The notes beneath the pieces were generated by a model. That model worked only from the letters and a program-made list of their open reading frames with translations, was not told where the DNA came from and made no database searches. This document shows, piece after piece, positions 1-64,000 of a DNA stretch of 64,000 bases; position 1 is the stretch's first letter; each line of letters opens with the position of its first letter. Origin of the DNA: Lentinus brumalis (taxonomy: Eukaryota > Basidiomycota > Agaricomycetes > Polyporales > Polyporaceae); assembly GCA_001792895.1 (NCBI GenBank), contig MARA01000011.1, forward strand, positions 992,001 to 1,056,000, read 5' to 3'. The position numbers and the translations under genes were made by a program.

Positions 1-2538
1 GTCCCGGCCTCAGGCCGTCAAGCCGTGAGGCCGAGCCCTCAGACAGGCCGGGACAAGACGGGTCCAGAGCACATCTTAGAGCAGAGAGCACAGGAGAGAG
101 CAATGCGAGTGTCTAGCACGAACAGCAGGCGGCGGTTCGTCCGGCCGGACCGGTTCGACGCGTGACGTCAGCGATTGGTCGCAGACGCGTTCCGGTCGCT
201 CTCTTTGCTCTCTCTCACCACGCGTCTCTATCGCTGTCGCTGTCCGCACCATCTCACTCTCACAGGCCTCTGTGTTATCTGCCCAGCAGTCCTCTGCGAC
301 TTGCTTACCCCGTCTGTGCCTGCCCTTGGCCGCATATAGTCCCCGCTCGCGCAACACGTTTCGGGCATCTTGCTGGTCGTGTATCCCGTCCGCAGACGTC
401 CGTTCATGCCGCTGAATTTCCTCTTGAACGCACCTACCAGAAGCTGCAAGGTACGTCTCAGCACACAATTGTCATTGCATGTCAATCCAACATTTAATCG
501 GCTAGATGTCTCTGCAAATACACGCACACCGACTTTCAAGTCCGTATATGCCCCTCGTCAAGTTTGTTTAGCTTCAACGGTACGTACGAGAGCCGGTGCT
601 ACTTTTTTTACGCTACGCTGACGGCGACTACAGCATGCCTACACCTCCCTCGCGCACTCCGCGCACACGTGGCTAGCAACTACTTACCCGTCCTACCCAC
701 CCCTCTACTCGAGTGCGCTCATCGCCCACCACCGTCCGCCTTGGCCTCGGACACTCGTTCACACATGTCCATTCCCGGATCAATGATCTGTGCAGCCGGA
801 ACGTATCGCCGCACACGCGCCAGTTGCGACTTGCTCCCCGCATCCTCGGCGACCTCTCCGCCGCGCGGTTCGATTGACTCGCGCATCGCCCGTGTCCAAT
901 AGAAGCGATCTGCGAGGTCCCGTCACGACACGACTCAGCACGGTCTTCCAGTCAGGACAGCGGCGATATACCCGGTATGTCCCTGCTCTTGGCTGCCAGT
1001 GCATGGATTGCCCGCTCGCGCTTACAACACTCTGCAGACATCTCACTGGCGCACTATGCCCATATGCCCTCCTTCGAGCTGCATGTGTGGCGGGACACAT
1101 CAAGGCCGCGTCCAACCCCTCCGAGCATCCGCTGCCCCGCCCAGCATCTCCGTCCCATCTATGAACGCGTCCGCGGACGCCCGCCCGCACTGAATGCTGC
1201 AAACACACCGCGTGTCGTGCTACTCATCAACTCTACGAGCTGCGAGCTCACGGCGACTACAGCATGCCGACACGGCCCTCGCGCACTCCTCCCACACGGG
1301 CCTAGCAAGCCCCTGCCGTTACCGCACCTCGTTTCGCTACGACCTCGAGTGCACGGAGATAGTCCGGACGGGCGGTTGCATCATCACCTCTCTTCCGGCG
1401 TCCGCCATGACTTCGGCTGCCCAACCTGCCTTTCTCTCCGTCCATCAATTTCTATGTTGTCTCCGACAGGACGCCCGGAGGCTCGTTGATTGGCCTTGTG
1501 ATGGGTGTTCCTGGCGCTCCCAAGTCCGTCTCGTCCATCCGTCATGACAGTCGCGAGTCGGAGTCGCGAATCTGTCGGGGCTCACACTACGCGTTGCAGA
1601 ATAGGACGGGACGTATGTCGAACCGGTATCTCGTGAGTGTCTTTCTGCTTCAAGGCTCGGCGCTGGTTGATCGTGCCCTACACGCTTCAGCTGCTCACAG
1701 CACTCCCTCCATACCAACAGTAGCTCCTACGGAAGATGCCCTCCGCCTCGCCTCAGCTGCGCACCTCATGCGCGCCCTTTCCTGTGGGGGTCTTTTACCT
1801 CAACCCATTCTCAGGCTCTCCATTGCCGACGGTCTCAGAAGACTCGCAGGTGTGCTCCCGCTATCCTCCCTTCTGCCCTTGAAGACTACATGCATCCCTG
1901 CTGTAGCGATCCTCACCCAAAGCATATGACACATCCCAACCTGTCGTCCATATGTTGCGCGTACAACATCCTCTCAAACCGACAGGGCACCCTCTATCAT
2001 CCTGGGCACGTCTCTTTTGCCATGCTCGTGGTTTGAGTACCCGGCTCGCGCGACGGTGATCCGACGAGTATCCTTCTCACTGCTCTGAGCTGTGTTGGGG
2101 TCGATAATATACTCGAGCGGGATTGATATGACAGAGAATGCTGTGGCTCGTGAGCGTAGCGTTACGCGGAAGACGAGGGGAGAGCGCGGGCGCACCCGTG
2201 AGTGTCGGTCGGGTCACCGGTCACGGATCTGGGATGAAGGTGCTCGGGCGAGTACGGCTCACTAGGCAGCGACATGTCTACTCCTCTGAAAGCTCCGCGA
2301 TTCGGTGAAGATGAGCGTTTTACCGATCTGTGTACGTCCCAGATCGCTCACAACCCTCGGGCGAGGCGCCGAGTCTTCATTGCAGCCGCACAGCTCCTGC
2401 TTCGAACTTCCATGCCAGTCACTTTGGTGAGCACATGCAGGACAGGTGTCGTGCCTCGCGGCTCACATGAGGAATGGGTCCTGCACCACGTCTCAAGCAC
2501 CTATGCTCTTCTTTTCACCCACAAGCACCGCCGCCAGC
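1..2538. other. Gene-poor left flank with diverged direct repeat
   Basis: I see no supportable gene. Open frames are short, overlap on both strands and lack recognisable domains. An imperfect direct repeat of roughly 60-100 bp is visible at about 620-700 and 1250-1320; both copies contain ACGGCGACTACAGCATGCC followed by a CTCGCGCACTCC stretch. A short open frame from 2274 could be 5' untranslated or an alternative first exon of the NACHT gene downstream, but nothing decides this. Confidence 0.5.
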
Positions 2539-5144
2539 ATGACCCATCCTGGCCAACCAAGTACTTCGTCAGCAACTAGCGAGGCACTTGATACTGCGCT
2601 CGACTTGACCGTGGAAGGCCTCGATGCTGCCAAGGATACCATCGTCGATGCGCTGTCGGTTCCAGGAATTGGCGTAGCACTCGATGCGGTGATCGGGATT
2701 CTGAAGAAAGTCCAGGTTTGTGGCCTCCCCGTTCTCCTATGCGCAGCTGAGCGTAATCTGAGCTACAGGCTGCGAAGTCGAATCGCAACGCACTGAAATC
2801 GCTTCGTGAGGAGATGACGTGCCTGGTGAACATGCTGCAACGGCTCGCGAAGGTCGTAGCCACCCAGTTGCCAGTTTACGAGTATCCTGCCGATTCCGCA
2901 AAGAGAAACAGAGCGATCAGGTCCACAGGGTTGGCCAAGCGAGTGAAAACGCTAGCAAGGTGCGTACTGGACAGCCTTCCTCGATAATGTGAAGATAATG
3001 ACCTGCACTGCGACTTCATAGCGTCCTCCAGGAAATAAACGCTGATGCAGACAAGCTGATCAAGAGGAAGCGCGTCTGCCGGTTTCTGCACAGCACGGGG
3101 GATGCGAGAGCTATCACCGAGATGAAGGACAGGATTGCGGCCGCTCGTCAAGCATTTCAGGTATGGAGTTACTTCTGCATCATGTAGCTCTGCTCACTGG
3201 TGAGCGGCGATTACATGGGATAGATGGAGAATGGCGTGATGATCGAGGACAAGGTCACCGAAGCATTGAGCGTTATCAAGGTGAGTGCTATACTATATCA
3301 CAGCTCCAGCATCTGATTCTCTGCATAGAGAGTCATAGCAGCACAGAAGGCCACTGGTATGTACTCGGGTATCGTCCCTCTGCTTCTGACTCTCATCGTC
3401 ATTCGCAGAGGAAGAGCTTGTTCTGAACAGTATCCCGCGAGCCGACGGTGCACTGTACGGGTCCGCTGCAAACGCCATGAAGGCCAGATTTCTGGAGGGT
3501 ACCCGTGAGCAGATCTTCGGGTGGCTGGAGGAGTGGGTCGAGGGGCACGCCGCAAGAACTGGTACCTACCCGATCTGTGTCCTCGTCGGGGAGGCTGGCA
3601 CTGGGAAGTCCACAATTGCGTCCGAGTTTGCGAAGCGCCTCGAGAAGCAGGGTCGTCTCGGGGCGTCTTTCTTCTTCACGCGCGGAACGCAAGACCTGAA
3701 CTCTCCTGCTAAAGTGTTCTCCACAGTCGCCTCACAGCTAGCCCGTTCTCAACCGTCCTTGCGCGTTCCGGTTGCTGACGCCGCTCGCGAACACCTCAAA
3801 AGAGGGGCACTCCAGCAACTGGAACAGGAGTTTGAAAACCTCATGCGCAAGCCACTCAGCACCCTCTCCTCGAGCGACCATGCCCCGATATTCGTCATTA
3901 TTGACGCCCTTGACGAATGTACGGAAGAGGGCCCAACGCTCGTTCCCACCCTCCTTCGACTTCTCCTCTCCGCTGCCGTCCCGCCATCTCCCTTGCGCGT
4001 TTTCCTCACGTCGCGTCCCGAGCCCCACTACATTCATAAGTCCTTCACTGCTCCCGATGTACAGCCTCACGTCTTCACCATGTCCATCCAGGACAGTCGC
4101 AACACAGTCCACGACGATATCAAACGTCTCTTCATTGCTACGCTCTCTGAGCACGAGACGAGCAGGAAGTGGTACGAAGCGGACTCGTCCATAGTAAAGC
4201 GTCTGACATTGCAATCTGAGGGACTGTTCATCTACGCTCGAACGGCGATCGACTTCATCCTGCACGACCCTGACGACGAATTATCAATGCAGGAGCGCTA
4301 CCACCTTCTGCTGTCTACTGAGGTAGCGGCGGGCCGTGCTCCGCTTGACCTGCTCTATCGCACTGTCCTGTACAGCGTGTTCCCATCCCAGGACCGATAC
4401 GATCAGATGCAGGATCGCCTCAAGAGGGTACTCGGGTATCTCGTCACCCTACAGGGTGACAAAGGGATATCTCCTAGGACGCTGGAGAAGCTGACACTTA
4501 TGCCCACGGCCGAGTCAATCCCTATCCTCAACAAGCTGCGTTCCGTCGTCATTTTTGAGCACAACAACGTCGACTCACAATTTCAAATCATTCACGCCAC
4601 CTTCCGCGAGTTCCTTGGTGATCCTACCCGCGCTGGAAACGACTTCTACGTTAACGCGGAGGAGGCTCACGGACGCCTGGCTGAAGAGTGCATGTCGGCT
4701 ATGCGATCCTTCGCGGCGCAATACCGGCAAGGCGCCGGCACGGATGCTCAGGCTATGCTTATTCTTCAATTTCTCACAGATGACCCCGCCCTATCCCACT
4801 TTGTCTATGCGTGTCAGTTCCGCCGCGAGCATCTCCGACTCGGACTCAGCGCGCTTTCTCAAGTCTCGGAAAATCGCCAATCAATTGGTGAAGATGATCC
4901 TCCGCCCATCCCCGCATTCACGTCCTTCTATATCGGTTCCTTTAGATTGATGTGTGACTTGATTTCTACCATCGTCACGCAGCTACGCGGATCGCTGCCT
5001 GCTGGGAGCAAATGGACAGACACCTTGACCGCTATGGAAGATTCACTTTCAAAAGACAACCTTGTAAGTCGCAGGTGTAATGTCCGTCCGTTAGCAGTCA
5101 CCTTAAAGACATCGTGTCCATTATCCTGGATATTCAAGCAGTAG
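2539..5144 (+). CDS. NACHT-type NLR (STAND NTPase) without C-terminal repeats
   Basis: Predicted signal-transduction NTPase of the fungal NLR class, a family linked to non-self recognition and programmed cell death. Exons read by eye: 2539-2715, 2769-2959, 3022-3160, 3224-3280, 3329-3356 and 3409-5144, giving about 775 residues in one frame. The N-terminal ~190 residues are a helical region of the type that precedes NACHT in many Agaricomycetes proteins (motif PGIGVALDAVIGILKK). The NACHT part has a Walker A GEAGTGKST near 3587, a Walker B FVIIDALDEC near 3893, and a winged-helix-like region after it. Start chosen at 2539 because the conserved region follows directly; an in-frame ATG at 2446 is possible. 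No WD40, ankyrin or TPR repeats follow, so it may be a short NLR or truncated. The last ~25 codons are uncertain: near 5064-5090 a GTAAGT could shift the frame to one ending near 5218. Confidence 0.8.
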
Positions 5145-5787
5145 GGAACTGCGCTGTCTCGGAAACGGCTCATGGTGATGCACTTCCCCAAATTCCAGGA
5201 CATTGGTCTAGTATCTGACTCTGCAACATCCAGGTCAGACCACCTGCACACTGGCCGCTTTGGAGGACCAGTGGGTCCTGAAGTTGACAAGGTATAGTTA
5301 TGCCTCACTAATCAACGGAATCAGGCTGACTTCTACAATCTCAATCAACAGCATCCTCAAAACAGTTGCTAACACCATGGAATATGACAATGCACTCTAC
5401 AAGGCCCACCATAACTTTCATGTTAGTGAACACCTTGTCTATCCTGCTTCCAAACACGTCTGACATGTTTTGCACTGTCCAGAAAGTGATTGTAGTAGCG
5501 GGAATCACTCCAGGTCATCCGTTGATGAACTCTGAGCTCGCACCAGGGGCATCAACAGATACTTTCGGGGTCCACATAGGGTGAAATGGGACTCTATACC
5601 CACATTGACAAAGTGAATACTGTACCATTTCAATCAATTCGGACAGGCGTGTGACAGGTGACACGGACATCTTGCCCAGCAAATTCGGACAGCCATCGTG
5701 TGACAAGTGACGGTCATTAGATTTCGGACAAAGACCAGTCTAATGCTCGCTCTGAGCTCGTATTAGAGCATGAGTAACAAGTCTTCG
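5145..5787. other. No gene seen; possible decayed 3' extension of the NACHT gene
   Basis: The strand of the NACHT gene keeps a few splice-like segments to about 5450, but no continuous frame or repeat domain appears. At 5630-5735 the phrase ATTCGGACA(G) recurs beside GTGTGACA(G/A)GTGAC, a short local repeat. The sequence immediately left of 5788 does not match the upstream part of the 3' LTR, so the left boundary of the Gypsy element is a truncation or rearrangement. Confidence 0.4.
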
Positions 5788-5929
5788 CTCTGTAGATACC
5801 TCTCTCAATACATCTTGTCCCCAGCCCTGATCGTCGAGCCTTGCTCCGCTCTCGCTGCACAAGTGCTTGTCAACGCCCCTGCTCGTCTCGTGAGTCTTCC
5901 CTGATCCCCCTCGACGATCAGTCGTAACA
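5788..5929 (+). repeat. Truncated 5' LTR of the Gypsy element
   Basis: Matches the last ~142 bp of the 3' LTR (36932-37073) almost base for base, from GCTCTGTAGATACC to the terminal GTCGTAACA. Upstream of 5788 similarity stops abruptly, so the U3 part is missing. The few differences between the copies (for example TGCTTG against TGCTCG) give a rough clock since insertion. Confidence 0.85.
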
Positions 5930-6807
5930 TTAGGTCGAAACTTCAACACGAGCACTGGCGTATTCCCCCCTCCCCACCCTCCATCGGTTGATCGCCGGTT
6001 CTATAACTGCGCTCCTGGTGTTAAGCTGTATCTGTCGCTGTTGGTTCTATAACCTACGTGCGCGGTACTACCTTCCTGGAACGCTCTCACGGTTAGACTC
6101 TGAGGTCCACCATTCGCACAACCGCTTGACTTGGCGTCAACGGTTGGAGCACCGCCCTGGATCCAACCACACACCGTTGTGATAGGTGGAACCACGTCTT
6201 CCACGAAGCAGCAGCAGAAGACCACCATTGGAACAACCGGGACCGGCAGTTCTACATCTGCGACGAACAATGGTGCCCTAACCGGCATAACACCCTTCCG
6301 ACCACAGGTGCGGGTTGGGCATCAATTCGAGAGACAGGGTACATCTACCCTAGCGCAGAGTCTGCCGACCTCATCCGCGCTCGACTTGCACAACCAGTCG
6401 CAACCACCACTGCCAGTGGACGCCCTCTACGTGACTCATCCCGGAGCGCAGTCAGCCGTCCCGGTACACGACCCCCTAGCCATCTCCCTAGCCACACCAA
6501 TACACCCCCCACTGAGTCTCCACTCGGCGGATCTCGTATCCCTCTCCCCACCGCGCTTGTTCTTGCCAGCGAGCGCCTGCAACGTCAAGCATCGGGATCC
6601 TTTAGTCCAGTTGCCACCACCTCGGCACTAGCCCCTCTGTCCCAGCCGGAGGGATGACAACCTGACATCGTCCTTAACTCCCCGTCTCGGACTTCCCCAC
6701 CACCTCTTCCTCCACGGAATCCTTCGCGGACGACTACCCCTAGTGCTCCGTCGCAAGACTCCTCACACCCCACCACACCACCACCCATCACCCCCACTCT
6801 CCCCACC
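5930..6807 (+). pseudogene. Gypsy leader and degenerate N-terminal gag region
   Basis: Between the 5' LTR remnant and the clear gag core. A Ser/Thr/Pro-rich open frame at 6131-6631 (about 166 residues) resembles the low-complexity N-terminal part seen in fungal gag proteins, but it is in a different frame from the gag core starting at 6808. A frameshift between them is likely. I do not recognise a tRNA primer-binding site with certainty just after 5929. Confidence 0.45.
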
Positions 6808-7153
6808 ATGACGGCTCCTTTTGACGTCACCAAGCTCCTGCCGGTTCTACTGCCTCGAGAGTACGATGGCAAAAATGCTCAGGAAGGCCTCACCTTCATC
6901 AGCAGCGCCAAAGCCTATCACGGAGTTGCCACCAGGGCAGGAGTAGGCGCGAACCTGATCTGGATGGTCGTCTTGAACCGCCTCCCAGGCGATGCTGCAA
7001 GCTGGGCCGGGCCGCATATCATCACGGCAGCCACAACGACTCCTTGGGCGGATGTCGCTGCATTCGAAGATGCGTTCAAGGCCCACTTCTGCGCCGTAGA
7101 TGACAAGGAGGCAGCCACTGCGGAGCTGGTCAAGCTTTGCAAGGCTTCGCACA
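6808..7153 (+). pseudogene. gag: Gypsy gag, 5' portion (split by hAT)
   Basis: Gag structural polyprotein, which packages retroelement RNA into cytoplasmic particles. The frame begins MTAPFDVTKL and shows the retrotransposon gag core (LPREYDGKNAQ, DAASWAGPHI, FEDAFKAHF). It runs in frame up to the 8 bp TTCGCACA at 7146-7153, where the hAT begins. Removing the hAT plus one TTCGCACA copy restores the same frame into 32401 onward. Frame taken from the ATG at 6808; an N-terminal extension in another frame probably existed. Confidence 0.8.
7146..7153 (+). other. Left target-site duplication of hAT (TTCGCACA)
   Basis: The identical 8-mer TTCGCACA is found at 32401-32408 directly after the right end of the hAT. 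Eight-base target duplications are characteristic of the hAT superfamily. Confidence 0.92.
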
Positions 7154-7320
7154 TAGGGAATGGCGCGGGTCCGGGTAACCCGCGCGGGTACAGGTATACA
7201 TACCCGCGTGGGTACGGGTCCGGGTCGCCATTGTTGTACCCGAACCAAACCCGTACCCGAGTGGCGGTACCCGCGCCTACCCGGACGTATCTACTGAACT
7301 GCCCGGCTAATTTCCCAGGT
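7154..7320 (+). repeat. hAT left end with GGGTAC/ACCCG subterminal motifs
   Basis: After the terminal TAGGGAA come repeated GGGTA, ACCCG, GTACCCG motifs in both orientations up to about 7300. In hAT elements such subterminal arrays are the usual transposase-binding sites; that role here is inferred. Confidence 0.7.
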
Positions 7321-7513
7321 CCCCTTACTGGGACCATGCCGCCAGTTGTGGCTATGGAACTGTACAGTTCCTTGGCTGCTACTGGCCTCGTATGAGATTA
7401 TATTTTACATAAGCATCGCACCATCGAGTACCTCCTTTACTGTACTAAGTCCCTGCCTACTGCAAGTACAAGCCCTCCTCACCTCACCGCAAACCATCCC
7501 AACCCAAGTCACC

Positions 7514-8714
7514 ATGGCAAAGAATTCAACACCGGGGAGCAGCAGACAAGCCGCTCGCGAAGGTGCGTGCAAGAACACAGCCCAGAAGCTCGGTCGCGCG
7601 CGGCGCGCGCCCACGAACAAAGGGAAGAAACACGTGCGCGCGGAATCGTCAGAAGACGGCGGCACAGACGACGAGGCACCGCCGCGGAAGAAACGTCTCA
7701 CGTGCGGTAAGAAAGTGACCACGGACGAGGTTCTCGATGCGGACGGTGTCGCTATCATCGACGAGGAGGAACGCGAGGGCGAAGGCGAGGATGAGGGCGA
7801 AGGCGAGGATGAGGGCGAAGGCGAGGACGAGGGCGAAGGCGAGGACGAGGACGGGGAGTATGAGATCCCGGAGGAGGACCTTGACGATGAAGAGTTGATA
7901 AGTGAGTGTTTTCCATATGTTGATCAAGAGTCGGCATGCTGAGTGCTTTGCAGAGCGTATTTCTGCTCGGTGGTACTCCTTCATATACGGCTTCTTCAAG
8001 GCCGAGGTGACAATCGAAGAGGTGGATGGTCGACGCGCCCTCACATTTCGCTGCGTGGCAAAGCACTGCAAGAGCGGGGCTCCTGTGCGGCGGTACCTGG
8101 ACAAAGGTGACCGCTCGTCGGCCGGAAACCTGCACAAGCACGCTCGGTCTTGCTGGGGTGCAGAGGCCCTCGCACAGGCGAAGCAGCTTGGTGACGCGAC
8201 GTGAGTCCGCAACACCCTCGTCGCGAGCGTACTCAAGAACGGGCGCATCATGGAGTACTTCGCACCAGCGAAGCGCACCGTGACGTACTCGAACTGCCCA
8301 CTGTCGCGCGTGCAGATCCGGTATGTACAGTACAAAGCCCGGGTAACTACGCTCTGACTTCGCGCTCCAGGTTTGAATTCGTTCGATGGGTGTCTGAGAG
8401 CTTCCGACCCTTCACGGTGGCGACGGACGCAGGGTTCTTGCGGTTGATGTTGACCGGGCGCCCGGGGATGTACATTCCATCGCCGACGACCATCTCGCGC
8501 AATGTCAAGATCACATTCGCGGGGGGCGTGTCCGGCTCGCTGCGATGCTTCGCGTGAGTAACAATGGCCAGCTTCGAACAACTGCACGACACTTACGTGG
8601 TATGCAGGCCTATCCGGGGCGTCTCCACTTCGCGACAGATGCATGGACGTCGCCGAATCACAGACCCTTCGTCGCATTCACGGTCCACCTGGAGGTGGAG
8701 GGCTCGACATTGGC
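7514..8714 (+). pseudogene. hAT transposase, N-terminal half
   Basis: N-terminal half of a hAT DDE transposase acting in the nucleus. First exon 7514 to about 7900: a basic stretch, then an acidic repeat (GEGEDE units, 7782-7852). Second exon begins near 7954 and carries a BED-like zinc-binding region (FRCVAKHCKS... GNLHKHARSCW). A TGA at 8202-8204 interrupts the frame; the expected continuation VRNTLVASVLKNGRIMEYF follows at once, so it is a nonsense change, most simply CGA to TGA. Further exons run through 8373-8557 and 8610-8714, where the KDZ element interrupts after the codons for STLAVL. Start at 7514 follows an untranslated stretch with stops. Confidence 0.8.
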
Positions 8715-8722
8715 TGTCCTCC
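8715..8722 (+). other. Left target-site duplication of KDZ (TGTCCTC or TGTCCTCC)
   Basis: TGTCCTCC here recurs at 28939-28946. If the element starts at 8722 the inverted ends are perfect (CACCAGTAG/CTACTGGTG) and the duplication is 7 bp. If it starts at 8723 the duplication is 8 bp, as reported for Zisupton-type elements. The shared C makes the two readings indistinguishable. Confidence 0.88.
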
Positions 8723-9235
8723 ACCAGTAGTATCCATACTTGTAATACAATATGCCATGAACCTGTGCATATGGTTGTGTATTTTATGGGTTGTTATAGT
8801 ACAAGCCTGAAATACAAGCAGGGGCTTGTATAAACTCCTCTGTTGTACTATAGGTGCTTCTGGCTTGTAATAACTGTATGACAAGTCAACAGGCATTGTA
8901 TATAGCTTGTACAAAGCGTAGTAGATGTAATAGGGGAGCTTGTTTTACTCTGGTTGTAATATCTCGACAGCCTAGTATATCCCTTGTAAATGGGGGTAGG
9001 CAGATCAATCAATCAGATACAAATCGGGCAGATTTGATAGTAAGATGTGATGGACCAGGGATATGGGCTTGTAAATGGTTGTAATTGATGGATCAAGATT
9101 CAGTGACCTGCCTGTTCTGGCAGCGCTTGTAATTGGAGTTCCTCTAGCTTGTAAAATCCCACTTAGCCACCCTCCAGGCTTGTAAAAGCCCTTGTATAAT
9201 TTCTGGGCTGCTCAATCGTGCCTGGAATAATACAA
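8722..9235 (+). repeat. KDZ left terminal inverted repeat
   Basis: Reverse complement of 28425-28938 with only scattered differences. It is AT-rich against the GC-rich surroundings and full of CTTGTAA, TTGTATA and related motifs spaced tens of bases apart, a likely binding array for the transposase (inference). Confidence 0.9.
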
Positions 9236-9565
9236 CCGGGCTCTTGTATAATTTCTGGGCTGCTCGATCGTGCCTGGAATAATATAATCGTGCTTGTACA
9301 ATCCTGCTCAGCCATCCTGGAGCCTTGTAAAAGCCCTTGTATAATTTCTGGGCTGCTCGATCGTGCCTGGAATAATACAATCGTGCTTGTACAATCCTGC
9401 TCAGCCATCCTGGAGCCTTGTAAAAGCCCTTGTATAATTTCTGGGCTGCTCGATCGTGCCTGGAATAATACAAGCGTGCTTGTAAAATTCCGCTCAGCCA
9501 TCCTGCAGCCTTGTAAAAGCCCTTGTATAATTTCTGGGCCATCTGGAATTCTACAACGTGGCTTG
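9190..9565 (+). repeat. Subterminal tandem repeats, ~93 bp unit
   Basis: The block CTTGTATAATTTCTGGGCTG recurs at about 9191, 9243, 9336, 9428 and 9522. From the third copy the spacing is ~93 bp. Units contain GTGCCTGGAATAAT and CCTTGTAAAAGCC. The right end of the element has only one such unit, so the array expanded on one side. Confidence 0.85.
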
Positions 9566-9651
9566 TATAATACAATTCCAATACATTGATCTGAGACAAA
9601 AGAGGATCGCTCAACATGTACATGTATTGCAGTTCAATAGATACAAGTATT

Positions 9652-12622
9652 CTATGCTTCATCATCATCCTCGGAATCGGAGGAACTCATATCCGAGTCC
9701 GAGTCTCCTCCAGCAGCTATACCAATCTCGCCATCATCTGTAGCAGCGGCAAACTTCCGTGGGCGCACCTTTCGCGCGTCATCCTCATAAGGCAGGATCC
9801 ATGCAGGAAGGGGGCCCATCTGACGGAGGAAGTTCACCCAAAAGGATGCGGTGCGACGTGCGAGAGCCTCATAAACAGCCGCTTGCTTGTGCGCATAGAT
9901 AGCCAATCCGCGACGAAGCATCGACACGTCTTCCTGCTTGATCGCGCCACCACTGAGCCTTCCAATGGAAGTACTCAATGACGCGCCGCATCTCCTCGAG
10001 AAGAAGCTTCTTCTCCTCATCCCAGCGGTCAGCCCGAGCCTTGCAGCGAGCCCATTCTGCCCGCATGGTCTCAGTAAACTCCTCCTCTCCAGCGGGCTCA
10101 TTACTGTCCGTGGCAGAGCGACCCGATGGCGACACAAGCCATATCCAGCTCATCTGATACCGACCCTCGCTTGGGATGATTTCGTCATCTTCCCGACGTG
10201 GCCCGCGAAGGTCTGCATCCAAGAGTGGCCTATAGGTTGTCTGCCAGCCACCGAGGGGGTCTAGCTTCACCATGGCGACCCGTGCTGCTCGATACCGCTC
10301 CGCTGCACGTTTTTGCTTGTCCTTGAAACGCGTGAACAGACTCTGCTGTCGAGTGACGGACCGCTGTCCCAGGCCTACGACATTCATCTTTGAGAACTCC
10401 GAGATGGCGGCGAGAATACGTCGAACTCGACGGATCTCAGCCAGTGCATCGGCCATCTGAGCTTCCCGGAGGCGGCGTTCCTTGCTCCGTAAACCGGACA
10501 GCGACGGGTTGGAGGCGAGGTGAGCGGGGAGCGCGGAGGGCAGCCAGAGAGGGACGAGCTCGGCTTTCATGGGGAGTTGCGGATCGGCTCCGGTGGTTAC
10601 CGTCTCGGCAGGGCGTAATTCTGCAACCATGGGCATATGTACCTTCTGAATCTCCAGCCACAGCTCGATCCGGCGCATCAGAAGGTTGCGCTTCTGTTGC
10701 AAAGCGGCGAGTTCCGAGAAACTGCGACCATTAGCAGCCCGAAGTCGCAGAGAGCGCCTTCAACGGTCGGAATCAGCGGAGGCGCACAGGATGCGCGACT
10801 GAGGTACGTACTGCTTGTCCTCAAGTTCCAGACCGACCTGCAGAAATACGCCCGGCGTCGTATCATGCGGTGGCAGCTTGCCTTGTTGGGCCTCGGTTGC
10901 TTCCTCTTCATTGAGCTGCAACTTGACGGCTGCCAAGGAGATTGCTGCGGAGAGATGTCAGTGATCTCCCCATGCGATCAAATGGGCAAACTTACACGTT
11001 GTGGGCTCCTCGTATGGATCCGGGTTGGTCGGATCGTCCTCCCATGCACGTAACATCTCTTCCCATCCTGCGATAATGGAGGACGGGATGCCGGCGGAGT
11101 AATCTTCAAACGCCTTCCGCTGCTTGACGGCCATTACGGACGCCTCCTCCAAGGCTCGGAGCATCGTGAGACCTGCGAAATACAGTTATAACGACGCAGA
11201 TTTGTGGAGTAATGATGTACGTACCCATAGCGAGTATCTTCTTCCAATTCCATGCTCCCCAGTGATCATTGTAAACCTCGTGACGCATGCCCAGTCCCAT
11301 CTCGCGCGTGCTTAAAGCGAGAGGGTTCATATGTGACCAGTGTGACTCGATACCTTCGCCGTAAGTGCGCCCGACCCATCAGAGAAAATTCAGGCACCAA
11401 CGCGAGTGAGGCTCGCCGCCATGCACGCGATAATGCTTCTTCGGGATGGCGAACCGGATCTCCTCGACCTTGGATCGGTCGATATGCATTTCCGGCGGGA
11501 AGTTGTCTTCCATCCGCCGGAAGAACTTCTTGGACCACTGGCAGGCGATGTCGTACGAGAAGAGGAGTGCCGCGATGACGATCCTGAGGATCGTCGAGAA
11601 AACTAAATAGTCCATATTGGTGTACCTGGAGACGGAGAATATGTATGAGATGCTCGCGGAACGATTACAATCAGTCAATATGTCTGGACTTACCCTTCAC
11701 CAAGCTGTAGATCACCGGCACCATTTTTCCGGACCAGGGCATGGCGCGCGCAGAGGACAGCACCAATGCCGGAGGCTATGTAGCCCTCCCGCCGAAGATT
11801 CGCCTTCAGAATAGCATTGTGTTTGGCAGAGCAGCTATTCTCCTATGAATGCGAGAGTCAGGCGGTACGTACATGTACAGAGGGCGTACACGTACTTCTT
11901 TTTGAGCCTTGCATGCTTCCACATGAGCCTGGTACGCGGTCTCCTCGACATAATATGACCATCCTGGCGCTAGCTCCACATCTTCGAGACCGCGATCCTT
12001 GCACTGCACCCGGAAGTTCGCGTCTATCATTAGGTAAAGTGTATAGATCCATCTAGAAGAGAACGGGCATCAGCAAATGCGTCTGACAAGTCAAAGCCTC
12101 CGATGACTTACTTGATGGCACGCGGCGCGTTCTCCCAACCTTCCGGGAGGTTTTTCCCTGGATGTGGACATGCCGGGCACTCAACAACGAGCTCCCCGGA
12201 CTTCGTCGCGGCGGCCCCTGCCGGATCGTGCGCCCGTCCGAACCTCTTCAACATGGTCAGATGTCGCCATATGCGCATTGTATGGGACAATTGCTTGTAT
12301 CGATTCTGGGAGGTATGTTCGTCAGTGGAATTCAATTCAGCATTGCAGACATTGAAGGGTGCGAGACTCACCGGGATCTCCTGACCGCCGGAGTTATCTG
12401 TAATCTTCTCAATCGACTTCCAGTAGTCATGTAGATTGGTCTTGCCTTGAAAGTTGAGTTCTTGGAACGTCTTCAAGAGGCGAAACGTGAAGACCGTCGC
12501 TGGGCGATCCATGGTTGCGGGGAACCACCCAAGACGCATGAGCTGCCGCCATTCAGCCGTGTCATTGCCCTGTTTGTCGAGGCACTTGCAGAACCTCACG
12601 CGGTGCGTATAGATCCCTGTCG
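9652..12622 (-). pseudogene. KDZ transposase, C-terminal half
   Basis: Catalytic half of the KDZ DDE transposase, minus strand. Reading from 12622 down: the post-cysteine-cluster region (VRFCKCLDK, then LMRLGWFPATMDRP, FRLLKTFQELN), the VECPACPHPGKNLP block, and the hallmark core SYDIACQWSKKFFRRM near 11540. Then come GRTYGEGIESHWSHMNPL and STREMGLGMRHE near 11310-11380, and a long helical C-terminus rich in Arg/Glu ending in an acidic Ser/Asp tail at 9652. A TGA at 11379-11381 lies between CLNFL and WVGRTYGEG; CGA would restore it. A one-base frame change is needed near 9935 between WWRDQA and the EDVSMLRRGLAIYAHKQ frame. Several short introns separate the exons. The N-terminal half lies beyond the Plavaka insertion. 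Confidence 0.85.
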
Positions 12623-12624
12623 AA
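12623..12624 (+). other. Left target duplication of Plavaka (AA)
   Basis: AA here and at 19772-19773. Removing 12625-19771 plus one AA rejoins the KDZ reading frame (VVVCDS then TGIYTHRVRFCKC), which fixes the boundaries. Confidence 0.8.
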
Positions 12625-12941
12625 CATCAGGAAAAAAATATGATACTAGATAGAGCTAGGAGGTCTCGAGAGCGATGATAGTGTGATAGTAAAGTCCCCC
12701 ATTCCATAGCACGGCCGAGCGCCAGGCGGACACTCGCGAGGTCCAGATAGCCGCCGATAGCCGCAGCCTGTGTCGAACGAGTGCATGTTAGTGAAGCCGG
12801 GGAGCCTCATTGCTTCTCCTAGCTTTCACTCCGGGGCGGGCAGGTCAATCAGGCATACAACAGGGCAGGGAGACATGTATGGTATTGCTCGCCGTGACAG
12901 GCATGCCGAACAATCAAGTCAAGCTAGATATTGCTTACTTA

Positions 12942-14860
12942 CTACTCCTCCTCCTCGCCCTCGCTGTCCGTCAATCCGCTACGTCCCAGTAGCTCGGCCT
13001 GCGCATCATCGAGTACAGCCTGCGATACACGCGCTTCAGCATCATCAACGGCAACACCACCACCAGCGCGACTGTGGGAGAGAAATATTGTGAACTTTGA
13101 CGACGTGAGAGCCGTATGCAAAGAGAACTCACTAGGCTCGCTTGTACCACTTCGAGCGAATATTCGTCCAGGCTGTCTCATTGGGGCGCGCCCAGGCCTT
13201 GATGTCCTTGAGAAGTCCCTTGTAGATCTGTCCGAAGTCGATTTCTTTGAATTGACCTTGAATGTGCCTGCCCTCCTTCCATTCTTCCAGATGGAAACGT
13301 AACTGTGGGTATACACATACGGTAAGAGCCGATAGATATGGCAATGAGTCGGCGGCACTTACCACGGTTAGTATGAACGCGATCGTCTCGGTACGGATGG
13401 GGTTGAACGCCTCCGGAAAGGAGAAGCCCAAACCCAACGCTCCCTTGCCGAAGAACGCCATACGTATGGCTTTGGATATGAATGGGTGCTGAACGAAGCC
13501 TTTGGGCTTCTCTGTTACCGCGTCAATCGTCTGTGACTTTATTCAGTAATGACCGCCCGCGTAGGTATGGGAAGCACGTACCTTGTGATGATATGCGCCG
13601 TTGCGGATAAGCTCATCGTACAGAAACTTGTTGTGCCGCTCGGTGGGCTTTGAGACGCCGTCCCTGAACTTGTATGCACTTGCAGTTTGCGAGCGCAAGA
13701 GGTCTGACACATCCCCTCGAGCGTTCGACTTGCGCTGGCCAATCTGTCGAGTAGCACACGGTGAGCAGTCTCCCGTTAAATAACAACACACTCACAACTC
13801 GTTTCATGCGCTCCGACAGCGCGTACTTCACCTGCTCCTCGCTCTCGTCATTGGCCTTCGCCCAGGCATCTGCAACCAATCGCTCCTGCTTGGTGTCACT
13901 CGGGAAAGCGTCCACGGTGAAGATGGCGCAGGAGTAGAACTCAATTGCTCGCAGCAATAGAGTCTTCACCTCTTCGACATAGTCGCTCGCCTTCGGGCGG
14001 CTGTTCGAAGCAGGGACAACACCGCCGGCATACGGCGCGGGCAACCTGATTGAAAGATAAGTGCGGAGAAGTACAGACAAAAGGTACGTCTCACTGACAC
14101 CGAAGACCCCGGCACCACAGCAGGAGCCTGATTTGGCACAGCCGGAGGCGGGAGGTTTGGGGCAGCGGCAGGAGGTGGACCGGGCGGGGTAGGAGGTAGA
14201 ATCACAGCAAGAGCGTTGGCAGGAGATGGTGGACCGGGAGGCTCGCGTCCGGTTTGAGGTGCAGGGATAGACGTTGTGGTCTCGGGCGAGCTTGCTGCGG
14301 TAATAGGTGTACAGGTCCGTCGGGCATCCGTGGGCTCTCCTTCACGCCGGCGGATGCGTGGAGTGTGCGTTGAGGGTGCAGGAATGATGGGTCCTTTGCG
14401 TATCTACCCTTCATGTGTGAGTTCTGTTGAAGAGGAGGTGATCGGGGAGCGCAATACTTACAGATCCCTCGAGGTTCACCGCATGATCCTCAAGCTCGTC
14501 CTCTTCCTCGGACTCTGGTGGGGTACGATCAGGATCATTGTCGTCAGCAGACACACGGTCAGCATTCTGCGACTGAGCTTGTAGTTCCTGTAGCTTCTTC
14601 AAGAGCTTCGCATTTTTTGCTTTCAGTTTTGAGTTCTCCTTGGCCTGCTTGTCTTCCTGTTCTGCATCTGCTCGTTCTAGGTGTTATACAATAGGGACTG
14701 CTAGTATAGAGTCAGACTCACCTAGTGCTGCTTGCTTCGCGCTCGCAGTGCGCACTCTCTTCGAGCCCTTCTTCCTTCCAGTTGGTGCCAGATCCCGGTG
14801 CGTTTCCTGCGCGTCGTCAGAGGACTCGTCTGTTGATTCAACGACTCCTCTCTTAGCCAT
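12942..14860 (-). CDS. DUF6532-like protein of the Plavaka element
   Basis: Uncharacterised protein resembling the DUF6532 family common in Agaricomycetes. It starts at 14860 (MAKRG, Lys/Ser-rich, with a coiled-coil of Lys/Glu/Gln near 14580-14680), then a proline-rich linker (14100-14250, PPTPPGPPPAAAP). The conserved helical domain from about 14060 down to 13130 is spread over several short exons: VKTLLLRAIEFYSCAIFTVDAFPSD, AYHHKVRAS, AFFGKGALGLGFSFPEAFNP, LRFHLEEWKEGRHI and WTNIRSKWYKR. It ends in an acidic tail with a stop at 12942. Exon limits are approximate. It faces the transposase gene head to head with ~220 bp between starts, suggesting a shared promoter. Role unknown. Confidence 0.72.
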
Positions 14861-15083
14861 GGTGAGGCCGAGGAGGAGAACAGAGAGGTTGAGGGAACCT
14901 AAACGTGGGGCGGTGAACGAGTGCGCGCACGCGGGAAGGACGCGCGGCGAAAATGTTGGTGTCCTGCGTCACGTTACGATCGGGCTTGAGGGCAGGCCGG
15001 CGGGACCCTCAAAGAGGACTCCGCCATTTTGATTCGGACTGGCCCGCCCTCCAGGTGTTCGACTGCTTTGCACGCTCTCCGCC
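14861..15083. promoter_or_regulatory. Bidirectional promoter region of Plavaka
   Basis: A 223 bp GC-rich interval separates the divergent starts at 14860 (minus) and 15084 (plus). No clear TATA box is visible. That it drives both genes is inferred from geometry only. Confidence 0.5.
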
Positions 15084-18000
15084 ATGACACGCTTTCTCTG
15101 TGGATACTGCCGAATAGCACGCCTTCCCACCATGAAGGGGCTGCGCTCGCATGTCACCCAGTCTCCTGCTTGTCGGGCGGCTCGAGCTCGACAGGTCGAA
15201 CGTGCCATGAACAGCGCGTCTCACATTGGACCTGGAGCTGCAATCCCTGTGGCTATGGAAGACATCATCAGCTCACACGACGACGAAGACAACAACGTAC
15301 ACGAGGACCTCACCATGGATGTCGATGAACCTGAGGTGCCTGAGGCAGCCTCGACCACCGCAGCAGGAGGCAATCCCCGGCGAGTGACGGTAGAAGAAGT
15401 TGAGGACATCGAGGCGGGCGGGCTGCCGAAGAAGTTATGGGCGGGTGACTTCCCAGAAGAAGTTGCCGCTGTGCTCCGGGAGGCGAAAACGTTCTTCGAG
15501 GAGATCCGTGATCGTAAGGCAGGGGCTGGTGAGAGCAACTTCGCACCCTTTGCCAATCGTGAGGAGTGGGAGCTTGCGAGGTTTCTTGTGCGCTCAGGGC
15601 TCAGTCAGGAGGGCATCGAGGAATATCTAACATTGCCGATTGTGAGTGATGTCCTGACGGTGCGATGTTGTCGCATCAAACTGACCGTCGGCCTCGCAAC
15701 CACCAACTCAGACCCGTAACCGGACCTCCCCTTCTTTCCACAACAAACGTTCCTTCCTTCAGAAGGTGGACGCCCTGCCACGCGGCCCAGGTTGGATCTG
15801 TGAGCAATGGGAGTTAGTGGGAGACACGAAGGACGAAGACGGGCAAGAGCGCACCGAGGAGATCGAGTTATGGCGGCGAGACCCGGTTGAATGCATACGC
15901 GAGCTTCTCGCGAATCCGGTGTTTCGAGAGTTCGTGCGCTTTGCCCCGGAGAAGCTCTTCTTGGATGAGGATGGTGAGGATGGCGAGGGCAGGATGTACG
16001 ACGAGATGTGGACAGCTGATTGGTGGTGGGACGTTCAGGTGTGTCAAGTACCATGCGCCACATATTGGAAACAACACTGATACCTCTGTAGACCGAGCTT
16101 CCCCCGGGTTCCACGGTTGCACCGGTCATCCTCTCATCGGACAAGACGATGCTCTCGCGTTTTTCGGGTGACAAGCAAGCTTGGCCGGTTTACTTGACAC
16201 TTGGCAATATCTCCAAGTCGGTGCGTCGTCAGCCTTCGAAACATGCCACGATCCTGCTGGGCTACATACCGCATACCAAGCTCGAATGCTTCTCCAAGTC
16301 CCGGCGCGCCATCGAGTCCTATCGCTTGTTCCACGCGTGTATGAAGGCTATCGTGGAGCCTCTTGTCGCTGCTGGGAAGACGGGCGTTGAGATGGTGTGC
16401 GCCGACGGTGCCGTGCGACTTGTTCATCCAATACTGGCCGCATACATTGCCGACCACCCCGAGCAGTGCCTGATATCCGGATGCCAGGAGAACTTCTGTC
16501 CGAAGTGCTCCGTGCATTCGACGCGACTCGGTGAGCCGGTCTTCTCCACCATGAAAGACCAGGAGTCCGTGTGGGATACAATCCAGGCAGCTGCTCGCGG
16601 CGAAAAACCTGCAGCTTTCAAGGAACTCGGTCTGCGGCTCATTGAACCATTCTGGAAGGACTTACCGCATTGCGATATCTTCTCCTGCATCACACCCGAC
16701 CTCCTCCATCAGCTACACAAAGGCGTCTTCAAAGATCATACTGTTTCGTGGGCGACGAAGGGTCTCGAAGGAGGGGCAGACGAGGTGGATCGGAGGTTCA
16801 AGGTTATGCCAAGTCATCCTTCGCTGCGGCACTTCAAGAAGGGAATCTCGTTGGTGTCGCAGTGGACAGGCACCGAGTACAAGCACATGGAGAGGGTCTT
16901 CCTCGGCGTTCTCACAGGCGCCTCAGATCCTGCGGCTATCCGCGCTGTACGTGCCGTGCTCGACTTCATCTACTACTCTCACTTTGAGGCACACACGGAC
17001 CACACCCTCGCTGCTCTCCACCACTCCTGGGTCGCCTTCCATGACAACAAGCATGTCTTCCTCCCACATCGCCCTCGCGATGACTTCAACATCCCCAAGC
17101 TCCACTCTGCTCTACACTACCCTCTATCCATTCGCAAGCTCGGCACTACCGATGGCTACAATAGCGAGAACACCGAACGCCTACATATCGACTACGCCAA
17201 GCGCGGCTATGCAGCCTCAAATAAAAAAGCGTATATCAAGCAGATGACAACGTGGCTCACCCGCCAAGAAGCCGTCACTCGGTTTGAATCCTATCTGGCA
17301 TGGGCCGAGCCAGTTCAAGGTCTTGGTGCATCCGAACCAGAGCGCGATGGAGAGGAGGATGGCACTGGAGAGGATGAGGGGCAGGTCACTCAGCTCGAGG
17401 CCGGGAAGGAGGGGCACTCGTACACAGTTGCCAAGAATGCTGGCCTTCCTGGTACGTCTCTTCGCCATCTTACCACCGACTTTGGGTGCCCGGACTTTGT
17501 CCGGCATCTCGAGACATTCCTCCGCAGCGCCACGCGCTCCCGAGAGCTCCCAGCGGCATATCGTACCCTCAATCCAAGCACACGCTTCTCCGTCTACAAG
17601 CGCATGAGTGTCCCCCTTCCCCCTATGCGACAAGTGTCCCGCATCCCCGTCAAGGACGTCATCCGGGCTGTACCTGCACAACCCGCACGTCTTCTCATCC
17701 CCGGCTCTCCCGCACACTTCGATACTGTCCTTGCCCGTGAAACCGCTGCCGACCCAGGCGATCCGGATAACCCACTCGATGGTGCGTGTGCAGCCCTCTG
17801 AACCAACCTCTGTTTGCTCACGCACATGTTCACAGGCCTCACGGTAGCCCGTGTGAAGGCGATCTTCCGGCTTCCGCTCGACTACGGCCCTGAGCTCACG
17901 AAGCACCCTCTAGCATATGTCGAATGGTTCACTCCCTTCCGGGAGCCCGAGCCTGACACGGGCATGTTCAAGGTCTCGCACTCCACCCGGAACCATCGCC

Positions 18001-18206
18001 GCCGTGCTTCCATCATCCCAATAACCCAGATAGAGCGTAGTGTGCATCTCCTGCCCATCTTCGACAAGCAGGTCGACCGGACCTGGACATCCGCCAATGT
18101 TCTTGACAAGTGCCGCCGCTTCCATGTCAATCCATACCTTAGACACCATGACTTTGTACTTTTCCGTTACATGTGCGACCATAGACATACTGTGAATCGA
18201 AATTAG
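15084..18206 (+). CDS. Plavaka transposase, intact
   Basis: DDE-class transposase of the Plavaka group (CMC superfamily relatives), acting in the nucleus. Exons 15084-15641, 15763-16038, 16092-17781 and 17836-18206 join without a stop to ~964 residues. The N-terminus has a C2H2-like zinc finger (FLCGYCRIARLPTMKGLRSH, then HVTQSPAC). The family core follows: LPRGPGWICEQW, EIELWRRDP, WTADWWWDVQ, PVILSSDKTMLSRFSGDK, AWPVYLTLGNISKSVRRQPS, EMVCADGAVR, QCLISGCQENFCPKCSVH and ITPDLLHQLHKGVFKDH. The C-terminus has LAYVEWFTPF and HLLPIFDKQVD. The start follows directly on the divergent promoter. No lesions found, in contrast to the outer elements. Confidence 0.9.
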
Positions 18207-18521
18207 TCCTTGTACTTTGTTGACTCTCCGCCGCCCGCGCTTCGAGTGTCCGAAACGGGTAAGTTTGTAGCGCTGAACTGCACTTGTCCATACATATTAT
18301 TACTGCTGTCTCCTCACAGAGCGGTACACAAAGCATGCATAGAAGGGTTCTATACAGACCCCACCATTATCTCTGATAGTCAGCTAACCTTAGCGGTTTA
18401 AGCTGCACCCAGGAGAGCCAAGCCAAGTACGGCCTCGTGAGCGCTAATGCAATGCCCGTTTTGGCAGGCACGCTGAAAACCGTGGCCACAAATCGTCGCT
18501 TTGCCCACCACCTCCATAACC

Positions 18522-19535
18522 ATGGACCCTGCCACTGCACTTCGCCACGAGCTCTACCGAGTCTCTACTGAATCTCGCAACCTTGAGCAGCAACTCTCTT
18601 CTGGGACACCGACACTCGCTGCTTGTGTTGAGGCCGCCACGACATTCAAGAAGCAGTCCGACATGACTCTCGCGCGGTTCAGAATTGCTATCCAAGCAGC
18701 GCGTATTGCGGAAGAGGATGCCAATAAGGCAGGGAAGGATGCGCAGGAGGGCAAGGATGAGGTGGAGCGTGCAGAGAAGGACGCGCAGGAGACGAAGGAG
18801 ACGGACGAGGGCCAGCACGCGCAGGATGAGCACAAGGAAGAAAAGCAAATCTGTGGTGCGTTCGGGTATACTCAGTTCCTGCTCAACCGTCTCACTCTCA
18901 GTCGCAGGTGCCTGCCTCAAGCACGTTGAGGACAGGCTGGCTGATGCCGTCGAGTTCCGCCTCCAAACCAACATCGTGCCCAGCATCCAGTTGGGCTTCG
19001 AGGCAGCGATGGATGAGGAGATCATCCCGGACGTCGAAGAGCGGGTGCTCAGACGACTTGAATATCGCCTGACCAAGTACACCTATTCGCACCCGTTCTT
19101 TGCGCACCTCATTGCCGTCATGACCCGCCGTCTTCCCCAGTCTATCCTTCACGCGGTGGAAATCGAATTGTACACCCGTATCAAGGCGCAGATCGTCGGG
19201 GAATTCGGCGACCTTCTCAGCAACCGCGAGAAGGAGATCCTCATCGCCCCAGGTCAGTATGAGCCCCCTCCCTATGTCCCCTTCGACTTCGATGCGCCCT
19301 TCGACTTCGATACCCTTTCTACACCTTCCACTCCAACTCCGAGTCAAAAGGATGGTTCAAGTTCTCCCGAAGCAGCCTCCCCTGGCACTGGGGCGTGCAA
19401 GAGGGAGTCATCTCCAACTGCCGAGGATCGTGACGGTATGTCGTTCTCCTTTTGCTCTCCCAGACGATGCAATGCCATGCTCAATTTACATTGTGTTGCG
19501 CACATACATACACAGGAAAGCGGGGGCGGCTGTGA
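18522..19535 (+). CDS. Coiled-coil accessory protein of the Plavaka element
   Basis: I do not recognise a family. Exons 18522-18855, 18908 to about 19435, and a short last exon ending at 19535. The N-terminal ~110 residues form a charged coiled-coil (AEEDANKAGKDAQEGKDEVE and similar Lys/Glu/Asp/Gln repeats). The second part is helical with VEDRLADAVEFRLQTN and VEERVLRRLEYRLTKYT, followed by a Pro/Ser/Thr-rich tail with a FDFDAPFDFD repeat. It lies between the transposase and the right inverted end, on the same strand, so it is part of the element. It could be a regulator or partner of the transposase; this is a guess. Confidence 0.6.
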
Positions 19536-19771
19536 TGGCTGTGATGCCCATGTATCTATAGCACACTTTTGTATCGCATTCCTGTATCGCTTCTCTCGGT
19601 CTGAATTCCTGATGCGCATGTGCGCGAACATCTCTGCCGAGGGCTATCTTGCTATGGTACACGTATAGGTACGTCTATCGATGTATATCGAGCCTAGCAG
19701 TGGTCTAGGTATACATAGAGGTATATCTATACGCACTGACATGCTATCGAGACATTGTGTTTTTCCTGATG

Positions 19772-20605
19772 AATCACACACGACCACGCGGCGACCGACG
19801 GGCGACAAGTTCTTACACTTGCCAGGTCCGCTGTGTCCGAGTTGTACCTTCATCCCGAGAGCCTCAAGGGAAGTCTTCACGAACATCTTGCCATCCCACA
19901 CCTTCTCATAGAAAGGTCAGCATACGCAGCAGAGCAATGGAAGAGAAATCACACCTCGACCCTGTGCAACAAGTCATGGGCGTGTCTCTCTACGACGCAT
20001 GCTTTGCACTGTATGGGTCGCCGAAAGCAGTCGTGGCAGCGCACTACGGCCGCGCGTGTCTCGCAGACGTCGCACAGGAGGGTCTCAGAGTCGATGGGTT
20101 CGTCACAGCCCTCATAGCAGAGAAGCTCGTCGAGGAAGTCTTGTCTTGCGGGTAACCACGCGCGCACACGATTCTACAGAACACGTGTGAGTCACTGTTC
20201 AAGTGAGATGCGAGAAAGCGTGCTTACAGCTGCCCGGAGGTCAGGTCGTGGCCGGCCCTTCTTCTTCGACGCCGTAGTAGAGTCAGGACGTTGCGGGTCG
20301 GCGAGGCCTTCTGCCTGCTCAATCGGGAACGCCTCCATGATGGACTCAATCGTCGCATCTGTACTGAGGGACAGCCCAGGGTTGTCCTGTAGCGGCGCAT
20401 GCTCCAAGGGATCCAGGCGGACCTCGTGGTGCCCGCTTTGTTGTCCTACTTTTCCAGCAGAGTCGACATGATAGTCTACATGGTCGACGAGTATCGTGGG
20501 GGTTTCACTGCCGCTAGTAGCGGGTTCTGCGATTTTGAATACTTCAAGGCGCGCTTTCTTCGATCTCGAACCTGCGCCAGGCTGCCTTCGTTTGGTGGAG
20601 CTCAT
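19772..20605 (-). pseudogene. KDZ transposase, N-terminal half with CxC2-like cysteine cluster
   Basis: Minus strand exons 20605-20228, 20173-19955 and 19901 down to the Plavaka boundary. The start ATG at 20605 precedes a basic region (KRRQPGAGSRSKKARLE). Exon 2 holds the cysteine cluster (CYEGCDEP, CDVCETRAAVVRCHDCFRRP, CKACVVERHAHDLLHR), the CxC2-type zinc-binding domain found at the N-terminus of KDZ transposases. Exon 3 has VWDGKMFVKTSLEALGM, VQLGHSGPGKCKN and VVVCDS. Plavaka splits it there; the frame resumes at 12622 with GIYTHRVRFCKC. An in-frame ATG at 20644 is an alternative start. Confidence 0.85.
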
Positions 20606-20763
20606 TCTGGCAGTGCACAAGAAGCCTTCAGTGTGTGGCGGCAAGAGCAGACTGTCGCGCGAGACGAGGCGCCCGAAGGCAGAGCGCTTGCGATGGAGGG
20701 GGGTTACACATTGACGACGAGCACGACTAGTACATAGTCACTAAACTGGGACATACACAATGA

Positions 20764-23056
20764 TTAGGCAGCCTCGGCGTCGAGAGCATCGAGGTGAGCC
20801 TCGACCGCGGCCATCTGGTACAGAACTTTGAACGCTACGGCGGTGCACCGCGCCCAGTAGAACCGCACGCTGTAAGGATCCAAACCGGCCAATCTTCCCG
20901 ACATGAAGAGCTCTATCGCATCCAAGATGCGATCGCCCTCCACAACCCACTCAACCTTCTGATCCTTCCATACGGCGAGCTCGTTCTCAACCTTCTGAAC
21001 CTCCTTGAACTCGGCAAGCATACGCGCCACGAAGTTGTCTCCTGACGGGTCGCGCGAAAAGCCCCAGGCCTTGAGGGCACGATTGATGGCGGTCAACTCG
21101 GGAACCACATCGGCCATGGGCGTCGGGATGATGGGAATCACCGGGAGTGTCTTTGGGTCCCTGAGAGGAGGTTAAGGATGTAGCAGATTGGAAGAGCGCA
21201 TGTTGAATACTCACATGTAGTATGGAAGGGCGACAGCCTCGTCGTGCGAGAGAGCTGCAGCATCGCGGCGAGCAAACTCCGCCGCGGAGATCGTGCTTCT
21301 CTCAGAGGGGCCAGTATTTGGCGGCTCTTCAGGGGTCGTTGCGCCCTCAGCCCCTTCGGTGGCTTGCTGGCTGTAGGTAAATCACTCACTAGTGAGCTCA
21401 AATGCAATGATGAGATGGGTATTTTTATAACATACCGGGCAAGCTTGCGCTTCTGGTAGTAACGCGCTGATACGGCAGCTGCGTCTCTGAGGGCAGAACA
21501 CCCAACAAATGACAACAACCAACCTGAAAGGGTGCGAGTGGGCTAGTCGATTCTCGGTCGAGCAGCGACGAAGTCGAGCGTCGGAGGTTCGCGAAGTCGA
21601 AGAGCTCGAAAGGGGGAGGGAAGAAGGCGAAAGTGGTGCGAGGGAAAAGGGGGATCGGCGAGGTGTCGGCGATATATAGCCTAACGACGAATAGCCGTCG
21701 GCAAGACGAAACCACGAGGCACTCCGGCCTCGATGCGAAGACTCTGCGACGCGATAGTGCGACGAATCGGCCCCGTCCTGGGTGCGCGAGACGACGAAGT
21801 CCTTCCTGGACAACTTGGGGCCACGATAGGCTGGGGGAGACCACGATAGGTCGACTGGGTCACGATAGACCGACTAGGGCCACGATAGGCCGAACGTGAA
21901 GGCTCTTCTTGAGCGAAACCGGCCCTTCCTGGGCTACCCTTCCTGGGCTACTTGCTGGGTCGACGATACGACACTGGCCGACGATACGGCGAAACTATGA
22001 GAAGACTCTGCGACTCAGCTGGACCTTGGACTTGGAGCGACTCCGGCTCGAAACTGGTGAAAACGTCGAAGAGCGTCGAAACGACCGCGAACGAGAGCTC
22101 GTGACGGAGAGGGGGAAAGGTTCTCTGATTCGGAGTGTAGATGGTGGGGGAAGGGAAGGGGGCCTCTAACTAGATGCTGTACATGCTGTTCGACGATATG
22201 GTATGACGAAGCGCGCAATTCGGCCTATGACTAAGCGACGAACAACCAATCAGAGCTGAACACAAGGCTAATCGCGTGATGCAACAACGACGGCGCCGAC
22301 AACGCCGAACAGGCGCTAGGCGCACGGACCAGGTCGAACAATCACAACATAATGACGCGATCGACGAATCGCGCCGCTTGACACGAAGCAAAGGGGACGA
22401 AATGAACTAAGGCAAGGTCGAACCAAACTGAATAGTAAAGAGGGAAGGGACGAAGACTCAAAGGCTCAAAGGCTTGAATAGACGAAGGGTCGCAGGGTCG
22501 ATGAACTGACAAATCAACGAACGGACGAATTGCTGGCCATGGGAGTGAAGACGAAGGCTGGTCGACGACTGTCGAATGCAAAGGACTACGGTTCGACGTC
22601 GTTCGAGGGTCGAGGTGGGAGGTGATGGTCGAGCAAGGACAAATGATGACTACCAAGGCCGACTGGGGACGATATAGGCCAACAATAGCTTGCAGGTTGG
22701 CCGATAAGGCCGAAGGAGCGCAGGAGAAGGGCAGGAGGACGGCGAAATGGACGATAGTGAGGATAGGGAGTCGATAGAAGGTGCGAAGAGGTCGCAAAAT
22801 CAGGGCACAGACCAGTATGATGCACATCAGCGCATTGCGAGCTCTGCGCGCTGCCAACTTGTCAGCATCATTCAAGCTGCAGGTATGTGATCTTCTGGTG
22901 AGCTCGGATGCGTGTTGAGAGTGTCCGAAGAACATACCGGGTCGGCTGGTCGTTCTGGTGGCAAGCAGCCTTGCGACCTCTGCCAGCGCGTGCCGCTAAT
23001 TTTTTGAGGTTCTTGGCATCGACGTCATAGGTGGTGTGCGCCGTGGGACACTTCAT
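20764..23056 (-). CDS. Small basic/helical KDZ-associated protein
   Basis: Uncharacterised. The well-supported part is the 3' exons: a basic motif SARYYQKRKLARQ near 21450, a linker to 21240, and a final helical exon at 21160-20764 (RALKAWGFSRDP, VENELAVWKDQKVEWVVEGD). A paralogue with the same layout lies in the other giant element at 45064-46060. Two possible 5' exons (MKCPTAHTTYDVDAKNLKKL from 23056, then LNDADKLAARRARNAL near 22860) are separated from the rest by ~1.3 kb that looks non-coding, so the 5' end is uncertain. Stop at 20764. It may be a DNA-binding accessory protein (inferred from the basic motif). Confidence 0.55.
21520..22800. other. Non-coding stretch with CACGATAG repeats
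   Basis: Between exons of the small KDZ gene. The phrase CACGATAGG/ACGATAG with GACTGGG or GGCC recurs at 21822-21895, and GACGATACG(G/A)C at 21960-21995. The plus strand is rich in CGAAG/GACGA words throughout. It has no domain-bearing frame. It may be a long intron or a decayed insertion. Confidence 0.4.
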
Positions 23057-23514
23057 GATCTCAGCGCAGTAGCAGCAGCAGAGAATTCCAGGACTGGGGG
23101 AGGATGATAGAGAGCCGAACGACGGAGGTGGCAAAGCGGGCAGCGGAGTGGTGGTAAGACGCAAGTAAGACGCCGCGGCAAGCGTCAGACGCACTCCGCT
23201 CGTAAGACACGTCTTACTGACTCCGCGTCAGTGCTCATGTCCAGCGGATGATATTCTCCCGCGTAAGGATCCTGTTCTGTATGTACTCTACAACCGGGAT
23301 ATGGTGTGGCTCCTCAGCCTCCGTTTATGTGGTCTACAGGCAGATTGAGCTGGCCAGCCTTCAAGCTTGGATGGAGGTTCGATACTACTTCTTAAAGGGA
23401 CCATGTGCACTCAGACGTATACTAGTAGAAGGCAATTCGGACTTGTCCTCCTAGCGGCAAGCACATCGAACGGTCACGGTGAGAGACAGGTTGATTCCAA
23501 CCGAGTATCATTCA

Positions 23515-24422
23515 CTACTTAATGAGCTGACGAACACGCCCTTCCCGCTTTGCCCGGTCATATAGTTCCTCTGCCTCCTCCTTTGTCTCACAGGACTGGT
23601 ATCGAGAACCGCGCACATCGATATCGTCCGCCATATCGACCCAATTGCGCCATATGCCGACTCGTAGCCCAGCGGTCACAACGTACCACTTCTTGCCGCG
23701 TGGCGCATACCCATCCTCAACATGTTCCACTGCAAGCGATCATCTCGGTCATCAGACTAAGAACAGTGTAGATAAAAAGAGCACGTACGGCCTGGGACCC
23801 AGTCAACTCGGGCTTTCCCTCCCGCGCGTATAGTGTACCGGACGCCTGAACCGCCGCCGCCGCTCCGAACGTGTTCGCGGTTCTGTACCCATCTAGACGG
23901 AGCCGTCCAGCTGCGCGAAGCTGGAGATGAGGCAGCATGAGCCTCGGCCACCGATATTTGATCCCTGCCCAAGGGAGCGTTGTACACGTTGATAGGGGCT
24001 GTGGATGCGTGAACGTTGATGTTCACGGTGACCCCAGGAAGGCCAGCTTCACTCGAAGTGTGGTCCTGGGACGCCGCCTTTCGGTTGCGTGCACGGCGAC
24101 TTGGAGGAGGAAGAGGGGAGGTTGCGAGAGCGGGGGAAGCAGGGGACAGGAGCAGAGACCACTCCCAGTCTTCACCGGCGATCGAGAGCTGACTGAGATC
24201 GGGGAGGGGCGCATCGGCGGGATTCTCGTTCGGTGTGCTGCTCTGAGGCTGCCGCACTGTCTGAGTAGTGCATGCATGAGCAACGCTTGTCAGAGAGAGA
24301 GAGCACAGTGGACTCACTGTAGCCAGGCAGGCGGCGACGATGTGGTTGCAGGCGAAAGCGTAGAGGGGAGATGAAGAACGCGTGCCGGGCACGCGCGAAA
24401 CATGGAGAATTGTACAATGCAC
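23515..24422 (-). CDS. Viroplasmin / RNase H1 N-terminal domain protein
   Basis: Predicted nucleic-acid-binding protein with a C-terminal RNase H1 N-terminal (caulimovirus viroplasmin-type) domain: KKWYVVTAGLRVGIWRNW, then ETKEEAEELYDRAK. This fold binds RNA-DNA hybrids in RNase H1. Exons on the minus strand: 24422 to about 24319, about 24262 to 23789, and about 23729 to 23515. The middle exon is Ser/Pro/Ala-rich with a basic patch (SRRARNRKAAS). No RNase H catalytic domain follows. It is divergent to the 24567 gene with 144 bp between starts. Such stand-alone domains are frequent in Agaricomycetes genomes. Start taken from the open frame; uncertain. Confidence 0.65.
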
Positions 24423-24566
24423 CCGTAAACTCCCGCTGCTGCCGGCGACGCAAAATGTCGCGCGTCGTCTCGACTTCTAATAATCTCCTTCCAGCCGGCG
24501 TCGCTAGGCTAGCATTGTCACTCTCCCAACACTGCGATCCTTGTCATCAATTTCTACGCGGTCAGC
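24423..24566. promoter_or_regulatory. Bidirectional promoter between two KDZ cargo genes
   Basis: 144 bp separate the divergent starts at 24422 (minus) and 24567 (plus). The arrangement repeats the head-to-head layout of the Plavaka genes. No core motif is obvious. Confidence 0.4.
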
Positions 24567-27401
24567 ATGGGACGTCGTCCATTCGGCACACAGACGGAGC
24601 GCGACTGGCTTGACGAGCTTCAGCCCGAGTTCGGCACCTCTCGTTCAAACTCCAAGTCAACGCCGTTCATGACCTCCATGTATCAACGATACTTCGACCA
24701 CTTCTATCCCGGAGTCAACATCCCTGAAGGCGCGGATGAGAAGGAGGTATTCTTCACCGCCCTCCAGCCTGATGCGCAAGGCAATCCCGTGACGGTGTCT
24801 GTGTGGAAGCGAAAGGACGTGAGTTTCTGGTTCCTCGTGAGTCATATAAATGTATCGCTCACAACTCAATGGAACTAGCAACTGTACTGGTATTTCTGGA
24901 ACAACCGTGAAGAGAAGGTGAAGAAAACGAAGGCAAAGAAAAGCAGCCTCGACAGCCTGAAGCCGCCCAAGAAGCCCATCAAGCGACAGGCCTACCAGGC
25001 TTACGTGGACGTCTTCGGCGATCGAGTCCTTCCTATTATCAAGGCACGCTATCGTGAGGCCCTGGAGAAGGTCCCGGAGGGCGCGCAGAAGCCACAGTGG
25101 GTCGCGTTCATGAGCGAGCACGCGAAGGCCATGCTTGCGCAAGAGCCCGAGGAAGTTCGCGACGAGGTCGAGCAGAAGCGTCGGAAGCCAACACAGGCCG
25201 ACGGGCTCGACATGTTCAACGATCCTACGCCGGACGTTACGCAAGAGGACCTGCACAAACGTGCGCGGGACATCCAGGCGTGAGTACATTTTGACCTCGT
25301 ACAAATACTGTGACGTATTCTGACCTTCCAACAGCCGGATTGATGATCTTCCCAAACAACTCGCCGACATCGCGAAGGGCCTTGAGGCCAATCTTGGTTG
25401 GAAGATCAGCATCCAAACCGGCGGTCCCCGTCCGGACACGGGCAAGTACACTACACTCTCGTGCGTGTTCGCAACCTCCTCCATAACGAAGAACTACTCA
25501 CCTGTCCGCAGATATCACAGCGGTGAGACCGTGAATCTAGGCTACACGTTCACTGAGGCATGCAATCAATGGTCGAACTACCGGGAGAGTTACAGCTCAT
25601 TCATGGTCAGCTGCTACAGTAAGTTGACCTTCTTATATACTTACAACACTTGCATACTAATACATAACCCTTTAGAGCCGGGTACCACAGAGAAACTGTT
25701 GGAAGCATACCGTTGGCAACCTCAGGAACCCGTGGCCCCCGATTCTACGACGTCTACGCATCCCAGCCTTGCCACGTCGACATCTACCTCTGCGCCTGCA
25801 CCCTCCGATCCTGCTGATGGCTCTCAGGGTACTCCTGCGCCCGATACTGGAGCTCCGGTGTGTTCATCCAACATCGCTACTGAGGGGAGCTCCACAAACT
25901 CGAACGGTGCGCGCGAGCCCGCGCGCAGCACAGCCACAAGCGAGCCGGAGGCTGAGGAAGTTCGGTCAGACAAGGCCTCAGCTTTGGACTACGAGAAGCA
26001 AAGGCAAGAGAACATACGGAGAAACATGGAGTTGATGAGAGCGCAAGGGTTGTTGGAGGCAGCGGAGGCGTTGCAGAAGGGAGGCAAGAAACGTGGCGGG
26101 CGTCCCAGAGGTGCGAAGAATCATACTCACACTCCCACGTCCGTCACACCTCGTACTCGCGCCGCCCTCGCTGCTGCTGCCACCAACACGTCCACCACGA
26201 CTGCTGTCGTCAACAGTCCCGCTTCCGCCGCTTCCCCTGCAACCGCGCCTGAGGCTCTTACCAGTGAGGTCAACAACGGGTCGAAGAGCGGACCTGGCCA
26301 TCCGGTCGACGAGAACGCCCCGCCGAAGGACGCGCTTGCGCCCTCCATCGAAACCTCCAAGGACGTGTCCGGGCCCTCCGTCGACGACATCAACGTCGCC
26401 AAGGAGATCACCAACAACACCCTCGGGGCCTCCGTCGATGCGGTCAATGCGCCTAAGGACGTGTCCGCGCCGACCGTCCAGGATGCGCCCAAGGATGTGT
26501 CCGCGCCGACCGTCCACGACGCGCCCAAGGAATTGGACACGCACGCAGCCTTCTCACTCTCCGACGGTACCTCCGTCACTGTGTCGCAACCTCCAACGCC
26601 GGCCTCGCTCTCGCCGCCTACTGCGTCGCCCTCAGGAGCTCTCATGTTGCCTTTGCAAGGTACGCAAACCACGTCTGTGCCGAATCCCCCATCCCCTCCT
26701 GCGTCAAGCTTCCCGCAGCCTCCCTCGGGCGATGCCGCGTTGCTGGAGCTCATCGTCCTTGACGAGCACGCCCCCGATTGGCTTCGAGATGCCCTCGATT
26801 ACTTCGAGTATCTCGCTGCTGGTGGGGCGGCCTGGGTGGAACTCGTCAATACGTGGCAGCGGTTCGAGATGCACATGGGTTATCCCGATAGCCGGGTGCG
26901 TCATCTTTCCTGTTTATTTGATGCAGAGTACTTACTTACATGCATCTTTTGCAGAAGAAGCAGCATCACCTGCCTACAACACTTCGCCCCGAGGAGGTGG
27001 CCCAGTGGATGAAGGAAGGCCGGGACTACGAGAAGCTTCCCGTCATTGCTGACCCGGTCGACTACGGTGCGAGATGGAAGGCTTGGTGGGCTTCTCTACA
27101 GCCTGCCTGCCGTCGCATCGAGGGCGCGTGGCCTTCCTTGGCTCGTGTCGCTCCCTCGGACGCAGCAGAGTGGGAGAACTTGTGGCGCGGCGGTCCATGC
27201 GGACTGTTCCTGGTCATCACCGCGCTTGCGTGGTGGGTTTGGAAGATTACTGACAATGGCGGGCCCTTCGACGACATACACACGATGATTCAAGATGTCT
27301 CTTGGGCTCTTCACACCGCCATGGATGCCCACAATGTCAAGCACGCTGCGCCCGTTGCTGCTGAAGGCGCTCCTCCGGAGAAGCGTGTCCGTCTCGAGTG
27401 A
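24567..27401 (+). CDS. AT-hook-like accessory protein of the KDZ element
   Basis: Function unknown. Six exons: 24567-24818, 24879-25279, about 25336-25460, 25512-25620, 25677-26895 and 26955-27401. The N-terminal ~200 residues resemble a family recurrent in basidiomycete transposon neighbourhoods (MYQRYFDHFYPGVNIP, YWYFWNNREE, KARYREALEKVPEGAQKPQW, QEPEEVRDEVEQKRR). The middle has a basic AT-hook-like motif KKRGGRPRGAKN near 26090, then a long Ala/Pro/Ser-rich low-complexity region with tandem KDVSAPTVxDAP units. The C-terminus is Trp-rich (WKAWWASLQPA, TALAWWVWKI) and ends in the basic KRVRLE. The AT-hook suggests DNA binding. No lesion seen. Confidence 0.68.
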
Positions 27402-28424
27402 TTGGTTAACCCCCGGTGTTGCATTCTCCTTCGAAGTACGTCTTTCTTCTGTTTTGCCCCCGATCCCCGCGAGCAGCAGCTCCTCTACCATGCCCTCTTC
27501 TCGTTGCTGTCCCTCCTCCCTCCTCCCTCGTCCTTCGTCCTTCATCCCTCGTCTCTCGTCTCTCGTCTCTCGTCTCTCGTCTCTCGTCTCTCGTCTCTCG
27601 TCTCTCGTCTCTCGTCTCTCGTCTCTCGTCTCTCCTCCCTCGTCCCTCGTCCCTCGTCCCTCGTCCCTCGTCCCTCGTCCCTCGTCCCTCGTCCCTCCTC
27701 CCTCGTCCCTCGTCCCTCATCCCTCGTCCCTCGTCTCTCGTCCCTCGTCTCTCGTCCCTCATCTCTCGTCCCTCGTCTCTCGTCCCTCGTCTCTCGTCCC
27801 TCGTCTCTCGTCCCTCGTCTCTCGTCCCTCGTCCCTCCTCCCTCGTCCCTCGCTTTTATCTCTCATTTTCGCTAGTCCTCCCCTATTACATAATGACTCT
27901 TCAGTCGTCTACGCCTTGTACCTGGCATATATACTGATACTTGACGCTTTCCTTGTGGACATCGTTCTTGTATCAGTGCAGTCATGTACCTAGTTGCTTC
28001 AGTCAATGATTAAATGACTGTCAACGCTAAGTAGAGCAGATAGGCGCTCACGTCCGGTCCTCCCAGTAACCGAACCGGCACAGCATTGCGCACTTGTGTA
28101 TAGCAAGCTACAATTTCAAAGTGCGTATAAGTGTGTACTACAATTGCTACTTACAATGCTCAACAAGGCAAGGCTCATTGGTTGCTTTCGCTCTTACTCA
28201 AATCTTGTTCGTTTGGCAAGCAATTTCATGAGCACATCCATTGCAGGCCATTTTACCCTTTGCTGAATTTGTGAGTGAAATGGTCGAGGTGGTGCAGAGA
28301 TATGGGACGAACTAATATCAGGCAAGATGGACAGGTCAGATTGGGTCATGTACTGACCAGCACCAAAACAAGGTGAATTATGTATAAGCTTGTGGGGTGG
28401 CTGAGCAGAATTGTACAAGCACGC
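27402..28424. other. Non-coding end of the KDZ element
   Basis: Contains the heptanucleotide satellite (listed separately) and about 500 bp with no open frame of note before the right terminal repeat. I see no gene. Confidence 0.6.
27535..27855 (+). repeat. Polypyrimidine heptanucleotide satellite (GTCTCTC/GTCCCTC)n
   Basis: About 45 near-perfect copies of a 7 bp unit, GTCTCTC changing to GTCCCTC and GTCCCTC/GTCTCTC mixtures. The plus strand is almost free of adenine. Open frames through it are artefacts of the repeat (Leu/Ser/Val-rich in every frame). Confidence 0.95.
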
Positions 28425-28938
28425 TTGTATTATTCCAGGCACGATTGAGCAGCCCAGAAATTATACAAGGGCTTTTACAAGCCTGGAGGGTGGCTAAGTG
28501 GGATTTTACAAGCTAGAGGAACTCCAATTACAAGCGCTGCCAGAACAGGCAGGTCACTGAATCTTGATCCATCAATTACAACCATTTACAAGCCCATATC
28601 CCTGGTCCATCACATCTTACTATCAAATCTGCCCGATTTGTATCTGATTGATTGATCTGCCTACCCCCATTTACAAGGGATATACTAGGCTGTCGAGATA
28701 TTACAACCAGAGTAAAACAAGCTCCCCTATTACATCTACTACGCTTTTTACAAGCTATATACAATGCCTGTTGACTTGTCATACATTTATTACAAGCCAG
28801 AAGCACCTATAGTACAACAGAGGAGTTTATACAAGCCCCTGCTTGTATTTCAGGCTTGTACTATAACGACCCATAAAATACACAACCATATGCACAGGTT
28901 CATGGCATATTGTATTACAAGTATGGATACTACTGGTG
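28425..28938 (-). repeat. KDZ right terminal inverted repeat
   Basis: Reverse complement of 8722-9235, including the CTTGTAA-type motifs. It ends CTACTGGTG next to the duplicated TGTCCTCC at 28939-28946. Confidence 0.9.
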
Positions 28939-28946
28939 TGTCCTCC

Positions 28947-31020
28947 TCGATATTGTCGAACTCGCAAAGGTGCGTACCTGGAATCGCTGCGTGCAGATGA
29001 CATAGCCGTGCTGACGCCAGCTTGCGTAGTCGCATTCTGGGGTGAATCTCGCGAGGGTGTTCGTCGAGTTGTTGACAGACATGAGCCTGGACGAAAAGGT
29101 GAGCTGATGTGAGGCTCTGTGCACTGTTATGGACTGATGACTTACCAGATCATGAACGTTACGTGCGACAACGCATCGAATAACGACACGATGATCGCTG
29201 AGATGGGCGTCCTCCTCCCGTTCTTCGAGGGCCAGTATCATTGTGTCCGTTGCTTCGCTCACGTGGTGAACCTCGTCGCGAAGTCGTTGCTGCGCCAGTT
29301 CGACGCCAAGACAGTGGGGGAGGCCGCGGGCGAGGCCGATGAAGATGTGCGCGCTTTGCTCGAGCTTGCGGAGACGATCGCGCTGGAAGATGCAGAGACG
29401 TTGGCTGCGCGGCGCGAGGAGGAGGGCGATCAAGGCACCCTTGAAGACGACGACAAGTGGGTAGACGAGGTTGAATCGTTGTCGCCAGAAGAGCGCGTCG
29501 AGTTCTTGGAGCAGATCGTGCCGGTGAAGCTGGTGCTGGCAAAGGTGTGTGAGCTGGCATTGCGTGTGGGAGTACGACCCTGACCGTGCGACCAGGTTCG
29601 TAAGCTGGCATTCAAGGTAGTCAATTCGAGCACCATTCTCCTCCCGGCATGGTACGACTTGTGCCGCCAGCTCAAGATGGCGGAACATCTGATCCCCCGT
29701 GACGTCAAGACACGCTGGAACTCAACATACGACATGGCCTACGTGACTGTAGAGTACCAGGAGGTCTACAAGAGACTCACCGCCGACGCCGAGCTAGGAT
29801 TACGCGGCTTCGAACTCTCCAGGCGCGAATGGACTATTCTGAGACAGCTGCGGGACATCCTTAAGGTTCGTACCCCGCCTGTGCGGCGATTCTACTCTGG
29901 CATTGACGTTCAAACCTTCTCCTGCTTCCCCTTCTTCCCGCCACGGCCTTGCTGGCACTCATCGCCCGCCCCCTGCCCTCCCCGCACTCGCGATCTTGAG
30001 CAGGTCTTCAAAGATGCTACCCTGTTCTTCTCCCGAGGCTCGCCCACCATCGCCGCCGTGATCCCAGCAATGGATCTCATCGACAGCAAGCTGGGTGATG
30101 CGGCACGCGACTCCAACAACAACCTCGACCCAGCCATCCGAACCGCCGCCGGCATCGCCAAGCGTACCATCAATAGGTACTACAAGATCTCCGACATGTC
30201 TTCAACCTACCGTATCGCTATGGGTGAGTTCTCTTGCCGTCTCTCCTTGCCACGTCACCAACCCCCACGCATCCAAGTGCTCCACCCTCGGCACAAGTTG
30301 CGCTATTTCGAGCGCGCCGGGTGGCCGAAGCATTGGATCTAGGAGTCCCTGGAGATGGTCCGTGACGAGTATGACCGCCATTATCGCCACCTGGACGAGC
30401 GCGTCGACGACCATGACACGGCTAGCGAAGATGATGCTGAGCAGAGCTCCAAGATCACCTGGGACGATGAGGTATGTGCAGTGCTATTAGCTTTTTTTGT
30501 CAGGCCCTCGCTAACGCTGTCCTACCAGCACGCCAATCTCTTTGACCTCATGGAGGCTGAGGATGGCCCCCCGCACCGGCAAGAACCGCGACCAGTTGGA
30601 GGACTACTTGTCCACGCCGACAGAGCCATGCACGGATGCCGTCAAGTACTGGGCTGCACGCAAGACATCCATCCCCGGTCTCACACGCATGGGGATCGAT
30701 TACTCGACCATTCCCGGTACGCCTCCCTTCTCGCATGTCCACTCGCTCATGTACTGACTATCTCATCCGATCCAGCTACCTCTGTTGATGTCGAGTGGAC
30801 CTTCAGCAAAGGCCGTCTCATTCTTTCTCATGTCCGCAACCGGCTGAGCGCGCAGACCACCCGCGCGCTGATGTGCGTCGGTGAGTGGTCACGCCTGGAC
30901 TTGCTCCGCGAGGACGACGTCAAGCCCACCGTCGCTCTTCCAGACCTTGAAGGAGATGAAGAGTTCGAGATGGAGGAGGGGTGGGAGCATGTGCAGAAGG
31001 CAATGGAGGCTCGGAAGTAG
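28947..31020 (+). pseudogene. hAT transposase, C-terminal half
   Basis: Catalytic half of the hAT transposase. After the KDZ insertion the frame resumes (LDIVELAK to about 28970), then exon VNLARVFVELLTDMSLDEK. The catalytic block is VTCDNASNNDTMI near 29160 followed by GQYHCVRCFAHVVNLVAKSLL. KTRWNSTYDM lies near 29710, KYYKISDMSST near 30180, and the hAT dimerisation region (ATSVDVEWTFSKGRLILSHVRNRL) near 30780. Lesions: a TAG near 30341 between HWI and ESLEMVRDEY, and a frame change near 30550 (LEDYLSTPTEP is in another frame). Stop at 31018-31020. It matches the family in length once joined to 7514-8714. Confidence 0.82.
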
Positions 31021-31230
31021 ACCATCTGTACATAGAACATCTCTGAGCTCTGGTTGTGTGCGCCGCTGTCCCCGCCACCGCCTTCACCGACTCCAAAGAC
31101 TCGAGCTTCGGAATACCGATCCCGCCACCTGCTATCTCCATCGACGACCTACGCCACCATCGATGAGCCCGCCCCCGAGAGTACTTATCCCAGGGTGCGC
31201 ATACCCTCCTCCTTTGACCGCGTCCACCAC

Positions 31231-32090
31231 CATGCCGTCAGTATCGCCTCTCAGCCCCCTCCAGCCTGTCCCTCCTCCCGACGGCGCCGACGAGAACACG
31301 CACGTCGTCGCGCTTCCTCCCAGCGCCGTAGCCATCGAACGTCTCTTCACCCACGTGAACCGCGCTTCCGCTCTCATCCGCGCCCTTCGCGACATCGAGA
31401 ACGTCTCGGACGACATCAAGCGCACCATTGAATCTCTCGCGGGCGGCGACGCGCGCATGGAACTACTCGAAGACTATGTCCTCTTCATCCACAACGCACG
31501 TCTCCGTACTTTCGTCCTCCGCATTTCCGGCAAGACATCGGGCGCAGTGGCTGAGGTGCCATCCCCACGTCCCTACCGTATGTTCTCGCACTTACCTCTG
31601 CATCCCAGTTCGTTCTGCCCGCCGATGGAAGCACACTGCACTCGCTGCCTGCGCAAAAGTTTATTCAATGGGTTCGCGCTTTCGAACGCGGTGAGTTCGG
31701 AGTTCAAGATGCGATAACCCCTGCTCAGCGTGAGCTTCTAGTCGACTTTGCCCACATCTGGGAGGGGTTCGCTCGTCTCCCTCGTCTCGATCGGGGATGG
31801 GAGTACTTCTGCTTGATGTTACGGTGGCTCGCTACGGACACCTAGGTCTCGACGTCCGCTGTTGTCGACGGAGGATATTTGCAGCTCTGGATGCTCTCGG
31901 AGTGGGCTCGAGAACAGTACCCGGTGAGTATGACTATTGTCATGCATCGACATCTTAGCTGACTGGTCTCTACTAGGGTTGGTTCGAGGTTCCGGAAGAT
32001 GATCCTGAGATGCCGGAGCTGGTCACTGTGTATGGGTCGGACTCCGACAACGAGCCTCATGAGGATGTGTGGTCAGACAGCATAGCGTAG
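31231..32090 (+). pseudogene. Possible second gene of the hAT element
   Basis: I recognise no family. From the ATG at 31231 a frame runs through a helical region (VNRASALIRALRDIENVSDD, ESLAGGDARMELLEDYV). Plausible continuation exons read ADGSTLHSLPAQKFIQWVRA and WEGFARLPRLDRGWEYFC, ending in an acidic tail that stops near 32088. An in-frame TAG near 31843 and very short introns (31 and 37 nt) make the model doubtful. It lies between the transposase and the hAT right end, same strand. It may be a decayed accessory gene or a captured fragment. Confidence 0.4.
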
Positions 32091-32224
32091 ACCGTGCATT
32101 GTTGTGAAGCTCTCTTCTGGGTTGAAGTGAAGTTATCTGCGATCATTTGTACTCCTGTCTGCCTTGAATGCCAATGCAGTAGTCTGTGGATGCTTCCTAT
32201 ATGCCTGTGTATTGTACTATAGCA

Positions 32225-32400
32225 GATCTGGGGCAGTTACCCGCCAGACCCGACATGATTTACCCGTACCCGCCAATACCCGTACCCGTCCCAACATGTA
32301 CCCGTACCCGCACTACCCGTACCCGTGTACCCGCGGGTGATGGTGGGTACGGGTACGGGTACTTCCTCCGGTACCCGCGGGTTACCCGCGCTGTTCCCTA
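32225..32400 (-). repeat. hAT right end with ACCCGTA subterminal motifs
   Basis: At least ten copies of (T)ACCCGTA/TACCCGC and their complement, ending in GCGCTGTTCCCTA. The inverse matches the left end TAGGGAA-YRGCGCGGGT. Confidence 0.85.
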
Positions 32401-32896
32401 TTCGCACAGACTTGGCACAGTCAAGGAGTACACTGCTGAGTTCAATGCGGTGGCTGCTCGGACTGGGTTCTCCAATGACGACAAGCGCGAGTGTTACCGT
32501 GAAGGACTCCCCTATCGCATCAAGGACGAGTTTGCCACCACTGCTCACGACATCTCTACCCTTGTCAAGATGCAGACGGTTGCCTTGCAGATGGACCAGC
32601 ACCTGACACAGCGGTCAGAGGAGCGACCTCGCACCGGGAAGTTCCCAAAACGCGGCGAGAAGGTAGCTGCGAATAAGGAACATCCTCCTACCTCCGGTCC
32701 CACCGGTTGCTTCGTCTGTGGACGAAACGGTCACAGGGCTGCCCAATGCCCGGAGAGGAAAGGCGGTCAACGCGCCGCAGCCTCCTCATCATCCTCCACG
32801 ACGTCGGATGAGGTTGTCGCCCTTCAGTTGCAGCTCAAGGCACTGGAGGAGCGCATTGCCACGCTGACGACGATGAAGGAGAAGGAGGGTTTTTGA
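32401..32896 (+). pseudogene. gag: Gypsy gag, 3' portion with zinc knuckle
   Basis: Continuation of gag after the hAT. The frame proceeds from the second TTCGCACA copy (LGTVKEYTAEFNAVAARTG) through the nucleocapsid-type zinc knuckle CFVCGRNGHRAAQC at about 32706 (CX2CX4HX4C), a Ser-rich linker and a Leu/Glu coiled-coil tail. It stops at 32894-32896, overlapping the start of the pol frame. Confidence 0.85.
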
Positions 32897-35800
32897 TTCG
32901 AGCTGCGCTAGATGCCGCGCGCGCACGCTCATGTACCAATAGTCGCTACGCTGTACTGGGATCGTCGTTTATTTATGAACTCAATCATGATGGACAACAC
33001 TTCCACATCCCAGTACGACTGAGCGGCAAGCGGCGAGAGAAGGATGTGGTCGCCATGGTTGACAGTGGGGCCACTACAAAGTTTTTGCATCGACGGTTTG
33101 TGGAGGAGAACCGTGTTGCTACACGGAAGCTAGCATCCCCCATTCGTTTATACAACATCGACAGTACAGAGAACCGCGATGGCACGATTGCAGAGGTAGC
33201 CGTGCTAGGAATGACGATTGGGGACCACCAGGAGCAGGTGGTGTTTATGGTGACAGACGTAGGTGACGAGGATGTGATCATCGGCCTTGACTGGCTGCGC
33301 GAGCACAATCCTGAGATTGACTGGGAACATGGCTCGCTATGCCTATCCCGCTGCCCTTCAACATGTCATGCTAGTCGGAAGGCATCGGAACCTGCTGCAA
33401 CTTGACGCGTGATACGGAGGTCAGGCTCACGGCGCATTCACGTTCAGATCGGGTCCGGAAGGCCAAGAAGATTGGCAGGGTGTGCGCAGCGGTGATGGTT
33501 AAAGAGGCAGAGGATGTTGATGAGCCACCATTGCCGAACGAGGAGGAGTGGGATGAATCTGAGCAAACCCTTCTGGATGCCTGGATGGAGGGGGCAGCCT
33601 ACAAGGTGCTCCTCAACTCTTTGTCTCTGCGAGCCATACCTACTCCCAGGAGCTCGCGGAACAGGAGTACCAGAAACGGGGGCCAGCTCGTCCTGTCAAA
33701 CAATTGGTGCCGGAACACTACCATGAGTATCTTAGTGTGTTTTCAAAGGAGGCGTCAGAACGGTTGCCCAACCATCGCCCCTATGAGCACGCTATTGAGC
33801 TGGTTCCTGATGCCAAGATGTTCCACTCCAAGGTGTACCCTCTATCCCCGAACGAGCAGGTCGAGCTTGATAAGTTTCTTGAAGAAAACCTGGCCAAGGG
33901 TTACATTCGCGAGTCGAAGTCACCAATGTCCTCTCCCTTCTTCTTCGTCAAAAAGAAGGATGGCAGTCTTCACCCTGTGCAGGACTATCGGAGACTAAAC
34001 GACATCACCATTAAGAACCATTACCCGCTGCCGCTGGTTTCGGAACTGATGGATCGACTCAAGAAGGCCAAGTACTTCACGAAGCTTGACATTCGCTGGG
34101 GGTACAACAATGTTCGCATTAAGACAGGCGACGAGTGGAAAGCGGCCTTCGTGACCAACTGGGGACTCTACGAACCCACAGTCATGTTCTTTGGTCTGGC
34201 CAACTCCCCCAGCACCTTCTCTGCATTCATGAACGACATCTTCAAGGACCTCATCGTTTTCATGAACGACATCTTCAAGGACCTCATCGTTCTCGGCAAG
34301 GTCACCGTCTATCTCGACGACATCCTCATCTTTACGAATGACCTTACTGAACATCGTACCCTTGTCCAAGAGGTCCTGAAGCGTCTGAAGGAACATGACC
34401 TGTTCTGTAAACCAGAGAAGTGCGAATCGAGCAGACCAAAGTGGAGTACCTCGGAATGTTCGTGTCCAGAACCAGGTCGAGATGGACCCAGTGAAGGTCA
34501 AGGGCATCGCAGACTCGCCAGTTCCCCGCAATGTGTCAGACATCAGGAAGTTTTGCGGCTTTGCGAACTTCTATTGTCGCTTCATCCGAACTTCAGCGCC
34601 ATCTGCAAGCCTCTAGACAGGCTGACTGGCAACATCCCTTGGCAATGGGGAGAGGAGGAGCAGCGGGCATTTGAGGAGCTGAAGCAGTGCTTCCTGACAA
34701 GTCCCGTACTCCGCATCTATGACCCGGACCGTCCCACACGTGTGGAAGTCGACGCCTCTGGGTTTGCCACAGGAGCGGTGCTGTCGCAGGAGGGGGAGGA
34801 TGGAAAGTGGCACCCGATCGCCTTCCACTCCGAATCCATGAATGATGCGAGCGCAACTACGAGATCTATGACAAAGAGATGCTCGCAATCATTCGTGCCC
34901 TCCAGGCGTGGCGCCACTACCTCGAAGGACTGCCCAGTACGTTTGAGATTCAGTCAGATCACAAGAATCTTGAATACTGGCGCACGGTGCAGAACCTCAC
35001 CAGACGGCAGGCTCGATGGGCTCTCTACCTCTCTCGCTTTGACTTTGTCATCACACACAAACCGGGCACATCCAACGGTCGAGCAGATGCACTATCCCAT
35101 CGCCCTGACCACCAGCGAGACGACGCAGATGACAACCACGGCCGCACGGTGCTACAACCTAGTCACTTCCGCTCTCTGGCTGCTAGACGTGGACACCTGG
35201 CTCTTGTACCGGAGAAGTCACTTCTGCGTCGGATCCGGGAGTGTGGAGACCGCGAGAAAGAGGTGGCAGAGGCACTGCACAAGGTGGAACAACTCGGGCC
35301 AGCATGGCTGCAGAACGATCTGGTGGACTGGAATGTCGAGCAAGGTCTCCTCCTCTATCGAGGCAAGGTCTACGTTCCCAACGACCGCACACTACGGGCA
35401 GATATTGTTCGCCTGCACCACGACCTGCCACCAGCTGGGCACCCAGGCCAGTGGAAGACCATTGAGCTAGTAAGCCGCAACTACTGGTGGCCGGGTATGA
35501 CACAGTTTATCAAAAACTATGTCGACACCTGTGACACCTGTCGTAGAGGCAAGCCAATCCACGGCAAACGGCACGGTCAGCTGCAGCCAACGAGATCCCA
35601 GACGGCCCCGGTCAAGTTGTGACCTGTGACTTCATCACCGGCCTACCAGAGGTTGATGGGTACAATGCGCTGCAGCTCATTGCGGACCGGCATGCGAAGC
35701 TAGTGCATCTCATTCCATGTCGAGACGAGATCGATGCCGAAGGTGCGGCGAACAACTTCATACGGGAGTATTTCCGCCTCCATGGACTGCCACGAAAGAT

Positions 35801-36672
35801 CATCTCCGACCGTGGTCCCCAGTTTGCCAGCAAGCTCTTCCGTGCCATTCTTAAGGGTCTTGGCATTGAGAGTGCACTGTCCACTGCGTACCACCCCAGA
35901 CCGACGGACAGTCAGAGAGGTGGAACCAGGAGGTAGAAGCCTATTTGCGGATGTTCTGCTCATGCCGCCGATACGACTGGGTGCAGTGGTTGCCCATTGC
36001 AGAGTTTGCGTTCAACTCTCATGTCCACTCCTCCACAGGGTATTCACCCTTCTACCTGCTCTACGGGTTCGAGCCACAGTTCCACATCCCCATGCTACCC
36101 ACTGAGGTTCCTGCGGCAGACAGTCGTCGCGAGGAACTACGACGGGCCCGGGAGGATGCGACTGCAGCTTTGACGCTCACTGCGGAACGCATGAAGGCAC
36201 ACTTTGACCAGCATGCTCGAGACGCTCCGGTCTTTGAGCCAGGTCAGAAGGTGTGGCTGGACACTCGCAACCTGCGAGTCACAGGATGCCTTGGAAGTTG
36301 GTGGACAGGTATACAGGTCCCTATCCAGTGGTACGCCGAGTTGGCAACCTTGCCTATGAACTCCGTCTACCAAAAGACCTACCCATCCATCCAGTCTTCC
36401 ATGTGTCGCTGCTGCTGCCGCACAAGCACAGCTCCCTACCAGGCCGGCACCCACCAGAGCCTGCACCAATTGAAGTGGAAGGAGAAGAGGAGTACGAAGT
36501 TGAGCAGGTACTGGAGTCTCGCCGCTACGGACAAGGAAGGAAGCTCCAGTACCTCGTATGATGGAAGGGATGGGGTCCCGAACATGACAGCTGGGAGCCT
36601 GTGGAAAACCTAACCCATGCTCCACAGCGGGTTATGGAATTCTACACGCAACACCCAACATCCCACCGTTAG
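32893..36672 (+). pseudogene. pol: Gypsy pol: PR-RT-RH-IN-chromodomain, degenerate
   Basis: Retroelement polyprotein. Protease at about 33050-33300 (active-site MVDSGATTKF, later IIGLDWL). Reverse transcriptase at about 33780-34430 with SPFFFVKKKDGS, YFTKLDIRWGYNN and the catalytic YLDDIL. RNase H at 34730-35100 (RVEVDASGFATGAVL, FEIQSDHKNLEYW). Integrase H2C2 zinc region at 35400-35560, DDE core from 35619 (VTCDFITGLP, ISDRGPQFASKL). Chromodomain-like segment near 36490-36620. Frame changes near 33420-33700, 34430, 34590, 34850, 35600, 35910 and 36290, and a 33 bp in-frame tandem duplication at 34229-34294, show it is not functional. The order PR-RT-RH-IN-chromodomain identifies the chromovirus branch of Ty3/Gypsy. 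Confidence 0.88.
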
Positions 36673-36692
36673 GTCGTGCGGACACGACCCTT

Positions 36693-36702
36693 GGGAGGGG
36701 GG
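36693..36702 (+). other. Polypurine tract
   Basis: GGGAGGGGGG directly before the 3' LTR (three bases away), the expected plus-strand priming site of an LTR retrotransposon. Confidence 0.75.
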
Positions 36703-36705
36703 TAC

Positions 36706-37073
36706 TGTTACGAACAGCCTCCCTGGTACTATTCATTTCCTTTCCCAGTCATTCTATTGTTCGATCACCATGATTCCCATGGTCTCTCTCACGTTATTGT
36801 CTTCATCCATGATGTCTCTCACGCTATTGTCTTCTGACGCTGTTGTTCCCTCATGTATATAAGACCACCAGCGCTACCTGGGGACCCTCAGTTTCGACCT
36901 CTTGTCCCCAGGTAAGCCAAGCTGTACTTTGCTCTGTAGATACCTCTCTCAATACATCTTGTCCCCAGCCCTGATCGTCGAGCCTTGCTCCGCTCTCGCT
37001 GCACAAGTGCTCGTCAACGCCCCTGCTCGTCTCGTGAGTCTTCCCTGATCCCCCTCGATGATCAGTCGTAACA
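36706..37073 (+). repeat. 3' LTR of the Gypsy element
   Basis: 368 bp, starting TGTTACGA and ending TCGTAACA (inverted termini of the TG...CA type). A TATATAAG box lies at 36856-36863. The last ~142 bp match the 5' remnant at 5788-5929. A tandem pair of TCTCTCACG(T/C)TATTGTCTTC units is visible at 36783-36835. Confidence 0.9.
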
Positions 37074-37492
37074 GTCGCATGTCGTCAAAGTATGGGGCGA
37101 TGATGTCGGTAACAAGATCACACATGGTCTGTTGCATAGACCAGTACGAGGAGCGCCGCGCCCTTTGATTGTCTCGACGACCTCTGGGTACTGCGCAAGG
37201 ACTCCTCGACGCCCGCCCTTGGTGGCTTGAGTGTGGCCATTGCGAGCCATCTCGAGAGCTCGGTCTGACCAGCGAGGGAGCGCACCGGAGCGGTCGATCC
37301 ACCCCTTGATGGTACAGTGGCTGAGCCCTGAGTAGACATCATCCACCTGGGCCAGCAGGTCCGCCATGGTCCTCGTGGACCACCTGGGACCGACAGAGGT
37401 GTGCCAGGCAATCGCTTCGATGTGCGGCCAGAGAAGAGGTCCGTGCCAGTTGAAGTATGTCACCGGCTGCACCTCCTTCACCTTCTTCTTGC
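37074..37492 (-). pseudogene. Older interrupted gene, internal fragment (pogo-like transposase?)
   Basis: Minus-strand fragment with EVQPVTYFNWHGPLLWPHIE, a helix-turn-helix-like HCTIKGWIDRSG, KGGRRGVLAQYPEVVETIKG and QQTMCDLVTDIIAPYFDDM. The last part is in a shifted frame. It breaks at 37074 against the Gypsy 3' LTR. Upstream it continues in frame at 63204 after removal of the giant element (DANKKPQ then GKKKVKEVQPV). Layout and the GGRRG(I/V)L..YPE motif remind me of N-terminal regions of pogo-like transposases annotated in Agaricomycetes; the catalytic part is absent here, so the family is a guess. Confidence 0.45.
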
Positions 37493-37496
37493 CCTG

Positions 37497-38318
37497 GTAT
37501 GACGCGGTTTACTGGACAATATTCACCTTGCTCTCACGAATTGCAGTGGTTTGCACTGGTCTGCAACCGTTGGATGAGTGTTGCAGTGTTGTGAGGTCGT
37601 TTGCGGACCGTTGCAGGGAGTCGTAGTGTATTTGCAGCCCAATGCAGCGCCTTGCAGCGGACGTGTCCGAAGTGCTGTTAGGCGCCATGTAGGCGCCCAT
37701 TCCTTCGTCTGAACCACGTTGCAGTCCATTGCAGAGGAAGCACACCAGTCTGCAGACTCTCTCCTCCGGCTTGCAGATTCACGAAACACAACACTGTACG
37801 GTGCGCGCCTCCCCGCTTTCCGCCTGAGGCTTGGTGTTGCACTGATTTGTTTCTGTTTGCACCCATGCGGAGACAGGTTCAAATCATCGGCGCCTCCACA
37901 CGTCTTGCTCTTTGCGTAGCCTTGCTCCCACTTGCACGCCCTGTCCGGGGCCCGACGCCTTGGCAGTTGCGCCACTGACGTCGGTCCCGATGCGTCGGCC
38001 AGATGCGTCGGCCGTCAACGTTCAACCCTCTGCCCAGTTCCCGCTGAAGCCGACCACAATCGGGTGCGAAACCCGAGAATTGCACCACGCCCGGTGCGGC
38101 CTCACTGCACCCCCGTACCTACCCTCCGTACTTTGGGCCGAGATCGGCCTCGTTCACGCCCCCGGCGACACAACGCTCCCTCACGCTGTACTTCAGCTCA
38201 TCACCGGCCTCGTTCGCGGCTGCGGCGACCTCCTCAGCTCGACACTCACTCTCTTCCCCGCTCCTTGTACCACCCGACACCCTTCAGGCCCTGCCGCCTA
38301 TCCGTCGCCACCTGCGCC
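37497..38318 (+). repeat. Left end of the giant element with TTGCAG array
   Basis: Inverted terminus at 37497, then TTGCAG, CTGCAA and TTTGCA words many times up to about 37900 (for example near 37541, 37582, 37610, 37631, 37648, 37720, 37731, 37771). The same words in the opposite orientation fill 62935-63130. No gene is visible before 38319. Confidence 0.75.
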
Positions 38319-40125
38319 ATGGACCCCGACGTTCAACTCAACAATATCCGTGCGTCGTATCGCGACATCCGCACACAAGTCGATATCGCCCTGCGCGCGT
38401 TTGTTGGAGATGCACCGCGCCTCGGGCAGGTCCGAACCCTTGCAACTTCGCTGCTGCACGCAGCGCAGCAGGTGCGTAGCTCTTGCCTTGATTATCCATC
38501 ACTCTCTCATCCCTGCTCAGCAACCGGGCTTGATGCCTCCCGCAGAGTATCAAACTTTGCGTAGTAGTCTGCAGCTGATGGTTTCCGACCTCGACGACGC
38601 CCGGTACAAGTCCAGGGACCCTCCGGATGAAACCCACCTCCCCCTCATTCAAACCGTCCACACAGGCAAGCGGGGTCGCCCATCCCAGCCCATCGATCGT
38701 ACGTGGCTTGAGCACGCACTCAAACTTCGCGGCCCAGCTCGTGTCGCCAAAGCTCTGAAGTGCTCCGCGCGCCACGTCCGCCGTGAAGCTCTACGTCTCG
38801 GGCTTGCAGAGCCAGCCCCGCCGGTCTTTCGCGCAGTTGAGCACCCCGACGGCACGTCCACGCGCATTCATACTACCCAGACAGCCCCCGTATCCACGCT
38901 CACCGACGCCGAACTGGATGCTATCCTCAGGGATGTACTCTCAGCCTATCCGCGCATGGGACATGTCATGCTACGCGGTGCACTGATAGCCCGGGGACAC
39001 CGCGTTCCCGAAGCTCGTGTTAGAACGGCCTGCGTCCGCATACGCGGCGCCCCGCCAGACTTCGCGAGGCGTCGTATAATCCGCAAGAAGTATAGGGTAG
39101 CGGGCCCGAACTCTCTCGTCCACCATGACGGTCAACACGGTGTGTCTGTTTCAAGATGTATGCTCCTTTTCTTGTCTCATTCTCCCGTCAGGACTTATAC
39201 GGTGGAAATTCGTCATCCACTGCTTCATCGACGGCTTCTCGCGCTTCGTCACTGCCATCCGCGTTCACACCAACAACCGTGCCGCGACCGTCTTGGAGTT
39301 GTTCCTAGAGGGAGTGCATACTCATGGAATGCCCAGTCGAGTCCGCGGCGACCATGGCACGGAGAACCTCCGAGTGGCCGCCTGGATGGAGGAGAATCGG
39401 GGTAGGAACCGCGGCTCATATATCTGGGGCCGGTATGTACTCCATTCGTCTGTCTCAACATGAATAACGTCTCATGCGCACATGCTAGGAGCGTCCACAA
39501 CACTCGCATCGAGAGACTATGGTTCGACGTCACCATCGGCTTCGGAGGGAAGTGGAAGACTTTCTTCCTCGAGCTCGAACACCACGACGACTTGAACGCG
39601 GACGACCCACGGCACATCTGGCTCATACATCACCTCTTTCTTTACGCGATCAACCAGGACGCCTACGAATGGGCGGATATATGGAACTCTCACCGCCTTC
39701 ATGTCAAGGGCGAGTCCGCTGCCAGCCCTCACGAGCTATTCATGTTCGGGGTGGCTGAGTGCGGCCCTCGCGGTTTGTCCCGAGCTGTTGCCCCTCCGCC
39801 GCCTCCGTCAGAGGAGGCAGTCGACGACATCGTCAACTACGGTGTAGATTGGGCTGCCATGGACGATCCTGTGCTCATGCGGCATCATCGCGAACACAAC
39901 CCGGACGTCCCTGATGTCCCTATCGTTCCGCAGCCATTGGAAACCGCCCCTACTCGTCTGTCTGAAGTGACCTGTGACCCTCCTACCTGTCCCCTCCCCC
40001 TCGATGTTGTCGCCTTGCTGAATCAACATCTTAGCTACCATTTCGACCTGACTTCACGCGAGATGCCTGTGCGCCGCGAGCTGTGGCGATCTGCGCTCGC
40101 GTTCTGTAGACCATGGTTCATGTAA
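38319..40125 (+). CDS. Integrase-like DDE transposase of the giant element
   Basis: Probable transposase: a retroviral-integrase-fold (rve-like) DDE enzyme of the type annotated in many Agaricomycetes as integrase core or integrase catalytic domain protein. Exons 38319-38471, 38521-39139, 39192-39432 and 39489-40125 give ~549 residues with no stop. N-terminal helical region; helix-turn-helix-like segment (WLEHALKLRGPARVAKALK, CSARHVRREALRLGL) at residues ~110-150; second helical domain (LSAYPRMGHVMLRGALIARG); then the catalytic domain. Candidate triad: D in HHDGQHG (~39128), D in RVRGDHGTENL (~39350) and E in NTRIERLWFD (~39510). Ends near ALAFCRPWFM. It is the only recombinase in the element, which supports it as the mover. 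Confidence 0.8.
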
Positions 40126-40326
40126 CGGTCCTCATCGTCATAATCTAATCGCTGTAATCCTAGCCTGCTCGTCGCTCTGGCCTGCACGAGCCCTTGCCTG
40201 CATGCCGTGCTCCGCCGACCATCGGCGCTTCGTGCGAGCGGCGGTGCCCGACTGCTTTTAGGTCTAGCTCAGCCTGCAAATTTCCTCCTTCAACGCATCC
40301 CACCTCACGCATCTCTGCCTACAGAT

Positions 40327-41015
40327 ATGCCCAAACAACTGGACGATGTCGAGGAGCTCATCAGCTGCCTTGAGTTCCGTAGCAATCTCGGTGACCCAGA
40401 TCACCACCCTACAGTAGTCCATGTCCACCCGGCGGACGGCGACCTCGTCACCACTACGTACGACATCGACTTACTCTTCGAACAAGTCGCTGCAGAGGCC
40501 CTGAAGCGATATCTTCGTGGCTGCGGCCATCCAGAACATCACTTCTTGCGCGAGATGCTCGGTGCAGCCACCTTCGAACGTGACCAGGAGGACACACTTC
40601 TCCGTGCTCGGTCGTTCTTACGCTCACTCACCGGGGACGACTTAATCCATTCTGAGAACCTCAAGATACAGGTGAGTGCGCAACCTCCTTTGTGTGGTTC
40701 CATTCAGCTCATCTTGCTTGTGTCCCAACCCCAGGTTTTCTTCTCTCATCGCGGAGATAGAGTCCTCTCTGAAACAACCCAGTGGAGGTCACTGTTGGTA
40801 CCAGTGCCCGTACGTTTATCACAATATGTTTAGCGTATGGCGGCTCACCGGTGAGATATCCTACCCAGATTGAGGTTCAAGCATGCTTTGCGCATTGCAC
40901 AATAACGATTGATGAAGCGGTCCGCAACCTGTTGAATGAGGGTCCCCCATTCTCCCAGTTTGAGGCATGGCTTCATGGGATGTTTCTCGATCCCAACGAG
41001 TACTTGGATATGTAA
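40327..41015 (+). CDS. HECT C-lobe-like protein (short)
   Basis: Resembles the C-terminal lobe region of HECT-type ubiquitin ligases. Exons 40327 to about 40671, about 40735-40808, and about 40872-41015. Segments: YLRGCGHPEHHFLREMLG, LLRARSFLRSLTGDDLIH (compare FLR..TGS in HECT lobes) and the end ACFAHCTITIDEAVRNLL, which has a cysteine where HECT enzymes carry the catalytic HTCF motif. The last ~45 residues align by eye with the end of the large HECT-like gene at 58092-62609. It lacks an N-lobe, so alone it should not bind an E2. The start is uncertain; the frame is open from 40207. Confidence 0.55.
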
Positions 41016-41288
41016 TTACCACACCCCTGTATGATTGCGCCCTTTGATATGGCATTGCGAGCAGCCGGTCTCTCAAATATGGCCCCACAACCCATGAGCC
41101 CCTCCGTGGCAAGTCTTACGTTCCGCCCAACGGCCGCCGTCGCAGCGCGGTTCAACCACGCCGATGGAAAAGATGGGTCTACATAGTATCAGTAAGTGCG
41201 TAAGCCAGCCTGTTACGATCCGCCGCGCTTGTCCCCACACTTGCTTCCCACCTCCATCATCATCTCTCCGTCCACAGTCTAAGACCCC

Positions 41289-42048
41289 ATGAATTCTTGC
41301 ACGACCTCTTCCACATCCAGCTCTTCCTCTGGCCCTTCATCTCTTTTGTTCCCTCTGCGTCCCGCTGATAACTCGTGCCCGGAACTGTTCACGGACTCCC
41401 ATTACACGTGCACTGCACCGGCTCTGCACACTCGCGATACATCAAGACGCCCAACTCGCCCGAGTGAGCAGTCGGCAGACTCTGAACGCATTGAGTGCTC
41501 GGATCCCAGCAGCAGTTCGACGATGGGACGGCGTAAGGAGCCCTGTGTGCAGTGCGCTCAGGCCAATGTTGCGCAAGATTGTACCCAGAATCGACGCACT
41601 ATCGGCTGTGTCCGCTGCAACGCACAGCGGTTGGCATGCTCGTATCGCACCGGTGAGCAGTTACATATCATGCCCCGCGCCCCTCCCTTACATCTTTGTA
41701 GGAACGGTTGCGAGCTCGCAGGATCTCGAAGTCCCCGTCCTCATCCGCAACATCGAGGGCTCTCTATCCCGGCTATCAGAGCAAACACGGGTGGTGGTAG
41801 AGCAGGTGGCGGGCAGTCAGCAGGCCGTTCACGGTTTGCGCGTCGATGTCCATGAATGCCTAGCGGAGACACGTGAGACACGCTCGACGCTGGAGAGGCG
41901 CATCAGCTCTGTGGAGCATGAATTGGGCAGGTTGACGAGGGTACTGCACGAGCTGCTCTGTACCATGCTGCAACCAGGTGAGCTCAACATGACATTCTTC
42001 ATGAGCTCTGGATGTGCCCCTGCACATACCTTCACCGTCCTGCCCTGA
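41289..42048 (+). CDS. Zn-cluster plus coiled-coil protein
   Basis: Candidate DNA-binding regulator. Exon 1 from 41289 to about 41652, intron to 41700, exon 2 to 42048. Six cysteines are spaced CX2CX8CX8CX2CX6C (CVQCAQANVAQDC ... GCVRCNAQRLAC), close to the fungal Zn(II)2Cys6 binuclear cluster (CX2CX6C...CX2CX6C) with a longer first loop. It follows a Ser-rich leader; an internal ATG at 41524 (MGRRKEPC) would start just before the cluster. Exon 2 is a coiled-coil (LIRNIEGSLSRLSEQTRVVV, ETRSTLERRISSVEHELGRL). Zn2Cys6 cluster followed by a dimerising coil is the usual transcription-factor layout. The 3' end may be spliced onward. Confidence 0.55.
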
Positions 42049-42830
42049 CACTCTCTGTTCTCCGGTTCCGCCGGGCTAGGATCACATCCTCTCTCATCTG
42101 GAGCGCCCTCTCATCCGACCGACACTCGCAGTGGCCATGGCGATGTGCCCGAATGACAGCTCTTCCAGACCACCTGCGTAGATCAGCGATGTAGATTCCG
42201 CCACTCGTACTACCCTTCGTAGAAGCCACGCCCGGCGATGACCTTCGTGTAACGCACGGACTTGCCTCCGGGCCAACCACATTCTGCACACAGGTCCTCG
42301 ATGTGCTGAGGAGACCAACCCCGCGTTTGCTGCTGTATCGGCAGATGTCCGCACTGAATAAGTACCGCGTTGCGTGTGTCAGTCTTGTCTCCCGTGCATA
42401 TACCAGACTCCTCTCGATCCTCCCCTGTTGTGACACCTATTCAAATAGCTATCTATTACTTACGTGTGCGTCTGAGGTGTTCAAGATAACGAACCCTGCC
42501 AGGAATAGAGTCGTTCTGAATGACCCACATGGCATGGGAGGGGGAGGACACCCCCACGCTATCGCCCATACCATCTCGTAATTACTAACCACATCCCAAC
42601 GGCAGTCATTCTGTATATGGTGGTCCAAGGTCAGACGAATCGTCGAGGCTGCCGTGGCGTGTGGGTATGCAGATGAGGGGCTGTAATGGGTCGCCTGCAC
42701 GTGGCAAATTGTACGCTGCAACAAGTGGTGTTCTCTCTCTTCTCCTCGTGCCCTCCATGTCTCGGCTTTCCACTGCTTTCTATCACCTGTCCGTCTCAGC
42801 CGGCCCCTCCTCTTAAAAACCTTGCGGCCG

Positions 42831-44921
42831 TAATGGATCAGCAACTTCAAGGCTCTGTGGGCCCGCTTGGAGCAGTCTCCATCCCTTTCCCTGGAGATAC
42901 AGATCTCTTCAATGCATCCATGGAGAACACCTCAATTCCGGAGAACGCCTCAAATCCCGAAAACACCCCAATTCCAACTGCGCGCTCTCAAAGGTACCAA
43001 CGGCGAGCACAGAGACAGCCCCAAGGACATGCAGTCCGAGCTCCCATCGCCCGGCCAGTCCGCCCCGCGATTGTTCATACTCCCGCAGAGAGCGAATCGC
43101 AGAGCACCCGTGAGTCATCAACCGCACAATTATTCCCTGGCCTTTCTCATCATTCCTGCAAGTCAACCCTCCTTCCGCAGATATATCTCCTCATAGCAGC
43201 GAAGGTCAGCCACCGGCAAATTCTCCCCAGCGACCTAGCAATCCACGCACATCATGTACGCATAGACCAGCTTATATATGCATGTCCTTGACCAGATCTG
43301 ACCTGTGCCACTACTAGTCGTTGATTCGACAACCACCGTACCTCCCAATTCTGATGGCGCACCGTCCCTGCGCCCGCGCAGTGCGTCCGGCGGCTTGAAC
43401 CAGGGTTGCGACGTTCTTCTGCATGCCTCAGAGGCCTCCATTCAGCCCGACTCGTTCAGCATCAACATCGAGAGGGACAATGATGCATCTCAGTGTGCGT
43501 GGTAGACCTATAGGTGTCATGTGTGTACGTCTTAACCAGTGATATTCTCAGTATCCAGGCCGCAAACTCCCTCGCTGCTAGAGCTTTCTCCCCCTGGAAT
43601 CCGCAGTTGTGAGGTCCCTGCGGCCCCGATCACCTCGCTCATGGGCGGGACACGCGCACCCATGCACGCCCCCGAGCAGGGTTCTTCTGACAGCTTCAAC
43701 ACCCCCGTCCCGAGCCTGGCGACCGCACCTGATGTTGAGCAGGAGTCCGCATCCTTGGACAGCCCACAACCACGGGACATGCGCACACTGGCGGAGGCAG
43801 TTCGAGCGTACGTCAACGCGCGCAGACCCATCTTTCAACCGGTACCCTATGATCTTGCGCTTATGCACCAGCGCGCTGTTCGCGACCAGGTGAGCATACT
43901 CTCAGTCCTTCGCAAGCACTCTCTCATTTGATGTGACCTAGCTGGCTAGGCAGGACCACGCCAATGCATGGTCCGCCCCGAGCTTCTTCGTGGACCCGCC
44001 CGGCGCGCCCTCCGTAGCTCGTGTCGCTAGCGTGGCAGGGGAACCCTCACGTTACCTTGCCTCCACTCCCGCCTCAGTGGGACCCCCATCCTCCGTCCCA
44101 TGGAGAAGCAGCATACCACGCACGATAGAGTCCAGTGATGATGAGTTTGACTCCTTTCGCGACTTCGGTTTGTAAACCCCACTTTGCTCCAGAGGTATGC
44201 CACTGACTTCAATGCACAAACAGCGGACGGCCACTCCTCCCTGGTCTCCCCTGTCGAAGAAGAGCTTGAGGACGACATCTGCTCCAACGACGGTCAGGAC
44301 CGGGGACCGAAGCCTCTCCCGACGGTTGACCCGCTCATTGTGGAATATATATGCGCCCGCTTCCCCGAGCGCGTGCGCACCGCACGCGCTCTCAGCAGCA
44401 AGCCACCGCCATACGGAGTTGCATACCGGGACGTCCTCCGCTTGCGGTGCATCGGCGGTGCGCTGGCAGACTTGGGGATGGGCACCGGTAAACCAGATTG
44501 TAAGCTCGTCACTGTCCAGGTGGATAGCGAGGACGTTCATATTCGTCCGGACAACGTTATGATCGTTTTGGGCATGCGTCCCTCAACGTATCGCTCTGTT
44601 CGGTCACGCCTGGAGAAGGTCCAAGCCGTGTACACGTGGTTGGGCCAGAACAAACGTGTATGGCAAGTCGATGCTCCTCCGCACTCTCTACCAAGCATCG
44701 AGTATCGGGCCTACAATGCGATGAACGCTTTATTTGGGCCTAATCCCTTGCCGAACCGTCGTATCATTCCCCTGGAGCCCCACCCAGCAGGCGTTCATGA
44801 CGCTCTCTGGGAACCATGTGCGACATTCACGTTCTGGGCCGACGCGGTGGTGAAGCGGTATGGGTTGGAGAAGACGATCAGCCTTCCTGTCTCCCCGGAC
44901 TTCTACGATCGCCCTATGTAG
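42831..44921 (+). CDS. Long Pro/Ser-rich unknown protein of the giant element
   Basis: I recognise no family. About six exons; approximate segments 42831-43110, 43180-43257, 43319-43493, 43552-43890, 43942-44170 and 44222-44921. The N-terminus is rich in Pro, Asn and Ser (ENTSIPENASNPENTPIP). The middle has LAEAVRAYVNARRPIFQPVP. The C-terminal ~230 residues look folded: LIVEYICARFPERVRTARAL, DVLRLRCIGGALADLGMG, GMRPSTYRSVRSRLEKVQA and FWADAVVKRYGLEKTISLP. Stop at 44919. It lies on the same strand after the Zn-cluster gene, and the two could be one transcription unit. Splice sites are not all certain. Confidence 0.5.
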
Positions 44922-45063
44922 AGGCTTCCATGTAAACCATTGTATATGCTTAACATGCATCGCTCGTTGGTGATCAGTTCTTGAGCGGCGGGCAGTTACA
45001 ATCGGCCAGGTGCACCTTGTAAGTAGGGTTCAAGGAATGCTATTACGCGGCTCTTAGGCTCCT

Positions 45064-46060
45064 CGGTTACATGTTGTCAAGTCGCGCTTCAACAGCTGCG
45101 CGCATGTACATTACGTTGAATATCACAGAGAGCAGGTTGGAGGTAACCTCGCCCGAAGCAAGTTCGTAGAGCGTATCGACAAATTCGTCCCCCTCCGCCA
45201 CCCAGTCCCTCATCTCCGCCATCCAGGAAGTTCGGGTCTGCACATCAGCATGCTGAGCCTTCTGCATATTCTTGTCGAGACTGCGCTGATACTTCACGAA
45301 GTCTTCCGTGTACCCCCAGTCCAGCAAGGCCTCGTTCAGCGCGACAGTGCGCGCGAACTTCTCAGAGTTGTGAATGTTGGGCACTGGGACAGGACCGGTC
45401 CTGTGATCCAGTCAGTATGCATGATTGCCGCCTCGAAGCCTTATACAAACGACTCACCGGCTGTCATCCTTTTTCAATGTGGTCGTGTATGAGCGCGGCG
45501 ACCGCTTGCTATCCTTCAGGAGCCCTGCCGCCTCTTGGCACCTAGAGCGGGACTGGGACGGGGTACCTTGGTTGCTAGAGGTTGCTTGGTCAGGCCCGGG
45601 CGCATTGGCATTTCGACGTTCGAGGGACATTGCAACACGCGTCGTGTCGGCTTCGGCTGCAGACATCGAGGCGGCCATGCCAGGGGTGGCAGCGCTGCTG
45701 ATAGCGCCTGAGCACTGAGCTCTGGAATGTTTCGGACTGAATCACACTCACAGTTTGCGCCGCAGATAATGCCTGCGATTACGGTCCCGGCGGAGACGCT
45801 TCCGCCGCTCCTGCTGAGTCTCTGCCCTTTCACTGTCATGAGGTGACTGCTGGGTGGCACCGACAGGATACATAGGAGGAGTCTCCGCAGTGGGTACTCG
45901 GCTGCCAATACCAGGTGAGGCTTTCTCGGGAGATAGGCAGACGAAGGAAAACTTACAGCTTGCGCCTCACATAATATCTGCGATTGCGCTCCTGGCGGAG
46001 ACACTTCTGCCTCTTGCCGTCGTTTGCGCTATACGTGTCGGTGGTATGGCACGTAGGGTT
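45064..46060 (-). CDS. Small basic/helical protein, paralogue of the KDZ one
   Basis: Uncharacterised. Minus strand. Two exons carry tandem copies of a basic motif: KCLRQERNRRYYVRRKL near 45960-46010 and KRLRRDRNRRHYLRRKL near 45750-45810. The last exon (45384-45067) is helical: VALNEALLDWGYTEDFVK, WMAEMRDWVAEGDEFVD, then ELASGEV. It matches 20764-21160 in the KDZ element by layout and residues (ALKAWGF against ALLDWGY; WVVEGD against WVAEGD). Stop at 45067-45069. The 5' end above 46060 is not resolved. The double basic motif suggests nucleic-acid binding. Confidence 0.58.
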
Positions 46061-46099
46061 TGTGCCCATGCCGGGAGAGTAGAGATAACAGAGGTATAA

Positions 46100-46518
46100 G
46101 GCAAGAAGGGACGACGAACAAGCCCAGCACGGCTTAAGGCGTCTTGGAACAAGACGCTCGAAACGTCTTACTCGTGTGTCTGAATCTTGCCTACTCCTTG
46201 TCCCTACTTAATACTTGTGAGCTTCCTGTCTCCTTTCAGCCACTCTCTCAAAAGATAGATCTCTTACAACTTTGGCCAACTCACATGTACTTAATGCGGG
46301 AAGATACCCTTTAGAGGTGAACCATGCTGCGAACGCGCGCAACTGAATCATATCTGTGCACATTCTGTACACCGCACTGCCGTACTTGTATTGATTCCTC
46401 TGCTGTTCTCCATGCAACGTTGACCAGTCTCTTTATATATAACATGTCTTGAAACTACATCGAGAAAGGTGCGATACATTGTACACTACGCATTACATAT
46501 AATTACATATAGAACGGT
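46100..46518. other. Intergenic, no gene seen
   Basis: Separates the convergently placed 3' end of the dioxygenase gene from the small helical gene. It contains GTCTTGGAACAAGAC-type short palindromes near 46140 and the word CGTCTTAC at 46165; GTAAGAC/CGTCTTAC words also occur near 23150-23215 in the KDZ element. Confidence 0.4.
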
Positions 46519-47981
46519 CTAGTCGCTGAACGCAGCGGAGCGACTAGTCTTACATTTGAGCTTAGCCTGAGCCCAGAGCGAGCGATGCGTGAAGTGTACA
46601 AGCAGATGGCGTTCTCCAAAGTCCCAGTCGACCGCCTCGTGAAGGAGGTCCTGTCCGCGGATGGCGACCACATCTCCCGGGCGCAGAACCACTTCCGTGC
46701 GCAGCTGCTTGAACTTGAGGCGACATGATCCGAATGTACCAAAGTAGATGATGATCGCCCATGCCCAGTGGGGGTCTTGATTGTCCCAGTGCGCCTTGGA
46801 GAATCTGTTGAACTGGATCTCGCGACCCTCAAAGAAGAGCTGGGGATCGGCGAGGCGGGACAGGGCCCGGGAGCTGGCGAAGTTGTCGAGCCGCCATTTG
46901 TAGAGCTGGTCCAGCGACTTGTACTGCTTGGGGTCGATCGCCTTGAGCAGCGACATCACGTACGAATTGACCACGTCCAACTTCTCCAGCAGCTCGCATG
47001 CTGCGTTGAAGGTCAGGCGGGTGCGAAGGACGTCCGCGCACACGCCTGGCTCGTCATGCTGACCGGATCGCTCTGATGAGCGCACGGCGTGTATGCAATG
47101 CGGGTAGGAGGACGAACCGGATGCCCGATCGCATGCCATGCCAAGACGATGCGAGTGGTGCCCACCAGGTCACCGGCTTCCTTGTAACCGCCTTTCTTGT
47201 CATTAGAGACCGACTTCGAAGGGGTGCAGACGTTTCCCCACTGCCTCGCCGCCTCCATAAGCTCAGTCTGAACCGGGACTGTATGTCAGTCCATGTGGGT
47301 GGTGGTTTGTGTACGCGAAGAGTACCCACCAGACTCTTGCCATGAATCCCGCCTGGCAGATGATAGAATAGGTCGTAGTCGTCGACGCTCGTGAGGCGAG
47401 TTTGCTTGTCGCCGTTCAGGACGGTGATCGGCCCGTCAGGCTCAATCTCCACGACATTCTCCGGGCGACCATGCGGCGTGTTTACCGCTGCGGACAGCGA
47501 GAAGACCTTCAGGGGAACTGTGCGCAAGCATCAGAGCGCCGTACAGGAATATGACATACATAACATGGACTCACCGGTGCCGGCATGGCTCTGCGCCTTG
47601 CGAGCATCCGCTAGAGCATGTCGCTCAGCACCCTTGCAGATGGAGCGTCGCTGGGCTGTTGGGGTGCGGTGCCCCCATGTGTTGCGGCCCCTATAAAATT
47701 CCAGTTAGCAAGCATATATTTGACCACGTGAAACACACTCACTCGGCGTCCGATAGGTCGCTAACCGTGTCCAGGTCAACATGGAGGTCCAACGTGCGCT
47801 CGTGCCTCTCAAGATCTATGGTTGTCGGCTGGAAATCCACCCATTTCTTGCGGGCGGAACGCCTTGGGGCCGCGGAAACGACGGGAGGTTGGACGGCCGC
47901 ACGCCGCGAGTCGGCCGTCTGAGACCTGGTTTGGGGCCGCACAAGTGCATCCGTGCGCTGAGGCGGCATCGCTAATGACAT
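46519..47981 (-). CDS. TET/JBP-type 2OG-Fe(II) dioxygenase
   Basis: Predicted nuclear 2-oxoglutarate/iron dioxygenase of the TET/JBP class, which oxidises 5-methylcytosine (TET) or thymine (JBP) in DNA; basidiomycetes have expansions of these tied to transposons. Minus-strand exons: 47981-47743, 47693-47577, 47521 to about 47332, 47269 to about 47131, and about 47071-46519. The N-terminus is basic (RRSARKKWVDF; WGHRTPTAQRRSICK). Iron ligands: HWD at 46783-46791 in FSKAHWDNQDPHW, and the distal His in LLHEAVDWDFGER. An Arg ten residues later fits the 2-oxoglutarate salt bridge, followed by FTHRSLW, typical of this class. The jelly-roll strands VVLRPGDVVAIRG lie between. The frame is intact. 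It could instead be another DNA/RNA dioxygenase of the same fold. Confidence 0.78.
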
Positions 47982-48093
47982 TCAGTCAGTGCGTGTAGCA
48001 TGATACTTAGTCCATTACAGTGCTCACCAACAAAGGGTAGGGACGAACGCAACGAGGAGCGTAGAGGCGGGGGCGCGTTGGTGGTTTGAGAGA

Positions 48094-49275
48094 GATAAGC
48101 GAAACGCGGGGGCGGGGGAGTGCCCCTCCCCTCCCACTGAGCGTTTGAGGCTCCGCTCGGCACTCTCCGGATAACGCTATCTCATGGGACGACCACGCTT
48201 TCTCTCTCCTTCAACCTCTCCTCCCCTCTGACTCTGCTGCACTTCCAGTCAGTCCCCTCCTTCCGGCATACGTGCAAGTCTCCTCAACGTACTATCCGGG
48301 CGCGAAGGTGGCGAGGGCACGAACGTCGGATGCGTAAGTAAGTTTTTTTTTGCCCTCTCATCCCAACCACCCCACTCGGGCGAAACACCCAAGCCTCCCC
48401 CACATCTCATGCCCGGACTCCATCGCTGTTCCAGCGAGGAGCTCCGAGGCTGTCGCCGCGTCGTGCTCGAGAGCGCGTTGTTCCAACGCCCTCGACTCAC
48501 GGCCGGCAACTCGAGTTTGGTTCGGACTTCGTCGCTGTTCCAGCGAGGAGTTTTGAGCCTGTCGCCGCGTCACTCGAGGTGGCCCGGACTTCATCGCTGT
48601 TCCAGCGAGGAGCTCCGAGGCTGTCGCCGCGTCGTGCTCGAGAGCGCGTTGTTCCAACGCCCTCGACTCACGGCCGGCGACTCGAGTTTGGTTCGGACTT
48701 CGTCGCTGTTCCAGCGAGGAGTTTTGAGCCTGTCGCCGCGTCACTCGAGGTGGCCCGGACTTCATCGCTGTTCCAGCGAGGAGCTCCGAGGCTGTCGCCG
48801 CGTCGTGCTCGAGAGCGCGTTGTTCCAACGCCCTCGACTCACGGCCGGCGACTCGAGTTTGGTTCGGACTTCGTCGCTGTTCCAGCGAGGAGTTTTGAGC
48901 CTGTCGCCGCGTCACTCGAGGTGGCCCGGACTTCATCGCTGTTCCAGCGAGGAGCTCCGAGGCTGTCGCCGCGTCGTGCTCGAGAGCGCGTTGTTCCAAC
49001 GCCCTCGACTCACGGCCGGCGACTCGAGATTGGTTCGCACTTTGTCGCTGTTCCAGCGAGGAGTGTCGAGCCTGTCACCGTGTCGTGCTTGAGCCTGCAG
49101 CCTCGAGGTGCGCCAGACTGCATCGCTGATCCAGCCAGCAGCTCGTAGCCTCATCGCCTCATTGCCGCGTCATCTTCGACGTCGAAGCCCGATGCGCTAT
49201 CGCAGGTACGTGATGGTTGTGTGGCAGCAGATGACGCGTAATCACTGACGTACCCGGCTTTCCAGTAGTCCCTGA
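48094..49275 (+). repeat. Minisatellite module, copy 1 (broken gene start)
   Basis: Diverged copy of 52040-53110. Both begin with a block around CCCTCCCACTGAGCGTTTGAGGCTCC, pass through TCTCTCCTTCAACCTCTCC and a T-tract, carry a tandem repeat, and end in a short exon start followed by a GTACGTG intron. Here the start codon position reads GTC (GTCGAAGCCCGATGCGC) where copy 2 has ATG, so the gene start is lost. Confidence 0.8.
48416..49080 (+). repeat. Tandem repeat, ~180 bp unit
   Basis: About 3.7 nearly identical copies of ~180 bp. Each has two half-units that share CGCTGTTCCAGCGAGGAG and TGTCGCCGCGTC. Both strands stay open across the array because the unit length is a multiple of three, so the long frames there are not evidence of genes. 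Confidence 0.92.
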
Positions 49276-49519
49276 AGATGTACCTGTTCGCGATCATCGG
49301 CCGTTCGTCCCCAACAAACCTTCCAGCCTTTGGTGAGCAGTCCTCTTCCGCGTCGTGATTGCGGTGTGCTGTGGCCTGACTGTGTCATAGCGTCCGTCCG
49401 TGTCCCGGGCAACCGTTGCAGGCGTTTCGATGCTGTGCACCGGCCGCCGCCATCTGGGATTGCCCCGCACACGACCGCGCTGGTCCGAGTCACCCTCGAG
49501 CTCCTTGTCTTCTACCACC

Positions 49520-51160
49520 ATGTCCGACGCGCCCCAGAGAAAGCGTGAGTGCCGCAGACCTCGCTGTATGCGCTTGGTGCTTACTTCGCACTCGGATGCC
49601 CGGACGCCCGAACCCTGGGATACTCGATGCTGTTTAACTCTCTAGCCCTACCATTCGTCACGAACGTCGCGGCCGGAGCCATCGCTGGCATCTCTGAGAT
49701 CCTCACATTCTATCCTCTCGGTGAGTCGCACCGTTCCGAGGCGCATACAAGCACACCTGACAGGAGAACACAGATGTCGTCAGTTTCTCGCTTCGCACGT
49801 CGGCCGAACGCCTCTTCATGCGCATAGGGTTCTGAGCGTACCAGGTCAAGACGCGTATGCAGCTCGAGAGAGGGAGGTCTCAGCAGGGTGTGCTAGGGAG
49901 CTTCCGGACCATCATCAAGGAGGAGGGGTGCGTCCGCCGCTAACGCCGCATCCGCTACAGTTCGTCCTCACATCCCCGCATCATGCAGGTTCGGCCGACT
50001 CTACCGCGGTCTCGTACCGCCGCTGCTGATGGAGGCACCGAAGCGTGCGACCAAGTTGTACGTTCCCATTCCGTTCGCGGCTGTATAAGCTGTATGTGAA
50101 TACCCTGCGCCCATAGCGCCGCCAATGACTTCCGGGGCAAGCAGTTCCTCACCCTGACCGGCGAGAAGAAAATGACGCAAAAGATCGCAATTGCAACCGG
50201 CTGCGCGGCCGGTGCAACTGAGAGCTTCGTCGTGGTGCCGTTCGAGCTCGTCAAAATCAAGTGCGTACTCGCGGACTCTAGCAAGAACAGCACCGCTCAC
50301 CTCACTTCAGGCTGCAAGATAAGTCTAGTACGTTTGCTGGACCTATGGATGTCGTCAGACAGGTGGTCAGGAACGATGGTCTGCTTGGTACGTCTCATCT
50401 CAGACTTACCCCGCTATATGCGTCTGAATAACGTACCCAGGTCTGTATGCGGGTATGGAGGCAACAATGTGGAGGTAAGCCTTGAGTTGATGTCGCCGGC
50501 GCACGCTCATGCTTGTTATACAGGCATTTCTGGTGGAACGGAGGTTACTTCGGTTGCATCTTCCAGGTTCGGGCATTACTGCCTAAGCCCGAGGTGAGTT
50601 CTTTGCCTCTGATCGATTCGCATGGGTCGATGAACGAGCGACGTTTTGTATCAGACTAATAAGGCCCGGTTATTGAACGATCTCGCCGCTGGTACAGTTG
50701 GCGGCCTCGTAGGAACTGCCATCAACACACCGTGCGTCCCGCAGTACCGTAGGGTCCACGTATGACTCGTCTCACGATGAAGTTCCAGGTTTGACGTCGT
50801 GAAGTCGCGCATACAGGGCGCGAGCAAGGTCCCCGGCGTCGTTCCGAAGTACAACTGGACGTACCCTGCGTAAGCCATACGGTCCTGATTCTATGACTCG
50901 TGACTCGAACTGACATCTTCCTCCTTCGCAAACAGTTTGGTCACGATCTTCCGGGAAGAGGGCCCTGCGGCGTTGTACAAGGGCTTCGTGCCAAAGGTGC
51001 TCCCACTCGCTCCCGGAGGCGGTGTCCTCCTGCTCGTCGTCGAGTTTACCCTCAACGTCTTCCGCCAAGGTGCGTTCGTCCCTCGTAATCTGCGCTTGTA
51101 ATGTTCTAACGTGCGTGACTGACGAACTTCCTTGTAGCGCTTGGCCCGCCGTACATATAA
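49520..51160 (+). CDS. Mitochondrial 2-oxodicarboxylate carrier, captured and intact
   Basis: Inner-membrane carrier of the SLC25 family; the fungal Odc proteins exchange 2-oxoadipate and 2-oxoglutarate between mitochondrion and cytosol (lysine metabolism). About twelve exons: 49520-49544, 49646-49720, 49774-49778 (five bases), 49845-49927, 49989-50057, 50117-50259, 50311-50387, then further exons to a TAA at 51158-51160. They join without a stop to ~280 residues. All three carrier signatures are present: PLDVVKTRMQ, PFELVKIKLQ and PFDVVKSRIQ. Odc-like stretches are LLMEAPKRATKF, MTQKIAIATGCAAGATE, MEATMWRHFWWNGGYFG and FVPKVLPLAPGGGVLL. It lies wholly inside the giant element between two minisatellite modules, so it looks like captured host cargo. 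No gene symbol given because orthology to ODC1 was not tested. Confidence 0.85.
49774..49778 (+). other. Five-base microexon of the carrier gene
   Basis: ATGTC, preceded by ...CACAG and followed by GTCAGT. It supplies the bases needed to read the conserved PLDVVK signature across two introns (49721-49773 and 49779-49844). Without it the signature and the frame are lost. Confidence 0.7.
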
Positions 51161-51163
51161 GCA

Positions 51164-51606
51164 TGTCAAGCAGAGACATCCTGCGGGCGCGGAGACTCAA
51201 TTCCATGTACCTCGGATCGGACTGCAGGCATACTTACATTCGCACTGACGCAACGTACACCTCCCAGGTCCCGCATCGCTATCGTGTCGTCGTATACCGA
51301 GGCGCAAATCTGCCTTCGGAATCTGAACAATACCGTGAGTTCAAGGACCACACGCTGGACGCGTTCGAGAAGCGCCTGTGTCCGGACGAGTACTGGAAGA
51401 AGGCGTTCCATGCGGCGCCCGATCCGGCGCTGAGGGGGGTCCCGCTGCCCGATGTTGCGCTCTTGCGCGCGCGTGCGGCGATGGTGGCGATCCTGCACGA
51501 GAGCGCGGTCGTTCAGGCGTTGGATGGGCTGAGGTACCGTAAGGGAGAGGAGATTCCGGCGGCGGACGGGGAGCCTCATGCGGCATTTGCGGGGGTTGGG
51601 GTATGA
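51164..51606 (+). pseudogene. Unidentified fragment next to the carrier
   Basis: Open frame directly after the carrier stop. The convincing part is the C-terminal ~110 residues (PHRYRVVVYRGANLPSESEQ, FKDHTLDAFEKRLCPDEYWKK, LLRARAAMVAILHESAVVQALDG), which looks like real protein sequence, perhaps helical, but I recognise no family. The start at 51164 is arbitrary. It may be a second captured gene fragment or the 3' exon of a gene whose 5' part was not carried. Confidence 0.4.
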
Positions 51607-51829
51607 GGGGTCGTGGGTCTGTTCGAGCTGATCGCGATAGGATGGGATGAGGCTGGCAGGTAGGAAAGACTGGCATGGAGGCCGCTTCCAGTAGACACAC
51701 TTCTCGATAGTATCAACCTTCCAGTTGCACAATTGATTGCTCACGCTGTCACACTATCTTATGAGTGCAAGTATGTAGATCTGGGTCCTGTTTAGTGGAC
51801 TTGGAGATATGCCGCCACCCGGTTCCCCT

Positions 51830-52041
51830 CCTCGCCATCTCCTGGCCTTGCCTACAATTCCGAGTTCTCCAACCCTACGCCAGTGGAACGAGAGAAACGC
51901 AGCGACGCGAAGGTCGATTTCGTCCAGAACGACGGCGCGTACATCCCGTTCTCGTACGGGCCGATGAACTGCCCGGGGAAGGGGCTGGCGATGCTCGAGA
52001 TGCGGACGGTCGTGTGCGCGTTGCTGCAGCTGGTAGCGTAA
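51830..52041 (+). pseudogene. Cytochrome P450 heme-binding fragment
   Basis: In one frame from about 51912 the sequence reads VDFVQNDGAYIPFSYGPMNC then PGKGLAMLEMR. This is the P450 cysteine loop (FxxGxxxCxGxxLA) with the heme-ligating Cys, and it is followed by the start of the L helix. It ends at a TAA (52039-52041) where the second minisatellite module begins. The rest of a ~500-residue P450 is missing, so this is a captured fragment. Confidence 0.75.
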
Positions 52042-53110
52042 ATTGCGGGGGCGGGGAGAGCCCCTCCCCTCCCACTGAGCGTTTGAGGCTCCGCTCGGCA
52101 CTCTCCGGATAACGCTATCTCATGGGACGACCACGCTTTCTCTCTCCTTCAACCTCTCCTCCCCCTCTGACTCTGCTGCACTTCCAGTCAGTCCCCTCCT
52201 TCCGGCATACGTGCAAGTCTGGCGCATCAACGTACTTTCGGGGCGCGAAGGTGGTAGGGTACGAACGTCGGATGTGAATGTGAGTTTTTTTTTGACCTCT
52301 CACAAGCTTCCCCCACACATCGTGCCCGGACTCCGTCGCTGTTCCAGCGAGGAGCTCCGAGTCTGTCGCCGTGTCGCGCTCGAGCGTGCGTTGTTCCAAC
52401 GCCCTCGACTCGTGGCCGGCGACTCGAGGTTGGCCCGGACTCCGTCGCTGTTCCAGCGAGGAGCTCCGAGTCTGTCGCCGCGTCGCGCTCGAGCGTGCGT
52501 TGTTCCAACGCCCTCGACTCGTGGCCGGCGACTCGAGGTTGGCCCGGACTCCGTCGCTGTTCCAGCGAGGAGCTCCGAGTCTGTCGCCGTGTCGCGCTCG
52601 AGCGTGCGTTGTTCCAACGCCCTCGACTCGTGGCCGGCGACTCGAGGTTGGCCCGGGCTCCGTCGCTGTTCCAGCGAGGAGCTCTGAGTCTGTCGCCGTG
52701 TCGCGCTCGAGCGTGCGTTGTTCCAACGCCCTCGACTCGTGGCCGGCGACTCGAGGTTGGCCCGGGCTCCGTCGCTGTTCCAGTGAGGAGCTCTGAGTCT
52801 GTCGCCGTGTCGCGCTCGAGCGTGCGTTGTTCCAACGCCCTCGACTCGTGGCCGGCGACTCGAGGTTGGCCCGGGCTCCGTCGCTGTTCCAGCGAGGAGC
52901 TCCGAGTCTGTCGCCGTGTCGCGCTCGAGCCTGCACCAGTGTACCAGACTGCATCGCTGATCCAGCCAGCAGCTCCTAGCCTCAACGCGTCATCGCCGCT
53001 TCATCTTCGACATGGAAGCCCGACGCGCTATCGCAGGTACGTGTTGGGGCGGTTGCAGCAGATGACGCATACTGACTGACGTACCTGACTTTCAAGTAGC
53101 CCCTGAAGAT
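52042..53110 (+). repeat. Minisatellite module, copy 2 (with intact gene start)
   Basis: Same layout as 48094-49275 with independent tandem-repeat structure. It ends in the promoter-proximal part and first exon of the small gene at 53012. The two modules bracket the carrier, the unknown fragment and the P450 fragment. Confidence 0.8.
52325..52935 (+). repeat. Tandem repeat, ~110 bp unit
   Basis: About 5.6 copies of a 109-110 bp unit starting GGACTCCGTCGCTGTTCCAG. It shares the core CGCTGTTCCAG(C/T)GAGGAGCTC and GTTGTTCCAACGCCCTCGAC with the 180 bp array of copy 1 but lacks the second half-unit. Confidence 0.92.
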
Positions 53111-53359
53111 GAACCTCGGCACATACAGCCACTGGCACGCCGCAGAACACACCAACTGCCCTTGGCCTCGCCGGCGGAACGCTCAGTCGCTGGACAGCAA
53201 GCTTCCCAAGTTCAAGTCGCCGTTGACGAGATGGACAACGGCACTCGGGTCCTGCATCTCGATGTGTTGTATTTCGGAGAAGCTGCCCTGAACGAGTCGT
53301 CCGCGACGAGCCCGAGCAGCGACAATGCCGACCGTCCTATCTCGCCCACCGACGTCTAG
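53012..53359 (+). CDS. Small protein downstream of minisatellite module
   Basis: Two exons, 53012-53036 and 53097-53359, predict ~95 residues starting MEARRAIAV and ending NADRPISPTDV. No family recognised; the middle is Arg/Gln-rich (PLARRRTHQLPLA), the end acidic. The same first exon and intron layout, with ATG changed to GTC, occurs at 49190-49290, so an ancestral unit was duplicated. It may be longer if spliced onward. Confidence 0.45.
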
Positions 53360-56300
53360 CTCACACATCCGTGCGCGCTGCGTCCCGTACGCTACCCGCA
53401 TCCGCTTCCCGGACTACTACGGCACGTCGAGCCCGTTCAGTGACGACGACTCGGACGACTCGGACACGCCCCTCTCCCCGCCTGAGCAGCGGCACCGCGG
53501 ATCAATACCGCATTCAACAAAGCAGTACGTACATGTTTTCCCTCAATGTATGTGCACAGATTGCTCACTGATTGCTCCCGACGACTCAAGCTACATGCCC
53601 AGTCGAAGCGCGCGCCATGCGTCGATAACCATCCTATGTCGCCCATCGATGTGTCGCGCACGCAGATCCACGCTCTTATGCGTTTGTTTTGTTATGGTGT
53701 TCACCGAGCTCAAGATAGATCATAGAGACTGATGAGTTGAATCGATCAAGCTGTAAGATAGTGCGACCCGGCCAGCTGTACGTATATAGATTTGGGGAGA
53801 GTGACTCCGAAATTTGCGTCGCCGTCGAAGAGAACATGTTCAGCACGGCCGCTGGCCACGAATGCTCCTGCTGCCGCGGGGCAATAGAGGTATCGTTCTG
53901 AACCCACAGCGTGTTCTGAGAAGGATGGTGCCACGACGCGACGCGTTACATGGCGCCGGCGAACGTGTCGCTCTTTGGGGAGTCACCGCAGACAACTGTT
54001 CTGCTTGCCCCACCATCTCCTGGCCTTTCCAGCCATGTTCGCCTACGAGCTCAAGACGCTGCGAAGGCTGGACGTCCGTCATGCCAGTTGTGGTGCCTTG
54101 GGCACTCGATCCATACGTCATTGCGCTGTCTTGGATGCCCGAGTGGCCCCGCTCTCGATCGTTGCACGCTCTCTGGCGACCGTCTCCCACTGCCCGCATA
54201 TTGCTTGCTTTGACTGCCCAGGCAGGGCCCTAGCCCTCCCCGACCGACGCTCGCGCCAGGTGAGTGTTCGTTCCACGTGGACTGTCCTGCCGTTACTGTA
54301 CCTCGACTTGCGATGTATGAGCTGTATGTACTACATGCGGAATACCAACCCTCTCACCTCTGTGCGAGTCTCAGTCTGTCTGAGCACCCACACACATGCA
54401 GGTGAGCTGCACTTTTGGCAGCCGTGCTACTCGCTGTGCAAGCCCGCTCAAGGAGTCACTTCCGTCCAGGAGTCCTCCATCCGAACACTCCGTCCCTCCA
54501 GCCCGACTCTCGGGCTTGGTCTCTCAAGCGGCACGACCTCGGTGCGGCATACGTAAGTCTTCAACCACACGGCTTCTAGCCATAACACTCCGTCCCTCCA
54601 GCCCGACTCTCGGGCTCGGTTTCTCAAGCGGCACGACCTCAGGTGCATCTGTGCTCGGCATACGTGAGTCTTAAATTACACAGCTTTGAGCGGAGGAATG
54701 CCACTTACCGTCAAGTTGCCGTTCAGCACTGGAGGTGATCGCAGTCGTGCTGAACGATGGGCGATGTGGGAGAAGACAGGCAAGGTACGTCCTGCGCGGC
54801 GGCGACGATGACAGCGACAGAGAGGAGAAGAGTGCCAAGCAGACACCGTGGAGTGGATGAGGACAGGTGAGAGCCGGGTCCGGAAGGCAACACCGCGTAG
54901 CCCTGGCACTTACTATACGCCTTCACCGCAGGAAAAGCACCGCGCGTAGTACAGTCGCCTGCCAACGAGTACTCCGCTGCGCGCATGCATGTTCGGCCCA
55001 GAGAGGGCACCCCGTTGCTCGTCGCTCAGTGCCGGCTGCCCCGACGCCAGCACGCACCTGGTGGCCACCGTGCCAGCTCTGACCGAACGTACGAGGGCAT
55101 CCATTTTGGTCTCGACGAAGCGCGTGCAACCCTTGTCCAAGCTGCGACTCGTGCGAGCCATACTTGTGTGGCCTCCCTTGCCTTCGCATCTAGCACAAGA
55201 GGACAACGCACTACCGTACAGTCCCCCCTTTCTAACGCTAGACACCGAACGCAGGCTCGAGCAACGTGCGGAAGGTTTGTCTGAGGTCCATCTCGCCGGC
55301 CCCGAACGAGGACTCAGATCGCAAGCAGCGCGTCGGCGCGACGGTGTCTTGACTCGCAAGCCTCAAGGAAACCAGATGTGCGGCCTCGTCGGCGACAGCG
55401 TTGCGCGGTGCAGCCGGCCGATGCTCAAAGCTGCGAACGCGGGGGTCAGTGCGCCCCTGCGGTGTCCGGATCATAGGTCGATGCTCACGCTCTCGCTGCG
55501 GCATTGCAGCAAGTCCTGCGGCCTTGCTGGGGAAGAGCATGAGGCTGGAGGATGCAGAGGCTGACCATACACGAAGACACCCGCCAGTCATGCCGTCCGC
55601 TCGAGCGTCGACCGCGCACAGGTACCGGCTCACGCCGGCCTGGAACCTGATGAATCAGAGCTTGGAATTGAGGCTCTGGATCGGGATTCGCACGTCAGAC
55701 GTCGGGCGCAACGAGCAATACGGTGCCCACTGCGCACACTCCAAGATGCACGCTGGCCCGCCTGCGTCGAGTCGCATGAGGCTCGGAGTATCCGAGTTCT
55801 CGTGGACCGTACGTACCTCTTTATGTGCGTGTCGGACCTCGCTGCGCTCATACCAACGGAACTCACGCACACGGACAGGAGAAGTGTCCCGGCCGAGCCA
55901 GCTTGCCGGACACGGACAGGTCATACGAGACATGGGGCTGAGTATGAAACACACCAACAGCCGCAGACGGCAAGCAGACCCAGACCGACGACCCGCCTCC
56001 AAGCTCCCGGGATACTCGAGTCCGGGAGACTAACGGCAGGTACAGCGTAATCTGGAGTGCACGGCGATAGTTGTCGGTGCAGCGTCTGCGCAACACCAGA
56101 TTCAAGTTCGTGTTCCATTGCATCTGACACACACTCCGCACTCGAAATCAAGCCGGGGCTCGTCTCGCTTCACTCCGACATGCTTGGGCACTGCGGGCAG
56201 TTACGGTTGTGGCTCTCGCTCTTCATGGTAAGCTTCTAGTGCATAACGAATGGGTAAGCACTATGTCCACATACCTGACGTCGTTTGGCCGGACTGACAT

Positions 56301-56760
56301 CCTCCGCAGTTGTGCAGTTCGAAGCGCGTTTGATTCACGCGTGAGATCCATCACAAGCTGTATCCTGCATTGCACCGCAGGGGCAGGCGGTGACGTACAG
56401 AAGTCCTACCGCATGTGCGGGGCCGCTGTAACTTGGAGGACAGCATCTGGCACGTCGTCACAAGTGAAGTTAGCGTCATATAAGAGTGATACAAAGATAT
56501 TGTGGTACGAAGATATCATTCCGAACTTAGGATGCGTGCACGGTGAAGGAGGGCAAGGGCACACCACACTTCCGGGAGGACTCCATGGACTTGCACAAAA
56601 AGCTGGCAGAGCCGCGATGCGGGAAGAGAAAGGGAGGAGGAAGAGCCCGTGGTGCAGAGTGAGGGCAAGAACACCCCTGTATGGAAGTGCCCAGCGTGCA
56701 GCGTGTATGAACATGATGGCACAGAGAGGTATGTCATATTCAGCGTGTTAGGTTACAGAC
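53360..56760. other. Gene-poor stretch with a 60 bp direct repeat
   Basis: Many overlapping short frames on both strands, none with a domain or a convincing exon chain. A direct repeat of ~60 bp (CACTCCGTCCCTCCAGCCCG continuing to GCGGCACGACCTC) is found at 54488-54540 and 54585-54640. Decayed genes are possible but cannot be supported. Confidence 0.45.
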
Positions 56761-56763
56761 ATT

Positions 56764-57680
56764 TCATTCACGCGAACGTTGCAGCCAAGCTCCCAATGTG
56801 CTCACGGGCCCGACTGCGTCAGCACCCCATTCCGACCACAAGGGACGAGCAAATGTGCCCTCAGGCACCGGTAGACCATCCAATGCCTCCCCAAACTCCA
56901 ATTCCGACCCGCAGTCCCAGTCCGCTTCACTGGACTCGATTTCTGCGGGCTCAGGCGGGTACCAGTCCCAGCGGCCCATCCACCATGGATGGTCGAAGAC
57001 GTCGTCCTGGCATGAGAGTCAGCAATGCAACGTACCATGAGCACATCGCCGAAGTATGTCCACTCTCACCGGAAGGTTCGCCTTGCCCCAGGAGGCCAAC
57101 GCGGAGACTCGTGCGTCCTCGGTTACATCCTGATCCTCGATGATCTCCCATACGTATGCGGCAAATAGATGCCAGTGGGTCTCCACCACAACCTCGTCGG
57201 CCGGGCAGTGCCGTGCTCCGAAGTACGCCAGAATTGCGCGCAGCTCCGCGAAAGACTCTTCATGTGTTGCCTGCAGCTGCCCAAGGTCGATATCCATCGG
57301 CAGATATCGCTTCCACGGCCTACATTCGCAGCGGCGAGTAGGGAACGGCAGCTGTGGGAGACCACTTAGGGGCCAACTTGTACGAAGGACCAAAAAACTC
57401 ACGCAGATGATCTTTTCGTCAACCGCGCATTCAGCCCCGGCGGCGTAGTGTAGGTGCACCTTGATAGTGAGGCGGGGAAGATGGCCGACTCCCGAGTTTT
57501 CCGCGCCGTCCACAAGGCGAATGAAGCCGTAGCCTCGTGCCCCAAGGACAGGCAAATCCCAAGGGGAAGGAGGGATCGGCTCTCCCCATGGCGTCATGTT
57601 CTCTGGCACTTGAAGGTGCTCTGCCAACGGCGTCGTGTCCACCTCAACAGGCTCTCCCCATGGAATCATGTTGACTTGAA
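56764..57680 (-). CDS. Unknown ~230-residue protein of the giant element
   Basis: No family recognised. Minus-strand exons about 57680-57407, 57356-57075 and 57010-56764 keep one frame with good GT-AG sites. Features: MIPWGEPVEVDTTPLAEHLQ with a second PENMTPWGEPIPP copy, LPVLGARGYGFIRLVDG, LPRLTIKVHLHYAAGAE; then AELRAILAYFGARHCPADEV and HLFAAYVWEIIEDQDV; and an acidic Trp-rich end (WWMGRWDWYPPEPAEIESSE). An upstream extension to 57939 is open but unlike protein. It sits between the gene-poor stretch and the large HECT-like gene, same strand as the latter. Confidence 0.55.
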
Positions 57681-57699
57681 CGATGGATGGTGATACAGT

Positions 57700-58091
57700 G
57701 CGAGTGAGAATGAGGAGTGAGCAGTAAGTGAGTGAAATAGAACAGGAGTGATCAGGCGCCCTCGAACGCGGCGAGTGCCACCCTGTGTGCCGCCTGCGGT
57801 GGCGATCGCGACACCAGCCCTGATGTGCTTTGCACCGTAAGACAATGAGCATCAAGGACATAAGGCCCAGTTTGTTAGATAGGTTTGCGCTCACAGGAGA
57901 GTGCGCTCGTATTATTGACAGGCTGATAACGATGCTCACGCTACAGCCAAAGTAATTGTATAAGTATGTACTGCCGAGATGGATGAGACAGACAAATTTT
58001 TGGGGTGGGATGACAGGCCTACGAAGACTACGCCTGAAGAGAGACGCGGGTGCGACTCATTTTAGTAAGGTAAGGACATTAGATGGCGACA
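57700..58091. other. Intergenic, no gene seen
   Basis: About 390 bp between the unknown minus-strand gene and the end of the HECT-like gene. It is less GC-rich than its neighbours and has no supportable frame. Confidence 0.45.
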
Positions 58092-61000
58092 CTATGCCTG
58101 ATTGTAATCGTCAGGATTGAGCAAGGCACCATGCATCCACGACTGAAACTGATTCCAGGGTTTACCCTCGTCCAGCAGGTTTCGTAAACCATCATCGACG
58201 GTCACGGCACATTCATAGAAGCAGGCGTGAATGTCAAGCTATGCGTCGATGCGTCAGACATTGAGATAGATCAAACCTGAAATGGTACACACCGGAGCTG
58301 GGATGGGGTTGACGGCACGGCCGCCCTTGCGGTCGCGAACACCGGTGTGGATGAAGGTAATCTGCGCAGAGGAAATGAGAGCGATGACAACGCGCGACCA
58401 GATAGGAAGCTCACCTTGATCTTCAGGTGCGATTCAATTGGCTTGAGGTCACTGCCCGACATCATGGTGAGGAAGAGGCGGGCACGAAGGAGAGCATTCC
58501 CGGCCTGCTCCTGCCATTCGTCGCCGACCATCTGCTTGATGATACGGGTATCAGGATGACCTGGCTGGCGAATGTAATGTTCTAACGCAAGCATGAAGTC
58601 AGCTTCGTAGGTCGTATCCCAAACGGAATCCGCCAAGCCCAATGTTGCCGGCTTCTGGTGACCGGGCTCGGATTTGCCATCATCTGAACTTGACAGGAAC
58701 GTGAGATCAACTTGGGAATGATCAACCCCGCTCTCAGGTTTGAGGAGGGCGAGGAGGTCGTCCACGTCGTCGAGCCGTTGGTTGCACATCGCAGCCAGGT
58801 AATCCCGCTCCCGGCCCAGAAAGGTCTGCCACATGCGGTGTCAGCGGCGACTAAAATAGCAGTCAAAGGGAAGAGAAGTGTACCAGGACAACATCCGAAC
58901 GTTTTGCATGCACCGCAAAGAAGCCGCAAGCAAATGCCGCCAAGTCATACTCATCCTTCAGCTTGCCATGGCCGAGGACCATGTGAGAGACGAGAGTCTG
59001 TTCGATCACTTGCAAGTCTTCGTGCTGCAGCGCATGGGTCCCGTAGTACACGGGCTGACAACGTTGAAGGTCAGTCAGCCATTGTTAACACGTCCAGGTA
59101 CGTGCGACGTACGTTGATGTCCGCCTCAATGAGAACGTTGTACAAAAGATCATCACCGGATGTGGGCAGCGCAGATGTAGTGTCAAAATGGATCCAAGGC
59201 TGAAGCGCATCCCACATTCCAGGATCCATGCTACGCATGAACATCTTATCAATGCTCAGCGGGCCACGTAACACCCTCATAAGTAGGAATGGAGAGATCG
59301 GGTCAGGGCCGACGAGAACGACTACCGGGTGGAGAAGAGAAAAGAAGCCCGCGGTGCGCAACGCACAATCGCGTTCCACCCTGACGCCTCTCTTGAGGAA
59401 CCACTGGATTGTCTGGAAACGCCCGCGAGGCTGCCAGTACTGCGCGTCGCTCACCAGAAACTTGATAGCTTGGCGGACGACCGCGCGAATAGGACTGTCT
59501 CCGAGGGCGCACGAGCTGAAGAGCGTTCATAGGTAAATGTTAGCCCATGCCGGTATCAGGATGCCTGTAGATGCTTACACTTCAATGTCCAGATGGCGAG
59601 CATGGCGCAGAACCTCGACGAGTGGGACAAGACGGCACGCAGCACTGTGTACGGGAAATGCGCGGGCAAAATCCAGCGCAAATCGCTCGTGAAGCTCAGG
59701 CGTGATGCCGCCACTGCCAAGGTCGAGCGGAGCAGTCATGAACCACCAATTGACGAGGAAGATAAGTATCTGGGCGGCCTGCTTCGTGTCCTTCGCTTGA
59801 ATAGAGGGCCGTAGGTCGTCTGCATCAGCGTTCGGAGACGGCGGTGGGAGAGCGGAGATGACACGATCAGCCCAGGCCGAAAGCTCGAATCTCTTGACTT
59901 CACGCAAGGGCACGCTGAAGACATTGTCACCCTGTGATTGCCCGTCCACATGTCAACAGCAGCTGCCAGTGATGACGCAACAGTACTCACGACGCGAGCG
60001 GGTGTAGAAGCCGCAGCAGGTGGGTGGTGTTGGCCGATCGGTTCAGCGACCTCCTCCACTCGACGACGATTGCTTGGAGGGCCAGACAGCGCTGGAGAAA
60101 CCTGGGAAGTCATTGGGTGAACACGTCAGTCAAGATCATCCTGCCCCTAAGAAAACACGTACCTCAGGCGATGCCCGCTCACTATGAGTTCGCCGCTGAG
60201 AACTGGAGGCCCTCGAACTTGACGCTGGTGGTGCCGACATAAGCTGAACATGATCTGAGTTGACTGGCGACCGGCTAGCCTCTTCAGTGTCCTCTTGAGT
60301 ATCCTCCTGATTTGAAGCGACGGCGGTGCGGTTGCGCCGCCGTGATGAGCGTCTGCGCTCTCCAGGCGGAGGAACATACGCGGTCATACGGGCAGTCTGT
60401 CTCCGCCTGGGGCGCGTCTGCCACAATAAGATGTCAACAGCGGTGAGTGGTGTAACACGTCGCACGACTTACTGTGGGGGCTGGAGGCGAATCAGCGGAA
60501 GCCGCGGATGGACCGGACACCAGCGGTTGCACCACAGTCCCGTCTACTATGACGTGCAAAGGTCCTGGCAGGGACAAGGGAGGTGGCTCGGACGTACTCG
60601 AGGGGCCCGTGCCAGAATGATGCAACCATGGGCCGAAAGGAGACTGCGGTGATGGGGAATCCGGGGCCATCATGGCTGCTTCTAACCACTCGCTCTGCTC
60701 ACGAAGACGTGCAGTAGTGGCAATGGGGGCGTGACGGCGACGGGCGACATGATGGCGACAGGCGGCACAACGGCGATGGGCGAAGCAATGGCCGCGGGGG
60801 CAGCAGTGCCTATAGGTGAGCCAATGGCGACAGGCGGGCTGACCCGGACAGTCGAACGTGCTGAGCTGCCCTCAGCGACGGGGTCGGGTGAGTTGTTACC
60901 AGAGGCAAGCGCAAGCGAATCCGCGGGAGCCATTGTGGCGGGCAGCGGGCTCGGGCATCCCTTGCCGCACGAGGCAGGCATGCCTGGGAGTAGCACGGGG

Positions 61001-62609
61001 GAGAGGAGATGCTGCGGGAAGCAGGCATGGGGACGTTCGCGGTGGGAGATGGTGAGATAGTCGTCGAGCCCTGCCGCCTCCCCCACGTATGCTGAGTGAT
61101 TCTCGAGAGGAGCTTGCAAGTCACCGAACCGAGGAGCTGTGACCACGATTAGTTACAACATAGGAGCGTAGATGAAGGCCAGACTCACCAATGCGTAGGA
61201 ACGGCAAATGCATTAGCTCCTGACCGACGGGGCAGGAGATACTCGTGAGCGGAGGCCTTTTGCCGGTCAGCCCTGCATAAGTGTATTGGAGCTCGTTGAA
61301 GCTGTCGTACGGGCTATGAATTTTGGTGAAGATGTCTTTGACGGTACCGGCTAGAAGGACAAACGGCAGGTGCTGTGGGGCCTCCCAGGGAATTGCGGGA
61401 TTGTAGCCGGGCAGACGGATGCCGCGGGACTCAAGCTGGTTGACGACCTGCTCACCGAGCGATCGGAAGACTGAACCAGTGCGGGACAGGTCGACCGTGA
61501 AGACGAGGCCCCAATGCATGAGTGACGTCACGACTTTGGTGAAGTCTTCTTGAGTGAACGCCATAGCCTTGCCGGGATACTTGCCTCGCCCGAGAGCAGG
61601 ATGCTAGAAGAATGTTAGCATGAAGGGACGGCATTATCAGGGCAGACGGTTACTCACTACGAATGGGAGGCAGCACACAGCTACCTTCGCCAGGTTCGCG
61701 CCGGACATGGTGGGCGCCGTACAGGCAGACGAACCAGCTACAGGCTGCGGATGCAGCTGCAGAACGGGCAAGGAGGTGCCAGCTGGTGGGGCTGGCGAAG
61801 GGACGACCGTGGTGCGGGATCGAGACGCATTGTTCGAACGCGGCGCGCTCGCATCTGCGCGATGACGTAGAATCGCCGCATTGCGAATGTCGCTCGTGGA
61901 GCCCTCGTCATGCGGACGGACAGCCGTGTAGGCGGAGACGGGAGGGGCGAGTGGGACGCTCGGTGGCAAGCTGGAACGCAGCGCCGGCCCAGACGGCGCA
62001 GACAGGGGAGCAAGGACCGTGGCCAGGGCGGGATGGGTCATGCTGAATTGCGGCGGAGCGGCGGAAGACAGGGACGGGCTGCAAAAATGTGAACAACTCG
62101 CGGTGAGGGAGATCGATAGGAGATGACATACATTGAAGCTGTCGAAGAGGCCGCAGGGGCATGCGCGCGCAACGCACGCCCACAGACACAGAGGGTCGTT
62201 GGACCCCAGCGGTCGCGCGGCTCCAGCTACGAGGAATGAGTAAAATGGCCAACGAGCCCGCAGAGACTTGGGCGTACCGCGAAAAATCCCCCGCACCCAC
62301 TGACCTCACATCCGCCACGCGATGTCTCCATGTTGCTGGACTGGTGTTGAAACCAGGGGTGCTCGCACTGGTGACACTGCTCATCAGGGCGAAGAGCAGT
62401 CTGGAAATGAGGGGAAGGCGAGGGAGGTAAGTCATGAGGAGCGGGAGGCGGCGACGGACAACCATAAAAAAACTCACCTGCCGCTCGAGGTTGTTGTCCG
62501 TGACCGCAAAGTACGCGCAAGGCCCGTGAGGGTCCGTCCGGCACTCCAGACTGTGGCAAACACCACGGGCAGGACACATGCCCAACATCGGGGGAGTAAA
62601 CGCAGCCAT
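58092..62609 (-). CDS. Large HECT-like ubiquitin ligase-type protein
   Basis: Resembles a group of Agaricomycetes HECT-like proteins. Start 62609: MAAFTPPMLGMCPARG, then an N-terminal zinc-binding block (CHSLECRTDPHGPCAYF; QCHQCEHPWFQHQ; GGCEVSGCGGFF). A low-complexity Pro/Ser/Ala region follows, then a folded domain (LMHWGLVFTVDLSRTGSVF, LPFVLLAGTVKDIFTKIHSP) near 61560-61200, and another linker with Pro/Ala/Val repeats. The HECT-like part: VGPDPISPFLLMRVLRGPLS near 59290 and MDPGMWDALQPWI (compare G..P.SP.LL and DP...L..W of HECT N-lobes). Then LLRARLFLTMMSGSDLKP and a last exon with HACFYECAVTVDDGLRNLL, the Cys in the HTCF-like position. Stop at 58092. At least eight short introns; some boundaries are approximate. 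Ligase activity is inferred. Confidence 0.6.
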
Positions 62610-62929
62610 GGGCGGTGGTACGAGATGACTGAATTGGCGAAGTAGGAGGTCGTGGGGAGGTGAATGGAGGATGAAGGGCAAAGACAAACACGAACCTGGT
62701 GCCGCCTCCCAGCGAAAGCGCCTGGGCCTTCGGACTTGCATCGGCTTGACAGGTCCGGGTTATAATTGTAGAGCTGTCATGGATAGAGCATTGAGCCGTG
62801 TGGATGGACGGCGAAACGGTCTTGGCGGCGAGAGTGGTGGTTGAACGAAACACGGTGGCTGTGTCCGAGGGAGAGAGAAACACTAAACGCTTGATTCTCA
62901 GGCACACGCGAGCGCCTGGGGCGAGAAAT

Positions 62930-63199
62930 CTCGCGAGACACCTTTCGTTGCAAAGCTCTGCAAGCAGGCGGCACGGCAGCGCAAGCCGGTGCAAAGAGGA
63001 CCGTAAGGTGCGGTTTGGTGGCGTTGGAGGACTTCCCCTCTGAGGGGTGCTGCAAAGGGGCTGCAAAACACTGCAATGGGACGCAATCTGGATGCAAATG
63101 TAGGCAAATCACGGCAAATCATAGCAATTCTCCGCATGCGGTCGCAAGCGAGGGCAAACATCCAAGTCATTTTATATTGTCCTATAACCCTCGTCATAC
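62930..63199 (-). repeat. Right end of the giant element with CTGCAA array
   Basis: CTGCAA/TTGCAA/GGCAAAT words crowd 62945-63140 in the orientation opposite to the TTGCAG array at the left end. The inverted terminus CGTCATAC ends at 63199, followed by CCTG. Confidence 0.75.
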
Positions 63200-63203
63200 C
63201 CTG

Positions 63204-64000
63204 GGGCTTCTTGTTTGCGTCGTGTATGGATGCGGCAATCTGCCGCTTGGGACACGACTGTTCGGCGAGGTCCGCATAGGGTCGCTTATTGGAAGAGGGA
63301 CTGGTAGAGTTGACAAGGACATCAGCAAGCTGCTTCTGCGGAGGGATGCGCTTGCCGGCACTGTCGCGCAACCCGCTTGCAATCTCTTCCTGGAGCACCT
63401 TCGCGCGATGTTTCGCCTGGCGCTCGTTCTGTGACGCCTTCTGCTTCTCTTCCGCACGCCGCGCCAACTCGGCCTCATACTCCGCCGTCTCCTCCAGGTT
63501 AGCGTGAGCCTGCTCAGTCGCCCTGTTGACCTGGTGCACCTTCTGCTCGGGCGTAGCCTTAGTTGGGAAGTACTTGAGCATCGCTACTTCTGCACCCTTC
63601 GCACTCTTCTCGAAAGCGCGACGAATGGCTGATGGCATGGAGACCTTCGAGTGCTTGCCAGTTTGGGCGGTAGATGTCGATGATAAGGGGGGATTAGGGG
63701 AAGAAGTCGTTGCAGAAGGAGGATCAATGCGTGGAGCGTTCGAGACTGACGACTACGAAGCTGACTTCACAGAGCGGCGGCCGAAGAAGGATGCAATCGA
63801 CTTCAAACTCTGGCGCTTTGAAGGGCGCACTGGCGGCGGCACCGCACTCGAAGCAAGTCCGCCTTGTGAGGTGACTGCGTCCACATCCATTGCGTCTCCA
63901 GATAATGACACGGATGACATAGACTCGTTGCTATCGTACGACATCTGGGACGAAGGCGGCCGAGACGAGGGCGGCTGGGAATCTGCGTATTCGGACAGTG
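63204..64000 (-). pseudogene. Older interrupted gene, N-terminal portion (runs off the right edge)
   Basis: Minus strand, entering from beyond 64000. Ser/Asp-rich start region (MSYDSNESMSSVSLSG at 63944), basic SKRQSLKSIASFFGRRSV, then a TAG at 63753-63755 directly followed by coherent sequence (SSVSNAPRIDPPSATTSS), so a nonsense change. Continues through a charged helical region (LARRAEEKQKASQNERQAKH) and QKQLADVLVN to DANKKPQ at 63204. The frame resumes at 37492. The giant element inserted here. Possibly the N-terminal part of a transposase; family unresolved. Confidence 0.55.

What the first reader, a model, noticed from the sequence alone, without database searches (positions are those of the whole stretch)
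37497..63199. A 25.7 kb giant DNA transposon with an integrase-type DDE enzyme, DNA dioxygenase, HECT-like enzymes and host cargo
Inverted ends (GTATGACG...), a 4 bp CCTG duplication and in-frame rejoining of the interrupted gene define one unit. It carries an integrase-fold transposase, a TET/JBP-type dioxygenase, two HECT-like genes, a Zn-cluster protein, a basic helical protein and captured metabolic genes. I know of no described superfamily with this set. It looks like a large cargo-carrying transposon of mushrooms, loosely analogous to Starships of other fungi but with a DDE rather than a tyrosine recombinase.
Basis: partly seen in the sequence, partly recalled or inferred. Interest (0 to 1): 0.92.

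Follow-up and report, generated by a model that had tools for sequence, protein, structure and literature searches.

The report
Giant gene-capturing IS3EU mushroom transposon
A mushroom genome carries several copies of a 20-30 kb jumping DNA element that moves as one block, brings its own DNA-demethylase-like and ubiquitin-ligase-like genes, and in this copy has also picked up pieces of host genes.

Summary
The element is real. TA..TA termini, 6 bp duplications and a DD34E rva_4 integrase point to the described superfamily IS3EU/GingerRoot, so "no described superfamily" is not supported. Five complete copies (20.9-30.0 kb) and one split over two contigs each have a perfect, different 6 bp duplication; two copies are 99.9% identical in the stretches compared, at different sites. 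Paralogous empty sites span the junction. Eight core genes are collinear in the copies read through (one gene missing in one copy); seven were tested and evolve under purifying selection: transposase, TET/JBP dioxygenase, two HECT-like genes, a Zn-cluster protein, three unknowns. New here: helically phased subterminal TTGC arrays, an element-specific palindrome array upstream of TET, and in this copy mosaic host DNA (mitochondrial carrier gene with introns and other fragments) beside a duplicated array. TET+ IS3EU is published for rusts and Tuber, not Polyporales. A giant, gene-capturing variant of a known kind.

The parts
37492..37497 (.). left 6 bp target-site duplication CCCTGG
   Evidence: sequence
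63199..63204 (.). right 6 bp target-site duplication CCCTGG
   Evidence: sequence
37498..37522 (+). left terminal inverted repeat, TATGACGCGGTTTACTGGACAATAT
63174..63198 (-). right terminal inverted repeat
37498..37797 (+). left subterminal array of inward-facing TTGC motifs about 10 bp apart
62899..63198 (-). right subterminal array of the same motif, mirror orientation
38319..40125 (+). transposase, 549 aa, 4 exons, rva_4 integrase core, DD34E (D254, D311, E346)
40327..41015 (+). short gene similar to the C-terminal HECT-like part of the 58092-62609 gene (2 or 3 exons, model uncertain)
   Evidence: HECT by similarity only; Pfam gives only FAD_binding_1 at E 0.018 under cut-off
41523..42048 (+). 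Zn-cluster (Cys-rich) protein, cluster 81% and 83% identical in two other copies
   Evidence: no significant Pfam match
42833..44921 (+). core protein of unknown function (594 aa); C-terminal 200-230 aa 62-65% identical between copies
   Evidence: fold inconclusive
45067..46069 (-). small basic protein; found in the C1 copy, not in C126
46519..47969 (-). TET/JBP-type 2OG-Fe dioxygenase, 406 aa, HxD..H..R kept
48411..49084 (.). palindrome array (CGCTGTTCCAGCG / CGTTGTTCCAACG), copy 1, upstream of TET
52324..52934 (.). palindrome array, copy 2
49442..51226 (+). captured host DNA with mitochondrial carrier gene, introns kept; 92.7% to C104:266839-265057
51240..51818 (+). captured host DNA, 85% to C104:263462-262891
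51818..52030 (+). captured P450-like 3' fragment, 93% to C99:45639-45427
   Evidence: P450 motif by eye from memory, no Pfam match at E 0.01
53182..53627 (+). captured fragments, 87-95% to three stretches within C1:3039853-3041690
57019..57669 (-). core gene of unknown function
58092..62609 (-). large core gene (1207 aa) with C-terminal HECT-like domain

Best explanation
A giant autonomous IS3EU-type cut-and-paste DNA transposon of a mushroom whose closest protein relatives are polypores. Shown: it has defined TA..TA ends, 6 bp duplications, and copies of 20-30 kb at different sites, one pair nearly identical. Inferred: its DD34E transposase binds the TIR and the helically phased subterminal TTGC sites, excises the block and inserts it at staggered 6 bp cuts. 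The TET-like dioxygenase oxidises 5-methylcytosine on the element and the HECT-like proteins ubiquitylate host silencing or repair factors, so that the element escapes silencing; the Zn-cluster protein or another core protein reads the palindrome array upstream of TET. Host DNA enters by error-prone, template-switching repair of breaks in or near that array, which is why the array is duplicated beside the captured genes in this copy. Step confidences: mobile block 0.97; IS3EU membership 0.85; TET as anti-silencing 0.55; HECT-like E3 activity 0.45; capture by template switching at the array 0.45.
For: Six different perfect 6 bp duplications: 5 of 5 complete copies and one split copy. C93 and C101/C87 copies are 99.88-99.96% identical over 848, 1,526 and 2,201 bp; the two end comparisons stop within one base of the element end. 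Paralogous empty sites. Core order transposase+, short HECT-like+, Zn+, unknown+, basic-, TET-, small-, HECT-like- in C13 and C1; the same without the basic gene in C126. pN 0.15-0.41 against pS 0.68-0.79, rough dN/dS 0.06-0.34 for the 7 of 8 core genes tested (not the Zn gene). I grouped the 87 transposase matches into 17 loci whose longest match is at least 55% identical (12 more distant loci left out): 15 of 17 have a TET match on the same contig within 26 kb, 10 of 17 a HECT-like match within about 32 kb. Homologues of the HECT-like and the 42833-44921 protein: 6 and 5 proteins, those with names from Lentinus, Polyporus, Cerioporus and distantly Sistotremastrum (one search scored a capped candidate list). 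A Lentinus brumalis model fuses relatives of the 58 kb and 57 kb genes (by eye); two L. brumalis homologues are listed with the same 199,278 bp contig length. Subterminal sites: 142 TTGC inward against 15 outward in 10 of 15 ends; in 9 of 15 ends 240 of 284 pairs 8-44 bp apart are in helical phase, 0.845 against 0.216 for random placement (maximum of 1000: 0.307). Palindrome pattern: 24 hits in 53.4 Mb, all inside four of these elements (the pattern was taken from three of them). Captured segments 85-95% identical to places on 3 other contigs or regions, introns kept. TA..TA and 6 bp TSD as IS3EU hallmark: PMC10045372.
Confidence: 0.8

Rival explanations
1. An undescribed DDE superfamily unrelated to IS3EU.
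For: Gene set (HECT-like, Zn-cluster, unknown core proteins) not mentioned in the IS3EU texts that I read; no transposase tree could be made.
Against: TA..TA termini and 6 bp TSD are the stated IS3EU hallmarks; ends TATGA..TCATA resemble TAYGG..CCRTA of rust TET+ IS3EU; transposase / TET / opposite-strand gene layout as in TET+ IS3EU; rva_4 and DD34E.
Confidence: 0.1
2. TET and HECT-like genes are cargo useful to the host, not part of the element's own machinery.
For: Some giant fungal elements carry host-beneficial cargo (recalled); TET and HECT-like matches also occur without a transposase match beside them; no expression data here.
Against: They keep order and strand in 3 of 3 copies read through and recur beside the transposase in 15 and 10 of 17 loci, while the host-derived DNA is specific to this copy among the three read.
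Confidence: 0.12
3. The 25 kb is a chance nest of smaller transposons around a short integrase element.
For: Nested insertion does occur: C126 holds an 8.1 kb repeat with 10 other full-length copies at 97-98%, and C93 has stretches that C101 lacks.
Against: Five complete copies pair the same two ends with 6 bp duplications; three read through keep the same gene order; the 20.9 kb C1 copy lacks the C126 nest.
Confidence: 0.03
4. A Polinton/Maverick-like element (15-20 kb, integrase, 6 bp TSD; recalled).
For: Size, integrase and 6 bp TSD fit.
Against: No PolB, packaging ATPase, protease or capsid family in 9 gene models and 8 further ORFs of the element (not every ORF was scanned).
Confidence: 0.02

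Closest known systems
TET+ IS3EU transposons of rusts and Tuber (Kojima 2025, PMC12730594; parts 1-4 of 7 and passages read)
   Same: IS3EU-type ends and 6 bp TSD; TET/JBP gene between transposase and a gene on the opposite strand.
   Different: There the opposite-strand gene is an alpha-kinase; here HECT-like genes and further core genes, 20-30 kb. The 8 alpha-kinase matches of this genome lie outside the elements mapped. The paper reports only TET+ Kyakuja in Polyporales.
Styx of Zymoseptoria (PMC10853768; passages and part 1 of section 13 read)
   Same: IS3EU-related multi-gene element; 36 bp TIR, searched by its authors with a 6 bp TSD setting; active.
   Different: 7,927 bp with four ORFs (transposase, GATA, CCHC, DUF3577); no TET or HECT-like gene in what I read; Ascomycota.
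KDZ and Plavaka TET+ transposons of Agaricomycetes (PMC12730594)
   Same: Mushroom DNA transposons with a TET/JBP gene.
   Different: Other transposases and TSD lengths; a Plavaka transposase lies elsewhere in this window.
Starships
   Same: Large, cargo-bearing fungal element (recalled; PMC12134995 seen in the listing only).
   Different: Tyrosine recombinase and ascomycete hosts there; DDE transposase with TIRs here.
Pack-type gene-capturing transposons (Pack-MULEs, Helitrons; recalled)
   Same: Mosaic host fragments with introns inside a DNA transposon.
   Different: Different superfamily; here capture sits beside a duplicated internal array in a copy that keeps its transposase gene.

Membership tests
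IS3EU/GingerRoot | TA..TA termini | tested here: met
   TATGACG..CGTCATA or close variants at 15 ends found by pattern and the C44 left end
IS3EU/GingerRoot | 6 bp TSD | tested here: met
   5 of 5 complete copies and one split copy
IS3EU/GingerRoot | IS3-like DDE core without HHCC | tested here: met
   rva_4 E 6.7e-59, DD34E, one simple HHCC pattern absent in the N-terminal and core part; that rva_4 is the IS3EU core is my inference
IS3EU/GingerRoot | transposase clusters with IS3EU in a tree | not testable with these tools
   no Repbase sequences at hand
TET+ IS3EU as published | alpha-kinase gene | tested here: not met
   none by Pfam in 9 gene models; 8 genome matches lie elsewhere
TET+ IS3EU as published (rusts) | TIR longer than 30 bp | tested here: inconclusive
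   27 nt at 85%, ungapped
TET/JBP dioxygenase | HxD..H..R motif in a Tet_JBP domain | tested here: met
   PF12851 E 3.6e-7 (under cut-off); motif aligned to NgTet and CcTET
AG-type TET (CcTET-like) | Asp at CcTET position 337 | tested here: not met
   Ala in the alignment
PE-type TET | HxE | tested here: not met
   HWD
PU-type TET | clusters with PU type | not tested
   no PU sequences compared
HECT E3 ligase | HECT fold | tested here: inconclusive
HECT E3 ligase | catalytic Cys in the C-lobe | tested here: met
   Cys kept in 6 of 6 rows of A3 and 5 of 6 homologues of A1; not in the short gene of C126 (by eye); its catalytic role is by analogy
HECT E3 ligase | Pfam/sequence-level HECT match | tested here: not met
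Starship | DUF3435 tyrosine recombinase | tested here: not met
   no such match in 9 gene models and 8 further ORFs of the element
Polinton/Maverick | PolB and capsid genes | tested here: not met
   no match in the same 17 proteins

The most novel reading that the evidence does not exclude
A distinct giant-transposon kind of mushrooms: an IS3EU-derived, roughly 20 kb, eight-gene selfish element that attacks silencing on two fronts (DNA demethylation by TET, protein ubiquitylation by HECT-type ligases), packs its ends in a helically phased nucleoprotein complex, and uses an internal palindrome array as a hot spot for capturing host genes, making it a DDE-based basidiomycete counterpart of Starships.
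Probability: 0.3. Interest if true: 0.85.

Novelty: new variant of a known kind. Interest (0 to 1): 0.66.

Why it matters
Giant cargo-carrying elements of fungi are mostly known as tyrosine-recombinase Starships of Ascomycota (recalled). A DDE element of this size in mushrooms, with nearly identical copies at different sites, would give a tractable system for how a cut-and-paste transposon handles 20-30 kb, how it counters DNA methylation, whether a transposon can carry a HECT-type ubiquitin ligase as core machinery, and how whole genes with introns are captured.
Full report
Observation. The first-listed inverted repeat pair of the region is 37496-37522 / 63174-63200. Read with termini TA..TA, the element is 37498-63198 (25,701 bp) between two copies of CCCTGG. 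Without the element and one duplication, a 327-codon frame runs across the junction; a paralogue at C35:11354-11946 aligns through it without gap (77%), another at C126:1252863-1253464 is 70%. These are paralogues, not alleles.

Other copies. A pattern of the TIR with up to 3 mismatches has 15 hits in the 53.4 Mb own genome, 0 for the reversed control. Complete copies: C13 25.7 kb (CCCTGG), C1 20.9 kb (CAAGGC), C126 30.0 kb (CAATGG), C93 29.4 kb (GTTATC), C44 24.2 kb (GGCGAG); the ends on C101 and C87 carry GACAAC and its complement, one element split over two contigs. C93 and C101/C87 agree at 99.88-99.96% in the stretches compared (848, 1,526 and 2,201 bp); at the two ends the agreement stops within one base of the element end, and inside, C93 has stretches that C101 lacks. 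That is recent movement followed by insertions. C126 includes an 8.1 kb nested repeat.

Core and selection. Against C1 and C126 the proteins keep order and strand: 8 of 8 core genes found in C1, 7 of 8 in C126 (the basic gene is missing). pN is below pS in all 7 genes tested (13 comparisons), rough dN/dS 0.06-0.34, with saturated synonymous sites and upper bounds where dS could not be computed. I grouped the 87 transposase matches into 17 loci whose longest match is at least 55% identical, leaving out 12 more distant loci. Of the 17, 15 have a TET match nearby (not C82:297k, C66) and 10 a HECT-like match (C13, C1, C126, C93, C101, C44, two on C82, C104, C55); of the seven without, five lie near contig ends. 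Four TET loci and six HECT-like loci stand without a transposase match beside them.

Non-coding structure. In the first 300 bp of 15 ends there are 155 TTGCA/TGCAA sites against 9 in the adjacent 300 bp outside; four ends have 0-4. TTGC faces inward 142 times and outward 15 times in 10 of the 15 ends, with spacings of 10, 20, 30 and 40 bp, mostly within 1 bp. In 9 ends 240 of 284 pairs are in helical phase, 0.845 against 0.216 for random placement, and there are 130 TTGC against 14.6 in shuffled sequence; sparse ends (C82R, C13bR, C53L) were not in these two tests. Upstream of TET in the three copies read lies a tandem array whose unit holds CGCTGTTCCAGCG and CGTTGTTCCAACG. A pattern of it occurs 24 times in the genome, all in the C13, C1, C126 and C44 copies; the control had 1 hit.

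Cargo. Of the three copies read only this one has two arrays, in direct repeats of about 1 kb (48106-49285 and 52045-53116). Between and beside them lies DNA also found elsewhere in the genome: carrier gene with introns (92.7% over 1,791 columns to C104), 593 columns at 85% from 1.6 kb away in the same place, 213 bp at 93% from C99 starting at the very base where the previous piece ends, and three pieces from C1 at 87-95%, joined in another order and orientation than there. Weaker matches (C52 79-84%, C62 71-72%) were not followed. Such joints are what template-switching repair would leave; that, and the direction from host to element, is inference.

Classification. PMC10045372 states that complete IS3EU are always TA..TA with usually 6 bp TSD. 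PMC12730594 describes TET+ IS3EU in seven rust species and in Tuber indicum, with an alpha-kinase gene, and only TET+ Kyakuja in Polyporales. The present element works like IS3EU and meets the features that could be tested, but is large, lacks the alpha-kinase and has HECT-like genes instead. Homologues of two core proteins were found in Lentinus, Polyporus, Cerioporus, one unnamed entry and distantly Sistotremastrum (6 and 5 proteins), so the lineage may be a polypore one; the host itself is unnamed. The claim that this combination is unreported rests on the searches in an open-access library; Repbase, the paper's supplements and subscription papers were not seen.

Noticed in passing
G000 C45, C49, C95, C110, C109 (L016-L020): Five transposase loci, 99.3-99.4% identical in the four pairs compared, lie about 9-18 kb from contig ends with a TET match still nearer the end; perhaps subtelomeric duplicates.
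   Followed up: partly
window 16092-17798: Plavaka transposase (PF18759, E 2.2e-90), another mushroom transposon kind that elsewhere carries TET genes.
   Followed up: no
window 3390-5141: NACHT/NPHP3_N ATPase (NLR-like) gene.
   Followed up: no
window 33563-35467: Reverse transcriptase and RNase H domains of a retroelement left of the element.
   Followed up: no
window 27509-27852: Array of about 49 copies of a 7 bp unit GTCCCTC.
   Followed up: no
G000 C126:965156-973247: 8.1 kb repeat with 10 other full-length copies at 97-98% identity, nested in the C126 element.
   Followed up: partly
window 55286-56001: 71-72% similar to four tandem copies spaced about 9.4 kb on contig C62; nature unknown.
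   Followed up: no
G000 C18, C35:777k, C54:348k, C82:2498k: TET matches without a transposase match beside them.
   Followed up: no
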